This document shows, piece by piece, positions 1 to 64,000 of a stretch of 64,000 nucleotides of DNA. Position 1 is the first letter of the stretch. Each line of letters starts with the position of its first letter. A program made the translations under genes and the position numbers. The notes below the pieces were generated by a model. The model searched no databases. It was given only the letters and a program-made list of their open reading frames with translations, and was not told the DNA's origin. The DNA lies in NCBI GenBank assembly GCA_012728875.1, contig JAAYEF010000021.1:33283-97282 (forward strand). The letters are read 5' to 3'. The DNA comes from Candidatus Cloacimonadota bacterium (GTDB lineage: Bacteria > Cloacimonadota > Cloacimonadia > Cloacimonadales > Cloacimonadaceae).

Positions 1-273
1 GGAGACCACGCCTACAAGCTGAAGATCAATTCCACCAAATCCATGGTGGGACACATGCTGGGAGCCGCTGCCGGCATCGAAGCCATTGCCTGCGTGAAAT
101 CCATCGAAACAGGCATCCTGCACCCCACCATAAACCAGTTTGAAAAAGACCCCGACTGCGATCTGGACTACGTTCCGAATGTGGCGCAAGAGTTCGAAGT
201 CAAGGCAGCACTTTCCAATTCACTTGGTTTTGGCGGTCACAACGCCGCTTTGGTGTTTAAAAAATACGTTTAA
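1..273 (+). CDS. fabF: Beta-ketoacyl-ACP synthase II, C-terminal part (5' truncated by window edge)
   Basis: Frame 1 is open from base 1: [29 protein letters not shown]...[21 protein letters not shown] active-site '[14 protein letters not shown]' and 'NSFGFGGHN' motifs. Confidence 0.93.
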
Positions 274-315
274 ACGACACTCTGCAACATCCAAGTAACT
301 GAACCGGAAACAGTA

Positions 316-1083
316 TTGAGCAATTTAGTACAGAAGATCCTGGAATACTTCAACGGGAATAAGATCTCGGAGCAGTATCCCAAATGGGAAAAAAACCTGG
401 CCCAGCTCCAAAAGAGGATCGAATACCGTTTTCATGATCTCAACCTGCTCAAAGCCGCGCTCACCCACAAATCCTATCTCAGAAGAAATTACGGTGACCA
501 CAAAGCCCCTTCGCCCTTTGAACGGATGGAGTTTTTGGGAGATTCCATTTTGGGCTTCATCGTGTCCAAAGAGCTTTTTGCGCGGCATCCGGATGAACAG
601 GAAGGCAAGCTTAGCAAGCTGAAATCCAAGATTGTTTCCGAAACATATCTCACCCTCAAGGCCAATGCGCTGGACTTGGGAAAACACCTCTTGCTGAGCC
701 CGGAGGAACATCAATCCGGCGGTGCGAAAAAACCCTCCATCCTCAGCGATGCCGTGGAAGCCTTGATCTGCGCCATCTATCTGGATAGCGGCATTGCCTC
801 CGTCACCCGTTTCATAAAAAACCACATCCTCGTGGACTATGAAACCACCGTCACCCGCAACGAACTGGTGAACTACAAAAGCATTCTGCAGGAATATATG
901 CAATCCCGGGGTGAGCAGGCTCCGCGCTATGCAACCATTGCCGAGGAAGGGCCGGAACACAACAAAACTTTCATCGTGGAAGTGTATCATGGGCAGAACG
1001 TTTTGGGTCGTGGAAAAGGAAGCACAAAAAAGAACGCTCAGCAGGAAGCGGCTCACGAAGCCTGCCAAAAATTGGGGATTTAA
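316..1083 (+). CDS. rnc: Ribonuclease III (TTG start)
   Basis: ERMEFLGDSILGFIVSKELF signature, SDAVEALICAIYLDSG, C-terminal dsRBD (GKGSTKKNAQQEAAHEA). Confidence 0.96.
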   Translation: MSNLVQKILEYFNGNKISEQYPKWEKNLAQLQKRIEYRFHDLNLLKAALTHKSYLRRNYGDHKAPSPFERMEFLGDSILGFIVSKELFARHPDEQEGKLSKLKSKIVSETYLTLKANALDLGKHLLLSPEEHQSGGAKKPSILSDAVEALICAIYLDSGIASVTRFIKNHILVDYETTVTRNELVNYKSILQEYMQSRGEQAPRYATIAEEGPEHNKTFIVEVYHGQNVLGRGKGSTKKNAQQEAAHEACQKLGI

Positions 1084-1128
1084 GAGCCCTGATTGTTTGA
1101 TCAACCCTTCCATTATTGGAGGCTGAAA

Positions 1129-2040
1129 ATGAAGATTTTCCCCGTTTTTTTGGGTATGCGCGGCTGTCCTGCCCGCTGTGTTTACTGCGATCAGGACAAG
1201 ATCAGCGGCGCTCCGGACTTGGATCTCAAAGCCACTATTGCCCAGATTCAAGATTTTATCACCCGCAACGCCGGACTCCCCAAACAGATTGCCTTCTATG
1301 GCGGCAGCTTCACCGCCTTGGACCGTGATTTCCGTGAAAAGCTGCTTGGGTCGGTTTTGGAGGTCTGCGACAGCTTCACCAGCTTCAGAATCTCCACCCA
1401 CCCGCTTTTTGTGGATCACGATATTCTGGATTGGTGCGCCAAATGGAACATCAAAACAATTGAACTAGGCATCCAGGATTTCAATGACGAAGTTTTGAAG
1501 CAATCCTGCCGCGGCTACACTGGCAAGCAGGCTTGGGAAGCGGCTGTGCGGGTTAAGGAAAAGGGCTTTGAGCTTGGCATCCAACTCATGCCCGGTCTGC
1601 CTGGATGGAGCCCAACCAGTCTGGCGGAAAACCACACCCGGCTTCTGGAACTGAAGGCAGATCTGCTCCGGCTCTACCCCCTTGTCGTGATCAGGGGAAC
1701 CGCTTTGGAAAAGATCTTTCATGCGGGTCAATACAAACCGCTCGACCTGGATGAAGCCGTCACCCAATGCGCAGACTATTTCCCTATTGCTGAACAAGTC
1801 CGGACCCGCATCATCAAACTGGGCATTCCTTCAAATATTGATGCCAAAGAAATTGTGGCAGGTCCTTGGCATCCCGCATTTGGAGAACTTGTGAAGGCGG
1901 AGCTCATAGCTCGCAAGGTGCTATCCATCAATCCTCAGGAAGAAGCTGCAACTTTGAGCAGGGAGGAAATCCGTATGCTTAAAGCTCACGGTGGCAAAGC
2001 TTTGGATAAGGTTCAGAAGTGGTTTGAACACAACACTTGA
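1129..2040 (+). CDS. Radical SAM protein (Elp3/HemN-like)
   Basis: GCPARCVYCDQ CxxxCxxC motif, AFYGGSFTALD, ELGIQDFND; internal ATG at 1129 preferred over track start. Confidence 0.85.
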   Translation: MKIFPVFLGMRGCPARCVYCDQDKISGAPDLDLKATIAQIQDFITRNAGLPKQIAFYGGSFTALDRDFREKLLGSVLEVCDSFTSFRISTHPLFVDHDILDWCAKWNIKTIELGIQDFNDEVLKQSCRGYTGKQAWEAAVRVKEKGFELGIQLMPGLPGWSPTSLAENHTRLLELKADLLRLYPLVVIRGTALEKIFHAGQYKPLDLDEAVTQCADYFPIAEQVRTRIIKLGIPSNIDAKEIVAGPWHPAFGELVKAELIARKVLSINPQEEAATLSREEIRMLKAHGGKALDKVQKWFEHNT

Positions 2041-2078
2041 ACAAAAAACCGGCAAAAAAAGAAAAAATTCTTTTTGCC

Positions 2079-2106
2079 TTGGCTCAAAAATCGCTTATTG
2101 TATAAT
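2079..2106 (+). promoter_or_regulatory. Putative sigma70-type promoter (TTGGCT-N16-TATAAT)
   Basis: TTGGCT at 2079-2084, TATAAT at 2101-2106, only about 30 nt upstream of a terminator hairpin. Confidence 0.45.
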
Positions 2107-2138
2107 TAGCCTACAGACACTACATAGAATGCCCTCCG

Positions 2139-2178
2139 AAACGTGGGAACACCGCCCGGTGTTTCCCACGTTTTTTTA
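2139..2178 (+). terminator. Rho-independent terminator
   Basis: AACGTGGGAACACC-gccc-GGTGTTTCCCACGTT followed by T-run. Confidence 0.85.
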
Positions 2179-2818
2179 TTCTCCACAAAAAGGGGCTTGA
2201 CTCAGTTTGAAGAGCCGAAAATGGTGCCATTAATCATTTGATATAGCATAAATGTGGGTGTTCTGGGATGTCAGATGATTGAAAGGAACACCAGAAATTG
2301 TAATATGGAATTTTGATAATTATCTGGGACTCGACGAAAAAACTAGTTTGCTGTAATGTGCAAAGCACAAAAAAAGTAGCTTTATGGAAGGTTAGATGAT
2401 GGCAACCACGGAATCCACGGAAAGACACGGAAAGATTATTTTCGCTGATGAGACATATTTGATCAGAGCTGCAGTTTTCTGGTTTCACTCCTTTAAAAAG
2501 CTTCTTTTCGTGTTGTATGCTGACTTCCTCAAAATGGCTATCTACAACCAAACACCTTTTTTTGGATATCTTAATGAGATTCTCATTTATCCAAATCCTC
2601 TACCATATTATAAACTGACACCCAAAGCTGCAAGTTGTGACACAAGTGGAAAGTGGGGATAACGCTTTGATTGGGAGGGAGATACGATGGACTGGCTTAA
2701 GAAATGTCCAAGCGCCTATCTGGACGTTTTTGGACTGTTTGTTGACACTATTATTGCAAATTTGGATAGCGTTTGGACAGGCTTTGGAAAGAGCAGTTGG
2801 AAAAATCGAACTTTGAAA

Positions 2819-3574
2819 TTAGAAAAAGCGCAATTGGAGTGCAATTGTGCCAATCAGGAAAGCTCCGTAATTCCAATCTGAGTCTAAAACCAGAACAGGG
2901 TAGTCTATATTAAATGGTTGGAGGATAATCTTTTGCCTGTGATGGTCGATCTGCACTTTTTTGATGGTGAGACCATCGTCGGTTCTTACAACTGCAATTT
3001 TCCCATCTGCTTTTTCCCAGCTCTGATCGTTTTTTATAACGACAATATCCTGATGCTGGATTACAGGCTCCATGCTCTGTCCATTTACTTGAAAGACAGT
3101 ATATTGCTTGGGATTGCCGGGCAGAAAAGAGAGTGGTAATTGAATCTGCCCAACCTGACTCCACTCGTCTCTGATCTCCAGCGGAGGGCCGGCGGCTATC
3201 TCTCCCACGATGGGAAAGGTGATAGAACTGGTTGGATCGAAGTCCTGGCTGTTTAGCGGGTGCAGGATGGGAGAGATAGTGGGAGGGTTTGATTTATCTG
3301 GACTGGATGTTCTTACTTGTGCTTGCTTGCCTTGGATCAGCTCTTGGAACTCGTCTTTGGCATACATGGAACCGTTTCCAGTAAAGAGCCAGTGGAGATT
3401 AATCTTATCTCTGGATAGGACTTCCAGGAACTCGGGATCGGGATATCTTTCGCTTGATTTATATCTGGAAAGGGAGGCACGGGAGATGCCATATTTCTCA
3501 GCAAACTGGTAATCCTTGAGTCGCATAGCCTTGATCACCAAGCTAAGACGGTGTCCGATAGTAGGTTTATTCAT
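2819..3574 (-). CDS. LexA/CI-like repressor, XRE HTH + S24 peptidase
   Basis: N-terminal HTH (LKDYQFAEKYGISRASLSRYKSSE), cleavage-site-like VGEIAAGPP, GQSMEPVI catalytic Ser, IAVVRTDDGLTIKKV catalytic Lys; start at MNKPTIG (cat 3572-3574). Confidence 0.85.
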   Translation of the reverse strand: MNKPTIGHRLSLVIKAMRLKDYQFAEKYGISRASLSRYKSSERYPDPEFLEVLSRDKINLHWLFTGNGSMYAKDEFQELIQGKQAQVRTSSPDKSNPPTISPILHPLNSQDFDPTSSITFPIVGEIAAGPPLEIRDEWSQVGQIQLPLSFLPGNPKQYTVFQVNGQSMEPVIQHQDIVVIKNDQSWEKADGKIAVVRTDDGLTIKKVQIDHHRQKIILQPFNIDYPVLVLDSDWNYGAFLIGTIALQLRFF

Positions 3575-3815
3575 TGTAAGCTCCAAACAGAAATTTGTTA
3601 TTGACGATATCCACATGGCTGCAAATATGGTTTCTGGAGTCATTCTTATGCAGGGTTATTTGAGGTCAACACTAAAGTATATATTGTGACCCAAGTGGAT
3701 TATAAAGTATTGTCAGATAATGCGTAATAAACTCGGCAAACTCGCAGAAAGGACTTCCCAAGATTCTGCGCTTGTGGTTCTTAGCACCCTAACTAATACA
3801 TAAGTGAGGTGTAGA

Positions 3816-4388
3816 ATGACTACCAAAAAACACAGACAATCGGAAGTGCAGAATCGGGCTAACCAGGGCAATGTCCAAGCGGGTACCCCTGTCCAAGCGG
3901 GGGTGACGATGAGGCTTAACTCATTGATAACTATGATGAGAAGCCAAAATGTCCAAGCGCTTGACCGTATTTTTCAGATTAGCAGACTGAAATGTCCAAG
4001 TGGGTCGCAGTTTTTGAAGGACTTGGACATGGACATTAAAGTCGATTTGATCTGGTTACCCATAGATAGGGTGGCCTTACTGCTGCACAGAAACCTGAAG
4101 ACGATCAGGAGAATGGTCGAGGCCGGGAAGCTGACCGCGCTCAAGCATCAGATACCTACCAAGAACGGTGCTACGATCAAGACCTTTATTCTGGCAACCG
4201 AAGAGATCATCCAGGCAGAATATGATAGGTTCAGAGATAGCCTGCAAAAGCCAGAACTCTACTTTGAGGAAGTGATAGAACTGGGAGTTCATTCTTATCC
4301 CAGTGTCTTTCTGGTCTATTACGAGAATGACGGTGATCTGTCTGTTAAGACCAGCAAGAAATCAGGAGGTTCAGATGTATCCCTATAA
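3816..4388 (+). CDS. HTH/excisionase-like accessory protein of the transposition module; N-terminus overlaps repeated motifs
   Basis: IDRVALLLHRNLKTIRRMVEAGKLTALKHQI HTH-like segment; start may instead be ATG at 4029; GAGGTG RBS before 3816. Confidence 0.55.
   Translation: MTTKKHRQSEVQNRANQGNVQAGTPVQAGVTMRLNSLITMMRSQNVQALDRIFQISRLKCPSGSQFLKDLDMDIKVDLIWLPIDRVALLLHRNLKTIRRMVEAGKLTALKHQIPTKNGATIKTFILATEEIIQAEYDRFRDSLQKPELYFEEVIELGVHSYPSVFLVYYENDGDLSVKTSKKSGGSDVSL
3872..4029 (+). repeat. Cluster of TGTCCAAGCG-type repeats (3872, 3890, 3950, 3993 and inverted CTTGGACA at 4022)
   Basis: Exact TGTCCAAGCG at 3872-3881, 3890-3899, 3950-3959; TGTCCAAGTG at 3993-4002; further exact copy at 2705-2714. 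Confidence 0.75.
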
Positions 4389-6924
4389 TGGCAGACCAAC
4401 TGGTGAGTTCCTGAGAGAATATCGGGATAAGCTAAACGAACTGCAAGAGCTGATGGAAAGCCAGGGGCTCAAGCTGCAGATCAAGGATGGAGGCAGGTGC
4501 ATTGTACTTCCGGAAGTGAAAGCTGGATTGGGAGAGGCGGGTGCTGGTAGCAAGGATAGCTCAGATAACAGTTTCATGCTCGCCTACAGCCAGCAGTATA
4601 ATGCCCAAGCCGACACCTCAGAAGATAATCTGGAGTCCGAAACAGTTTATGAGACCTATGATGACTACATGGAGTTTGAACGCAAGCTCACTTTGATCCA
4701 TGAAGCCAGAGACAATGGTGTAGTGATCGACTTCTCCAGCGACTTTCTTGATCTGACTCCAGTAGAAGAGGAAAGGCTCCTGTATCGGGATGAAGCTCAA
4801 CTCTATGGCAGATTCTGCCAAGAAGTTATGCGCAGACTATATGGAGCGGAGTCTAAGATTCTGGCTTGGAAGAGAATCACCAGTGACTATAACGGCAAGA
4901 GGCTGGTTCCGGAATTGTACAACCTCAAAGGACCCAGAAAAGAAAGAGCGCTGCGGGAATGGCTACGGACCTACCATGAAACTAATCTCGATATGTATGC
5001 CTTGATCCACAAAAGCAAAGGCAAATTCAAAGAGCGCAAGATCAGTTATCAAGAACAGCAGTACCTACTGCATCTTCTGCTCAATCCCAATCGCATCAAG
5101 ATCGGCTCTGCCATCACCAATCTCAAACAGATGAGCAAAAACGGGATCATTGAATCCCAGACCAATGAACGAACGCTCAGACGCTGGTGCGAGGAATGGG
5201 CTGCCAGACATCCGGCAGAGTGGTACCAAGCCAGAGATGGCAGTAAGTTTGTCTCTGAGAATGTCATAAAGAGCATCATGCGAGATGGCGGAAGCCTATC
5301 GGTGGGACAGGTGTGGGTGGCGGATGGACATACCCTCTCCTTCGATATCCTCAATCCTCAGACCGGAAGAGCCCAACGCATGACGATGATCATGGTGATG
5401 GACTGGGCAAGCAGGTACCCGGTGGGTGCCTCACTCGCCTTTACCGAAGATAGCCAGCATATCCTCACTGCCTTCCGCAACGGCTTCATCAACTGCGCTC
5501 AGATCGCTGATAACAACAGTGGCACGATGGCAGTGCTGCCCAAGTATGTCTATCTGGATAATGGCAAGGCCTTCCGGGCTAAGATATTTCATGAGAGATG
5601 GGAAGATCATGACCTGAACAAAGAACTGGGCGGCATCTTCCCCAGGCTCAATATCGGAGTAAGGTTCGCAGAGAGCTACAATGCCAAAGCCAAGATCATC
5701 GAACGCTTCTTCAAGACCTTCCAGGAGCAGTTTGAGCGGTTCATCACCACCTTTAGAGGAGCTTCGATAGACGATAAGCCCTCTGTCCTGCATAGAAACG
5801 AGGTCTGGGCTAAGAAGCTCTATACCGGTAAGCCGCCTACCATAGAGGAGACGATGCAGATGATCGCCTTCTACGTGAGATTCTGCTATGGTGAAACACC
5901 GCATACCTCACTCAATAGACGCACTCCTTACGAAGTCTTCGGTGCAGCGAGGATAGCCGAGAGCCGCCAGATTGAGATCTCCAAACTGAACTTCCTGATG
6001 ATGGCGATGGAGCGCAAGAACATCAGATCTGAAGGCATCAGGCTGGATAAGAAGGTCTATTGGCATCGGGAACTGGTTAATCATGTGGGACAGCCTTGTA
6101 TCATCAGGTTCGACTACAGCGATGCCAGATGGATCGTGGTCTATGATAAGAACGACCAGTTCATCTGCCAGGCAGCCTTGAGAAAGACACAGCATCCGTT
6201 TATCGAAGTCTCGATGGATCAGGCAGTCTCGCATAAGGAGCTGAACAAGGAGTACAAAGAGATCAAGGCTCTGAGGCGGGAGAAAGAACGCAGTGCCAAA
6301 AAGTGGGTGGTGAACTCACAGAGGGCAGTTGATGCTTTGTTCAAGAACTCAAACGCCAGACAGGACAAGCTTGAGGATCAAGGAGCCGGAGCACTGTTCC
6401 ATAGTCCTCCCCTGCTGGAAGCACCTCCCAAGGATAGCGATGAGATCATCGAGGAGATGACCAGAAAGATGATGTTGAGGCAGCCGAAGTATCCGGATAT
6501 GCTGAGTCCGGATGAGCGGGAACAGCTTGAAGCTAAAGAGAAAGAGAGACTGGAAACTCAGGATAGAGAAAAGAGAATCCTGGAGGAAATCAAAGAGTCA
6601 TTCGATCGGATCGGGCTAGAGTATCATCCTGACAGCGAAGAACCCTCAATTGAATTTGAAATGGCATTCAGTCAAACGGCAAGGGACTATTACGGATCTC
6701 AACAAAGGGCAATGGCAGAACAAGAAGCTTCAACTCAGGATGTAGCCCCTGCAACCGATGAGGGAAATCAAAACCTTACAGATAACAATCAAGACGAGGT
6801 TAATCTTGGGAATACCGAATCAACTGAGGAAGAACATGATCAGGGTACACCTGCGAAGGAGCAGAACCCATTTGGACATCTTTCCAGAGATGAATACCTC
6901 AAGCGCATCGGAATAATCGATTAG
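4375..6924 (+). CDS. DDE-type (MuA/rve-family) transposase
   Basis: VWVADGHTLSFDI (D), YVYLDNGKAFRAK (D), AKAKIIERFFKTFQEQFERF (E); ATG at 4375 preceded by AGGAGG. Confidence 0.9.
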   Translation: MYPYNGRPTGEFLREYRDKLNELQELMESQGLKLQIKDGGRCIVLPEVKAGLGEAGAGSKDSSDNSFMLAYSQQYNAQADTSEDNLESETVYETYDDYMEFERKLTLIHEARDNGVVIDFSSDFLDLTPVEEERLLYRDEAQLYGRFCQEVMRRLYGAESKILAWKRITSDYNGKRLVPELYNLKGPRKERALREWLRTYHETNLDMYALIHKSKGKFKERKISYQEQQYLLHLLLNPNRIKIGSAITNLKQMSKNGIIESQTNERTLRRWCEEWAARHPAEWYQARDGSKFVSENVIKSIMRDGGSLSVGQVWVADGHTLSFDILNPQTGRAQRMTMIMVMDWASRYPVGASLAFTEDSQHILTAFRNGFINCAQIADNNSGTMAVLPKYVYLDNGKAFRAKIFHERWEDHDLNKELGGIFPRLNIGVRFAESYNAKAKIIERFFKTFQEQFERFITTFRGASIDDKPSVLHRNEVWAKKLYTGKPPTIEETMQMIAFYVRFCYGETPHTSLNRRTPYEVFGAARIAESRQIEISKLNFLMMAMERKNIRSEGIRLDKKVYWHRELVNHVGQPCIIRFDYSDARWIVVYDKNDQFICQAALRKTQHPFIEVSMDQAVSHKELNKEYKEIKALRREKERSAKKWVVNSQRAVDALFKNSNARQDKLEDQGAGALFHSPPLLEAPPKDSDEIIEEMTRKMMLRQPKYPDMLSPDEREQLEAKEKERLETQDREKRILEEIKESFDRIGLEYHPDSEEPSIEFEMAFSQTARDYYGSQQRAMAEQEASTQDVAPATDEGNQNLTDNNQDEVNLGNTESTEEEHDQGTPAKEQNPFGHLSRDEYLKRIGIID

Positions 6925-6933
6925 GAGGCGGTC

Positions 6934-7644
6934 ATGAAACAGGGAAAACTTGTCAGAACACAGAACGTTATCGCTGCCGATAAATGCATTGAATACCTAC
7001 AAACTCGACCTAAGCTGGAGATGGTTGGGCTGGGACTCTTGTATGGAAAACCGGGGTTGGGCAAGACCACCTATGCCAGCCGGATAGCCTTCAGTCATGG
7101 CTATCTTTACCTTAGGCTGGAGGCAACCACTACACCCAAGGCGTTCGCCTCCAAGCTACTTTTAGCCCTATACAAGAGGTTTGGCATGGGAGAGTATATC
7201 CCATACGGTACAGCCAATGACCTCTTTGTAATGTGCTTATCGCTTCTGGAAGATCATCCAGATACGATTATCGTGGTAGATGAGATTGACTACGCCTTTC
7301 GGCATCCGCAGCTCTTAGGTGCAATCCGAGATATTGTGGATGAGACCACTGCGATAGTAATCCTGGTCGGGATGCAAAATGCCAAGGATAAGCTGAATCA
7401 AATCAATGAGTATTACTTTGACCGATGCAACTTCTTTTATGAGTTCCAAGACCTGCCCAAGAAAGACATAGCCCAATTATGCAGCGAGATACTGGAAATC
7501 AAATTCCATCCGGATATTGTTGAATATGTGCATTTCCACTCCTGCGGAAACATCAGAAAAGCGATGAAGCTGATCCGCTCAGTGGAAGAGATAGGCAGAT
7601 ACAAAAACCTTGAAATAGTATCCCAAGCCGATCTGGATGATTGA
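6934..7644 (+). CDS. MuB/TniB-like AAA ATPase (transposition target protein)
   Basis: Walker A GKPGLGKTTYAS, Walker B TIIVVDEIDYAF, directly downstream of transposase. Confidence 0.85.
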   Translation: MKQGKLVRTQNVIAADKCIEYLQTRPKLEMVGLGLLYGKPGLGKTTYASRIAFSHGYLYLRLEATTTPKAFASKLLLALYKRFGMGEYIPYGTANDLFVMCLSLLEDHPDTIIVVDEIDYAFRHPQLLGAIRDIVDETTAIVILVGMQNAKDKLNQINEYYFDRCNFFYEFQDLPKKDIAQLCSEILEIKFHPDIVEYVHFHSCGNIRKAMKLIRSVEEIGRYKNLEIVSQADLDD

Positions 7645-8143
7645 GGAACCCATGACGGATAAAGAACTGATTTTCAACTTCATCAGTCAGTATGATAGAC
7701 CTTTCAACGCGGAGGCTATTGCTCAGATGACTAGTATCAGACTTGATGTCATAGAAACACAACTACCAGGGCTGCTCCAAAGCCAAGCAATCAAACAAAT
7801 AGAAGATAATCCTCCCATCTACGTCCGAACTAATCGCTATCAAGCCAGGATCGGCTATCAGCATTACAAAGGCTGGACTTTCAGTATAGCGGATGCCCAT
7901 AGGCTCTTGGACATCATTGAAAAGGGTAGTTACAAATCCATCCGAGAGATTGCCCAAGCCACTGGGAAGTCAAGACAGTGGGTCTATATCTATCTGGAAG
8001 CACTGGCATCAATAGAGGTTGTTGACCTCAGGCAGCACACCTATGTGGTTATATCCCGTCAAAACCTGCCCAAGATCGGCAGAAAAGTCCAGAAAGGTAT
8101 ATTGGGACAACTTAGGAGTTTGAATCGGATTGGGGGGGTATAG
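7637..8143 (+). CDS. Winged-helix/HTH protein of transposition module
   Basis: SIREIAQATGKSRQWVYIYLEALASIEVVDLR HTH-like; overlaps end of ATPase gene. Confidence 0.5.
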   Translation: MIEEPMTDKELIFNFISQYDRPFNAEAIAQMTSIRLDVIETQLPGLLQSQAIKQIEDNPPIYVRTNRYQARIGYQHYKGWTFSIADAHRLLDIIEKGSYKSIREIAQATGKSRQWVYIYLEALASIEVVDLRQHTYVVISRQNLPKIGRKVQKGILGQLRSLNRIGGV

Positions 8144-8196
8144 AGTTATATAAAAAAGAAGAAATTTCATCACGCCAATACAAGACAAAAATATTT

Positions 8197-8763
8197 CTAG
8201 CATCCGTTCGATAATTCTCTAAAACTTATCAGGTTTTCTGATCCTGTTAGGTAAATCCGCTGGAATCTGTCTGATGTGTTATTCTTCCAATCATGGGGAG
8301 AATAATTGATGGGTCTTTTGACGCAAGGTTTTCTTTGAAACACGACAAATCTTTGTATTATATCAGGGCACATAATATGGTCTTGATGAAACTCAACAGC
8401 AAGAGCTTCACAGTACTCCATCAAACAAACAGAAGATCGAAACTGCTTAGAAGCGTTATTTGTTTTTTTAGATTTTAACTCGATGTAAAATAAGAAGCAG
8501 TTGTGTTTGTCCTCGGCAATAAGGATATAATCACATCTTGATAATTCTCCCTTTCTTCCAAGGAGGAAGCTATTTTTTGGGATAAAACCATCAAGTTTTA
8601 TGGCCAGACACGTTTCGGGGACATTTTTAATTGTGATTTTTTTTGTTTTAGCTTGACTTGCAGTTTCCTTAAGGCTAATGGTACGTCCAAAGGACGGATG
8701 TTCTTCAGTCTTTACAATAATGTTAGGCACATAAATATTATGAATCAAATCTATAACACTCAT
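8197..8763 (-). CDS. Small protein with PD-(D/E)XK-like motif, partner of the upstream ATPase
   Basis: CDYILIAEDKHNCFLFYIELKSKK (D...ExK spacing); start codon overlaps ATPase stop region. Confidence 0.45.
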   Translation of the reverse strand: MSVIDLIHNIYVPNIIVKTEEHPSFGRTISLKETASQAKTKKITIKNVPETCLAIKLDGFIPKNSFLLGRKGELSRCDYILIAEDKHNCFLFYIELKSKKTNNASKQFRSSVCLMEYCEALAVEFHQDHIMCPDIIQRFVVFQRKPCVKRPINYSPHDWKNNTSDRFQRIYLTGSENLISFRELSNGC

Positions 8764-10148
8764 TAATCACACTCGTATAAAAGTTCATCTTGGATTTCGT
8801 TCATTACATCGATTGTATTATCAAAGCTATCAAGTTCAAAGCCAAATTCTCCATTCTTAACTTTTAAGAAGGTGTTGCATTTAGTACGTCTAGTATTGCC
8901 CTCCAACAATACAGGCTGTAATGATGCAACATAGACGGATACACTCGCATCGTTTAACATTTGCATATCATTGTAACCGTATTTTTCACATAGATGAATT
9001 CGTTGTTCTTTGCGAACATTCCTCATTAGTGAAAGGTTGTTGAGTTCTTTTACAATGTAATCACTATGTGTTGTAACATATACCTTGATGCCAATCTGCA
9101 CTAACATCGCAAATAACTGCATTACCTTCCTTTGGTTTTCTGGATGGAGGTTTAACTCTGGTTCATCTATCATTAGTAAATCACCTTTTTCAGCTAAATG
9201 CTTCAAATAAATAGCCAAGTCTACTAAAGACCTAACAGAACTTGAGCTTTCATTAATTTTTAATCTCAACCTTTTATTAGTAATTGGAACATAGTACATT
9301 GAGTTTTTTGCGTATACTACATCTCCACCCAAAATACTCATCATGAACTGGATTACATCTGGGTGTTCTTTAAATACATAGCTCTGAGATTTAATTGATT
9401 CTTTAACATTGCGAACGGAGTCCACTGCCCGATTAATTGGTATTGCATAATCTGTATTAACTTTTCGAAGAATCTCAAATGGATCTAGATTCCCCTCGCT
9501 ATCTTTTAGTGTATCTAAAAGCCTGTTACGTGCGAAGTCAAGCTCAGCTTGAAAAATCTCTATGCCTGTTCTTTCAGCAACTAAAATCGCTGGATTCGGG
9601 AATGTGTTTTTAAAGATTATTTTTTTTAACGCAAAACTTATTGACCTTTGCAGAACCCTGGATGGAATCTCGATTGAGCCCTTGTCTACAAGAAGTGAAA
9701 TCGTAACAATATTACTATTTGTATCCTTGTGGATTGAGAATAAGTTGACCTTCTTTGAGCCTGTTGTTTGATCGTAAGTGTCGAGAGGTTTTATGTCATT
9801 ATTTGATAGAGCAATTCGTAATGTAGATCTAGTTAAGGACTCCTGATCAGAAGAAAACACTCTCTGAATCAGAGGATCAAACTTCTTGCATGCTACATCG
9901 ACAAAGTGTTGTGCCTTGCGTACCAGTTCTGCAATCTGTATGATGACATTTCCAGACTCTAGAAGAGTACTTATTATTTCGTGATTAACTTCCAACTCAT
10001 ATGCCTCCCACCAGTATGATAAGAATCCAAAAACTGCATAAGTAGCGTAGGTTTTCCCTGTATTATTCTTGCCGCACACTACTGTAATATCAGCCAGTTC
10101 TATGCTCGCGCAATGCAAAGCACCCAAGTTTCTTAGTTTAATGACCAT
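8763..10148 (-). CDS. OLD-like/ABC-type AAA ATPase (no TOPRIM seen)
   Basis: Walker A VVCGKNNTGKTYATYAV, Walker B LLMIDEPELNLHPENQ, H-loop-like VTTHSDYIVKEL. Confidence 0.85.
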   Translation of the reverse strand: MVIKLRNLGALHCASIELADITVVCGKNNTGKTYATYAVFGFLSYWWEAYELEVNHEIISTLLESGNVIIQIAELVRKAQHFVDVACKKFDPLIQRVFSSDQESLTRSTLRIALSNNDIKPLDTYDQTTGSKKVNLFSIHKDTNSNIVTISLLVDKGSIEIPSRVLQRSISFALKKIIFKNTFPNPAILVAERTGIEIFQAELDFARNRLLDTLKDSEGNLDPFEILRKVNTDYAIPINRAVDSVRNVKESIKSQSYVFKEHPDVIQFMMSILGGDVVYAKNSMYYVPITNKRLRLKINESSSSVRSLVDLAIYLKHLAEKGDLLMIDEPELNLHPENQRKVMQLFAMLVQIGIKVYVTTHSDYIVKELNNLSLMRNVRKEQRIHLCEKYGYNDMQMLNDASVSVYVASLQPVLLEGNTRRTKCNTFLKVKNGEFGFELDSFDNTIDVMNEIQDELLYECD

Positions 10149-10265
10149 GTATCCTCCTAAACTTTTTTTAGCTTAGAATCTTTTTAGTATTATCATAATT
10201 ACATTGTTTTTAGCCTTAGATATATGTCAAGCAACAAATCAGAAGCCGTCACGTATTTTTCTACA

Positions 10266-10293
10266 TTGACATAAAATCCGCTCCCAATATACT
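10266..10293 (+). promoter_or_regulatory. Putative sigma70 promoter for the sulfur/Dpt-like operon (TTGACA-N16-TATACT)
   Basis: TTGACA 10266-10271, TATACT 10288-10293, upstream of HTH gene 10380. Confidence 0.6.
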
Positions 10294-10379
10294 TGGTTTT
10301 AGTCGATTTTATCCTGATTTGTCATTATGATGTTTGAGGGATAACTTAATGCTATGAAGACTGTTACATAAGGAGCAAC

Positions 10380-10589
10380 ATGGAAGACAGGCTGTTATCT
10401 GTTGAAGACGTGAGACTCTATCTGGGAGTGAATAGAGATACTGTTTACAAGTGGGTAAACGAAAAAGGGTTGCCCGCGCTGAAGATTGGTCGGTTGTGGA
10501 AGTTTCGGAAAGCCGATGTGGACGAGTGGGTAAAGCAATTTGCGCACAAAAAACCTACTTATACAAAGCAAAGTAGAAACGGGCATTAG
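10380..10589 (+). CDS. Helix-turn-helix (excisionase/MerR-like) DNA-binding protein
   Basis: LLSVEDVRLYLGVNRDTVYKWVNEKGLPALKIGRLWKFRKADVDEWV. Confidence 0.85.
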   Translation: MEDRLLSVEDVRLYLGVNRDTVYKWVNEKGLPALKIGRLWKFRKADVDEWVKQFAHKKPTYTKQSRNGH

Positions 10590-10658
10590 CCTAGAATCTG
10601 ATTAATCTGCATACTTAGAAAAGATAAAATGCTCAAGGCACGTAAATAAAGGGATTTG

Positions 10659-11546
10659 ATGAAGAACAGAAAACCAAAATTCTCAGGACACCAAACTTTT
10701 GTGACACGCTACGGATGGATCGAGAAGGGATACAGATTTGTTATGGATGGCAGAATCTTTACCAGTCAGGATGCCATAGTGGAACTTGGGGTAGGCAAAA
10801 ATATGGTGGAAAGCATCCGATATTGGGTTGAGCTTACAGGAGTAATAGAATCCGGAGCGCCAAGCGAATTTGGGACGAAACTGCTGGACGAAAAGACTGG
10901 TTGGGACCCGTATCTGGAAGATAACAATTCATACTGGCTACTACACTGGAAGCTAAACACCAATCCGGAGTTCGTCCATTCAGGAATGATTTTATACTCA
11001 CATCTGCGAAAGCCTGAGTTTAATAAGAGGGATGTAGAGGATGCAGCTATTAGGCTTCTGGACATTCATGGCAAGAAGAGACCCGCAGATAGCATTTTGG
11101 CAAAAGACATTGATTGTTATCTCAGAATGTATGCCGGGACCAGAGCGTCTCCCAGAAAGCAAAAGGATGAGCAGATAGGTAGCCCCTTCCAGGAGTTAAG
11201 CTTAATCCAATCTGTTAATGACAGTGATCTCTATAGCTTCAATATTGGCAGCAAAAGCAATCTCGCTCCCGAGATCATTGGCTATGCTTTGTGGGACTAT
11301 ATGAACAGACAGAAAAAGATAGCGATCACCATTAATGAAGCATTGTATCGGGAGTACAGCCCAGGGCAGCTATTCATGCTGGACGAGAATTCCATTGTGG
11401 AAGCCGTAGAACAGCTTAGCAATGAACCACAATGGGCAGAATCTTTTGGATTCAGCGAAGCGGCGGGAGTTGCCCTCATCCACTGCAATCTGGTGGATGG
11501 GAATGATCTTTTGAATCATTATTACAAAAAGGCTGTGGAAGTATGA
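10659..11546 (+). CDS. DUF4007 family protein (predicted winged helix)
   Basis: FSGHQTFVTRYGWIEKGY...FTSQDAIVELGVGKNMVESIRYWVELTGVIE characteristic DUF4007 motif; ATG at 10659. Confidence 0.8.
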   Translation: MKNRKPKFSGHQTFVTRYGWIEKGYRFVMDGRIFTSQDAIVELGVGKNMVESIRYWVELTGVIESGAPSEFGTKLLDEKTGWDPYLEDNNSYWLLHWKLNTNPEFVHSGMILYSHLRKPEFNKRDVEDAAIRLLDIHGKKRPADSILAKDIDCYLRMYAGTRASPRKQKDEQIGSPFQELSLIQSVNDSDLYSFNIGSKSNLAPEIIGYALWDYMNRQKKIAITINEALYREYSPGQLFMLDENSIVEAVEQLSNEPQWAESFGFSEAAGVALIHCNLVDGNDLLNHYYKKAVEV

Positions 11547-14500
11547 AGACGCTGGTTAAGGAATACGTAGGTGTCGCTCCACGTTTTACAAGATCTGTAA
11601 ACCTAAACGCTGATTACAGCAGAAAGACGCAAGATTACGGGTATATTGTCACTGGCAACGTTCTTTCGTCCTTGAATCTTATCCTCTCCGGATTGCTAAA
11701 AAAGGGAGGGCAAAAATCATATTGCCTGTTTGGTTTGTATGGTTCAGGTAAATCTGCCTTTTCAGTTTACCTGGCTCAGCTTCTATCTATGGATAACGAA
11801 CAGGGGCAGAAAGCGCGAGAACTACTAAAAGGCAAAGTAATTGATCCCAAGATTGATAAGTTTCTCGCCGATAGGAATAAATCATCCTATCTCCCAGTGC
11901 TAGTAACCGGCAGACGCAGACCCATAAACCAGCTAATCATGGAGAGCGTAGTCGATGCTCTGCACCAGCTTCCAAAAAAGAAAGATACCTTAGACCTGCT
12001 CAATGAGCTACAAGGGCAATTGGAATCTGAAATCTGGCATGATTCCCAAACTGTAGTTCAAGCAATAGACAAACTGGGTATGGCAGCCAAAAAGTCAGGT
12101 CTGGCAGGTATCCTGCTGATAGTTGATGAAGCAGGGAAATCTTTTGAGTACGCACTTAGCGATCGTGAGGGCGGAGACGTTTTTATTCTTCAGGAATTAG
12201 CAGAGTATGCGGAGCGGTTGAATAAGTACTCCATGCTTTTTGTGATCACACTGCACCAGCAGATGGATAGCTATAGCGAACTGCTTTCCCGGACTAACAG
12301 AGCAGAATGGGCTAAAATACAGGAGCGTTTCGTGAATATCCGTTTTGCCGAACCTGCCAGCAGCACGATACAGATGCTGGCCGAGGCAATTAAACCTCTT
12401 AAAAGTGCCCCTACGGGCGTTAAACAGGCACTTGAGCGGGTGATTAAGGACATGCTGAAAATAGAGAATATAATCCCTCCCGGACTCAGCCATGATACCT
12501 TCGCCAAATCCGTTCATAAAGCCTGGCCAATACACCCCACCTTGCTGCTTGCCCTGCCATATATATTCAGGCGATTTGCCCAAAATGAGCGGTCGATATT
12601 TTCATATCTAGCCAGTGAAGAATACGCCGGGTTCCAAAACTCAATCAGGGAGAACGGAGTTGAAGACGATCATGGGTTTATCAGACTCAATGATATTTAC
12701 GACTACCTGCTTTCAAACTACGAGATCGGATTATCACGAAACCCACATTCCAAGAAGATGCTGGAAGCCAATGATGTAATAAATAGCAGGTCCCGGCTAA
12801 CCGATATTCAGACATGTACCTTGAAAACCATTGCGGTATTAAACTCACTGTCGGAAATCAGCCCATTAAGGGCAACCAAGGCTATGTTGGAACTCAGCCT
12901 ACCGCAGGGAGCGGATACTGAAGCCATCCTACAGAGCTTGGTTGAACAGTCATTGATCACCTTCCGCAAACTGGATAGCAGCTTCCGCATCTGGGAAGGC
13001 AGCGATGTGGACCTGGAGGAACGCCTGAATGAAGCCAGGCGACACCTACATTTTGATACGCAGTTGTTCCTGGACACCATAGACAAACACCTTAAGCAAA
13101 AGCGCATGGTAGCCCGACGCCACAGCCTTGTAGCAGGAATCATACGCTATTTCAGCACAGAATACACCGACAGTTTGGCTGATGCAAGCAGCATTTTGGA
13201 GCGAGAACTTGCGGATGGAGCTTCAGGTGTGGTTTTGGTATTGATCCCCAACGAGCAGTTTTCAATACTGATCGAAGAAATACAGGCAGTCACAAAGAAG
13301 AATCCACAACTTATAGTTGCGATCCCAAGGCAGATGGATAGCTTAAACGGAATAGTGAATGAATTAGCTTGCTTGAAGTGGGTAGAAGAGCATACAGAAG
13401 AACTTAGAGATGACCGAATTGCCCGCCGAGAACTGAATCTGAGAATATCCGCCTATGAACAGGAGCTTAGCAAGAGGGCTTACACCATAATTGATCCCAG
13501 ACCAAATCCAGTTGGAAATGAGTGCCTGTGGTTCTGGCTGGGAGAACAGAAAGAAACGCACAATCCTGTGGATGTTAGTAAACTACTATCAAAAGCATGT
13601 GACGTTCTTTTTCATAAAAGCCCGGTACTGCGCAATGAGCTAATCTCCAGAGACGATATCTCAAGTGCAGCATCTGCAGCTCGGAGAACCCTGATGGAGC
13701 TTATCCTGACAAATCATGATCAGGAAACCTTGGGCATGACAGGATACCCACCAGAAAGAAGCATTTACGAATCCATTCTCAAAGCCGCAGGCTTGCATGT
13801 GTATGATGCCAAGATGGAACGCTGGAAGTTCCAGATGCCCCCACACGGCAATTTTGTAAACCTGTATCCCGCATGGCAATTGATTGAGAAAAGCGTGTTT
13901 AATGTTAAGCTGAAAGAAATTGAATTAACAGAGCTCTACGACAAATTGAAGAAAGCCCCCTATGGCTTACCAGAGGGGATTTTCCCCATCCTGTTAACTG
14001 CTTTTTTCATGGTGCATCAGGGAGAAGTGTTTTTGTATCGCGAAGGAACTTTTTTGCCGGAACCTCAATCTGGACATTTCGATCTGCTACAGAGGCGACT
14101 GGATCTGTTTTCAATCAAAGGAGTAAAGCTGGAAGGCATCCCCAACAGAATTGTTGAAAGACTGGCTAGCAGCCTAAATACAACTCCGAAGATCGCCACA
14201 GTAGTAAGGGCTTTATATCGCAGCTTCTCGTCCTTGCCTAACCTAACTTTGAAATCAGGGAACATATCTGATCCACAAGCTTTGCAGGTAAGAGAAGCTT
14301 TTTTAAATGCGGGATCTCCTGAAAACCTACTATTCAAAGAGCTGCCTCAATGCTTTGGAATAGAGATCATCGGTTCCAAGCCTGCTTCCAATAACGATTT
14401 CGACGCCTATTTCCGGGGATTAAATAATGCATTGCAACATTTGGCGATGCACGCCCATAAGATTCTCACGACAGCTAGAGACCAGCTTCTAAATTCATGT

Positions 14501-14932
14501 GGTCTAAACACGGGTGAAGAAGGCTGGATTGAACTGGAGGATCGTTGCAGAATACTGGCAGATCGAATTAACCACAACGAAGTGACCCCCTTTATAAACA
14601 GTGTTTTAAACGGAGCCAAGGAAAATCACGATCCCACACCTGCATTATCGAATGTGAGCAAAAGGTCATTTGAACAATGGTTGGATGCCGATATAGAGAG
14701 GTTTGAGGGGTTGGCAAAAGGAATGGGAAACCTGTTTAAGCACTATTGGTCTAACTTTGGAGCGATTTCCTATAGGGAAGCAATAGGGAAGCCAGCACAA
14801 GTTTCGGAATTTCGTAGAGAAATCCAAACCCAGATCGAAAAAATACAGGACAAACTGCCAATAGAAGAAATCAGGACTATAATCTTGGAACTGTTGGCAG
14901 AACTTCAAAAAGAAGAGGCGTCAAATGGCTAA
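11543..14932 (+). CDS. Large P-loop ATPase (1129 aa), module 1
   Basis: Walker A GLYGSGKSAFSVYLAQLL, Walker B LLIVDEAGKSFEYA; ATGA overlap with upstream gene. Confidence 0.8.
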   Translation: MKTLVKEYVGVAPRFTRSVNLNADYSRKTQDYGYIVTGNVLSSLNLILSGLLKKGGQKSYCLFGLYGSGKSAFSVYLAQLLSMDNEQGQKARELLKGKVIDPKIDKFLADRNKSSYLPVLVTGRRRPINQLIMESVVDALHQLPKKKDTLDLLNELQGQLESEIWHDSQTVVQAIDKLGMAAKKSGLAGILLIVDEAGKSFEYALSDREGGDVFILQELAEYAERLNKYSMLFVITLHQQMDSYSELLSRTNRAEWAKIQERFVNIRFAEPASSTIQMLAEAIKPLKSAPTGVKQALERVIKDMLKIENIIPPGLSHDTFAKSVHKAWPIHPTLLLALPYIFRRFAQNERSIFSYLASEEYAGFQNSIRENGVEDDHGFIRLNDIYDYLLSNYEIGLSRNPHSKKMLEANDVINSRSRLTDIQTCTLKTIAVLNSLSEISPLRATKAMLELSLPQGADTEAILQSLVEQSLITFRKLDSSFRIWEGSDVDLEERLNEARRHLHFDTQLFLDTIDKHLKQKRMVARRHSLVAGIIRYFSTEYTDSLADASSILERELADGASGVVLVLIPNEQFSILIEEIQAVTKKNPQLIVAIPRQMDSLNGIVNELACLKWVEEHTEELRDDRIARRELNLRISAYEQELSKRAYTIIDPRPNPVGNECLWFWLGEQKETHNPVDVSKLLSKACDVLFHKSPVLRNELISRDDISSAASAARRTLMELILTNHDQETLGMTGYPPERSIYESILKAAGLHVYDAKMERWKFQMPPHGNFVNLYPAWQLIEKSVFNVKLKEIELTELYDKLKKAPYGLPEGIFPILLTAFFMVHQGEVFLYREGTFLPEPQSGHFDLLQRRLDLFSIKGVKLEGIPNRIVERLASSLNTTPKIATVVRALYRSFSSLPNLTLKSGNISDPQALQVREAFLNAGSPENLLFKELPQCFGIEIIGSKPASNNDFDAYFRGLNNALQHLAMHAHKILTTARDQLLNSCGLNTGEEGWIELEDRCRILADRINHNEVTPFINSVLNGAKENHDPTPALSNVSKRSFEQWLDADIERFEGLAKGMGNLFKHYWSNFGAISYREAIGKPAQVSEFRREIQTQIEKIQDKLPIEEIRTIILELLAELQKEEASNG

Positions 14933-15776
14933 AATAGAAGACCAACAGAGGGAGGCAGGAATGGAAAACAAAACCAGACATATACTGGCTCTGTCCGGTG
15001 GAAAAGACAGCTCCGCACTTGCAATATATATGCGCAGCAAAGATATAGACATGGAGTATGTGTTTTGTGATACTGAGAAAGAACTAGACGAAACATATGA
15101 GTATATTAACAAACTTGAGGCGTACCTTGGAAAAAAAATACAGTTTTTAAAGTATGCTGATGGATATGGATTTGATGATATATTGGATATCAAGAATGGT
15201 TTCTTGCCTTCCCCTGATTCAAGATGGTGCACCGATTATTTAAAGCTTAAGCCTTACGAAAGCTTCATTGGAGATGACGAGGTTATCAGTTATGTAGGCA
15301 TTCGAGCGGATGAAGCCCAAAGGAAGGGATACATCTCAACCAAGCCAAATATAAAAACTGTGTTTCCTTTTATTGAAGACAACATTGGCAAAGAAGAGGT
15401 GTTTAGGATACTGCAGGAATCAGGCTTGGGGGTACCCAGCTATTACAATTGGAGATCACGTTCAGGTTGCTATTTTTGTTTTTTCCAACAGAAAAGAGAG
15501 TGGATAGGGCTCTACGAAAACCATCCAGATTTGTTTGAGAAGGCGGCCGCCTATGAAAAGATTGGCGACAATCCCAGAGATATCTTTACATGGAATCAAG
15601 GTGAAAGCCTATATGACCTCATTAAGCCCCAACGGATGGCACAGATAAAAACAGAATATGCCAAACGGCTAGAGAGAAATAAAAATAGATTTCTTGCCCA
15701 GCAAAGACTAATAGATGTATTTGAAGATAACGAGGATGATGGTTCAGACAGAGCATGTCTGATCTGTCATTTATAG
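14925..15776 (+). CDS. PAPS reductase/DndC-like PP-loop protein (compact, 283 aa)
   Basis: ALSGGKDSSALAIYM PP-loop; cysteines RWCTDYLK, SGCYFCFF, terminal CLICHL. Confidence 0.85.
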   Translation: MAKIEDQQREAGMENKTRHILALSGGKDSSALAIYMRSKDIDMEYVFCDTEKELDETYEYINKLEAYLGKKIQFLKYADGYGFDDILDIKNGFLPSPDSRWCTDYLKLKPYESFIGDDEVISYVGIRADEAQRKGYISTKPNIKTVFPFIEDNIGKEEVFRILQESGLGVPSYYNWRSRSGCYFCFFQQKREWIGLYENHPDLFEKAAAYEKIGDNPRDIFTWNQGESLYDLIKPQRMAQIKTEYAKRLERNKNRFLAQQRLIDVFEDNEDDGSDRACLICHL

Positions 15777-15779
15777 ATC

Positions 15780-16916
15780 ATGATTTATTTGGATTATAGT
15801 GCTACTACACCATGTGCGCCGCAAGTTATGGCTGCCATGATACCCTATTTCCAAGACCGCTTTGGCAACCCCAGCAGCTCTCACGCATATGGGCGTGAGG
15901 CAAGAGCAGCGGTGGAAAAGGCAAGAGAACAGTTTGCCGAGTTTATTGGCTGTAGCCCCCATGAGATAATCTTCACTTCAGGTGCCACAGAAAGCAACAA
16001 TCTGATCTTTCTATCACTGTTGTTGGATACAAATGAGAAGAGGAGAAAGATAGCTGTTTCTGAAATTGAACATAAATCGGTGCTCTTGCCCGCAAAAAAC
16101 CTAGCCAAGAGAGGCTTTGAACTTATCCTTCTTCCTGTAACCGCCAATGGAGTAGTGGATATCGATGCCGCCCGCGACTTGATAACGGAGGATACAGCCC
16201 TGGTTTCGGTACACACCGCCAATAACGAGATCGGAACTATTCAACCCATAAACGAACTGGCTGAAATCGCCCACAGAGTTGGCGCAAAGTTTCATACCGA
16301 TGCCGCCCAAGCACTGGGGAAAATGCCATTCAATCTACAGAATCTGGATAGCGACCTGGCTTCTTTCAGCTCACATAAAATATATGGACCTAAGGGTATC
16401 GGAGCTCTTTACATTAGAGGGGGAAACAGTAATTGGCCTTGGGAATATCCACTTTTTGGCGGTGGTCAGGAATCCGGTATCAGACCAGGGACACACAATG
16501 TCCCTGCCATTGTTGGTTTCGGTGAAGCTAGCCATATTATTAGCCATAACCGTGACCATTTCCTCAGTAGGCTGTTAAGCTATACACAATCTTTCGAGGA
16601 TATGCTTACTACTAAGAGCAGTAACTACATAATACACTGTCAGAATTCCAGTAGAATCTTTGGTATATCGAGTATTTACCTAGATTGTCCAAAGGCCGAC
16701 CTAATATTGGAGTCTATCGCAGATATTGCTGTGAGCAAATCTTCTGCATGCAACTCAAGTTCGTTGCAAAAATCTCATGTTATTCAAGCTATCAGTTCAG
16801 ACCCTACAATGTCAGATAGAACAATTCGAGTATCGTTTGGTTTCGATTCTGATGAATCCAGTGTCTCAAAATTAGTCAACACATTAGTCAATGCAATTCA
16901 GGTAATTAGCAAATGA
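15780..16916 (+). CDS. Cysteine desulfurase (DndA/IscS-like)
   Basis: MIYLDYSATTPCAPQV, FTSGATESNN, SSHKIYGPKGIGALYI (PLP Lys), QESGIRPGTHNV, SSACNSSS catalytic Cys. Confidence 0.93.
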   Translation: MIYLDYSATTPCAPQVMAAMIPYFQDRFGNPSSSHAYGREARAAVEKAREQFAEFIGCSPHEIIFTSGATESNNLIFLSLLLDTNEKRRKIAVSEIEHKSVLLPAKNLAKRGFELILLPVTANGVVDIDAARDLITEDTALVSVHTANNEIGTIQPINELAEIAHRVGAKFHTDAAQALGKMPFNLQNLDSDLASFSSHKIYGPKGIGALYIRGGNSNWPWEYPLFGGGQESGIRPGTHNVPAIVGFGEASHIISHNRDHFLSRLLSYTQSFEDMLTTKSSNYIIHCQNSSRIFGISSIYLDCPKADLILESIADIAVSKSSACNSSSLQKSHVIQAISSDPTMSDRTIRVSFGFDSDESSVSKLVNTLVNAIQVISK

Positions 16917-19195
16917 ATCATGTTGGAGGAATAGTGATTGAAGAATTTTCAAACACAATAGATAGCCTAAATAAGGTTCAACATTACAAGCCACATAAAC
17001 ATATATGTTTGCTTGCCGCTATTAGATACTTAGCAGAAAGGAAGTTTTCAGAAAACAGAATTATCTATGATGATGCCTTTAAGAGAATCTTCAGTTCCAT
17101 CTTCCGGGAATTCTCAAAAAAAGATGATCGGGACAGACCCTATAACCCGTTTTTCCATTTGAGATCCTTACCTTTTTGGATTCTAGTACCAAACCTTGGA
17201 AGAGAAAAAGAGCTTGCTGAATCGACATCGATCGGAGGTCCATCACAGTTACATACTCTCGTCTCCTACGCTAGATTTAGGGAGGAAGAATTCATTAGCC
17301 TAAGACAACCTGAGATTAGAACAAAAATCGAGCAGATCATTGTCGAGATTCTCAGAGAGTATGCTTATGGTGAAATCGATCAAGAGCAAAACCCATATAA
17401 CAAAGCAGGCAACAAACGCAACGAATCGATCTTTTTCTGCGACTATTTGAGTTCTCTTATCAGCACAAGCATCTTTAATGAAAATGCCATCGCAGAATCA
17501 CAAGCGGTAAATCCACTTTTTAGAACCATACATACAAGCCATCCATTAGTGGACATTTTGGACACTGAACTAAGACAAAAAACGGGTAAACATGTAATCC
17601 TAACGGGGCATGCAGGTGATGGCAAGACAACTATCGCAGTAGAAATCATAAAACGGCTTCGAGGTTTTTCTCCCTTTGCCACTCTGGACAAGCCACTGGA
17701 AAGGAGGGAGGAGGTTGAAGCACAAAGACTTTGCATTATCAAAGATTTCAGCGAGCGAGAAGCAAGGGCAGATATGGCTTTGATCGATGAATTGAAGGCT
17801 GGCCAACGCCGGTTCATGATCATTTCAAATACCGGAACGCTGCTTGATTTCTTCAAAGGTAATGCTACATCTTGGCAGATTAATCCAGTTGAGGTAGAAA
17901 GCAGGATATTAACCGCGATTAGCCAGGTTAGAGGTGTCTCAGAGCTTGAATTTGCAGGAGTAGAGTTTATTGTTTATAACTTGGCATACATAGACAATCT
18001 AAATCTGGCAAAAGCCATCTTTAATCGGATGTTGGAGCCAGAAAACTGGAAGGGATGCTTTTCTTGCTCCAGAGAAGGATTTTGTCCTGTTAAGTACAAT
18101 GTGGAACTCATCCGATCCGCACAGGAGCAGGTGACAGAAAGACTGTTTTTGCTCTATAGGCGCATGTATGAATATGGTACCAGATTAACCATTAGACAGC
18201 TTACCTCTCATCTGGCCTATATCATCACCAGCGGGATAAATGCCGCACATGTGCACAAGAAAATGTTGCAGAAGAAAACCGATTTCCTCTTCTTCAACAG
18301 GCTATTTGGTGATGATGGCAAGAGCCCCGATATATCCGCTAAAGAGATGAAGGCAATTGTGGAGTTGAAACGTCAAAACTTGGGCACACTTTTTAACTCC
18401 GGTGCCGAGATGAAACTCTGGATCAAACCATCTCTGCATAGCTCCATCAAGGTATTTGCTTCCGCAAAAGATCTGTTTTCAGATTTACGCAAGGTAGGTA
18501 TGACGGCCTTGACTGTGAGCGGAATTGGACCCACTCCTGAACAAGCCCGCAAACAGGCACGTAGGTTGCTTTATTTCTTTGTAAGCGATGATACACATGC
18601 ACGTCAGTTGATCTGCGATTTTCTAAATTCGCCCAACATCCTGTATTGGCAGGAGTGGCAAAACAAAGATGCAGTACTTGAGAAAGCATACCGTGCCAGA
18701 TTCTCGAATATGGTTTTCCATGTGATACAAGAGCACTTTACAGGCGTAAGAATGCCGGAAGGTATAGGCGCACAGGACAGCAGATTATACATCACTTTGT
18801 CCCGCAAGCAAAGTGAAGTGCGGCAAAGTGCTCAGATAGTGATTACCGAATTGGATTGGTCTCAGAGCATAATCCTTGAGCTTGATAGAACCAACAATGC
18901 GGTCGGGGCTGAATACACAGAGCTTGCCTTGAAGGGACAGGGAGTGCTAGAAGGAACAAACCTTAGATTGGGACTACCGTTTTTGGATTATGTGACACAA
19001 AGGCATTACGGTGAAATCGGAAATCTATTGAATGCTGCCTATAAAGAACGGTTGGAGCATTTCAAACTGCAGGTTTTAAAGAAAACAGCCCCATTAAATG
19101 ACGATATGATGTTAGTGAGGCTGCGTAATGACAATAGATTCAAGAGACAGAAATTCAGTATTAGCGACCAAGAAGTGGAGGTGTTTGATGCCTAA
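16913..19195 (+). CDS. dptF: DptF-like DNA phosphorothioation-dependent restriction protein (P-loop ATPase)
   Basis: Walker A LTGHAGDGKTTIAVEII; CFSCSREGFCPVKYN cysteine cluster; position upstream of DptG/DptH-like genes. Confidence 0.7.
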   Translation: MNHVGGIVIEEFSNTIDSLNKVQHYKPHKHICLLAAIRYLAERKFSENRIIYDDAFKRIFSSIFREFSKKDDRDRPYNPFFHLRSLPFWILVPNLGREKELAESTSIGGPSQLHTLVSYARFREEEFISLRQPEIRTKIEQIIVEILREYAYGEIDQEQNPYNKAGNKRNESIFFCDYLSSLISTSIFNENAIAESQAVNPLFRTIHTSHPLVDILDTELRQKTGKHVILTGHAGDGKTTIAVEIIKRLRGFSPFATLDKPLERREEVEAQRLCIIKDFSEREARADMALIDELKAGQRRFMIISNTGTLLDFFKGNATSWQINPVEVESRILTAISQVRGVSELEFAGVEFIVYNLAYIDNLNLAKAIFNRMLEPENWKGCFSCSREGFCPVKYNVELIRSAQEQVTERLFLLYRRMYEYGTRLTIRQLTSHLAYIITSGINAAHVHKKMLQKKTDFLFFNRLFGDDGKSPDISAKEMKAIVELKRQNLGTLFNSGAEMKLWIKPSLHSSIKVFASAKDLFSDLRKVGMTALTVSGIGPTPEQARKQARRLLYFFVSDDTHARQLICDFLNSPNILYWQEWQNKDAVLEKAYRARFSNMVFHVIQEHFTGVRMPEGIGAQDSRLYITLSRKQSEVRQSAQIVITELDWSQSIILELDRTNNAVGAEYTELALKGQGVLEGTNLRLGLPFLDYVTQRHYGEIGNLLNAAYKERLEHFKLQVLKKTAPLNDDMMLVRLRNDNRFKRQKFSISDQEVEVFDA

Positions 19196-20795
19196 TTCAA
19201 GCTTTCCTTATGATGCCTCTTCTGAACAGGCATTTAAAAGCAATCCTGCAATAAGACTTTATGGGAATAGGTATAGTACTGATCAAACAAGCTCAGAGCT
19301 GTTAGGTGAATTCTTGCTTATTGTTACATCTTTAAAAGAAATTGATGGAAAAGATGTGACTTCTGCATTCCCATCTCTTGATTACATTCGTACATGGGAA
19401 AATTCTAAACTATATTACTCTCCAAAAGTAAGGCTGAATCTTAAACTATTCGCTTTCTTAGGTGCGTCTAGACTGGATTCAAGGCATATTACCCATCGGG
19501 AGCATTACACTTACCTTACTCAAGAACTTAAGAACAGAATCAAGACTGATGGTGGTAATAAAGCGCAAATAGTGAAGACTCTTGAGAATCTGTTGTTGGG
19601 ATTTCAGGGTGCTGGAACAGGGCGCACGTGGTGTGCGCAGTCTTTTATTCCTATCGGAAGAGGTCTTACTTCAGGTGAAGCAATCTGGAATGAAACAAAG
19701 GCCAAGAGCCACAATGCAGAATCCTGGAGTTACGTTCTTGATAATGCAAGGCTGTATTTTTCTCTAAATAAACACAGGTTTTTAGCTCGAGGAGGCGAAC
19801 TCCTATACTTGCAGATATGTAATGCCTTCAAACAAGACCCGGACACCATAAGGTCTTGGGCTGAAGAAGCGAATCTTGGGTTCTTTTCAGACGAATTAGA
19901 ACCAGTTAAATTGATAAACAAACTGGAAAAAGGAATAGATAAATTTTTTGGTGCCTGTCCAAAATTTATAGATGATTTAGCCGAGTTCATTGATCAAAAG
20001 ATAGATCCGGAAACAGCGGCTAAAACTGACATGCAGGATCATCAGCCAAGGTTTGTAGAAGCAGGATGGTGCAACAGTGCAACATGGCAAGAGGGGTACT
20101 TGTTGGCTGTGGAAATGAGCAGGATACTGGAATCAGGCCTGGATGTGATGGATAGTGTGTACTATTTGGAGACCTTGTTTATGCTGCATACTCTGAGAAA
20201 TCTAATCATGCAAAGCGTTAGAAGTTTGAATGAAGGCATATCAAATTGGCCTGGCTACTACATAGCCATAAACAGACCTGACGAGGAGAACGGAACACTC
20301 AAGAGGATATCACACCAGAGTTTGAAGAACATAGAAAAAACCATCTATAAGGCTATCCGCACGCAAATGCAGGGAGATGGCTTCTTACAGGACGAAAAAA
20401 TATTAAAAGAAGCGGACACACGTTCCGGTCATAAGTTTTTCTTGAAAATGGCAAAGCAGGCTGGCTTGGTGATACCCAAGCGGGGATCCTGGGCTCGCTT
20501 TGTTTTGACCCCGCAGATTTTGCGGGTGTTGGTGACGATCACTGTGCCGCAGCAGGGTAGGATTACCTATGAGACATTTAAGAATTTGATCAGAGCAAGG
20601 TGGGGTATGGTCTTTGACGAAGCGGGGTATGGCGAGTGTTGTGATTGGTTGGAAGAGCAACGGATATACCTTTCCAGCGATACGGATGCCTGGTTGCTGG
20701 ATATGCTGGCAGAAAGCGGGCTTTTGATGCAATTGTCCGATTCCTGTGCCTTGGTATTGCATCCCAACCAAGTAAGTGATGGAGCAGAATCATGA
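19188..20795 (+). CDS. dptG: DptG-like protein
   Basis: Position between DptF- and DptH-like genes; RLNLKLFAFLGASRLDSRHITHREHYTYLT segment; ATG 19188 with GGAGG RBS. Confidence 0.6.
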   Translation: MPNSSFPYDASSEQAFKSNPAIRLYGNRYSTDQTSSELLGEFLLIVTSLKEIDGKDVTSAFPSLDYIRTWENSKLYYSPKVRLNLKLFAFLGASRLDSRHITHREHYTYLTQELKNRIKTDGGNKAQIVKTLENLLLGFQGAGTGRTWCAQSFIPIGRGLTSGEAIWNETKAKSHNAESWSYVLDNARLYFSLNKHRFLARGGELLYLQICNAFKQDPDTIRSWAEEANLGFFSDELEPVKLINKLEKGIDKFFGACPKFIDDLAEFIDQKIDPETAAKTDMQDHQPRFVEAGWCNSATWQEGYLLAVEMSRILESGLDVMDSVYYLETLFMLHTLRNLIMQSVRSLNEGISNWPGYYIAINRPDEENGTLKRISHQSLKNIEKTIYKAIRTQMQGDGFLQDEKILKEADTRSGHKFFLKMAKQAGLVIPKRGSWARFVLTPQILRVLVTITVPQQGRITYETFKNLIRARWGMVFDEAGYGECCDWLEEQRIYLSSDTDAWLLDMLAESGLLMQLSDSCALVLHPNQVSDGAES

Positions 20796-23700
20796 AATAC
20801 ATAGCACGTTCATTCAACGATTATGTTTCGGGAAGGATAGAATCCCAGCTTCCTTCCATGGAACTAGGGCAGAAAATCATTTTTATGGTGGATAGCATTC
20901 CAGAAGATCTGACCATCGCTACTGCAGATTTGATCAGCAGCTCATTACTGGAAAATAGCGACGTAAATGTGCTGGTCAAGATTGCCAAGACTCTTACCGA
21001 TCAATGGTCTGAAGAGGGTATCATAAAGGCAAAGGATGCCCAATGGCTTACCCTGCTGGATAATCTTGCATATTATCGAAATGAACCCATGCCTGCCGAT
21101 AAATACAATGTGATCATTCTCTATGGAGCTGATGTGGTAACCGATTCCGGCAGCCTGGCTGATTTTAATAGCTGTAATCTCAAGATGATTTGGGAAACAG
21201 AGATGATGCGTGGTTTCGGTAAGTGGGTTTCAGACATACTAAGCTCAAGTGGTATTGACCTGTATAATAAAGATGACCTTCAGATCTTCGACAACATCCT
21301 CTATCCGATTATTGAACAAGGTAGAGCCGATCTTATCTCGCTAAGTAAGTGGTTGGAAAGCTTGGATCTATCCTACTGTGATAGTGTGCCGATGGTATTG
21401 AACTTGGTTTTAACGAAGTTGAGGGTTTTTCAATTACCAAATTTCACCAGTTTCCCATATGCACGTAAAAACAAGAAATTTAAACCCTATGTTTATAAAG
21501 CGATTGAATTCTTTAGCTACACGATGTTTATCGAGGAAAGCCAAAAGAAGAAGGCAATAAAAGCAATTGATGGAATCCTCGAGGTTATTGAGGCGGGAGA
21601 AGAGGGTTGGGAAAACCTGGATGACGAGCAAATAAGAGGAGCATATGGCAGTGGTATTGATTTCTTGTCTGGGATAAAAAACTATATACAGACCGAGGAC
21701 CGAGATGACAAGAGTAAGCTTTTTGAAAGTGACTTTGTGTTCATTTTGGACAAGGTCTTGAAGTTCAAGAAAAAGCAGGAAAAGAAGAAAACCAGCGTAA
21801 AACGCATGGAGGGAAGTCCCGTAGAAATAGTGCTTACGGCTTTGTGGGATAGTCTCTACGAGCTCTCCAAATCCAAAGACTATGGTAGCATAGAAAACCT
21901 CAGTAAGATAGAAATAACTGGAGATTTATTCAAACATGACATGGAGTGGGATGATAATGATGGAGATTATTCCGTCTTGGACGTGGCAGAGATAGCAAGA
22001 GATTTTTTGCACAGGTTCATCGGTGGGCTTGACTGCTTTATTATGCAGCACACTTGCTTGAAGAACAAAGACGGCGTTGAAGTAGAAGTTCAATGCAAAC
22101 TTGATAATGATGAAATCAAGTTCCGTTATAACAGAACAGCTACTGCAGAGTTAGCATTCAGCATCAATCTCTATGTGCAAAATGAAGAAAACCCCCAAGA
22201 AAGGAAATACGCTTGGAAATTGCCATCCAGCCATAGCTATCGCCTGGCTACTGAATTGATCGGTATGGCTGCCGACGAACTGGATCGACCAGACCATGCT
22301 TTGGTATTACCACTATTCCATCTTCCCTATTATGACGAGATTCTAAAGACTTCATCTAATGATGAGTTGCGGAGAATATTCCTACACAGCTTGAGGGATT
22401 CAGTGTCAGAAGGTTCTTTTTTGAGAAATCTATTGTCGGGCAATTGGATAAAACACGAAGATAAGCTGCTGCCTCATTACAAGAATCTCGCAGAAAAGTA
22501 TCACCTATTCATCAAGGCTGCCCAAAAAGATGGTTTAATAACAGCATTGACTGACACTTCCATATGGGACATCTTAAGGCAACAATATGAAGTGGTTTTA
22601 GACATGATCAGCACACAGAGTGAGTTACTGAAATCACCCATGGCTGGCATGATCCTGAAAGCGTTTATGGTGGTAAGAGAAAGGCAGAAAGATGAAAGCG
22701 ATGCATGGTATGCCGAGCTTTATGAAAAATCAGGCATTATTACCGTGCTTCATCCATCCCTGCTCGAGATGCTGCAATCCCAGATGGTCTATCAGTGTTC
22801 CTGTTTTAACTATGCAGTGACCGTTGAAATAGAGAAAAACAAGAGGAAAGATGCTTTTAAAAAGCATATATGGCAATCGTATCTTGACCTTTCCCATATC
22901 CGTACCCCTGTAAACTGTATTTTGACCGATGATGGGTTGAACCTCAATACAAACGTTGTGGGACATGAGCTTATCCACAAAGTAGGTGATCCCATAGATG
23001 GAGAGGCTTTTAAATCGACAAAACTGATGCTGGGAATGTCTGACGAAAGTGATGATGAAATAAATGATGTAAGTGATGCAGACATGTTTTTAGAAACTCG
23101 GGAATCGAAGCTGCTGAACAATCTGCTATTGGACTACTTTAGGCTGCATCCACACGCGAGGGACGGCTTGAGCATAGCTGTTTATAGAAATCAGGACATT
23201 CAACCAATCATAGCAGCAATACACGCGTATTTGATTAAGCTTTCCAATGTTAAAGACCCGAACTACTACGTTATTCGAAATGAACGCAGTAGGCCCTACC
23301 AAATCAGTGTAAGTATTTTTACAGATTCAGCCGATGCGAGCAGTATAGATAGGTGGATAGAACAATGGAGCGAAAGATGGGAAGCTGCGGAAACGGAAAG
23401 TAAGTTTCAAGTTTATCGAAACTGCAGATTTTCTATTTCGCACAGACTGATCAACACTGCCGACCAAAACTCGTTTTTGAGAATGATCAACGATAACTTT
23501 AGCACTGATGTGACTGTACTGTATGACATTATTGGCTCAGGGAATATAGCTGATAAGTTTCAATCGGTTGATCCCATGGATATCAGAACCCATTCCCTAA
23601 AGTATCCTATCTTAGAAAAAGCTGTTGCTACGATTGACAACCCCTCAGATGAATTCAAGCGGTATAGGATTATCAGTAACAGACAGTTCAGTATCAGCTC

Positions 23701-26215
23701 AAGATTGGCTGGATGCATGCACGCCTTGAAAAGTGGAACTACCCCAAAAGGCACCGTGGTGATAGGCACTGGAGATTTGAGGCCATGGATGGATGTGATT
23801 GGGGCTCTCCACAGCAAGTCTGAATGGGTAATCTGCATTGACCCAAGCGTGGATGACCGTTTAATCCGAGATTCGGGCAAAAAAAGCGATTTGCAGAGAG
23901 AAATAATTGGATTCGGCTCAGGAGTGGGCATTTCAGGCGAAGAAAACTACACCATATCGACAGAGCATTTTTCCTTAAATGACATTGAGATAAGACTGAG
24001 AGCTTCCATCAAGCAATTGATAGCAGACAAAAATTGGACGGAGGAAGACTATCAGAATGTAGCTAAAGGGACAATGAGGGTTGCCCAGGAATTGTCCGGA
24101 TTGTCTCTGGTGAGAGCGACCGGAGCGGCAGACCAGTATATCAGAGACTTTATGGCCTATGCCCTCACTCGTAAAATTATTGGAAAAGACGATACTATGT
24201 TATGCAATACTCTGGTGACTCTTGATGCATACAGACACTGGTTTGATTTTGCAGAGAGCGGAGTAAGACCAGACCTGTTGTGGTTAAAAGCAAGCCTGGA
24301 GAAGAAAAATCGTTTGAAACTGAACCTGCACCTAATCGAGTGCAAGATGGGCAACAGGTCGGAAGATCTGCTGATCAAAGCCAAACAACAGATCAATAAC
24401 GGACTGAGTATCCTGGTTAAGGCTTTTAAACCCAATTTCCAAGAGATACAAAAGCTCGATGATGATAAGCCAGACCGCCGTTATTGGTGGATGCAATTGC
24501 ACCGTCTGATAGCTGCAAAGGCAAAGATCGATACATATCAAGAAGAGCGAGTAATCTCAGCCTTGGAAAAACTCGCTGAGGGGGATTACGAGATAAGCTG
24601 GGACGCTTCAGTGATGGCCTTCTGGATTGACGATGAGGCCGAATCGATCAAGAAAACTGGTTCATGGAATAATCCTGAGACAAGTTCTGGAAAAGCAAAT
24701 GTGTTTTCAATAGGCAGGAATTATATCAAAGCGCTTGCCCAATCTACAGATGAGAACTCGTCGATCATAACTGAATCTACAGATGGACCTCTTTCCGATG
24801 AAGAAAATATCATGCAGAAAATTGAAGATATTGACCTGCCGCCAAGTCTGGATGATGAAGACTATCAACCTGGCGATACAATGACAGAATGGGACGATGA
24901 TGAGCCTGAAGATGATGAGGGTGATGCAAGTCCTAATTGGGATGATGACACAATTCCAGATTTCCAGCAAGAAGGGACAGCAAATGACCAACCTTCTATA
25001 GATCAAGTAATAGAAGGTGATGAAGAGCCCTTGGATAAGGCTGATGACGTTATACAAACAATTCCCGAGAGGATTCTCCTCGGAAAGACTAGCGGTGGAA
25101 AAGAAGTCTTTTGGGAATTCGGTCATGATAGCCTGGCCAATAGGCATGTGGTGATCTTTGGCACATCAGGCATGGGGAAAACATACGCCATACAGTGCAT
25201 CTTGTGTGAGCTGGCAAGAAAAAACCAAAACAGCCTGGTAATAGATTACACGGATGGGTTCGTTCCTAACAACATAGAGCCGGCAGCAAAGCCGATTATT
25301 ACAAGTGAAGGTCAGACATTTATATACAATGAGCCTCTCCCAATAAATCCATTCAAAGCTCAAGTCAGCGAACAGGATGGCATGAAATTCAAGGATACGT
25401 CTATCACAATTTCTAAGCGCGTATCTTCCATATTTAAAAATGTTTATGATTTAGGCACACAGCAACTCCCGTTCACAATCGAAGTCATCCAAACCGGTAT
25501 TGAAAGATATGGAGATGAATTCAATCTAGATAAAATGCTCGAGATGTTCTATGAATACCTGGATGATGCGCTTTACACAAAGAACACTGTGCAGACCACA
25601 ATCACGAAGCTGAAGCCATTTATTACCAGCAAACCATTTTTGGTGGACAAAAGCGAAATAGGATGGAATGAGCTGTTTGCCGATGTAGAGAATAGAAGTA
25701 GAGTCTTTCAGTTTCACAAAGTCGACAAACACTCCTCGAGAGCAATTATCGAATTTGTGTTGTGGGATCTATACAACTACGTTAGCAGTTATGGTAGTAA
25801 ACACCTACCAAAGGTCATAGTATTGGATGAGGTTCAGAATTTGGATTTAGGACCAGACGCCCCAGTAGCAAAATACCTTACAGAGGGGAGAAAGCATGGC
25901 CTTGCACTTATAACTGCAACACAAACAGTAAGAGGAGTTGGTGGAGTCTCTGACGCTCAGGTAAGCAGACTCTTTCAGGCTGAGATGAAGCTGTTCTTTA
26001 AACCGACAGAAAATGAAATGAAAGAGCATGCTCAGTTGCTAAACAACGCTATCAGCGATATTCCAGTGAAAGAATGGACGAATCGGTTAGCTAAGCTTCA
26101 AAAGGGCGAGTGCTGGGTTCTGGGAAGACATCTTGATGAACTCTCTGGAGAACTGAGATTGAAGGCACAGAAAATACGAATTTCTTCACTGGAAGAGAGA
26201 GGATTTCATGGCTAA
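20792..26215 (+). CDS. dptH: DptH-like protein with C-terminal HerA/FtsK-type ATPase (1807 aa)
   Basis: FGTSGMGKTYAIQCILCELARK Walker A, KVIVLDEVQNLDLG Walker B, TATQTVRGVGG; very large N-terminal part typical of DptH. Confidence 0.75.
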   Translation: MKYIARSFNDYVSGRIESQLPSMELGQKIIFMVDSIPEDLTIATADLISSSLLENSDVNVLVKIAKTLTDQWSEEGIIKAKDAQWLTLLDNLAYYRNEPMPADKYNVIILYGADVVTDSGSLADFNSCNLKMIWETEMMRGFGKWVSDILSSSGIDLYNKDDLQIFDNILYPIIEQGRADLISLSKWLESLDLSYCDSVPMVLNLVLTKLRVFQLPNFTSFPYARKNKKFKPYVYKAIEFFSYTMFIEESQKKKAIKAIDGILEVIEAGEEGWENLDDEQIRGAYGSGIDFLSGIKNYIQTEDRDDKSKLFESDFVFILDKVLKFKKKQEKKKTSVKRMEGSPVEIVLTALWDSLYELSKSKDYGSIENLSKIEITGDLFKHDMEWDDNDGDYSVLDVAEIARDFLHRFIGGLDCFIMQHTCLKNKDGVEVEVQCKLDNDEIKFRYNRTATAELAFSINLYVQNEENPQERKYAWKLPSSHSYRLATELIGMAADELDRPDHALVLPLFHLPYYDEILKTSSNDELRRIFLHSLRDSVSEGSFLRNLLSGNWIKHEDKLLPHYKNLAEKYHLFIKAAQKDGLITALTDTSIWDILRQQYEVVLDMISTQSELLKSPMAGMILKAFMVVRERQKDESDAWYAELYEKSGIITVLHPSLLEMLQSQMVYQCSCFNYAVTVEIEKNKRKDAFKKHIWQSYLDLSHIRTPVNCILTDDGLNLNTNVVGHELIHKVGDPIDGEAFKSTKLMLGMSDESDDEINDVSDADMFLETRESKLLNNLLLDYFRLHPHARDGLSIAVYRNQDIQPIIAAIHAYLIKLSNVKDPNYYVIRNERSRPYQISVSIFTDSADASSIDRWIEQWSERWEAAETESKFQVYRNCRFSISHRLINTADQNSFLRMINDNFSTDVTVLYDIIGSGNIADKFQSVDPMDIRTHSLKYPILEKAVATIDNPSDEFKRYRIISNRQFSISSRLAGCMHALKSGTTPKGTVVIGTGDLRPWMDVIGALHSKSEWVICIDPSVDDRLIRDSGKKSDLQREIIGFGSGVGISGEENYTISTEHFSLNDIEIRLRASIKQLIADKNWTEEDYQNVAKGTMRVAQELSGLSLVRATGAADQYIRDFMAYALTRKIIGKDDTMLCNTLVTLDAYRHWFDFAESGVRPDLLWLKASLEKKNRLKLNLHLIECKMGNRSEDLLIKAKQQINNGLSILVKAFKPNFQEIQKLDDDKPDRRYWWMQLHRLIAAKAKIDTYQEERVISALEKLAEGDYEISWDASVMAFWIDDEAESIKKTGSWNNPETSSGKANVFSIGRNYIKALAQSTDENSSIITESTDGPLSDEENIMQKIEDIDLPPSLDDEDYQPGDTMTEWDDDEPEDDEGDASPNWDDDTIPDFQQEGTANDQPSIDQVIEGDEEPLDKADDVIQTIPERILLGKTSGGKEVFWEFGHDSLANRHVVIFGTSGMGKTYAIQCILCELARKNQNSLVIDYTDGFVPNNIEPAAKPIITSEGQTFIYNEPLPINPFKAQVSEQDGMKFKDTSITISKRVSSIFKNVYDLGTQQLPFTIEVIQTGIERYGDEFNLDKMLEMFYEYLDDALYTKNTVQTTITKLKPFITSKPFLVDKSEIGWNELFADVENRSRVFQFHKVDKHSSRAIIEFVLWDLYNYVSSYGSKHLPKVIVLDEVQNLDLGPDAPVAKYLTEGRKHGLALITATQTVRGVGGVSDAQVSRLFQAEMKLFFKPTENEMKEHAQLLNNAISDIPVKEWTNRLAKLQKGECWVLGRHLDELSGELRLKAQKIRISSLEERGFHG

Positions 26216-27053
26216 AAAAGAAATCAACACACGCCTCCCCAGAAACTTCCATCGCACGTTCAAACCAGAGCGGCAATATATAAGTGCAATTCTGAAGTTT
26301 TCTGCAGAGGGAAGATCGGGAAATGCTCAAACAATATCAGAAAAAACAGGCATACCTACTGGTGAATCATCAGGGAAAGTGCTTCCTACAATTGATTATT
26401 GCCAAGGAATGGGCTTGATCTCTGTAAACAAGGATAAGGGTTTACTGATCAAGCCAGAATTGACTGATCTGGGAAGAGTCATATTAGTGGAAGATCCCTA
26501 TTTGAAGGCTGAGATAAGCCAATGGTTATGCCATCTGAATCTGTGCAACAAAACGACAGGAGCTGATGTTTGGTACCATGTATTCTGGTCTGCTTACCAC
26601 AGCCTTGGTGACAGATTTACAAGAAACAACCTGGAAGCTATGCTAGAGTCCCAATATGGCAGCAGTAATCGCAGTTTGATTGGACCTCTGCTTGGTATGT
26701 ATGAAGATGATGCCTCTTTCAGAGTGTGTGGAGCCCTACAGGATGACGGCAAGCTTATTACTCGCAACCAAGCTCCAATAAAAGATGATCTTGCCAGGGG
26801 CTATGGGGCATGGGTGATTGGCTCGATGGAGCGCTTTTTCCCGAAGCAGAAACAAGTTTCGACTTCAGAATTAGAGCAAAAAACGGGATGGCTTACGATT
26901 TGTAGATGGTTGGGCAAAGGAATGTCCGATGTGCTTGATCAGATGGAACGGAAAGGAATATTAAAGGTAGACAGGCACATGAACCCTTGGATTCTGAGCC
27001 CATTGAAGAGCGCAAGAGAAGCATACAAGCAAATGTTTGATGACATGATATAG
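26208..27053 (+). CDS. DUF4007-like winged-helix protein, module 2
   Basis: LTDLGRVILVEDPYLKAEISQWLCHLNL aligns with FGTKLLDEKTGWDPYLEDNNSYWLLHWKL of the 10659 protein; also partners a giant ATPase. Confidence 0.5.
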   Translation: MAKKEINTRLPRNFHRTFKPERQYISAILKFSAEGRSGNAQTISEKTGIPTGESSGKVLPTIDYCQGMGLISVNKDKGLLIKPELTDLGRVILVEDPYLKAEISQWLCHLNLCNKTTGADVWYHVFWSAYHSLGDRFTRNNLEAMLESQYGSSNRSLIGPLLGMYEDDASFRVCGALQDDGKLITRNQAPIKDDLARGYGAWVIGSMERFFPKQKQVSTSELEQKTGWLTICRWLGKGMSDVLDQMERKGILKVDRHMNPWILSPLKSAREAYKQMFDDMI

Positions 27054-27068
27054 AAACCGGAGGAAACA

Positions 27069-30000
27069 ATGATTTTAAAGGACATCGTAAGGTTTAGAGG
27101 AGATAAGCTCTTTAATGGGGCTGTTAACATTGATTGGTACATAACTGACTCTGTTAAATCCAAATTGGCGTCGGAAGCGTTTGTGTTTCATGGACCTGCC
27201 TATCATGGGGTATCTCCGGATGAAGTGGGATATAACCACGGGCACAAGCTGATTGATACTGCGAGTTTTACCAAAACAATAGTTAGAAGGTCATACGGTC
27301 TTGAAGATGTGCCGTTTACCTTGGCAATTGCAGGATATGGAACGGGTAAATCCCACCTTGGTGTTACATTAGCTGAACTATTGAGTGCTCCTGCAGATAA
27401 GGCTTCACAAGCTATTCTGATAAACCTTCGTTCGGCTGATGATCAGATAGGTCAAGAAATTGGGATGATGATCGATGACATCGAAAAGCCATGTTTGGTC
27501 ATAGCTCTCAATGGCCTCACGAAATTTGACTTTATTCATGGGTTATCCGGCCAGATCATCCAAGTTCTACGTAGGGACGGGCATGACGTTAAACCGATCG
27601 AAGATTTGAGACCCAGGTTCAAACAAGCAATCAAGATGCTGAATTGGATAACAAGCCCCCCAATGCTGGAAGAACTTGCGGAGATTTGCGGAGGTGCTAA
27701 CCTGGCAGATATCACAGCATTGCTGGAGAAACAAGATGAAACCACCTATATCAATGTAAACAAGTTCTTGGGCAAGCATGACATGCAGATTAGGAATTTG
27801 CAAGGCGAATCCATACAAGAACTGATTGGTAGGACTGTAGAAGTATATTGTGGTGAGGGAAAGCCATATCAGTCCCTTGTCATTCTGTTTGATGAGTTTG
27901 GCAAATATATGGAATTTGCCTCAACTAGGAGCCATTTGGCTGGGAGTGGAGTGCTTCAAGAGCTGTTTGAGACCATACAAACCTACTCACCTCAGGTTAG
28001 CTTTGTGGGTTTTATCCAATTTGAACTGAACGCTTATCTTCAACGCATGGCTACCGAGCATAAAAATGAGATGCAGAGATACATAACCAGGTATCAAACG
28101 GCTGATAAGCTTTATCTTTCAACCAACCTTGAAACTCTAATTGCTAACCTGATAGAGAAGAAGAATCCACAATACCTAAATCAAATCTTTGAGACAGAAT
28201 CCTCTTTCCAAACCTCAATTCAAGAGCTACAAAAGATTAATGAATGGTTTCCCAGTTCAAGGCATATTCAGGTGTGGAGCGATCCAAAATTATATCATAA
28301 CATAGTGAGCAAAGGATCTTGGCCCTTATCGGCATACAGTATCTGGCTTTTATATTACCTTTCTGCAGTTGGGAGCCACTTACAGGAGAGATCCGCCCTC
28401 GCTTTATTGATAGAAGCTTTTAACCAGTTTGAATCGAGCCAAATATCAGATGACAAGGACTGGAGGATTGCCGCTGTAGATATGATGAGCGATTCTTTTA
28501 TCCATGAGCTGATTAGTTCTGAAGAGTCTGGAACGCAGGGAACGATCATGCAAGCATATCAGACTGTTATGTATAAGTATGCAAGTAGATACTCAGTCAA
28601 TCAGATAAGGATACTAAAAGCAATTGTCCTTAGTTCCAAGCTTGGCCTTGTAGCGATAAACCGTGCAGACGCAGTGGAAGCTCTTGTTGCTTTAACCAAT
28701 ATGGATACCTCGGTGCTATCAGAAGAACTTCAGATGCTGTTTGATGAATACAATGCTATCGAATGGGATGAAGCATATAAGAGCTTTGATATTCTTTCAG
28801 ATGCACTTCCCAGAAGTCAATTCATAAACCACATCCGCAGGCTTTACGGCAGTTATGATGAAAACTCCAAATCTCAGCTATTCGTCTCAATGATTAAGGA
28901 AAGCTGTGAACTTATTAAAGACATCCAAAGTGACTTTGCAGAGGAGAATAAGATCACTACCCCTGAGTGGGGCTTCCAAGCAAAAGTAGCAAATCTGGAC
29001 ACATTACCACAACAGATCATATTTGAGACAGAAAGATGGTCTAAGGCGGAGAGTATTGATGACCCAAGAGGATCAATTCTTTATGTGTATCTGGGAGAGA
29101 GTGTGGATGTAGATAGTGTGTGTAAAGAAGCCCACAAACTCATAAAATCAGCAGCAGAAACATTTAAAGTAAAAGCAGTTCCAATATTACTGGTTTTTCT
29201 ATACGATTCTGAAGGGAAACTGGGACAATACCTTTCTGAATTGTCTATACTGGATGCCCTATCCAAAGAAGACTTGGCGAAATATGGCAACCTAGTTGAT
29301 TCTCATAGAATAAAAATTGAACGCTCCCTGCAAGAAATAGTTGAAGCCCTGTTAAGAGAGAAAAGATATCTCTCACTTGGTGGCAAGCAACTGGAAGGAA
29401 TGAGATTGAGTAGGGCTACAACTGTGTTATTTAAACAAATCTATACCCATCCAGTTTCATTTCCATTCGATGGATTTTCCACTTCAAAAGGGAACGCAGC
29501 AGATACATGCGCGATGCTAACCCGGGAGTTGATGCACTCGACTTTAGATTATAGCGCTGTAATGGCAAAGCCTGTTAAAGATAAAAACAGGGCAAATAGT
29601 GTCCTCAAAGATGCGTGGGGGATTTTCTCTGCAAATGGGAAAATCAACAGAAGACCCAATAATAGCATTTTGAAGAATCTAACGCTTAAATGGGATGAAG
29701 CTCTACAAGAACGAATGCTTTCGCTGCGTGAGATTTATGACACAATGATCAAACCTCCTTATGGGGCAAATCAAGACTCAGCAGGATTATTCTTGGCTGC
29801 ATACATCTCTCCACGTAGTAATACACTGAATGTGCTTAAGAATCATCAGTATATAACTATTAATGGATGGGCAGATGACAATCTTATCAGATCAAAACAC
29901 TTCAATCCAGCTATTTTAGAGGATGCCTATCTGGTTCTTCGATCTGATGACACCTCTGAATGGGAAGCATTACTGGATGAATGGGAACAGGCAGAGAGTC

Positions 30001-31331
30001 ACATTGCACGAGTTGAATGTATGGAGCGATCAGGTGTACTGAAGGAGAAGCTTCCAGTCCCTCCAGAGCTTTTCTATCGAGAGCAGAGACTGACTGTTCA
30101 AGCGAAAGAATCGGAAAAGAGAATTGACGAAATGGAAGAAGCTAAAGATGCTGCGATTATGAGGATCAAGAATCATACAGAGAAAGGTAATGTTAATCCA
30201 ATATCTTGGGGGTGCTCTTCTCTAAAACAATTAATAGCTAAGTTAGAGTCTGAAAAACCTCTGTGGATAGATGAGCAGATCGATGACATGAGGCCGGTCC
30301 TAGCTGAAGGGCGGCAGACAATAATACAGGTTTTTCCAGATTGGCTTGTCCAAATAAGCCCAAAATCAGATTCACCAGATCATGTGGGGGAATTCAAGCA
30401 TCTGATGCTGAGTAAGGTAAAGCTAAACCTGGAAGATATTGGGCTTGATAATGAAGCAAGCAACCTTGATACTCGTGTAAGGTCATTGATTCGCAGGGTT
30501 GAAGATGTGACGGAGGCCCGAAGATTGATCAGTGAAGTTGATACTTGGATTCGAACAAACCGAAGCGTTATAAGTACCAGCAGACTTAAAGATATCAGGG
30601 TGACAAAAGAGCTTGCAAAAGCCTTTGCCAATAAGCTAAAGGGCATGTTTCAAAGGATAAACCTTAACGAACTACAAGTTGTAAGAAAGGGGCTTAAAGA
30701 CTTCTACGATTCACTAATCACAGCCGAAGGTGAAATCACGAAAAGAGCGGATAAAGTCTGGACTTCCAAGATTTCTAGTGAAGACTCAATTGATGTGATG
30801 TTAGAGGAACTTGATTCTCTAATCAGAGCTTACGATGGGCTGGAATCGGACCTGGAAGATTTTCATATTGTCAAAAAGGCATTACACCTATTTAAACGGT
30901 CATACGGTCGATTAAGCGATTTGAACCTAACTTGGAAATCTTTTAATGCACTCTCTGCAGATGTTGAACAAGAGACAATCTCCAAGCTTGCCGAGGATGA
31001 ATTACCTTGGCTTCCGGAAGATGTGATTAAAAACATAGTTAAAACCATATCTGATATTCGCAAGCAGCTCAGCAAGGAGTGGACAGATGAGATATTGGAA
31101 CTGGGAAAAGATATTCCCGAGATGGATGTAGCATCGGCTAACCAGCTCCAGAATAAGCTGTCCAGTCCGCCAGCTTATGTAGCTGAAGCCCACCTGAAGA
31201 AGCTTGAGAAGATAAGAACCACCCTTAATACAAGGCTGAGTGAGATCAAGATTGAGTGGTTGGTAGAGAAGTTTAAAGAACTGTCGGATAAGGACAGGAA
31301 GAAATTTCTTACATTTATTGAGTCTGTATAA
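27069..31331 (+). CDS. Large P-loop ATPase with C-terminal helical region (1420 aa), module 2
   Basis: Walker A AGYGTGKSHLGVTLAELL, Walker B VILFDEFGKYMEFA; long helical/coiled C-terminus. Confidence 0.8.
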   Translation: MILKDIVRFRGDKLFNGAVNIDWYITDSVKSKLASEAFVFHGPAYHGVSPDEVGYNHGHKLIDTASFTKTIVRRSYGLEDVPFTLAIAGYGTGKSHLGVTLAELLSAPADKASQAILINLRSADDQIGQEIGMMIDDIEKPCLVIALNGLTKFDFIHGLSGQIIQVLRRDGHDVKPIEDLRPRFKQAIKMLNWITSPPMLEELAEICGGANLADITALLEKQDETTYINVNKFLGKHDMQIRNLQGESIQELIGRTVEVYCGEGKPYQSLVILFDEFGKYMEFASTRSHLAGSGVLQELFETIQTYSPQVSFVGFIQFELNAYLQRMATEHKNEMQRYITRYQTADKLYLSTNLETLIANLIEKKNPQYLNQIFETESSFQTSIQELQKINEWFPSSRHIQVWSDPKLYHNIVSKGSWPLSAYSIWLLYYLSAVGSHLQERSALALLIEAFNQFESSQISDDKDWRIAAVDMMSDSFIHELISSEESGTQGTIMQAYQTVMYKYASRYSVNQIRILKAIVLSSKLGLVAINRADAVEALVALTNMDTSVLSEELQMLFDEYNAIEWDEAYKSFDILSDALPRSQFINHIRRLYGSYDENSKSQLFVSMIKESCELIKDIQSDFAEENKITTPEWGFQAKVANLDTLPQQIIFETERWSKAESIDDPRGSILYVYLGESVDVDSVCKEAHKLIKSAAETFKVKAVPILLVFLYDSEGKLGQYLSELSILDALSKEDLAKYGNLVDSHRIKIERSLQEIVEALLREKRYLSLGGKQLEGMRLSRATTVLFKQIYTHPVSFPFDGFSTSKGNAADTCAMLTRELMHSTLDYSAVMAKPVKDKNRANSVLKDAWGIFSANGKINRRPNNSILKNLTLKWDEALQERMLSLREIYDTMIKPPYGANQDSAGLFLAAYISPRSNTLNVLKNHQYITINGWADDNLIRSKHFNPAILEDAYLVLRSDDTSEWEALLDEWEQAESHIARVECMERSGVLKEKLPVPPELFYREQRLTVQAKESEKRIDEMEEAKDAAIMRIKNHTEKGNVNPISWGCSSLKQLIAKLESEKPLWIDEQIDDMRPVLAEGRQTIIQVFPDWLVQISPKSDSPDHVGEFKHLMLSKVKLNLEDIGLDNEASNLDTRVRSLIRRVEDVTEARRLISEVDTWIRTNRSVISTSRLKDIRVTKELAKAFANKLKGMFQRINLNELQVVRKGLKDFYDSLITAEGEITKRADKVWTSKISSEDSIDVMLEELDSLIRAYDGLESDLEDFHIVKKALHLFKRSYGRLSDLNLTWKSFNALSADVEQETISKLAEDELPWLPEDVIKNIVKTISDIRKQLSKEWTDEILELGKDIPEMDVASANQLQNKLSSPPAYVAEAHLKKLEKIRTTLNTRLSEIKIEWLVEKFKELSDKDRKKFLTFIESV

Positions 31332-31350
31332 TGTATTAAGGAGTTATAAA

Positions 31351-32280
31351 ATGGGTTATCAAGATCATGGCAAAAGAATAAGAGAGTTCTTTAACCACAA
31401 AGCAAATGTCTTACAAAATCAGTATGAAATCATTGAGAAACTTTTACCTGCTCCCCGTGGTCAAAAAGGAGCCGCACATAAAGCAGAGGAAGGAAGATAC
31501 GTAGAAAGCCTTATTAGATCGTTCCTCAATTCTGTACTTCCCAAAGAATTGAGAGCCTTTTCAGGGTTTATTCTTCGCCCGAGCACAAAAACAGGGAAAA
31601 GTGATATAGGCCGTAAGATACGTAACGAAGCAGATGAGCATTCTAGTCAATTAGATATAATTGTGTATGATGTTGCTCATTATCCGGTCTATGAATCATT
31701 TGAAGAGTTTGCGATTTTACCACCAGAGGGGGTTGTTGCAATTTTTTCTGTAAAGAAAAGACTATACCTCGACGACATCAACAATGAACTTATAGCACTA
31801 AATAAAGCCATTAACTTATGTAGAGGTTGTTCGGGAGTGCGTCATAATTATACTTCAGAAACAAAGCATTTGATCCAAAGAGCACCAATCACAGGTATTA
31901 TAGCATTCACATTATCACGAAAATCGAATCTTGTAAGTATAGCCAATGGCGTTAATAAAAGGATTGCAAAGAATTATTCTTCTCAACTATACCCCTTTGA
32001 TATGTTAGTTAACCAAATCAACGTTCTTGATACATTATGTGTGTTTAAAACAAGACCTAAGCCAGATACCGAGGATGTGAGGGAGGCAAAGTATATCTAT
32101 TATAATTATAATCAGCAACTGCATAATGGGCTACAGTTCTTATTAACAGGTATACTGAGTTCGTATTATGATCCTACGAGAAGCAATATTTACCGGCCAG
32201 GATATACATGTTTTGAACCATCGAGAAAACACGACGGAGAATTTAATCCAATCAATGTTTTGGGGCTAAGATGCAAATGA
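31351..32280 (+). CDS. DUF6602-like protein, predicted nuclease fold
   Basis: SQLDIIVYDVAHYPVY...PPEGVVAIFSVKKRLYLDDI (D...(x)VK-like core); ATG at 31351 with AAGGAG. Confidence 0.55.
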   Translation: MGYQDHGKRIREFFNHKANVLQNQYEIIEKLLPAPRGQKGAAHKAEEGRYVESLIRSFLNSVLPKELRAFSGFILRPSTKTGKSDIGRKIRNEADEHSSQLDIIVYDVAHYPVYESFEEFAILPPEGVVAIFSVKKRLYLDDINNELIALNKAINLCRGCSGVRHNYTSETKHLIQRAPITGIIAFTLSRKSNLVSIANGVNKRIAKNYSSQLYPFDMLVNQINVLDTLCVFKTRPKPDTEDVREAKYIYYNYNQQLHNGLQFLLTGILSSYYDPTRSNIYRPGYTCFEPSRKHDGEFNPINVLGLRCK

Positions 32281-32361
32281 TGGATTCTCCAATCAACAAG
32301 TTGTTAACACATAAAAGACGTTTTATTGTATCAAACAATTATCGTATGCGGCGGGCTGACC

Positions 32362-34167
32362 ATGCAAACTGAAAGATTCGCTCAGGAAAGAAAACAAGTA
32401 CTAGAAAATGTCTTTAACATAAGAGATATTACTAATATCTGGAGAAAAATCGTAAAAAATCAATTGAGAAGCGCTGACATTAAAGATTTATTTGATAATT
32501 ATGATTTTAATTATAATATTGATAATCATGCAAAACACCTAAGGAAAAGGATTCTCTCAGGTACTTACAGAACAGAACAGCCTGTATTCTACCGTATTGA
32601 GAAAAAGCTTGGAGTATGCCGCTTACTTGTAATACCAAATCCTAGTGATGCATTAGTGCTTCAAGTTGTGATTGAGTCGATTGCAAGACAGGTTCTTGAT
32701 GCCCAGCCAACCGATCGTGCTTTTTTTTCCCGCGATAGACACAACGTCCCACGTAGTTATCAAATAGATAATTATGAACTTTCTTTTAGGGAACAGTGGA
32801 AAATGTTACAACAGCATATTTACAAGTTTTCTGATGAATGTAAGTATTTAGTAGTAACAGACATTTCGAACTTTTACGATAGCATCACAGTTTCGGAGCT
32901 TCGAAAGGTGCTTTTATCCCATACACAGATAAACGAGGTGCTTGTGGACTTGATTTTCAACATTATTTCAGGAATTTCATGGACACCAGATTACCTTCCT
33001 TACGCGGGCAAAGGGTTACCTGTCTCAAATATTGAAGGGATTCGTTTACTTGCACACTCAATGCTATACGAGATTGATAGGATGCTTAATAAAAAAACTC
33101 AGGGATCATTTGTGCGCTGGATGGATGATATCGTTATAGGCGTAAACAAGTACAAGGATGGGAAAAATATCATTTTCGCAGTATCAGAAATGCTTAGAAG
33201 TCGCGGTTTAGCATTGAACCTATCCAAAACTGAAATTTATGATTGTTACCAAGGCATTAGTGAATTTGAGATTGAAGAAAACAAGTATATTGACCGTATT
33301 TCTAAGGAGTATGCCGATAGTGGTAACAATCAGGTCCTGCCGGGCGTGTATAAACGATTTAAAAAACACCTAAAGAAGAACAGGACAAGATACTGGGACA
33401 AAGTCACAAAAAGATATATAACTTTCTTTGCAAAAAGTAAGTATGCTAATCCGCTGCAACTAATTGCGAAGTTATATTTAGAGGATGTTAATCTGCGCCC
33501 TAATCTATTATGGTATTTAGAAGCAATTGGCTATTGTAAAAAAAGCAAAGATGCAATCCTCGACATCTTAGGAAATATCGACGTTTTTGATAGCATTTCA
33601 CTTTTTCAAATATCAAACCTTCTAACAAATTGGCAGATTACAACATCGGGTAAAGATAGAGTGTTTATTGAACGCGTAGAAGAGAGATTACTATCTTTCC
33701 CGTTTAACGAACAGATGCCAATGAATTTTTACTCAATTTTATGGTTTAAAGCCAAATATAATGGTGGACAGGCATTACTCGATTTTCTTAAAAAATATCA
33801 TAATCTATGGAACGGTAACGATTTTCTTAGACGTCAAGCAGTAGCATCGTTGTCTAGGCTATGGGTTGTAGCTCCTGATTATGTCTCAAAAGTGCTTGAC
33901 GTGCAGATTGCATCTAATATCAGTGGTGCATCATCAATTGCTGGCAGTATCCTGATGTTCGCAGAAGCTAAATCAATAGAGAGTAAAGTGAATATGTACT
34001 TATTTAATCCTAAAGCAACGGGCGCATTCTCATTACAAAAATTCTTAGTCTTATGCTCCTTTATGAACTCAAAGACGATAAGAAAGAATTCAAATACATG
34101 GGAAAAGATTGACTGCTTTATTAAAGACCAATATTATCTAAAAATCCTGAAAGACACGTATAAATAG
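32362..34167 (+). CDS. Reverse transcriptase (RNA-directed DNA polymerase) with repeat-like helical C-terminus
   Basis: YLVVTDISNFYDSIT (motif A), GKGLPVSNIEGIRLLAHSMLYEID, SFVRWMDDIVIGV (catalytic xxDD), GLALNLSKTEIYD; ATG 32362. Confidence 0.88.
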   Translation: MQTERFAQERKQVLENVFNIRDITNIWRKIVKNQLRSADIKDLFDNYDFNYNIDNHAKHLRKRILSGTYRTEQPVFYRIEKKLGVCRLLVIPNPSDALVLQVVIESIARQVLDAQPTDRAFFSRDRHNVPRSYQIDNYELSFREQWKMLQQHIYKFSDECKYLVVTDISNFYDSITVSELRKVLLSHTQINEVLVDLIFNIISGISWTPDYLPYAGKGLPVSNIEGIRLLAHSMLYEIDRMLNKKTQGSFVRWMDDIVIGVNKYKDGKNIIFAVSEMLRSRGLALNLSKTEIYDCYQGISEFEIEENKYIDRISKEYADSGNNQVLPGVYKRFKKHLKKNRTRYWDKVTKRYITFFAKSKYANPLQLIAKLYLEDVNLRPNLLWYLEAIGYCKKSKDAILDILGNIDVFDSISLFQISNLLTNWQITTSGKDRVFIERVEERLLSFPFNEQMPMNFYSILWFKAKYNGGQALLDFLKKYHNLWNGNDFLRRQAVASLSRLWVVAPDYVSKVLDVQIASNISGASSIAGSILMFAEAKSIESKVNMYLFNPKATGAFSLQKFLVLCSFMNSKTIRKNSNTWEKIDCFIKDQYYLKILKDTYK

Positions 34168-34202
34168 GGGAGTATTGAAACGCCATTCCTCCAAAATTGT
34201 AA

Positions 34203-34356
34203 TTGCAGATTCTGTGTCATAATATGCATTTTTTGAAGATCGGGTTTGCAGAATTCCTGTCAAAAACGACTCAAAATGGTCTTGGTAAGGATGAGTAAGG
34301 ATGTCATATGGTGCGACAGTTTGCAGATTTCACTGCACAATTTGCATTTTTCGTTG
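34203..34356 (+). repeat. Imperfect TTGCAGA(A/T)T-type repeats downstream of RT (34203, 34246, 34321), possible element right-end sites
   Basis: TTGCAGATTCTGTGTCATAATATGCATTTTT (34203) vs TTGCAGATTTCACTGCACAATTTGCATTTTT (34321), TTGCAGAATTCCTGTCAAAAA (34246). Confidence 0.5.
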
Positions 34357-34501
34357 TCACGTTATACATATCAAACCCGCTCCCTCGCTCTTTTCTCATT
34401 TCCACCGAAAAAACTTGACAGCATAACGAGTAATGGAGATTAGTATGTTAAGGATAAATATCAAAAATTGAGCCTGTTTACACGGCACAAGGAGCCAAGC
34501 C

Positions 34502-36031
34502 ATGAAAAAATATCTGCTTGCGCTGACTGCAGCCCTGCTCTTGCTGGCGGCATGCAATATCAGCAAACCCCGTATTCCATCCTGGGATGTGGATCTCACG
34601 ATTCCCCTCCTTAACGAGCGTTTCTTTGTATCGGATCTGGTGGATAGTGTAAACATCGTTGTCGGCACTTCTGATGTTCTTACCATCACCACCACGGGCG
34701 AGGCTTCAACCCCTGATTTTGGCAAGGTGAGTTTCAACCCCGATCTCAGCCTTGAGAATCTGCCCTTGATCAGTGGCATCGAGATTCCTTTTTCGATTCC
34801 TCTGGAAGACCCGAACGGGGCTGTTTTTGTTAGCTATGGTCATCTTACTCAAGGCGGCCTGGACTTCCGGCTTCAGTTGAGTGAACCCGCGGATGTCAGC
34901 ATCTCTTTTCCCGAAATCAAGTCTGCCACGGGAGAAATACTGACCCTGAGCCCAAACGGAAATTCCAACTGGATACACAAAGACCTTGCAGACTACAGCT
35001 TCGGTGTGGAAAATTCCGGAGAGATCCTCAGTTCGCTCAGGATGCTGGTTTCCAGCCAATCCGCTCTGCCCCCGGGAACCCCGATCGGCAAGATTGGCAT
35101 CCGTCTGCAAAACACCCTCTCATTCGACCATTTGCAGGGCCATCTTTACGATTTCCGCCGCGAAGTTGCTGGAACCTACACCTCCATCGAAATCGAATAT
35201 CCCGAAGATTTTGAAGAGGCGGTGGAATTGCAGGAAGCACGGGTTTTTCTCACCCTCACAAACCACATCGGCTTTGGAGCGACCTTCTATGGCAAAATCC
35301 ACGCAATCAATGAAAGAACAGGTCAGGAACGCTGGATCGACGTGCTCAACGACGACGGCATGCACTTCCACGTGGCGGCGGGAACCCTGAGCGGACCCAC
35401 GATCACCGAACTTGCCTTCAGTGAAGGAGTCAGCACGGTATTGCAAATCATGCCCAACCGCGTGGAATTGGTGGATGGATACATGATGTTCAACACCGAC
35501 ATCAACGGTGAAATAGGTTTTGTGCACGAAACAGACAGAACGCACTGCAAATATCAGGTTGACCTGCCCGCACACTTCATTTTGAACGAACACGAATTCA
35601 CCATGCCGACCCCATCCGTGATCGAACTTTCCCACGACGTGCAAAACCAACTCATGAATCGCACCAAAGCCGTGGCCTTGACCCTGGGTGTGATAAACCG
35701 CATCCCTGTGGGCGCATCGATCACCATCTATTTTTCAGCCAATGAAGCCATGGATCCTGCCAACCCCAGCACCTACGCTTACCGCAAGCAGGCCACCATC
35801 CATTCCTCCGAATACACCGGACCCGATGTGAACCATGAAGGCGAACAGTTTGTCCATCTTGCCCTCAGTGAATCTGAATTGCGCCTTTTTTCCAATCCCC
35901 GGGTTTACACTTTGGCGGCCATCAGCTTGGAACCCAGCCTGGGTCCCGTGATAATTCACGCTTCTCCGGCGGACTACATCCAAATTCGAGGCATGCTGAC
36001 CGCAAAGCTTCTGATCTCGGAATCATCATGA
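34502..36031 (+). CDS. Putative lipoprotein
   Basis: Signal peptide with lipobox MKKYLLALTAALLLLAACN. Confidence 0.8.
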   Translation: MKKYLLALTAALLLLAACNISKPRIPSWDVDLTIPLLNERFFVSDLVDSVNIVVGTSDVLTITTTGEASTPDFGKVSFNPDLSLENLPLISGIEIPFSIPLEDPNGAVFVSYGHLTQGGLDFRLQLSEPADVSISFPEIKSATGEILTLSPNGNSNWIHKDLADYSFGVENSGEILSSLRMLVSSQSALPPGTPIGKIGIRLQNTLSFDHLQGHLYDFRREVAGTYTSIEIEYPEDFEEAVELQEARVFLTLTNHIGFGATFYGKIHAINERTGQERWIDVLNDDGMHFHVAAGTLSGPTITELAFSEGVSTVLQIMPNRVELVDGYMMFNTDINGEIGFVHETDRTHCKYQVDLPAHFILNEHEFTMPTPSVIELSHDVQNQLMNRTKAVALTLGVINRIPVGASITIYFSANEAMDPANPSTYAYRKQATIHSSEYTGPDVNHEGEQFVHLALSESELRLFSNPRVYTLAAISLEPSLGPVIIHASPADYIQIRGMLTAKLLISESS

Positions 36032-37290
36032 AAAAACAGCTTCTTATCCCGCTCTTGCTGCTTGCGTTCACAGCGATGCTTTGGGGCACTTCTTTCACCT
36101 CCAAATCGCTTTTGGTGGCAGACAGCTATATGCTGCGCGCCCAGGGCTGCGATGCCAACTATTGGAATCCCGCTCTGCTGAACAAAGAAACCAAGGAAAT
36201 TTGGTTTCCGATTTTGAACCTCGGTGCCCATTTTGGAAACAATTCCTTGTATCTGGATCTCTATAACTATGTGATGGACCGCGAATATTTGGATGAGGAA
36301 GACAAGGAATACATCTTAAATGCGTTCAAAGACAATCTGGCGCTCAGCATCGGTGGCCAGATTGCGCTTTTTGGCTTCACCACGGGAAATGTCGCCCTCA
36401 GCAGTTCCGTCCACTTGGGAGCCAAGGCTTCGCTGGATAAAACCTATCTGAAATTGCTGCTCTATGGAAACGGCGATGGCAGCGAGGTTTACACTTTCGA
36501 CAACGACGCCACAAACCTGGAAGGCCTTGGCTATGCGGATATCACGGTTGGGGTGGGCGACATCCGGCTTCCCCTTCCGGAAAGTATTCCCGATATGAAG
36601 TTTGGCTTTTCGGTGAGCGCCTTGGCTGGCATTTTGAACACCACCACCAACGACTTTGAGGGACATCTTTCCTCAAACCTGGACGGCTTTAATTACCAAC
36701 AGAATGTGAAGCAGCTTGCCGGGGCTGGTGGATTTGGCGCCAAAACCCTGCTGGGGCTCTATTCTCAGCCCATCCAAAACCTCACTGTGGGTGCCACTCT
36801 GGACAACCTCGTCGGGTTCATCAGATGGGGCATGGTGCGCGAAGAACTGAATGTGAACGTCCATGTGGACAGCCTCTATGCCATGGACCTGCTTGGTGAT
36901 ATCGACAACCTCGTGGGCTTCGATGTGCAGCAGGAGAAAACCGATCCCTACACCACCAGGCTTCCCGTGGAAATGCGTTTTGCCGCCAAATATGGAATTC
37001 CACAGGCTTCGATTTCCGCAGACTATATCCAGGGTTTTGGAGACTCTGTCCAAACCAGCAGCCAAGCTAGGTTTGCCATCGGTGCGGAGTTGCGTCCCAT
37101 CCCGCTTTTGTCCATCTTTTTGGGCTATGGAACCCCCACCCGGAACTATCCCTGGAGAACATCGCTGGGAGTGGGATTGAACCTGGGCTTGATCGAATTT
37201 GGCGTCGGATTGCAGTCCATCGAACAGTTTTATCCCGGCTACACCACCAAGGGAGTGGCGCTGGCAAACTATTTCAACATAAGGTTTTAA
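36028..37290 (+). CDS. Outer-membrane beta-barrel-like protein (DUF5723-like)
   Basis: Signal peptide; ILGLGAHFGNNSLYLDLYNYVM...beta-rich, aromatic C-terminal ANYFNIRF. Confidence 0.6.
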   Translation: MKKQLLIPLLLLAFTAMLWGTSFTSKSLLVADSYMLRAQGCDANYWNPALLNKETKEIWFPILNLGAHFGNNSLYLDLYNYVMDREYLDEEDKEYILNAFKDNLALSIGGQIALFGFTTGNVALSSSVHLGAKASLDKTYLKLLLYGNGDGSEVYTFDNDATNLEGLGYADITVGVGDIRLPLPESIPDMKFGFSVSALAGILNTTTNDFEGHLSSNLDGFNYQQNVKQLAGAGGFGAKTLLGLYSQPIQNLTVGATLDNLVGFIRWGMVREELNVNVHVDSLYAMDLLGDIDNLVGFDVQQEKTDPYTTRLPVEMRFAAKYGIPQASISADYIQGFGDSVQTSSQARFAIGAELRPIPLLSIFLGYGTPTRNYPWRTSLGVGLNLGLIEFGVGLQSIEQFYPGYTTKGVALANYFNIRF

Positions 37291-37329
37291 GCCCTGAGAT
37301 ACCTCGTAATTGCGCTGATTGCCCTGCTT

Positions 37330-39291
37330 TTGGCGGGCTACTACTATTTTCACACCCGTCCGGAGATCGGCCGCGTTCGCCGCTGGCTGCTTTTCGTTTT
37401 GCGCTTCATCAGCCTGGGCATTTTGCTGCTCTTGCTGATCAGCCCGATTCTCAGCTTCCTGCGCCATCGCCGGGAAAAGCAGCAGATTCTTGTGTTGACC
37501 GACGTCTCTGCCAGCATGGATCTCAGCGGTCCCTCCGGCAAGAAAAATGATTGGCTGCGCGGTCCCGGCAAGGAACTCTCAGAAAAATTTGCCGTCGCGG
37601 GATACGAACTGCACAGCTATGACTTTGCCACCGGCTTGAGCCCGGAAAAAGACAACACCCTGCTGGCTCCAGCCTTGGATGAACTTGCCAAAAAGCACGA
37701 TTTCAGCAGGGTTAAAGGCATTGTTCTGATTTCCGACGGCTGGCTGCGGGACGAATCTCTCCAGCAGGTGAAGCAGATCGGCAGTCCCTTTTACGCAATT
37801 GCAGACACCAGCAGGCAAAGCAAGGCAGATCTCAGCGTGCTGCGCACCATCTCGAACCGCCAGGCCTACCGGAATGAACCCACCCTCATCCGCGCCGAAG
37901 TGCTGGCCGAAAACTACAACGGACCCGCCAACGTGAGCCTGTGGCAGGGAAAATCCGCACTGGGCAGCCAAAATGTCCAACTGAAAAGCGGACAGCCTCA
38001 AAATGTGGACTTCACCCACCGTTTTGCCCAAACCGGCTTCTTCCCCTTCCGGGTGGAAATCAACGCCACCGGAGTGAACGAGCGTTCCAAAAACAACAAC
38101 AGCCATCCCGGCGCCATCGAAGTTTTAAGCGAAAAACAGCGCGTGGTGGTGCTTTCCGACAGTCCTGCCTGGGACAACAAATTCACCCTGGACGCCATCA
38201 CGGAAAACCCACGCTGGGAAACCGCTCACTACCGCGTGCAGGGAGCCCAGGCCTGGTCCGGCGAAAAATCGGTAAGCTCTTTGCCCACAACAAGTTTGGC
38301 AGCCATCGTTTTGATCAATAACGGCGGTATGCAACTCAGCGGAAACAATCTGAACTATGTGCTTTCCGCCCACAAAAAAGGCGTGGGCATCCTCTTTCAA
38401 GGCCTTCCCATCCCTGAACTGGCATCCGTTTTGCCCCTGCAGCGTTCAAACATCACCAGTTCCTATCAGGGTTTCATGGAACTTACTCCCGCTGCGGCTT
38501 CATATCCCATGCTGAATTTTGACAGCGCGGAAATGAAAACCGTGCCGCCTCTGGACTACTATTATGTGACGGCGAGCCGCGGCGCAGAGGTTTTGGCAAG
38601 CATCGACAACGCCCAAAAATCCCCGGCCATCGCCGCCAGCACCCAGGGCAGCGCCAAGACCCTGTCCATGGCCTTTCTGAACCTGTGGAAATGGCAATTG
38701 CAAAGCGCCAAGGGCGGATACCGCGAACTGCTGACAAATTCGCTCACCTGGCTGGCAAACACTTCGCCCAGCGGCTATGAAGCCATCCACAACAGCAGCT
38801 ATTTTTTGGGCGAGGAGATCAACCTGCGCCTACGTGCCCAGGATGATATCCGCGCTCTGCGTCTGGACCTGAACCCCGAACTGAAAGTGGTCGGCGAAAA
38901 CGGCAAGGAAGTGTTCCGCGATTTCATGACCCAAAGCGAGGGTGAATATTCCGCCCGCTTTGTGATCGACAAGGCAGGCAGTTACAGCTTCCAGATCCAG
39001 GATAAGGTGAGCGGTGAAAAGAGTGAGGGACGCTTCAGCGTGAGCGATTCCAGCATCGAATCCCGAGATTTTGACTTCAACCTTCCCCTGCTTGCCTGGC
39101 TGGCTTCAGACACCGGCGGCAAGCTGTTCAGCCCTGCCGAAATTGCAGAGTGGAACCCCGTGCCCGCCCAAGCCAGAGAGTTTGAACAACGCGAGGACTT
39201 TGCCATCTACCGCAAATGGTGGGTGTTGGCAAGCTTCATCCTGGCTTTCAGTTTGGAACTGTTTTTCCGTCGTCGTTGGGGCTTGCTCTAA
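37330..39291 (+). CDS. Membrane protein with vWA-like domain (start may lie slightly upstream)
   Basis: Two N-terminal TM segments, ILVLTDVSASMDLSGPSG, C-terminal TM + RRRWG. Confidence 0.65.
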   Translation: MAGYYYFHTRPEIGRVRRWLLFVLRFISLGILLLLLISPILSFLRHRREKQQILVLTDVSASMDLSGPSGKKNDWLRGPGKELSEKFAVAGYELHSYDFATGLSPEKDNTLLAPALDELAKKHDFSRVKGIVLISDGWLRDESLQQVKQIGSPFYAIADTSRQSKADLSVLRTISNRQAYRNEPTLIRAEVLAENYNGPANVSLWQGKSALGSQNVQLKSGQPQNVDFTHRFAQTGFFPFRVEINATGVNERSKNNNSHPGAIEVLSEKQRVVVLSDSPAWDNKFTLDAITENPRWETAHYRVQGAQAWSGEKSVSSLPTTSLAAIVLINNGGMQLSGNNLNYVLSAHKKGVGILFQGLPIPELASVLPLQRSNITSSYQGFMELTPAAASYPMLNFDSAEMKTVPPLDYYYVTASRGAEVLASIDNAQKSPAIAASTQGSAKTLSMAFLNLWKWQLQSAKGGYRELLTNSLTWLANTSPSGYEAIHNSSYFLGEEINLRLRAQDDIRALRLDLNPELKVVGENGKEVFRDFMTQSEGEYSARFVIDKAGSYSFQIQDKVSGEKSEGRFSVSDSSIESRDFDFNLPLLAWLASDTGGKLFSPAEIAEWNPVPAQAREFEQREDFAIYRKWWVLASFILAFSLELFFRRRWGLL

Positions 39292-39401
39292 AATTCTGGT
39301 TTCAGGCTCCTCCAAGCACAAAAAACCTCTTCAGCCCCCTTTCTCCCTGGGCTCCAACCAATATACAACCTATATACTTCCCAAATGCCTCCCGTCTTTT
39401 T

Positions 39402-39463
39402 TACGGGTGGTCTATGGGGATTATCCAGGAAGGATTGCTGCTCGAGCCAAGGGAGACCCGGAC
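39402..39463 (+). repeat. Dispersed intergenic repeat copy 1
   Basis: ACGGGTGGTCTATGGGGATTATCCAGGAAGGAT...AGCCAAGGGAGA resembles 54141-54206. Confidence 0.5.
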
Positions 39464-39520
39464 TTCAACGTAGAATTGCAGTTATTTTCCCCCCATCCTG
39501 ATTGAGTGAGGAGCTTTTGT

Positions 39521-40888
39521 TCAGATGAACAGCTCCAGGCTGATGCCGCCAATTTCGTTGATGGTGCGGCGGTCAAACTGGCATCTCAGTTCCCCTTTTT
39601 GATCGGCTAGCAGGGGCAGGGGCATATCCTTGGGAACGAAGACGAATTCGCGTTTGGGGACAAGCTCATCCTTGACAGTATTGATCAGGGTGTCGCCAAT
39701 TTCGATGGCAAGAGAGCAAAGGTAATCCTCGGCGGAAAGGCTGGAAAATTCAACACTCATCAACACAGCTTCCAGCAGCGTTTTTGCCGCTTGGGGAATC
39801 AACTCACAAAGCTGGCGGATCCTGGCTTTGGGCACCTTCAAGACCTTCAAAACCGCGGCATAGATGCCAGCCGGGATCCAGCGCTCATATTCGGTGGGAT
39901 GAATGATGTGAAAATTCGGAAGCCGCTGGCGCAGATAATTCACGAGCCGGGAAGTATTGTCCCCCACATCGGCGACGGTGATATGGCTTTCCCCGGGCTG
40001 GGATCTGGTTTTCAGGTCGCTGGAAAATTCGTGCAGGAGCCTCAGGACGATGGAGGGCGTCAAATCACTTTCCCAAACGGGCAGATAGGCATCGGTCGCA
40101 TCGATCAGTCTGGCAATGGCGAGCGTGTTTTTGTGAAGCTGCGGCGGAAACTGATACAGAGCCTTCATTTGTCGGGGACTTTTGAAATAATGTTCGCTGT
40201 CGGAAAAACGTTTGGCATGGGGATGGCTGAAGTCGATGCCTCTGCGGATGCAATGCAGCACGTCCAAGTCGATGGAATCGCCCCGATCCAGACAGTGACA
40301 GCCGTTGGTGAGCACCAGCGGGATTTTGGTCTCATACGCCAGGTTCAGGATTTTGTTCATGGTAAACGCTTCGACGGGAAGGCCGTGGTTTTGGATTTCA
40401 TAGAAATAATCGTTTCCAAAAGTGTGGTAAAACCAGTGTGAAACCCGTCTGGCTTCATCGTCTTTGCCCTCCAGAATCAGGGTGTTGAGTTCGCCCGTGC
40501 TACCGCCGGAGAGGCAAATCAGATCCTGTGCATGCTCTGCCAATTGGGCTTTTGTAATGGGCGTCGAGAATGGACCGCCTTGGTGACGCAAGGTGACGAG
40601 TCGGCATAGGTTTGCGATGCCCGAGCCGTTTTTGGCAATCAGGAGCACGGGGAAAGCTGCATCGTTGTCAAGGTTGTCAACCACGCTGGTTTCCAAGCCG
40701 ATGATGGGTTTGATGCCGGCTTTGATGCACAGATGCCAGAGACGAAAGGCGCCAGCCAGGCTGTCTGTGTCTGTGACGGCGAGCGCGCGCATCTTATTTT
40801 GCATCGCTTTTTGAACCAGATCGTCGATGACGCAGGCACCGTCCAGTCTGCTGAACTCGGTGTGCACACGAAGATGTGTAAAACTCAT
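39521..40888 (-). CDS. Truncated DnaE/PHP-domain-like protein
   Basis: FTHLRVHTEFSRLDGACVIDDLVQKAMQNKMRALAVTDTDSLAGAFRLWHLCIKAGIKPIIGLET resembles DnaE PHP N-terminus; only 455 aa. Confidence 0.8.
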   Translation of the reverse strand: MSFTHLRVHTEFSRLDGACVIDDLVQKAMQNKMRALAVTDTDSLAGAFRLWHLCIKAGIKPIIGLETSVVDNLDNDAAFPVLLIAKNGSGIANLCRLVTLRHQGGPFSTPITKAQLAEHAQDLICLSGGSTGELNTLILEGKDDEARRVSHWFYHTFGNDYFYEIQNHGLPVEAFTMNKILNLAYETKIPLVLTNGCHCLDRGDSIDLDVLHCIRRGIDFSHPHAKRFSDSEHYFKSPRQMKALYQFPPQLHKNTLAIARLIDATDAYLPVWESDLTPSIVLRLLHEFSSDLKTRSQPGESHITVADVGDNTSRLVNYLRQRLPNFHIIHPTEYERWIPAGIYAAVLKVLKVPKARIRQLCELIPQAAKTLLEAVLMSVEFSSLSAEDYLCSLAIEIGDTLINTVKDELVPKREFVFVPKDMPLPLLADQKGELRCQFDRRTINEIGGISLELFI

Positions 40889-41124
40889 TATATATTTTCC
40901 TCCATATATATAATACGTTTATTGAAAACCTAACGGGGTTGAGGGTAAGGACCGCTGCATATAGAATGGACAAAAAATATGCGTAATCATCTCTGGTTGA
41001 GGGATCCAAAGATCCCGACAGCCGTCAGGTCAAAAGCACCAGTGGCTACAAAGGCCACGTTAGACACACTACCGGAAGCAAGAATTGCTTGACATCTGGA
41101 GCAAGCATCCACTAATGTGATCAC

Positions 41125-41997
41125 ATGCAAAAACAAAGTTCAAATCCTCGTTCAGCCAGGCATCCTGTTTTTTACACAGTCGATGTGGAGGATTATTATC
41201 ACATTCTGGGCGTGAAAGGAACCCCGCCCGTCACGCAGTGGGACAGCCTGCCCGCCCGGGTGGAGCGGGGATTGGCGCGTCATTTCGACCTTCTGGCAGA
41301 ACACGGCGCACGGGCCACACTATTCTTTTTGGGTTATATAGCCAGACGCTTTCCCCACTTGGTACGAAAAGCCGTGGAATTGGGGCACGAGGTCGCTTCC
41401 CATGGATTTTACCACCAGGAGGTTCGGGATATGCAGCGTTCAGTTTTTGAAGCCGATGCCGCAGACTCGCGCAAGCTGCTTGAAGACCTGAGCGGAAAAG
41501 AGGTTCGAGGCTGGCGCAGCGCGGGTTTCACCATGGGCGAAGGCACTCCCTGGTTCTTTTCCTCGCTGCTGGAGGCGGGCTATGCCTACGATTCCTCAAT
41601 CGTGCAAAACCGCCCTCAACACGACACCCTCTTTCGCGGCGAGAACCGACCCACTTTCCTGACCACAGAATCCGGACGCATCTGCGAATTTCCGATAACC
41701 ATGGCGGAATTTGGCAGCCTGAAGATAAATATGTTCGGTGGGGGTTATTTGCGCTTTTTTCCAGCCTGGCTGCTCGGCAGGGCGGCAAGTCGTGAACTGA
41801 CCCGAAAGCCTCTGTTGATCTATATCCATCCCCGTGAGCTCGATCCCGGGCATCCCCGCCTGCAAATGAGCATATACCGCCATTTCAAAAGCTATGTCAA
41901 CCTGTCTGGCGTGCCGCGCAAACTCACGTTGCTTCTGGGTTTGGCGGAATCTCTGACTTTGGGTGAACACTATGAACAACTCCTCCTTCAAGACTAA
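41125..41997 (+). CDS. Polysaccharide deacetylase family protein (DUF3473-like)
   Basis: FYTVDVEDYYHI, GARATLFFLGYIARRFPHLVRKAVELGHEVASHGFYHQ. Confidence 0.9.
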   Translation: MQKQSSNPRSARHPVFYTVDVEDYYHILGVKGTPPVTQWDSLPARVERGLARHFDLLAEHGARATLFFLGYIARRFPHLVRKAVELGHEVASHGFYHQEVRDMQRSVFEADAADSRKLLEDLSGKEVRGWRSAGFTMGEGTPWFFSSLLEAGYAYDSSIVQNRPQHDTLFRGENRPTFLTTESGRICEFPITMAEFGSLKINMFGGGYLRFFPAWLLGRAASRELTRKPLLIYIHPRELDPGHPRLQMSIYRHFKSYVNLSGVPRKLTLLLGLAESLTLGEHYEQLLLQD

Positions 41998-42673
41998 AGA
42001 CGGCACCTCGGGCTTCTTCGATTCCTATGCAGATGGGTTTGACTCCATCTATGGCACGGGCAACGGGTTTTTCCAGCGCTGGCTGAACCGTCATTTGCGG
42101 CAAAGCATTTTGCTGCGGTTCGAATATACGCTGGCGGGTTGTTTGCCAGCAGAGGGGAAGAGCTTTTTGGATGTTGGCTGTGGACCTGGACACTACAGTC
42201 TGGCACTGGCACAGCGTGGCGCGAAGGAAGTTTTGGGATTGGATTTTGCCCCCGCCATGATTGAACTGGCTCGTGCCAAAGCTCGCGCAGCCGGTCTTGA
42301 AAAAGTCTGCCGCTATGAGGTGCGGGATTTCTTTCAGTTGGAAGACACAGAGGTTTTTGACAGCGTGATCATGATGGGATTTCTGGATTACATTGACGAT
42401 GCAACATCGGCTGTGGCAAAAGCCCTCAAGCATGCCGGGAGCAGCGTTTTTTTCAGCTTTCCTGTCTCCGGAGGTTTTTGGGCTTGGCAGAGAAAACTTC
42501 GCTACAAGCGCAAATGCCCACTCTATCTGTATAGCTTGGAAGAGATTCAGGACATATTCAGTTCGCTGGAAGGCGTTCGCTACAAGATCAGGAAACTAAA
42601 ACGCGATTTTTGGGTGCGGGTGGACAAGCTGCCCATGGAGGATGAAAGCACAAAAAACAAACCGGGAAGTTGA
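41972..42673 (+). CDS. Class I SAM-dependent methyltransferase
   Basis: FLDVGCGPGHYSLALAQRGAKEVLGLDFAPAMIELARAKA. Confidence 0.9.
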   Translation: MNNSSFKTKDGTSGFFDSYADGFDSIYGTGNGFFQRWLNRHLRQSILLRFEYTLAGCLPAEGKSFLDVGCGPGHYSLALAQRGAKEVLGLDFAPAMIELARAKARAAGLEKVCRYEVRDFFQLEDTEVFDSVIMMGFLDYIDDATSAVAKALKHAGSSVFFSFPVSGGFWAWQRKLRYKRKCPLYLYSLEEIQDIFSSLEGVRYKIRKLKRDFWVRVDKLPMEDESTKNKPGS

Positions 42674-42795
42674 TATAAAAAAAGAGCTTTTCCATGAGAA
42701 TGCTACAGTTAACGTTTTTTGTTGGGTTAAGATTTCGGATTGGGGGTTCAAAAATTGGAATGGATTTGTTCTAAAAGTGTCTAAAAACCCTTGGA

Positions 42796-43488
42796 TCAAA
42801 GCTTTGATTTAGCGCGCACCTGCGCGGTGGATTCTCTTAAATAGAAAGGCTCCAAGGCGGCGAGTTCTTCAAAATTGTAGGCCTCATCTTCCGGGAAAAG
42901 CTGTGCCAGATGGAAGAGCCCGGAGGCGTCCAAAGGCTGTGCCAAAACGGGAGTGCAGGGAATGCCTTTTTCTTCGAAGAGGCTTTGGGCGAGTTTGGCT
43001 CCGCTGCCCACAAAGTAGGGGTTGTCCAGTTTCCAATCCAATAGAGCTTCGGGTTCCCAAACGCCCGGGGGAACGAGCTCATTCAGGTTCTCATCGTAAA
43101 GCGCGGCATAGAGTTCGCGCATTTTGGCATCCGCCACCGCCAGGATGTTTTTGCCGCATTGATGGCGTTGAAGCGCAGAAAGCTGGAGTGAAGAAAAGAC
43201 GCGCAGGGGGATTTTGAGCCCGTAGGCGATGCCCTTGGCGGTGGCAAGCCCGATGCGCAGCCCGGTGAAGGAACCGGGTCCATTGCCCAGATAGACAGCC
43301 TCGAGGTCCGCTGGCTGGCGATTGCAAAAATCCAGCGCCGCATCAAGCTGGGGCATCAGGGTCTCACTGTGGGTCACGCTGATGTTGAAGCAGGCGGAAT
43401 ATAGCGTTTGGCCGTTTTCCCAAAGCGCGATGGAGCCGGCGGTTTGGGATGTATCCAGGGCGAGTTTCAATTTCCGGCGCGAATCCAA
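42796..43488 (-). CDS. tsaB: tRNA threonylcarbamoyladenosine biosynthesis protein TsaB
   Basis: LALDTSQTAGSIALWENG, YLGNGPGSFTGLRIGLATAKGIAYGLKIPL. Confidence 0.92.
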   Translation of the reverse strand: MDSRRKLKLALDTSQTAGSIALWENGQTLYSACFNISVTHSETLMPQLDAALDFCNRQPADLEAVYLGNGPGSFTGLRIGLATAKGIAYGLKIPLRVFSSLQLSALQRHQCGKNILAVADAKMRELYAALYDENLNELVPPGVWEPEALLDWKLDNPYFVGSGAKLAQSLFEEKGIPCTPVLAQPLDASGLFHLAQLFPEDEAYNFEELAALEPFYLRESTAQVRAKSKL

Positions 43489-43919
43489 TCGTCGTAGAGG
43501 CGCTCAAACAGCAGTTTGTGCTTGGCTTCGTCGGAGGCGAGCTTGCGGAAAAGGAGCGAGATCTCGCCATCGGGGAATTTTTGGCTCATCTCGGTGTAGA
43601 GCTTGAAAGAGTTTTCCTCGCGTTTCATGGCGCGGATGAGGATGTTTGGATAGCTGAAGTCCAGTTCTTCCACGTCGGCGCTGATGTATTCGGAGATGCG
43701 CAGGTTTGGCACGGTGGGGATGTCGGCTTCGGAGACTCTCTTGCGGCGGATGTTTTCGATCACCTCGATGTGTCCAAGTTCCATATCTTCCAGTTCTTTG
43801 AGCATTTCAATCTGGCTGGCAAATTTGGCGTCTTTTTGCAGATCACGGTAAAACTGGACTGCTTCGCGTTCGCGATCGACGGCAAAGTCCAAAATTTCGT
43901 TGAATTCTTGTTCGGTCAT
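43467..43919 (-). CDS. Ferritin-like/rubrerythrin-type di-iron protein
   Basis: DREREAVQFYRDL...LEDMELGHIEVIE...MKREENSFKLY...DEAKHKLLFE. Confidence 0.85.
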   Translation of the reverse strand: MTEQEFNEILDFAVDREREAVQFYRDLQKDAKFASQIEMLKELEDMELGHIEVIENIRRKRVSEADIPTVPNLRISEYISADVEELDFSYPNILIRAMKREENSFKLYTEMSQKFPDGEISLLFRKLASDEAKHKLLFERLYDDWIRAGN

Positions 43920-43960
43920 GGTATTCCTCCGGGTGGATGGGATATTTTGGCTATAAAGAA

Positions 43961-43988
43961 CGGAAAGCCCGCCTGAGCAGGCTTTCCG
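43961..43988 (-). terminator. Hairpin between ferritin-like and rubredoxin genes, possible terminator
   Basis: CGGAAAGCC-cgcctgagca-GGCTTTCCG. Confidence 0.5.
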
Positions 43989-44005
43989 GGTTAATCGTGT
44001 GAGAT

Positions 44006-44146
44006 TTAGTCGACAGGCTCAAAGAAGTCCTTGCCGACACCACAAACGGGGCACACCCAATCTTCGGGAAGATCTTCGAAGGGGATGTTGTCATTTTCGG
44101 CTGGATCATAGATCCACTGGCATGCGGTGCAAATGTATTTTTGCAT
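44006..44146 (-). CDS. Rubredoxin (46 aa; below the ORF-track length cut-off)
   Basis: Manual translation [46 protein letters not shown]; CxxC...CPVCG. Confidence 0.93.
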
Positions 44147-44158
44147 TTTTCCTTCTCC

Positions 44159-44749
44159 TTAGTAGTTTTCGCAGTGCACTTCAAAATATGCTTGGGGATG
44201 CAGGCAGCAGGGGCAAATTTCCGGCGCCTTTTCGCCTTCGTGGATATAGCCGCAGTTGATGCATTTCCAGAAGGTTTTTTCATCTTTTTTAAAGACCTTG
44301 AGGTCTTTGACGTTGTCGTAAAGCTTGCGGAAGCGTTTTTCGTGTTCCTTTTCCACCTTTGCCACCAAACGGTAGGTGAGTGCCACATCTTTGAAGCCTT
44401 CCTGCTCGGCGATGTCTGCAAATGTGGGATAGAGGTCGCTCCATTCCTCCAATTCGCCTTCAGCGGCAAATTTGAGATTGGCAAGGGTGTCTTCGGCACT
44501 CCAGCCAACTGGATAGGCTGCATGAATTTCAACCACTTCCCCTTCCAAACCGTGCTTTTGCATGAGTTTGAAGAAGAGCTTGGCGTGTTCCTTTTCGTTT
44601 TCGGCGGTTTCGGTGAAGATGTTTGATATTTGCTCAAAGCCTGCCTTTTTGGCGGTTTTGGCCGCATAGACATAGCGCATGCGGGCCTGGCTTTCTCCGG
44701 CAAAGGATTTCATAAGGTTTTCAGCGGTTTTGCTGTCTTTGAATGACAT
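44159..44749 (-). CDS. Rubrerythrin
   Basis: FAGESQARMRYVYAAKTAKKAG, ENEKEHAKLFF, KVEKEHEKRFRKL, C-terminal rubredoxin-like CINCGYIHEGEKAPEICPCC. Confidence 0.95.
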   Translation of the reverse strand: MSFKDSKTAENLMKSFAGESQARMRYVYAAKTAKKAGFEQISNIFTETAENEKEHAKLFFKLMQKHGLEGEVVEIHAAYPVGWSAEDTLANLKFAAEGELEEWSDLYPTFADIAEQEGFKDVALTYRLVAKVEKEHEKRFRKLYDNVKDLKVFKKDEKTFWKCINCGYIHEGEKAPEICPCCLHPQAYFEVHCENY

Positions 44750-44780
44750 TGTTTTATCTCCTCCAATAAATGGATTTTTC

Positions 44781-45158
44781 TCAGGCTTTCCAGAGGCCGT
44801 GCAGGTTGCAATATTCCCTGACGGTGATCACTTCTTCCATTTTCACGGGGAAGATGGCTTCGGGGGCTTCGCCGGGTTTGAGTTCATGGCGCATCACCTT
44901 TTTATCGGTGCAGATTTCGATCATGGAAATGTAGTGTTTTTCCTCCATGGGATGGGGCACGGAACCCACGATAACTTTGATGCTGTCGCCCAAATCTTCC
45001 ACCACGGGGATGTGTTTTTCATAGGCGGCTTCCTCGGTGTTTCCAGCCAGGTTCACCATCGGCTCGCCGCAGCAAACCAATTGACCGGGGCCGGTGAAAA
45101 GCACTTCCACCAAGTTTCCGCATTTCTTGCAGTGATATACTTGACGCAGTTCAGTCAT
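44781..45158 (-). CDS. Desulfoferrodoxin / superoxide reductase
   Basis: YHCKKCGNLVEVLFTGPGQLVCCGEPM, EKHIPVVE, GSVPHPMEEKHYISMIEI, REYCNLHGLWKA. Confidence 0.96.
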   Translation of the reverse strand: MTELRQVYHCKKCGNLVEVLFTGPGQLVCCGEPMVNLAGNTEEAAYEKHIPVVEDLGDSIKVIVGSVPHPMEEKHYISMIEICTDKKVMRHELKPGEAPEAIFPVKMEEVITVREYCNLHGLWKA

Positions 45159-45324
45159 TAGTTTTCTCCTTCTTTTTTCTTAAAAAACAAAAAAGCGGGA
45201 GGGGGCTTGTTTTGTCAATAGAAATTTGCGAGGTGGGGCGGAAAAATATTTTGCTTGCCAAAAAACCGATTATTCTATTATTGGAAACACAAAGGTTTGT
45301 TGCTTATAAAGGAAAAAAACGCCC

Positions 45325-46134
45325 ATGAAAAAACTGATGCCCATATTGATTGCAATGCTCCTGCTTTTGGCGGGGTGCGTGGAATATGATGAAGAGCTGT
45401 GGCTGAATTCAAATGGTTCCGGCCGCGCCAAGCTGCGTCTGAGCATAGAATCCCACTATTCCAACACCGAGGAATTTCTGCGTGTGTTCAGCAGCCCGGG
45501 CATCCATCTCCGCGAATATAATCTGAAAAATGTTGGCGATAATAAAAAAATCTACCTTGTGGACTTCCATTTTGACAACGTTGACGCCTTCAACAATCTG
45601 GACGACCAACTCAGCGCCATGAACTTCTTTGGCCAGCTCAGCATTTTGCCCAAAGACAAAGATGGAAACATCGTGGTGAAAAGAAAGATCTCCATCGAAG
45701 AGCGCGAGGTGATGGAACAGATGGAAACTCCGCTGTATTTGGGCGACGACCTGGACATGAGCGAAGAGGAATTCATCGCCAGTTTGCCCGATGATGACGA
45801 CATCCTGATGGGCATTTTGAAGGACCAGATAGAGCATACCACATGGACTTACAAGCTTCACGTTCCTTGGAAAATTGTCTATGCAGGCGACAACTTTGAC
45901 AGCATTTCCCCGGATGGAAAAACCGTCACTTGGAAATTCAACACCAAAGATCTGTTGGACAAAACAGAGCTGATGACGGTGGCGATGAAAAAAGGTTTGA
46001 GTTGGGTGGTTTATGTTTTGATCGGTCTGGGCGGTGCGCTGCTTTTGTTCTTTGTCTTCTGGATGATCCGCATCGGAAAGCGGTCACATCTGAAAGACGC
46101 CATCAAGCACGTTGAAGAACGGGAAGGAAAGTAG
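45325..46134 (+). CDS. Putative membrane-anchored lipoprotein
   Basis: MKKLMPILIAMLLLLAGCVEYDEELWLNSNGSGRAKLRLSI; C-terminal TM helix. Confidence 0.75.
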   Translation: MKKLMPILIAMLLLLAGCVEYDEELWLNSNGSGRAKLRLSIESHYSNTEEFLRVFSSPGIHLREYNLKNVGDNKKIYLVDFHFDNVDAFNNLDDQLSAMNFFGQLSILPKDKDGNIVVKRKISIEEREVMEQMETPLYLGDDLDMSEEEFIASLPDDDDILMGILKDQIEHTTWTYKLHVPWKIVYAGDNFDSISPDGKTVTWKFNTKDLLDKTELMTVAMKKGLSWVVYVLIGLGGALLLFFVFWMIRIGKRSHLKDAIKHVEEREGK

Positions 46135-46145
46135 GAAAAAGCCTT

Positions 46146-46916
46146 TTAGCTAAGTCTGAACAAGGCGGATATCCAGCCGCCCAAGATCACAGCCCAGGAT
46201 AAAAGCCCCCACAAAATTGCCGCATAGTGTCCCAAACCTTTGGGAGAAAAGCCCTTGCCCGCTTTTTCGTTTCCGGCATTGATGAGTTTTTGCACAGGCA
46301 ACAGGCATAAAGCTGAAGCAATCAGCACAATCAAGGTGACCGCAATATCCAGAAGCAAGGGAGGATGCAGGAATAAAACCACGATGTGGCGCGCCTGCAG
46401 GAGTAGCAGGAAAATAAGCCACAGCCAGCCGTTCAGCACAAAGTCCGACTGAGATGGAGCGCTTACAAGTTCCCTGTCTTCAGCAATCTGGCGGAAGATG
46501 TCCACCAGGGCAAATGGGTTCCATGCGCTTCGCCAAAAATATGAGGAGGTGCTGTTGCGGCGGTTGAACCTTAAAAAACGCCAGTTTGCCCAGATCCAAT
46601 ATATTTCGTAGAGCCCGAAGCTGAACAGGCTCATCCACAGCAGGCGGGACGGGGGAACGTTAAAAAACAGAGGGAGTTGAGCGTCTTCGATGCCTGTGAG
46701 ATCACGCTCTTCCGCCCAGTCGAGAATCCGGACGTCCGATTCCTTCATGAAGCGCATCAATTCTGGAATATCGCGGATCTTTCTCCACTGGGGGCTGCGG
46801 CTTTCCATCACGGAGGAATCCATGTCCAAAACGTCGTCCAAAATCAGGGACATCAGTTCTTTGGGCGAAACCGGACCTGTGGTTTTGCCTTCATCGCTGT
46901 AGAAATATTTTGCCAT
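46146..46916 (-). CDS. GYF_2-like domain membrane protein
   Basis: KYFYSDEGKTTGPVSPKELMSLI plus several TM segments. Confidence 0.6.
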   Translation of the reverse strand: MAKYFYSDEGKTTGPVSPKELMSLILDDVLDMDSSVMESRSPQWRKIRDIPELMRFMKESDVRILDWAEERDLTGIEDAQLPLFFNVPPSRLLWMSLFSFGLYEIYWIWANWRFLRFNRRNSTSSYFWRSAWNPFALVDIFRQIAEDRELVSAPSQSDFVLNGWLWLIFLLLLQARHIVVLFLHPPLLLDIAVTLIVLIASALCLLPVQKLINAGNEKAGKGFSPKGLGHYAAILWGLLSWAVILGGWISALFRLS

Positions 46917-46971
46917 CTGCTGAAGCCTTTGGGGCGGGACAGGCGTCCCGCCCCTTCAAAGTGCTGTTCTT

Positions 46972-48961
<1,990 letters not shown>

Positions 48962-49031
48962 GTTTAAAACCTCCCAGGTTCTTCTTTATTTATAACTTAA
49001 TCATTTTCAGCTTAAAACCATCTGTTTCGCG

Positions 49032-50501
49032 TTAAAAGTCATCCTCTTCGAGGGCTTCTAGTTCCAAGATCTCAGCCGTTTCCTCAACGGGCAATTCCTG
49101 CACTTTGTTCAGTTTTTTTGTGATCTGCCGGCTGCGATGGCTGGCTAGTTCAATGGTTTTTGAGGCTTCCTCCAATTTTTTCTGGGTTTTTGTCAAAACT
49201 TCGCCAAACTTGCCAAAATCAGTTTTGATGGCGCCCAGGGTTTTCCAAACCTCGCTGCTGCGTTTTTGGATGGCAAGGGTGCGGAAGCCCATCTGCAGAC
49301 TGTTCAGCAGAGCGGAAATGGTGGTGGGTCCCACAACCGTGACCTTGTATTTGCGTGTGATCTCCTCAAAGATGGAACTGTCTCGCAGAACCTCTGCATA
49401 AAGCCCTTCCAGGGGCAGAAAAAGCAGCGCAAAGTCTGTGGTGGCAGGGGGTTTGATATATTTGTTGTGTATATCGCGGGCTGAATTCAGGATGCTGTTG
49501 CGCAACTCCTTGCGGGCGTTGTCGATCTTGACGGTGTCTGCTTCTTCCTGCGCATCCAGCAGAGTGTTGTATGATGCCAGGGGAAATTTGGAATCCACAG
49601 GCAGGTAAACACAGGAGCCATCGTCGTCTCTGCCGGGCAGGCGGATGGCAAATTCCACCACTTGGTCGCCGGTTTTTGAAGGACGATAATTGCGCTCATA
49701 TTGGTCTGGATTGAGCATCTGTTCAAGGATGGCCTCAAGCTGGATTTCGCCCATCATGCCGCGGTTGCTCACGTTGCTGAGCACTTTTTTCAGGTCGCCC
49801 ACGCCGCTGGCGAGGGTCTGCATTTCGCCCAAACCCTTGTGAACCTGCTCCAAGCGTTCGCTAACCTGCTTGAAAGAGGCGCTCAGGCGTTTTTCCAAGG
49901 TGTCATGCAGCTTTTCGTCCACGGTCTTGCGCATCTGCTCCAGCTTTTTTTCGTTTGTTTCCTGGATCTTTTCCAAGCGACCTTCCATGGTTTTGCGCAG
50001 TTCTTCGAAGTTGGTTTGCAGGTTTGTGGCCAGGTCCTGCATCTTTCTGGATTGAGATTCGGACAGATTGTTCAGCGCGGTGGTGAGTTCTTCGCGGTTC
50101 TTGCCTGCATCTGTGTTTATCTGCTGTGAAAGTTTGGTGAGCGAAGTGTTTGATTCCTCGCGGTTTTTGCGGGTTTCTTCGTTGAGATTTTCCGTGAGTT
50201 TGGCAATGGTTTCAGACATGGAGGCCAGAGACTTTGCCAGTTCCTCCCGGTTTTCCCGATTTTCCTTGCTATTGCTTTGGTTTTGCCGGGAAAGGGATTC
50301 GCTCAGCTCACGCCGGGTCTCGCTTTCCAAGGATGAAAGATCCGTGCGCAGACGCTGAATTTCCTCTCGCAGTTTGTTTTCAAAAGGCTGCAGTTCACCT
50401 GAGCGATCCTGCGGCATGGAGATCTTTTTGTTCAGGATGATGAAAGCCACAAACCCCAAAAGTAACGCCAGGGCACCGAGAATCAGAGCAATGAGTTCCA
50501 T
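49032..50501 (-). CDS. rmuC: DNA recombination protein RmuC
   Basis: N-terminal TM, long coiled coil, GEIQLEAILEQML, PVDSKFPLASYNTLLDAQ, LLFLPLEGLYAEVL. Confidence 0.92.
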   Translation of the reverse strand: MELIALILGALALLLGFVAFIILNKKISMPQDRSGELQPFENKLREEIQRLRTDLSSLESETRRELSESLSRQNQSNSKENRENREELAKSLASMSETIAKLTENLNEETRKNREESNTSLTKLSQQINTDAGKNREELTTALNNLSESQSRKMQDLATNLQTNFEELRKTMEGRLEKIQETNEKKLEQMRKTVDEKLHDTLEKRLSASFKQVSERLEQVHKGLGEMQTLASGVGDLKKVLSNVSNRGMMGEIQLEAILEQMLNPDQYERNYRPSKTGDQVVEFAIRLPGRDDDGSCVYLPVDSKFPLASYNTLLDAQEEADTVKIDNARKELRNSILNSARDIHNKYIKPPATTDFALLFLPLEGLYAEVLRDSSIFEEITRKYKVTVVGPTTISALLNSLQMGFRTLAIQKRSSEVWKTLGAIKTDFGKFGEVLTKTQKKLEEASKTIELASHRSRQITKKLNKVQELPVEETAEILELEALEEDDF

Positions 50502-51232
50502 TACCCGACCTTGCGCATCAGATAGTACAGCGAGCCGAGGAGAGTGATGTCCTGATGTTCCTCAGGGTTCACCAAAAGCGGCTTGAATTCATCGTTCAAA
50601 GGGGTCAGGATGATCATTCTTTCCTTGTCGTCCAAAACCAGGCGCTTCAGGGTGATGCCGCCATCCACGCGCACTGCGCAAATCTGCCCGGAAAGCTTTC
50701 TCCAATCCTTGTTTTGGCGGATCAGAATCAGGTCGTTGTTGCAGATGATGGGCTCCATGCTGCGGCCGTTTACGCGCAGGCAGATATAGTCGTCCATCAC
50801 GCCGCGGATCACGCCTCTGCGCACGGTGAGAAACTCCACCTCGGGTTCCGTGCTCGGTACCGGCGGACCGGCTGCGATCTCGCCCGAGACGGGGATATTG
50901 ACGATTTCGGATTCCTTCACTTCTCCGCGTTCACGAGCCAACTGGTCAAGTTCGGCGCTGATGAATTCATTCACCTTTTTCAGCTTGGAACGGGCTTTTT
51001 TGCGCATGGGGGTGGGGGCTCCTTCCACAAACATGGGGCCACCGCCGGTGAGCAGCCAGTGCAAATTTACGTCCCAAAGCCTTGCCATTTCAATTACTTT
51101 GTCCAGTGAGGGCCGGATGCGCCCGCTTTCCATCTGGCTGATGGCGGCGGGTTTAACGTTCAAATATCCTGCCAACTGGGTTTGGTTGAGCTTCAGCTTT
51201 TTGCGAAGCATCGTTATTCTGGTTCCAATCAT
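50501..51232 (-). CDS. LexA-like XRE/S24 repressor
   Basis: HTH KLNQTQLAGYLNVKPAAISQMESG, IPVSGEIAAGPPV, NGRSMEPII, CAVRVDGGITLKRL. Confidence 0.9.
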   Translation of the reverse strand: MIGTRITMLRKKLKLNQTQLAGYLNVKPAAISQMESGRIRPSLDKVIEMARLWDVNLHWLLTGGGPMFVEGAPTPMRKKARSKLKKVNEFISAELDQLARERGEVKESEIVNIPVSGEIAAGPPVPSTEPEVEFLTVRRGVIRGVMDDYICLRVNGRSMEPIICNNDLILIRQNKDWRKLSGQICAVRVDGGITLKRLVLDDKERMIILTPLNDEFKPLLVNPEEHQDITLLGSLYYLMRKVG

Positions 51233-51518
51233 GAAAACCTCCCTAAAATTTTTTCTTTTTCACTTGATCGTCAAAATGGAACACGGCATTTCTTTGTCAA
51301 GTATTTTCTATAACCCATGCTTATAAGAGAACTTAGTTCGGTCGGATGCTGTTTTCAAACTGAACAAAGCACACTCCCTTCATGGCACTGCGGTACAAAT
51401 CAAGACCAATGGCATTAAGCAAGGTAATGATACGCAGCAGGATAGCCTTTATTGAGAAGCATGGATCCCAACAGAATCACCATCAGATCGATGCTTTTTA
51501 ACCGAAGTTTGTTCGCCC

Positions 51519-52340
51519 TCAGAGTGTTAAAACCAGCATATTCAGCAGCACTTCCCCATGCCAAAAGCGAAAACCCAGTTCATGCAAAAGTGGCAGAGAG
51601 TCCTTGAAAGCCGGAGGCAGGATGATGTTGTAGCTTTTTCTGCTGCCAAATAGATGCTGGAGATAGGGAAAATCAAGTTTCATGCTGGGAGTGGGCGGCT
51701 CCAAAAGCGTCACATGGTGTTCATGGGATCCACCCACATAGTAGGATGCGTTTGGGGTGCGGACCATTTTGCCGCGTGCACTCAAAAAGCTGAGGGATTC
51801 ATCGATGTGGTGCAGGCTTTGCCACGCACAGGGGATGTGGCTTCCGTAGTGGCGGAAGGGTTCAAGATCCTGCAGCGGTAGGAGTTCTGGCTCCAGCGTG
51901 GCTTTCACACCGCGTTTGGCAAGAACGTAAAAACCTGTGTGCACCTTGAAGCCGAGCTTTTTGGTGAGATGCAGGCTTTCATGATTTTGGTAATAGGTGC
52001 AAAATTCAAAGCCCTGAACGGTGCCTTCGCGCAGCAGTTTTTCCGCCAGGGTGAAGGATTGGCGGTTCAACAAGGTTGCCACTCCCAGGTTCTGAAAGCG
52101 TTTTTGCACACGCAAACCTTCGAACCACAACACTTTGCCCGGAAAGAGCGAGAGCTTCAGACAGCCGATCACCTTGCCCAGATATTCGCAAACCAAAAAC
52201 CAAGGTTCTGCAATCCAGCGGTCCATCAACAGGGGCAGGTAGTCCGTGCCGCCCCAAATTCCGCGCGAAACCCGGATCAAATCATCTCTGTCGCTGGGTT
52301 TGGCAGTGCGCACGATGCATTTTGAAAGGTCAAAATCCAT
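51519..52340 (-). CDS. GNAT-family acetyltransferase
   Basis: VRTAKPSDRDDLIRVSRGIWGGTDYLPLLMDRW, LRVQKRFQNLGVATLL; internal Met start. Confidence 0.75.
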   Translation of the reverse strand: MDFDLSKCIVRTAKPSDRDDLIRVSRGIWGGTDYLPLLMDRWIAEPWFLVCEYLGKVIGCLKLSLFPGKVLWFEGLRVQKRFQNLGVATLLNRQSFTLAEKLLREGTVQGFEFCTYYQNHESLHLTKKLGFKVHTGFYVLAKRGVKATLEPELLPLQDLEPFRHYGSHIPCAWQSLHHIDESLSFLSARGKMVRTPNASYYVGGSHEHHVTLLEPPTPSMKLDFPYLQHLFGSRKSYNIILPPAFKDSLPLLHELGFRFWHGEVLLNMLVLTL

Positions 52341-52342
52341 GA

Positions 52343-52759
52343 TCAACAACCTATGATATTTCTGAAAATCCACCACAGAACCGTTCCGCCGGCAAGGCTC
52401 CAGCCAAACCAGACGTGACGGTACAAAAAAGCCGGTTCCCATCCCAGCACCGCGTTGTGGATCAAGCCCAGCACCACAAAAGGAAGCATCAATACAGCCA
52501 TTGCGTTGAAGCGCCAGGCGCTTGCAAAACCACCATGCAAAAGGGCATGAAAGGCACGCATGGAACCGCAGCCGGGGCATTTCAACCCGGTGAGCGCAAA
52601 AAAGGGACAGCGCGGCAGATATTTTGATGCGCTGGGGTTGATGAAGGCCAGCCCCAGAATCACCAAGACAAAAAAGACCGGAGTGGCGAAACGGAACGCA
52701 ATCTCGGATAGGGGTTTACCCGTTCCGGGAGCCTGCTTGACGCTGGATATCTCTGGCAT
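52343..52759 (-). CDS. DUF2752 family membrane protein
   Basis: CPFFALTGLKCPGCGSMRAFHALLHG. Confidence 0.85.
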   Translation of the reverse strand: MPEISSVKQAPGTGKPLSEIAFRFATPVFFVLVILGLAFINPSASKYLPRCPFFALTGLKCPGCGSMRAFHALLHGGFASAWRFNAMAVLMLPFVVLGLIHNAVLGWEPAFLYRHVWFGWSLAGGTVLWWIFRNIIGC

Positions 52760-52762
52760 TAG

Positions 52763-53914
52763 TCAGAACTCAAAAGCATCAAAAAAACCGATGGCAAAAT
52801 TCAAGGCAAAAACTATGATGCCAAGAATGACGGAGATATTGATAAAAGTCATGGCCTTGCGTGCATACATTTTCGCCCTTTCGTAGTTGCCTTCCTTCAC
52901 TGCTGAACTGGCTTGGGAGGAGTTTACAATCGCCACGATCCCAAAGGGCAGACAGCAAAAGATTGTGGCTAAAACCGCTTGGGTCATGTAGGTTTTGGGC
53001 GGAGGTCCGGCTGGCGTTTCAAACACGGGCTGATAAGCCGGCTGCTGGCTTTGCACGATTGGCGGAGGGGTCGATTGAGCCGGGCGAACCGGTCCCATCC
53101 CTTGCAGGGCATTCAACACCGCTTCACAGCTGGCAAAACGGTCTTCCCGTCTTTTTTTGGTCATAACCTGCAACACTGTGATGGTGAGGTCAGAGATGAA
53201 TTCATAGTATTTGCGAGGGTTTTCCAGGGGTTTGTTCACGATCTCATCCATGATCGTGTAATCGCTTGCCGTATCAACGTTATACGGAGTTCGCCCGGTC
53301 AGCATTTCATAAAATGTAATCCCCAGGCTGAAAATGTCGGAACGGGCATCGATGTCTTTTTCCGCACGGACCTGTTCCGGGCTCATATAATACACCGTGC
53401 CAATGTTTTGCCCCGTTCTGGTCATGCCCTGTTCACCCATCACGCGGGCAATGCCAAAGTCCAGGATCTTCACGTTGTCGTCTTTGTCCACAATGATGTT
53501 GGAAGGCTTGATATCACGGTGGAGGATGCCGCGTTGGTGGGCAAAACCGAGTCCGTTCAGGATCTGGTTCAAAATTGGAATCGCTCTTTTTTCCGGAATG
53601 GGTCCAACGCTGTGGATCAGGTCTTTCAGGGTTCTGCCGGTGGCAAATTCCATAACCATATAGTGGGTTCCAAATTCCTCAATCAGCGCAAAAAGACCAA
53701 CGATGTTCGGATGGTTCAGTTTTGCCTGGATTTGAGCCTCATTGCGGAAACGTCTGATGAAATCTGAATTTGCGGATAGATCGGGATTAAGGGCTTTGAT
53801 TGCAACCACGCGGTCCAAAGCGGTGTCGCGGGCACGATAAACCGCTCCCATTCCGCCTTTGCCAATCATTTCTTCAATCCGATATCCGGAAACCATGGAT
53901 CCGGGTGCCAGCAT
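52763..53914 (-). CDS. Serine/threonine protein kinase
   Basis: YRIEEMIGKGGMGAVYRARD, ILHRDIKPSNIIVDKDDNVKILDFGIARV, C-terminal TMs. Confidence 0.96.
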   Translation of the reverse strand: MLAPGSMVSGYRIEEMIGKGGMGAVYRARDTALDRVVAIKALNPDLSANSDFIRRFRNEAQIQAKLNHPNIVGLFALIEEFGTHYMVMEFATGRTLKDLIHSVGPIPEKRAIPILNQILNGLGFAHQRGILHRDIKPSNIIVDKDDNVKILDFGIARVMGEQGMTRTGQNIGTVYYMSPEQVRAEKDIDARSDIFSLGITFYEMLTGRTPYNVDTASDYTIMDEIVNKPLENPRKYYEFISDLTITVLQVMTKKRREDRFASCEAVLNALQGMGPVRPAQSTPPPIVQSQQPAYQPVFETPAGPPPKTYMTQAVLATIFCCLPFGIVAIVNSSQASSAVKEGNYERAKMYARKAMTFINISVILGIIVFALNFAIGFFDAFEF

Positions 53915-54140
53915 AAATGCTCCTAAAGCTAAAGAATTCTTATTCTACGCTTGCTTAAATTATTGTGATTCTGTCAAGCAAAAAGATGCGATTTGCCTCC
54001 CCGATTTTTTGATTCAAGACTGAAATTGAGCAAATCGTGACTTAAGGTTTTGTGATTAACACACCACTGTCGGCTCCCCTTCCTCCTTGAGCCCATCAGC
54101 AATCGCAGCTCATTCGCGCTCTTGAGCCACTCACGTTTGG

Positions 54141-54206
54141 CGCGGGTGGTTCACGGGGATGAGGCAGGCAGGATATTGGCAAAAACCAAGGGTGAAGGGA
54201 AAGCGG
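54141..54206 (+). repeat. Dispersed intergenic repeat copy 2
   Basis: GCGGGTGGTTCACGGGGATGAGGCAGGCAGGAT...AACCAAGGGTGA resembles 39402-39463. Confidence 0.5.
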
Positions 54207-54309
54207 CCATCCTTGCGCCAAAAATGAGAAAAAGGCGGAAAAGGGTTGACAATATCTGCGTTTGCTTCAAGCTGAGTTTGAAGGAAAAAACCAAGGCTGG
54301 GGAGGACCC

Positions 54310-57069
54310 ATGGATAAAACCCTATATCTGATTGACGGCACGGCAATGCTTTACCGTTCGCACTTTGCCTTCATCAAAAACCCGCTGGTGAATTCGCAGG
54401 GACAGCACACAAGCGCCATTTTTGGCACCGTGAATTCCTTTTTGCACTTTGTGGAGCAAAAAGAGCCGGAATATATTGCAGTGAGTTTCGACCGCAAGGC
54501 GCCCACTTTTCGCCACGAAATGAGCGAAGACTACAAGGCAAACCGTCCCCCCATGCCGGAGGAGTTGGTTTCGCAGCTTGAGCCAGTGCACGAGTTTTTC
54601 CGCCTGATCGGGTTGCCGGAAATCTCTTTGGACGGTTATGAAGCGGATGACGTTTTGGCGACCTTGGCGGAGCGTTTCAAAGGCACGCACCGGATTGTGT
54701 TTGTGACCGGGGACAAGGACTATTCGCAATTGCTGGAGGACGGTGTGGGCATTTTTGACCCCGCCAAGGACCTCAATATGGACAGCGAAGCCGTGTTTGC
54801 AAAATTTGGGGTTTGGCCGCATCAGTTCATTGACTATCTGGCTTTGGTTGGAGATGCTTCCGACAATATCCCCGGTGTGCGCGGGATTGGCCCCAAAGGC
54901 GCCGAAAAGCTGCTGCAGGAATATGGAGACCTGGATTCCATCTATGCTCATCTGGAGGAAATGAAGCCGAATATGCGCCAAAAACTGGAGGAAAACAGGG
55001 ACAACGCCTTTCTTTCCAGAGAGTTGGCAACCATTGTGAGGGATGTGCCGCTTACTTTTCCCGCGGTGGAGGAAACCCGCTTCGATGCGGCGAAACTCTG
55101 TCAAGCCACGGAACTTTTGGAAAAATATGAACTCCACACCCTGAAGCGGCGGATTGAAAACAGATTCGGCAAAAAAGCGGCTGCGAAACCTGTTGATACA
55201 CATACAGATGAGGGTTTGGTTCAATCCGATATCTTTGGCGGCGAGGAAGGCGAAACAATGCCAGAGATTGAATTGAAAATCAATGCTATTTTGGCGGATA
55301 AAGAAAATCTGCCTGCGTTGTTGGAACAGCTAAAGTCTGCCGAATCAGTGGCTTTGGACACCGAGACCGACAGCTTGGACCCCATTTCGGCAAAGCTGGT
55401 GGGGATCTCGCTGTGTGTGAAAGAGGATGAGGCCTGGTATCTGCCTTTGGGACACAAAGATGCGGAAAACCTGCCGCTGGAGGAGACTTTGACGCGCCTG
55501 CGCCAAGCTCTGGCGGGGAAAAGCATCATCGGCCACAACTTGAAATTCGACCTCATGGTGCTGAAAAACGCAGGCTGGGACTTGGATAACCCCATCTGGG
55601 ATACGATGCTTGCGGCTTATATCCTCGATCCGGGGGAGAACCGTTTTTCACTGGACAACTGCGTTTTGAGGGAACTGGGACACACGATGATTCCGATTTC
55701 CGCCCTTTTGGACAAGAAAGAAGTCACCAGTTTCGACCTGGTGGAACTGGAAAAAGCGCGGGATTATGCGGCAGAGGATGCCTGGGCCACATTCCGCCTG
55801 GCGCCGCTTTATCGCAGACGGCTTTCGGATACGCAACTGCTTGAACTGTATGATAATATCGAGCTTCCGCTTTTGCCTGTATTGCAGCGGATGGAGGAAA
55901 ACGGGGTAAAGCTGGACACGGAAGTTTTGGCGGGGATTTCCCAAAATATCCAAAAGGAACTGCAAGACCTGGAAAAAAAGATCCATGATTATGCGGGATA
56001 TGAATTTAACATCAATTCCACCCAGCAGCTTGCCAAGGTGCTTTTCCAGGAAAAAAAGCTGCCTCCGGGGAAAAAGACCAAGAGCGGCTTTTCCACGGAT
56101 AACTCCGTATTGGAAGAACTCGCAGGGGATTATGAGATTGCGGACACCCTGATTCAATATCGCGCCTTGGCAAAACTGGATTCCACCTATGCCGGCGCAC
56201 TGCCAAAGCTGATCAATCCAGCCACGGGGCGCATCCATTCCTCTTTCAACCAAACCGTGGCGTCCACAGGCAGGCTGTCGTCTTCGAACCCAAACCTGCA
56301 AAACATCCCCGTGCGTACGGATTTGGGGCGTTCGATCCGCAAGGCTTTTGTGGCTTCATCAGAGGATTGGGTGATCATGGCGGCGGACTATTCGCAAATC
56401 GAACTGCGGCTTTTGGCGCTGTTTTCCCGGGATGAGGTGCTGCTGGATGCATTTCGCCATGAAGTGGACATCCACCGTCAGACTGCATCCATCATCACCG
56501 GAAAACCCTTGCAGGAAGTGAGCGCGCAGGATAGGCATCAGGCGAAGACCATCAATTTTGGCCTGCTTTATGGCATGGGTCAGAAAAAGCTTTCTCGCGA
56601 ATTGGGGATTTCACAACCGGAAGCCAAAGCCATGATCCAAAACTATTTTGAGCGCTTTCCGTCCATCCAGGCATACATCAGCCAAAGCAAGGCGGAAGCC
56701 AGGCTGCACCTGTATGCGCAAACCATTTTTGGACGCCGGCTCTATCTGAAAAATCTGAACAGTGTGAACGCGGGACTGCGCTCTGAAGCGGAAAGGGTGG
56801 CGGTGAACATGCCCATCCAAGGCAGTGCGGCAGACCTGATCAAAATCGCCATGATCCGCATCCATGCGCTGCTGAAAGATGAAGAGCGCATCCGTATGAT
56901 TTTGCAGGTGCACGACGAACTGGTCTTTGAGGTGCATCGGGACTTTTTGGATGAAGCCAAGGAACTGGTGCGCAGAGAGATGGAAGGCGCATTGCCGGAA
57001 AAATGGAGCAGCATTGTAGCGCTGAAAACCGATATCGGTGTCGGCAACAATTGGTTTGAGGCGCACTGA
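54310..57069 (+). CDS. polA: DNA polymerase I
   Basis: 5'-exo YLIDGTAMLYRSHFA, 3'-exo VALDTETDSLDP, polymerase DYSQIELRLLA, QVHDELVFEV; ATG 54310. Confidence 0.97.
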   Translation: MDKTLYLIDGTAMLYRSHFAFIKNPLVNSQGQHTSAIFGTVNSFLHFVEQKEPEYIAVSFDRKAPTFRHEMSEDYKANRPPMPEELVSQLEPVHEFFRLIGLPEISLDGYEADDVLATLAERFKGTHRIVFVTGDKDYSQLLEDGVGIFDPAKDLNMDSEAVFAKFGVWPHQFIDYLALVGDASDNIPGVRGIGPKGAEKLLQEYGDLDSIYAHLEEMKPNMRQKLEENRDNAFLSRELATIVRDVPLTFPAVEETRFDAAKLCQATELLEKYELHTLKRRIENRFGKKAAAKPVDTHTDEGLVQSDIFGGEEGETMPEIELKINAILADKENLPALLEQLKSAESVALDTETDSLDPISAKLVGISLCVKEDEAWYLPLGHKDAENLPLEETLTRLRQALAGKSIIGHNLKFDLMVLKNAGWDLDNPIWDTMLAAYILDPGENRFSLDNCVLRELGHTMIPISALLDKKEVTSFDLVELEKARDYAAEDAWATFRLAPLYRRRLSDTQLLELYDNIELPLLPVLQRMEENGVKLDTEVLAGISQNIQKELQDLEKKIHDYAGYEFNINSTQQLAKVLFQEKKLPPGKKTKSGFSTDNSVLEELAGDYEIADTLIQYRALAKLDSTYAGALPKLINPATGRIHSSFNQTVASTGRLSSSNPNLQNIPVRTDLGRSIRKAFVASSEDWVIMAADYSQIELRLLALFSRDEVLLDAFRHEVDIHRQTASIITGKPLQEVSAQDRHQAKTINFGLLYGMGQKKLSRELGISQPEAKAMIQNYFERFPSIQAYISQSKAEARLHLYAQTIFGRRLYLKNLNSVNAGLRSEAERVAVNMPIQGSAADLIKIAMIRIHALLKDEERIRMILQVHDELVFEVHRDFLDEAKELVRREMEGALPEKWSSIVALKTDIGVGNNWFEAH

Positions 57070-57284
57070 AAGCCGGAGTTTTTGAGCCCGTTTTTACAGA
57101 TGCGGAAAAGCTTTTGAGTGAAACCAGGCAGGCCGGCTCACAAAATCGCCAAAATGGGCTTGACATTTATGGCTGGAAATATTGTCTTGTTGAAATGAGA
57201 CGAAAACCCTGCGGTCTTCGGCTCAAAAAGCGGTTTCAAAAAGTGTAAGTGCCGCTGTTGCAATAATATCTGGTTGAGGAAAAT

Positions 57285-60200
57285 TTGGATAAGATCGAGT
57301 CACAAGCCTTGGCGAGCAACCTGGCTCAAACCCAGGTGAAGCAGATCGTCCTTTCCCCGCAAAGCCTGTGGCTGTTGGAGCAAAGCGAAGCCTATTTCGG
57401 CATCCACCAGCGTACACGGCTGTTTTTGGAGGAATTACATCACCCATTTTCGAACTTGGGTTCGGCTTTGGAACTTTTACGCCAAAGCATCACGGGAGAT
57501 CTCTGGTTTTGGGCGCAGCTCCCCCAGCGGGAACGCGCTCTGAAGAGCATTCTCAATATCTTTGAAGACATCTTTTCCCGCGCACCGGATGATAAAATCA
57601 AGCAAAATACCCTTGGTGAATTTTTGGGCTTTGTGATTGCCCTCGCAGAAAATGAGGAAGTTCCTCAAAGTATATTGGATCAGGCTTTTGAGGTTTTGGA
57701 GAGCTGGCATGCCACGGCACCGGAATTTTTTGTGAGCGCATCTGGTCAGTTTTTCAAAAGCCTGCAAAAGTTTTGGCCTCGCCTACAGGAGCGCGAAAAA
57801 GCCATCTCTCTGCTGCGCAGTGTGTTCCAGGCTTCGGTGGAGCTGTGGAACGCCACTTCATCCATTTCTGCCTGGCGCAGCAAATATGCGGATCTTGTGA
57901 GCATCGGAGAAAAAGAACTGGAAAAAGCGGTGGGGAAGGAGTTTTTTGCCGACTGTCTCAAGCAAGTTAAAGCGGCGCAGAGCCTTGAGGACTTCGCTTC
58001 CATTCCCTCATTTTCGGATATTGCCGCCCGTCTGCGCGACCAGATTTCCAGCTTTCCCAGTCTGCCGGAAAAGATCCACTACATCTTTTATCTGCTGGGA
58101 CTGCCCACCATGACGACACTGAGCGACCATCTGCTTTGGGACCTCAACCGGCTTTTGGCAGAGCTGCACAACTCTTTGAGTGTGAAAGAAATAAACCTGC
58201 TCATCGATAGCATTTTTGAAAATCTGGCGGAGTTTAAAAACCGGCATTGCAGCATCGTTTTGGATTGCGTGCTCACCATCGGCAAGGTAATCTTGGATCC
58301 CAAGGAGCCGGAACTGGGAAAACGCTGCCTGCGCCAGATCATCGATCTGGGCTTTGTGGAACCCGGAGAGATTAAAATCAACAGCGACTGGCAGATAGTG
58401 GCAAACAAAAACCACATCAAAAACATCCGTGTGTGGCTGGAACTGATTGGCATCGACCCTGTTTTTTGCAAGGATATGCTGGCGGCGCTCATCATCAACC
58501 TCATCCAGGGCGGCATTTTCATCTCGGATACCGACCTCTTTCAAAAGGATGTTTCCAAGTTTCTAAATAGCAATCTGGAACCGCTTTACGTGCAGGCGAA
58601 GCAGCTTTTGAGGCTTTTCCCGGTGTTTTACCACGAGATTGGCGCCGAGGGCGAAATCCGCGACCTGAGCACCGAAATTGACGAGATGAGCGGACGCCGG
58701 GACCGCCTGATTCACTTTGTGCGCAAACAGGTTCACACCGAAAGCAACAATACGCATATCATCTTGCTGCACAGCATCTTGGACTATTGGACAGACCTTG
58801 ATTCCCGCCACCTGAAAGGCTTGCTGCCGGAGGATGTGGAACTCTTTATCCAGAAAGCGGATGAACGTACCAAGCTTCAAAACAGGGCGGTGAAAAAGTT
58901 TTTCCGGGATCATAAGGTCAATGCCGACAGCCTGTTGGGGCAATCCTGGCACGCTGTTGAACCGCTTTTCCGCAAGGTGAAAAAAGAGGATTTTTCCCTG
59001 AGGCGGCTGGAACTTTTGGTGCGCATCCACTATATGCTCCTGGACAAATATCAGCTGGATCCCTATGATATTGTGAAGTTTCTGGCTCGCTTCAACTGGT
59101 TTGACGAGCGTGAACGCCAGCGTTTTGAAAAGAGCCTGAAACGCAGTGACCACAACGGCAGCATCCGCCAGATTTTGGACTACATCGAGCGCCTGAACCA
59201 AGTGGTCTTGAATCCCGACCCCAGCCAAGGCTGGGAAAACATCTATTACAAAAGGCATATTGCGGCGGGGATTCCCTCCATGTATGGCCAATATCGCGAG
59301 CCAAAGCTGGAGGCGCTGGGCATGGTGTTCCGCTTGGAAAACCTGATGGAACGCCTCATGGAACAGAATATCGCGCGCTTGAATCTGGATTATATCACCG
59401 CCAGCACGCTCAAGCGCATCATCAGCATTTTGGAACTTTTTGAACTGGGCATGGCTCGCGAAGGAGTGACCAGCGAAGCTTTTTCCAGCGCTGTGGAAAT
59501 GCTTAAATCCGGGCAACAGACTGTGCCGCTTACGCTTGACCAATATCTGGATCTTTTCAATCAGATCAAGGACAGCATCACCGAACTGATTCAGGAATAT
59601 TATTATCGCTTCTATGAACAGGAACTGGGACGCCGCCCGGTGAAAATGCGTAAGTATAAGAAACACATGGCTCAACAGATGCTGGCGGAGGAGTTTTTCC
59701 GCAAGCTCCTAAGCTCCAGTTTTTTGGTGCAGTTGATGGACAATTTCATCGCCAGGGTTTTGGAGGCGCTGAACTCCATGAAACGCGCTTTCGGAAGCGG
59801 AGAGCTCCGCCGGGTAATGAGTTACGACCCCGATCTGATGTTCATTCCCCTGCACGTGAATAGGGGCAAGCTGGATAATCAGGTGCTGCTTGGCTCCAAA
59901 GCGCATTTTTTGAAACGCATGCACAGCTATGGTTTTCCCATCCCGCCAGGATTTGTGATCAGCACGGAAATGCACCGTTTTCGCGGGGTTTTGCGTGCTC
60001 ATGCCGGAATTCAGCGTGAGATGGAGGAACTGCTGAAACAAAATATCCGCCGCGTGGAAAGAAAAACCGGGCTCAAGCTCGGCGACCCCGAGGCTCCGCT
60101 GCTTTTTTCCGTGCGTTCCGGAGCAGCGCTCAGTTTGCCCGGTGCCCTGGATACATTTTTGAACATCGGCATGAACGATGAGGTCACCCTAAAACTAAGC

Positions 60201-61346
60201 ACCAGAAAGAATTATGGCTGGACTGCCTGGGATTGCTACCGACGTTTGATTCAAAGCTGGGGCATGGCTTATGGCATTCCGCGGGATGAATTTGACGCTG
60301 TGATGATAGCCTTCAAACGCCTCCACGGGGTGAAGCTGAAAACGCAGTTCACGCCGTTGCAGATGCGCCACATGTCGGAGGATTACAAAAAGATATTAGA
60401 GCAGCATGGCATCGAACTGGAGCAGGATTTGTTTTTGCAACTCAAACGCGCGGTAGAACATGTGATGGATTCCTGGAACACAGACCGCGCCCGGCTGTAT
60501 AGGCAAAAGCTTCAGATCGCAGACGACTGGGGCACCGCGGTCACCATCCAGCAGATGGTTTTGGGAAACATCAGCCTGGAATCCGGAACTGGAGTGGTTT
60601 TCACCCACGCGCCCTGGAGCAAGGCGCCGGGAATCACTCTGAATGGGGATTTCACCCTTTGCAGCCAGGGCGAGGACGTTGTTGGCGGTTTGGTGCACAC
60701 TCTGCCCATTTCGGAGCGGCAGCGCAGTCTGTCCCGCGAACCGGTGGAAGCCTCTCTGGAAAAGGATTTTCCCCAGATTCATGCCAGGCTTATGGATTTG
60801 GCAAAGCAACTGATTGAAGAACGCGGCTATCCGCATCAGGAGATTGAATTTACCTTTGAGGGGCCGCAGCTATCCCAGCTTTATATCCTCCAAACCAGGA
60901 ACCAGGTTATCACCAAACCCAGTGCCCACACCGTTTTCAACGTTCCCAAACGCGAATTGAAACTGCTGGGCAATGGCATTGGGATTGGAAAAGGCGTGGT
61001 GAACGGCCTGATTGCCATCTCGCGGGCGGACATCGATGCACTCAAACACAGGGGTTTGCCGCTGATTCTGGTGCGTCCGGACACCGTTCCCGAAGACATG
61101 GAACTGCTTTTCGACTGTCAGGGTCTGCTAACCTCAAGGGGCGGAGTCACTTCCCACGCTGCGGTCACCGCCGCCAGGCTGAACATCCCCGGAATTGTGA
61201 ACTGCCGTCAACTGCGGGTTTTGGAAAAGGAAAAGATCTGCCGCATTGGCGAAACCATCCTCAAACCGGGTGACCCGATCGCCATTGATGCCGGCAGCGG
61301 AGGAATATATCTGGGACATTACCCCGTGGAAACGATTGTGAATTAA
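57285..61346 (+). CDS. PEP/pyruvate-binding (PPDK-like) domain protein with large unknown N-terminus
   Basis: FSVRSGAALSLPGALDTFLNIGMND, LTSRGGVTSHAAVTAARLNIPGIV; TTG start. Confidence 0.85.
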   Translation: MDKIESQALASNLAQTQVKQIVLSPQSLWLLEQSEAYFGIHQRTRLFLEELHHPFSNLGSALELLRQSITGDLWFWAQLPQRERALKSILNIFEDIFSRAPDDKIKQNTLGEFLGFVIALAENEEVPQSILDQAFEVLESWHATAPEFFVSASGQFFKSLQKFWPRLQEREKAISLLRSVFQASVELWNATSSISAWRSKYADLVSIGEKELEKAVGKEFFADCLKQVKAAQSLEDFASIPSFSDIAARLRDQISSFPSLPEKIHYIFYLLGLPTMTTLSDHLLWDLNRLLAELHNSLSVKEINLLIDSIFENLAEFKNRHCSIVLDCVLTIGKVILDPKEPELGKRCLRQIIDLGFVEPGEIKINSDWQIVANKNHIKNIRVWLELIGIDPVFCKDMLAALIINLIQGGIFISDTDLFQKDVSKFLNSNLEPLYVQAKQLLRLFPVFYHEIGAEGEIRDLSTEIDEMSGRRDRLIHFVRKQVHTESNNTHIILLHSILDYWTDLDSRHLKGLLPEDVELFIQKADERTKLQNRAVKKFFRDHKVNADSLLGQSWHAVEPLFRKVKKEDFSLRRLELLVRIHYMLLDKYQLDPYDIVKFLARFNWFDERERQRFEKSLKRSDHNGSIRQILDYIERLNQVVLNPDPSQGWENIYYKRHIAAGIPSMYGQYREPKLEALGMVFRLENLMERLMEQNIARLNLDYITASTLKRIISILELFELGMAREGVTSEAFSSAVEMLKSGQQTVPLTLDQYLDLFNQIKDSITELIQEYYYRFYEQELGRRPVKMRKYKKHMAQQMLAEEFFRKLLSSSFLVQLMDNFIARVLEALNSMKRAFGSGELRRVMSYDPDLMFIPLHVNRGKLDNQVLLGSKAHFLKRMHSYGFPIPPGFVISTEMHRFRGVLRAHAGIQREMEELLKQNIRRVERKTGLKLGDPEAPLLFSVRSGAALSLPGALDTFLNIGMNDEVTLKLSTRKNYGWTAWDCYRRLIQSWGMAYGIPRDEFDAVMIAFKRLHGVKLKTQFTPLQMRHMSEDYKKILEQHGIELEQDLFLQLKRAVEHVMDSWNTDRARLYRQKLQIADDWGTAVTIQQMVLGNISLESGTGVVFTHAPWSKAPGITLNGDFTLCSQGEDVVGGLVHTLPISERQRSLSREPVEASLEKDFPQIHARLMDLAKQLIEERGYPHQEIEFTFEGPQLSQLYILQTRNQVITKPSAHTVFNVPKRELKLLGNGIGIGKGVVNGLIAISRADIDALKHRGLPLILVRPDTVPEDMELLFDCQGLLTSRGGVTSHAAVTAARLNIPGIVNCRQLRVLEKEKICRIGETILKPGDPIAIDAGSGGIYLGHYPVETIVN

Positions 61347-61380
61347 ACAAATACAAAAAAAATATAGAAAGGAGTATCGC

Positions 61381-62601
61381 ATGAGTCAGGACATGAAAAA
61401 CAAAAAACTGCTGGGGATCAACAGCCTCGGCAGAATTGGCAAACAATTGCTCTGGAACATGATTCACCTCCGCCATTTTGACGGCGTTGTGGTAAACTGC
61501 GGCCGCGAAGTGGGCAAAAAACTGGATGACCTGATCCAGATCATCGAACACGATTCAACCTATGGCAGTATCCACAAATTCCTCTTTGGCATGGTGGGTC
61601 GCAAGGCTGAGATCAAGATTCTGGACGCTGAACAGCAGCTTTTCAGCATCGAGGGAATTCCGGTGAAAGTGCTGCGTACCGCCCGCAATCCCAAAGACAT
61701 CGATTGGCTGAAGGAAGGGGTGAAAATCGTGGTGGATTGCACCGGGCAGTTTACCGACCCCAATGCCACTTCCGATCAGGGTAAACCCTGTCTGCGCGGA
61801 CACTTGGAAGCCGGAGCTCTGAAGGTGATCAACAGCGCTCCCTTCAAAAGTAAAAGCGCCCACGTGCACGCTTCGCCGGATGCCATCACCATGATTTATG
61901 GCATCAACCATCTGGATTACAATCCCGCCCAACACCATGTGATCAGCGCAGCCAGCTGTACCACCACCGGGTTGGCGCACTTGATGAAACCACTTCTGGA
62001 ACATGAAGATACGGCGAAGATCATGACTGCCTACATGAGCACCATCCACGCTGCCACAAACACGCAAAGCATCCTGGACAACATTCCAAAAGCCGGAGCC
62101 AGCGACCTCAGAAAATCCCGCAGCATGTTGAACAACATCATTCTTTCCACCACCGGCGCTGCCAAGGCTTTGGAACTGGTGATCCCAAAAATCAAATCCG
62201 TGGGTTTCATGGCAGATTCCGTGCGTATTCCCACCTCCACGGTTTCCCTGATAAATCTGAATCTTACGCTCCAAACGCGTGTGGACAAGAAGGGTAACCC
62301 CGTTCTTTCTGGTGAGTTTATCAACCGCATTTACAAAGATGCCGCGGCTGGTCCGCAAAAAGATCTGCTGGTTTACACCGAACGCCAAAATGTTTCCGCG
62401 GACATGATTGGCACCAGGGCGTCGGTGGTTTTGGAAGCTCATGAAACCCATATCCGCACATTCTTTATGCCCATTCCGGGTGGGGAAGGCACAGTACCTG
62501 TCTCCCATGCCAGAATCTGCGGCTGGTATGACAACGAACTGGGCTCCTACACCTACAGTCTTTCCAAACTTGTGCAATATATCGACGAAACATTGCCCTG
62601 A
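61381..62601 (+). CDS. Divergent glyceraldehyde-3-phosphate dehydrogenase paralog
   Basis: INSLGRIGKQLLW, SAASCTTTGLAHLMKPL, WYDNELGSYTYSLSKLVQYI. Confidence 0.9.
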   Translation: MSQDMKNKKLLGINSLGRIGKQLLWNMIHLRHFDGVVVNCGREVGKKLDDLIQIIEHDSTYGSIHKFLFGMVGRKAEIKILDAEQQLFSIEGIPVKVLRTARNPKDIDWLKEGVKIVVDCTGQFTDPNATSDQGKPCLRGHLEAGALKVINSAPFKSKSAHVHASPDAITMIYGINHLDYNPAQHHVISAASCTTTGLAHLMKPLLEHEDTAKIMTAYMSTIHAATNTQSILDNIPKAGASDLRKSRSMLNNIILSTTGAAKALELVIPKIKSVGFMADSVRIPTSTVSLINLNLTLQTRVDKKGNPVLSGEFINRIYKDAAAGPQKDLLVYTERQNVSADMIGTRASVVLEAHETHIRTFFMPIPGGEGTVPVSHARICGWYDNELGSYTYSLSKLVQYIDETLP

Positions 62602-62625
62602 TGCCTGAAAAGCAAGGCAATATGA

Positions 62626-62658
62626 GAAAGGGCGGAACGTGATGTCCGCCCTTTTTCG
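62626..62658 (+). terminator. Rho-independent terminator
   Basis: AAAGGGCGGA-acgtgatg-TCCGCCCTTTTT. Confidence 0.85.
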
Positions 62659-62720
62659 TTTCACCCATAAAAGAACCTGCACCCAGCTCCTTGTTTCAGT
62701 GTGTCCATCACTTCTTGATC

Positions 62721-62785
62721 AAGCCTTAATCAAGTCTTAATAATTAACGCTTGATTAAGACTTGATAATCACTTGATTAAGGCTT
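62721..62785. repeat. Nested inverted repeats
   Basis: AAGCCTTAATCAAGT (62721-62735) / ACTTGATTAAGGCTT (62771-62785), inner TCAAGTCTTAAT / ATTAAGACTTGA. Confidence 0.85.
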
Positions 62786-62881
62786 TCAAGCAAGGGTGAC
62801 CCATCCTGAAATGGGTTGACCGAAAATCCGGAATTAGGTGATCGGTCATGAAAAAGACATCTACATGACTGAAAAATACAA

Positions 62882-62941
62882 AACCCGGATCAGCGGCTCA
62901 ATTCAGAAGAATGAGCAATCTGACCCGGGTTGCTGTAACTT
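62882..62941. repeat. 12-bp inverted repeat downstream of the 62967 gene
   Basis: AACCCGGATCAG ... CTGACCCGGGTT, one mismatch. Confidence 0.55.
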
Positions 62942-62966
62942 TTACCCGTTCAGAGTATCGCTTGAT

Positions 62967-64000
62967 TTAGTTTATTGCTGTGATGCGGAAAAAGCGGGCT
63001 CGAACGTTTGGGGTCAGGTATTGGGTCACCACACCGTCGGAGAGGTTTTGGTCGATGATGTATTGGATATACTGGGTGTAAACCCCGTCGGGCGTGTCGG
63101 AAGCCCAGACCGTATAAGCCATGGCTTCAGGCACTTGAGCCCAAACGAGCTCAATGGTTCCAGCGTTTTCGGTAAAGCTCAGAATCTGCGGAGTGACGAG
63201 GTTGGTTCCATCTCCAATGATGATTTGCCTGCCAAAAACCGTTCCGTTGTAGGGACGCCAGGTGCCCAAGATGGTGGGATCAGCATTGTAGTTGAGGGTA
63301 TAGCTGTTTTGTTGCACAACGCCATTGAACCACCATTGTGAAGCCCCGATCTCTGAAACCAGATACAGTCTTCCGCTCCAGTTTATGGTTCCGGCATTGC
63401 GGATGTATTGATCCTGGGTTCCGTTGATATAGAGGTATCTGCTGTCGATGCTGTTGTAGTTATACAAGTCTCCAGCCACGTTCAAGTTCAGGGTGGCGTT
63501 GGCTCCATAGCTGATGGTGCCATAGTTTTTCAGCATGCTTCCCACCGTGACGTTAACAGCGTAATACGTTGGCGTACTGATGGTTCCCTTGTTTGTCAGG
63601 GTGCCTGAAATGGTGTTGGGTCCATTCAGGTGAACTGTCCCGTCAAACCCGATATTGTTTGCCTGAAAGGTATGTAAAACAGGGGGTTGGTTGCTGTCAT
63701 TGAGTATTCCGTTGATATAATTTGCTCCATTGCCGGAAAAAATGGCATTTTGGAAGCTTCCGCCGATGAGAGAAATGCTGCGATCAATCCCGTTATAATA
63801 CATGAACAGGTTGTTGTTTTTCAAATCAATGACGCTGTCCTTGAAACTCAAGTTTGAAAGCAATTCGATGTTGCCGCTGCCTGCATCGGCTGTGAAGTTT
63901 GAGTTTGTGATGGGCTCGGCAGAGCTTGATTGATAGAGCTGATGCGGACCGGGGGCAATCAACTTGATGTTATTGGCGTTAATGCTGCCATTGTTATGAA
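62967..64000 (-). CDS. Secreted/surface beta-rich repeat protein, C-terminal part (continues beyond window)
   Basis: Repetitive N/G/T-rich segments (NKGTISTPTYYAVNVTVGSMLKNYGTI...), terminal Fn3-like IELVWAQVPEAMAYTVWASDTPDG; frame stays open to window end. Confidence 0.7.
   Translation of the reverse strand, partial: HNNGSINANNIKLIAPGPHQLYQSSSAEPITNSNFTADAGSGNIELLSNLSFKDSVIDLKNNNLFMYYNGIDRSISLIGGSFQNAIFSGNGANYINGILNDSNQPPVLHTFQANNIGFDGTVHLNGPNTISGTLTNKGTISTPTYYAVNVTVGSMLKNYGTISYGANATLNLNVAGDLYNYNSIDSRYLYINGTQDQYIRNAGTINWSGRLYLVSEIGASQWWFNGVVQQNSYTLNYNADPTILGTWRPYNGTVFGRQIIIGDGTNLVTPQILSFTENAGTIELVWAQVPEAMAYTVWASDTPDGVYTQYIQYIIDQNLSDGVVTQYLTPNVRARFFRITAIN

What the first reader, a model, noticed from the sequence alone, without database searches (positions are those of the whole stretch)
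10266..32280. Dnd/Dpt-like sulfur defence operon built without recognisable DndB, DndD or DndE
Seen: one co-directional operon with mostly overlapping genes: DUF4007 protein, 1129-aa ATPase, PP-loop PAPS-reductase-like protein, cysteine desulfurase, DptF/DptG/DptH-like genes, DUF4007-like protein, 1420-aa ATPase and DUF6602-like protein. Known: canonical phosphorothioation uses DndA/IscS with DndCDE, with DptFGH (DndFGH) as restriction partner. Inference: DUF4007 + giant ATPase replaces DndD/DndE as DNA-recognition and energy module, giving a variant sulfur-modification/restriction system. The gaps are too small to hide a DndE gene.
Basis: partly seen in the sequence, partly recalled or inferred. 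Interest (0 to 1): 0.92.

Follow-up and report, generated by a model that had tools for sequence, protein, structure and literature searches.

The report
Sulfur-tag DNA defence with built-in reader
This is a nine-gene bacterial immune operon that marks the cell's own DNA with sulfur and probably destroys DNA lacking the mark; it belongs to the known Ssp family, but in a widespread variant, not found described, that adds a sulfur-reading domain and a second DNA-recognition motor pair to the destroying half.

Summary
The operon is real, but it is Ssp, not a depleted Dnd system. Genes 1-4 are SspB-SspC-SspD-SspA, so the missing DndB/D/E is expected and already known. The new part is the restriction half. 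SspF-G-H is followed by a second, divergent SspB/SspC pair (B2-C2). A genome scan found 54 C2 loci under more than ten phylum-level names. Thirty-three show all five genes F-G-H-B2-C2; 52 have H directly before B2. Twenty-seven have the SspBCD(A) writer adjacent. Five alphaproteobacterial SspFGH loci examined lack B2-C2. B2-C2 is closest to the second DUF4007/ATPase pair of type-4 BREX, where it sits with PglZ-BrxL. SspF starts with a phosphorothioate sulfur-binding domain (PDB 8h0l; profile E 2e-38; putative pocket H, K, P invariant in 22 of 22 domains); it is present in 21 of 27 loci and absent from the five alphaproteobacterial SspFs. SspH joins an SspH-like middle to a DndH-type nuclease-HerA half. 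DUF6602 is a local extra. Most likely: SspABCD marks self DNA; B2-C2 scans DNA and loads F-G-H; the SspF domain vetoes cleavage of sulfur-marked DNA. Mechanism inferred. Verdict: new variant of a known kind.

The parts
10656..11546 (+). SspB (DUF4007), DNA-recognition/nickase subunit of the writer
   Evidence: PADLOC SspB 3.6e-76; Pfam DUF4007 8.8e-73
11543..14932 (+). SspC, 1129-aa AAA+ ATPase of the writer
   Evidence: PADLOC SspC 3e-275
14925..15776 (+). SspD, PAPS-reductase-like ATP pyrophosphatase
   Evidence: PADLOC SspD 2.3e-109; Pfam PAPS_reduct 7e-11
15780..16916 (+). SspA, cysteine desulfurase
   Evidence: PADLOC SspA 7.6e-127 (DndA 6e-126)
16913..19195 (+). SspF, 760 aa: N-terminal sulfur-binding domain plus SspF P-loop core
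   Evidence: PADLOC SspF over aa 175-723, 3.4e-32; Walker A GHAGDGKT
16979..17323 (+). Sulfur-binding domain (SspF aa 23-137), putative pocket residues H28, K29, P79
   Evidence: PDB 8h0l SBDHga1 5.6e-14, profile 2.1e-38; top 10 Foldseek hits are PT-DNA sulfur-binding domains or ScoMcrA; H/K/P in 22 of 22 domains
19128..20795 (+). SspG
   Evidence: PADLOC SspG 8.7e-14; profile match to canonical SspG 4e-25
20792..26215 (+). SspH, 1807 aa: SspH-like middle, PD-(D/E)XK nuclease (D1161, E1183, K1185) and HerA/FtsK ATPase (Walker A aa 1457-1464)
26208..27053 (+). SspB2, second divergent DUF4007 protein with the SspB fold
   Evidence: Pfam DUF4007 5.1e-9; AlphaFold2 pLDDT 91.5, only significant PDB matches are SspB 6juf/6lb9
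27069..31331 (+). SspC2, second divergent 1420-aa AAA+ ATPase (Walker A AGYGTGKS, Walker B LVILFDE)
   Evidence: PADLOC SspC 4.6e-17; closest outside relative is the BrxC-like ATPase of type-4 BREX (6e-62, 1e-59); Walker A in 42 of 42
31318..32280 (+). DUF6602 / NucC-like PD-(D/E)XK protein, accessory, not conserved with the system
   Evidence: not found in any of the 54 related loci

Best explanation
A phosphorothioate restriction-modification system of the Ssp family with an expanded restriction half. Writer (known biochemistry, by homology): SspA draws sulfur from cysteine, SspD activates it, SspB-SspC choose and open the site, and sulfur is placed in the host DNA backbone. Restriction (inferred): SspB2, an SspB-fold DNA binder, and SspC2, an ORC/Cdc6-like AAA+ ATPase, scan DNA and load or license the SspF-G-H complex; SspH then translocates DNA with its HerA motor and cuts with its PD-(D/E)XK nuclease. 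SspF reads sulfur directly with its N-terminal sulfur-binding domain; engagement of that domain by marked self DNA switches the complex off, unmarked phage DNA does not. Shown here: homologies, invariant motifs, obligate linkage, and that the writer is adjacent wherever the module is intact and enough contig is held.
For: Family assignment. Fixed F-G-H-B2-C2 array: 54 C2 loci, 33 with all five genes visible, 52 with H directly before B2, the other two on contigs too short. Writer adjacent in 27 loci: before F in 25, after C2 in L037 and L057. Writer gene found in at least 35 of 50 genomes, many of them MAGs cut at contig ends. Two long contigs without a writer (L035, L062) carry broken modules: H in pieces in both, F and G missing in L035, as expected if unrestrained FGH is toxic (shown for SspFGH in PMC8092258). 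B2-C2 belongs to the restriction side: it stays with FGH when the writer moves to the other end, and its distances track F/G/H (mean r 0.71) better than SspB/C/D (0.46). Reader. Relation to type-4 BREX. Nuclease and motor motifs of SspH.
Against: Six of 27 loci lack a detectable sulfur-binding domain, so it is not indispensable. The writer and restriction blocks evolve only loosely together (r 0.33-0.55), and the excess of FGH over the writer in tracking B2-C2 is positive in 474 of 500 bootstraps, with an interval that includes zero. Canonical SspFGH works with three genes and no B2-C2 (PMC8092258), so B2-C2 could be regulatory rather than essential. No experiment exists; sulfur in the DNA of this lineage is not shown.
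Confidence: 0.6

Rival explanations
1. B2-C2 is a second writer head: it shares SspD and SspA and places sulfur at a second DNA motif, so the locus makes two PT patterns.
For: B2 and C2 are homologues of SspB and SspC, and SspD-SspA could serve both. Tandem duplicates of the DndD-DndE pair are documented in Dnd systems (PMC10853773).
Against: B2-C2 stays with FGH when the writer lies elsewhere (L037, L057); its distances track FGH better than the writer; it is absent beside the five alphaproteobacterial writers examined; its closest relatives sit beside PglZ-BrxL in type-4 BREX.
Confidence: 0.17
2. PT activates rather than vetoes: the SspF sulfur-binding domain works like SspE, switching the nuclease on when host DNA carries sulfur.
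For: Other sulfur-binding domains are fused to nucleases that attack PT-DNA (ScoMcrA, SprMcrA; PMC6224610), and SspE is PT-activated (PMC8092258).
Against: Canonical SspFGH is toxic without PT and tamed by PT (PMC8092258). In both writer-less loci found the module is broken, which fits a veto. An activated nuclease would need another way to spare self DNA.
Confidence: 0.2
3. An ordinary SspABCD-SspFGH locus; B2-C2, the sulfur-binding domain and DUF6602 are incidental neighbours without a joint function.
For: Defence genes cluster in islands; DUF6602 is such a neighbour, and PD-T4-4 and a UG13a reverse transcriptase flank the operon.
Against: Applies to DUF6602 only. B2-C2 recurs directly after SspH in 52 of 54 loci under many phylum-level names, and the sulfur-binding domain is in the same polypeptide as SspF in 19 of 27 loci and a separate gene just upstream of SspF in two more.
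Confidence: 0.05

Closest known systems
SspABCD-SspFGH (Vibrio anguillarum FF-93; PMC8092258)
   Same: Same writer set; SspF and SspG families (profile 2.5e-26 and 4e-25) and the middle of SspH (1.6e-18).
   Different: Here SspF usually carries a sulfur-binding domain; SspH ends in a DndH-type nuclease-HerA half; the module has five genes, with B2-C2. Five alphaproteobacterial SspFGH loci lack B2-C2 and have SspF of 589-614 aa without the domain.
DndABCDE-DndFGH (DptFGH)
   Same: C-terminal 950 columns of SspH match DndH at 4.6e-86. NERD plus tandem-kinase N-terminal extensions of some SspF relatives match those reported for DndF (PMC10853773).
   Different: No DndB/C/D/E; SspG does not match DptG, and SspF matches DptF only around the P-loop (8e-6). 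Two Dnd/Dpt plasmid loci have no B2-C2.
Type-4 BREX (Thermomicrobium roseum, Pseudanabaena galeata)
   Same: SspB-SspC-SspD writer plus a second DUF4007/ATPase pair; C2 profile hits its ATPase at 6e-62 and 1e-59, B2 profile its DUF4007 at 5e-18 and 5e-25.
   Different: BREX-4 continues with PglZ and BrxL; here SspF-G-H precede the pair, and no PglZ or BrxL homologue was found in the 54 loci.
PT-dependent restriction endonucleases (ScoMcrA, SprMcrA, SBDHga)
   Same: Sulfur-binding domain with conserved H, K/R and P (PMC6224610).
   Different: Here fused to SspF inside a system that makes PT, not to an HNH nuclease that attacks PT-DNA.

Membership tests
Ssp phosphorothioation (SspABCD) | SspB, SspC, SspD and a cysteine desulfurase in one cluster | tested here: met
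   E 3.6e-76, 3e-275, 2.3e-109, 7.6e-127; genes contiguous
Ssp phosphorothioation (SspABCD) | Single-strand PT in host DNA, e.g. 5'-CpsCA | not testable with these tools
   Needs LC-MS/MS or PT sequencing
SspFGH restriction | SspF, SspG and SspH homologues next to sspBCD | tested here: met
   F and G clear; H matches SspH over its middle part (1.6e-18) only
SspFGH restriction | Self-sufficient three-gene restriction module (as in FF-93) | tested here: not met
   By gene content only: two further genes, B2-C2, follow SspH in 52 of 54 related loci; absent in five alphaproteobacterial SspFGH loci. Whether F-G-H alone would work here was not tested
Dnd / DptFGH | DndC, DndD, DndE and DptF/DptG | tested here: not met
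   No DndD/E/B hits; SspD only weakly like DndC (6e-7); G does not match DptG
Type-4 BREX | PglZ and BrxL next to the PT writer and BrxC-like ATPase | tested here: not met
   All ten operon proteins scanned, no PglZ or BrxL; none in 54 related loci by single-query phmmer
Sulfur-binding domain | Sequence and fold of the PT-DNA sulfur-binding domain with conserved H, K/R, P pocket residues | tested here: met
   residue mapping to ScoMcrA H116/R117/P165 is by motif, not by superposition
Sulfur-binding domain | Binds PT-DNA in preference to normal DNA | not testable with these tools
   Needs EMSA or fluorescence polarization

The most novel reading that the evidence does not exclude
B2-C2 is a portable 'find DNA and load the effector' unit shared by two immune systems: coupled to PglZ-BrxL it makes type-4 BREX, coupled to SspF-G-H it makes this system, both fed by the same sulfur writer. 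Together with the sulfur-binding domain on SspF, this supplies the missing self-reader of PT-based restriction.
Probability: 0.4. Interest if true: 0.82.

Novelty: new variant of a known kind. Interest (0 to 1): 0.7.

Why it matters
How the restriction half of phosphorothioate systems tells sulfur-marked DNA from unmarked DNA is open; the SspFGH authors invoke unknown extra information (PMC8092258). A conserved sulfur-binding domain fused to SspF is a concrete, mutable candidate reader. The same paper found no known restriction partner for most sspBCD clusters and suggested more diversified partners; this five-gene module is one, under more than ten phylum-level names and mainly in anaerobes. 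The module also links three families treated apart: SspFGH, DndFGH (through SspH) and type-4 BREX (through B2-C2).

Tried and rejected
DUF6602 as a conserved effector: rejected; no homologue in 54 related loci, a different gene follows C2 in other Cloacimonadota, and the DUF6602 relative on a Rhizobium plasmid has no Ssp neighbours. SspH N-terminus as a PglZ stand-in (suggested by a remark on PglZ and DndH in PMC12839542): profile comparison gave nothing; untested by structure. PglZ/BrxL missed nearby: none found with single-query searches. B2-C2 as a plain tandem duplicate of SspB-C: its profiles match type-4 BREX better. Structure search by sequence for SspB2 found no PDB relative; the predicted fold did. 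Rfam: nothing in the window. Papers on DUF6602: none held. The library holds no bioRxiv collection and lacks most subscription papers, so a description elsewhere cannot be excluded. Whether SspB2 keeps the SspB nickase site was not tested; its catalytic residues were not in the papers read. The catalytic completeness of the DUF6602 protein is unclear (an SVK rather than ExK motif).

Full report
1. What is there. The window lies on a 97-kb contig of a 2.17-Mb genome. The phylum is read from its close relative G038, whose record is named Candidatus Cloacimonadota. Ten + strand genes run from 10656 to 32280. Library searches name them SspB, SspC, SspD, SspA, SspF, SspG, SspH, a second DUF4007 protein (B2), a second large ATPase (C2) and a DUF6602/NucC-like protein. 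Its puzzle, Dnd without DndB/D/E, dissolves because the writer is Ssp. That SspB and SspC stand in for DndE and DndD is published (PMC10853773).

2. The restriction half is a five-gene module. In the window's own phylum C2 occurs in 4 of 125 genomes, and in G038 the order SspB-C-D-A-F-G-H-B2-C2 is fully conserved. A scan of one genome per species found 54 C2 loci, from records named Desulfobacterota lineages, Bacillota, Chloroflexi, Acidobacteria, Verrucomicrobia, Lentisphaerae, Bacteroidota, Chlorobiaceae, Spirochaeta, Armatimonadetes, Atribacteria, Sumerlaeota and Cloacimonadota. Thirty-three loci show all of F-G-H-B2-C2; 52 have H directly before B2, and the other two lie on contigs too short to tell. 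The scan used two short peptide patterns, so 54 is a lower bound.

3. Writer linkage. SspD is found in 31 of the 50 genomes searched and SspC in 4 of the other 19; most of the rest are metagenome bins with the locus at a contig end. In the window, G038 and 23 fetched loci the writer precedes F (two of them cut by a contig end); in L037 and L057 it follows C2. On two long contigs without a writer the module is damaged: L035 keeps only H pieces, B2 and C2, with a separate PT-type sulfur-binding HNH endonuclease nearby; L062 has H split. This matches the reported toxicity of SspFGH without PT (PMC8092258), though n is two.

4. Control: SspFGH without B2-C2. Five alphaproteobacterial plasmid loci (Agrobacterium, Aminobacter, Sinorhizobium, Falsirhodobacter, Sphingomonas) carry the writer and FGH, but profiles of B2 and C2 find only the writer's own SspB and SspC there, and their SspF proteins are 589-614 aa without the N-terminal domain. 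Two Dnd/Dpt plasmid loci have neither.

5. The sulfur reader. SspF aa 23-137 match the crystal structure 8h0l, the sulfur-binding domain of Hga with phosphorothioated DNA (5.6e-14 alone; 2.1e-38 with a 16-member profile). A predicted model (pLDDT 77.6 overall, low after residue 150) finds 8h0l first, then SprMcrA and ScoMcrA; its ten best hits are all of this kind. All 16 members match NCBI's PT-DNA restriction endonuclease model, below its cut-off. The residues corresponding by motif to ScoMcrA H116, R117 (lysine in most homologues) and P165 are H, K and P in 22 of 22 domains; the position of Y164 varies, as the paper says it does with target sequence. The domain is present in 21 of 27 loci with a readable SspF start: fused in 19, a separate gene just upstream of SspF in two. 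In several loci SspF is about 1500 aa: sulfur-binding domain, NERD nuclease, two kinase domains, core. PMC10853773 reported wHTH-NERD-kinase fusions on DndF and equates the sulfur-binding domain with its wHTH, so this fusion was partly seen before, without being tied to an Ssp writer or to PT reading.

6. B2-C2. The B2 model (pLDDT 91.5) has only SspB as a significant structural match. C2 keeps Walker A in 42 of 42 and a strict Walker B pattern in 36. By profile, C2 is far closer to the second ATPase of type-4 BREX (6e-62) than to the SspC proteins of the same loci (1e-7 to 1e-9), and B2 likewise to the second DUF4007 protein. Over 15 loci with all genes, distance matrices form blocks: B-C-D (r 0.79-0.93), F-G-H (0.91-0.94), B2-C2 (0.95). 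B2-C2 goes with FGH at 0.71 and with the writer at 0.46; the difference holds in every jackknife and in 474 of 500 bootstraps, with an interval touching zero. The parts of PMC12839542 read here do not mention a second pair, nor its pairing with FGH.

7. SspH. Its middle matches canonical SspH (1.6e-18), and its last ~950 columns match DndH (4.6e-86). The motif RPD-x21-ECK (D1161, E1183, K1185) and a HerA Walker A are conserved in 32 of 35 by strict pattern. [quoted passage not shown] this SspH bridges them.

8. Mechanism. See the best explanation. Known by homology: sulfur chemistry, nicking by SspB, nuclease and translocase folds. Inferred: B2-C2 as loader, the SspF domain as veto. I give the mechanism 0.6 and the family and module assignment about 0.95.

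9. Setting. In at least three congeners (G018, G022, G026) the genes at 1093-2040 and 34502-36031 are neighbours, within roughly 75-170 bp of aligned ends; in the window about 32 kb separates them. The insert has lower G+C in most of its length and also holds a Mu-like/TniA transposase, a TniB-like ATPase, a PD-T4-4/PDC-M47 pair and a UG13a reverse transcriptase.

10. Verdict.

Noticed in passing
window 2041-34501: The defence island is an insertion of about 32 kb: in congeners G018, G022 and G026 the flanking genes are adjacent.
   Followed up: partly
window 4303-8143: Mu-like/TniA-type transposase, TniB-like ATPase and a small third protein beside the island; no match to them in the 20 kb upstream of the related G038 island that was compared.
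   Followed up: partly
window 8197-10148 (- strand): Two-gene PD-T4-4 / PDC-M47 defence pair (2e-159 for the ATPase), also next to the Ssp operon in G038.
   Followed up: no
window 32326-34167: Defence reverse transcriptase of class UG13a (5e-199), 45 bp after the DUF6602 gene, possibly co-transcribed.
   Followed up: no
L102, L103, L108, L111, L112, L114, L129: SspF relatives of about 1500 aa with N-terminal additions; NERD nuclease and two kinase domains confirmed by Pfam in L112, and read by eye in five of the others.
   Followed up: partly
L134 15296-16231 (reverse-complement coordinates): Beside the decayed writer-less module of Desulfobacter latus lies a stand-alone sulfur-binding-domain plus HNH protein, a likely PT-dependent restriction enzyme that would be incompatible with a PT writer.
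   Followed up: no
L016, L035, L044 after SspC2: A methyltransferase-domain gene follows or overlaps the end of SspC2 in three loci; the gene after C2 is variable.
   Followed up: no
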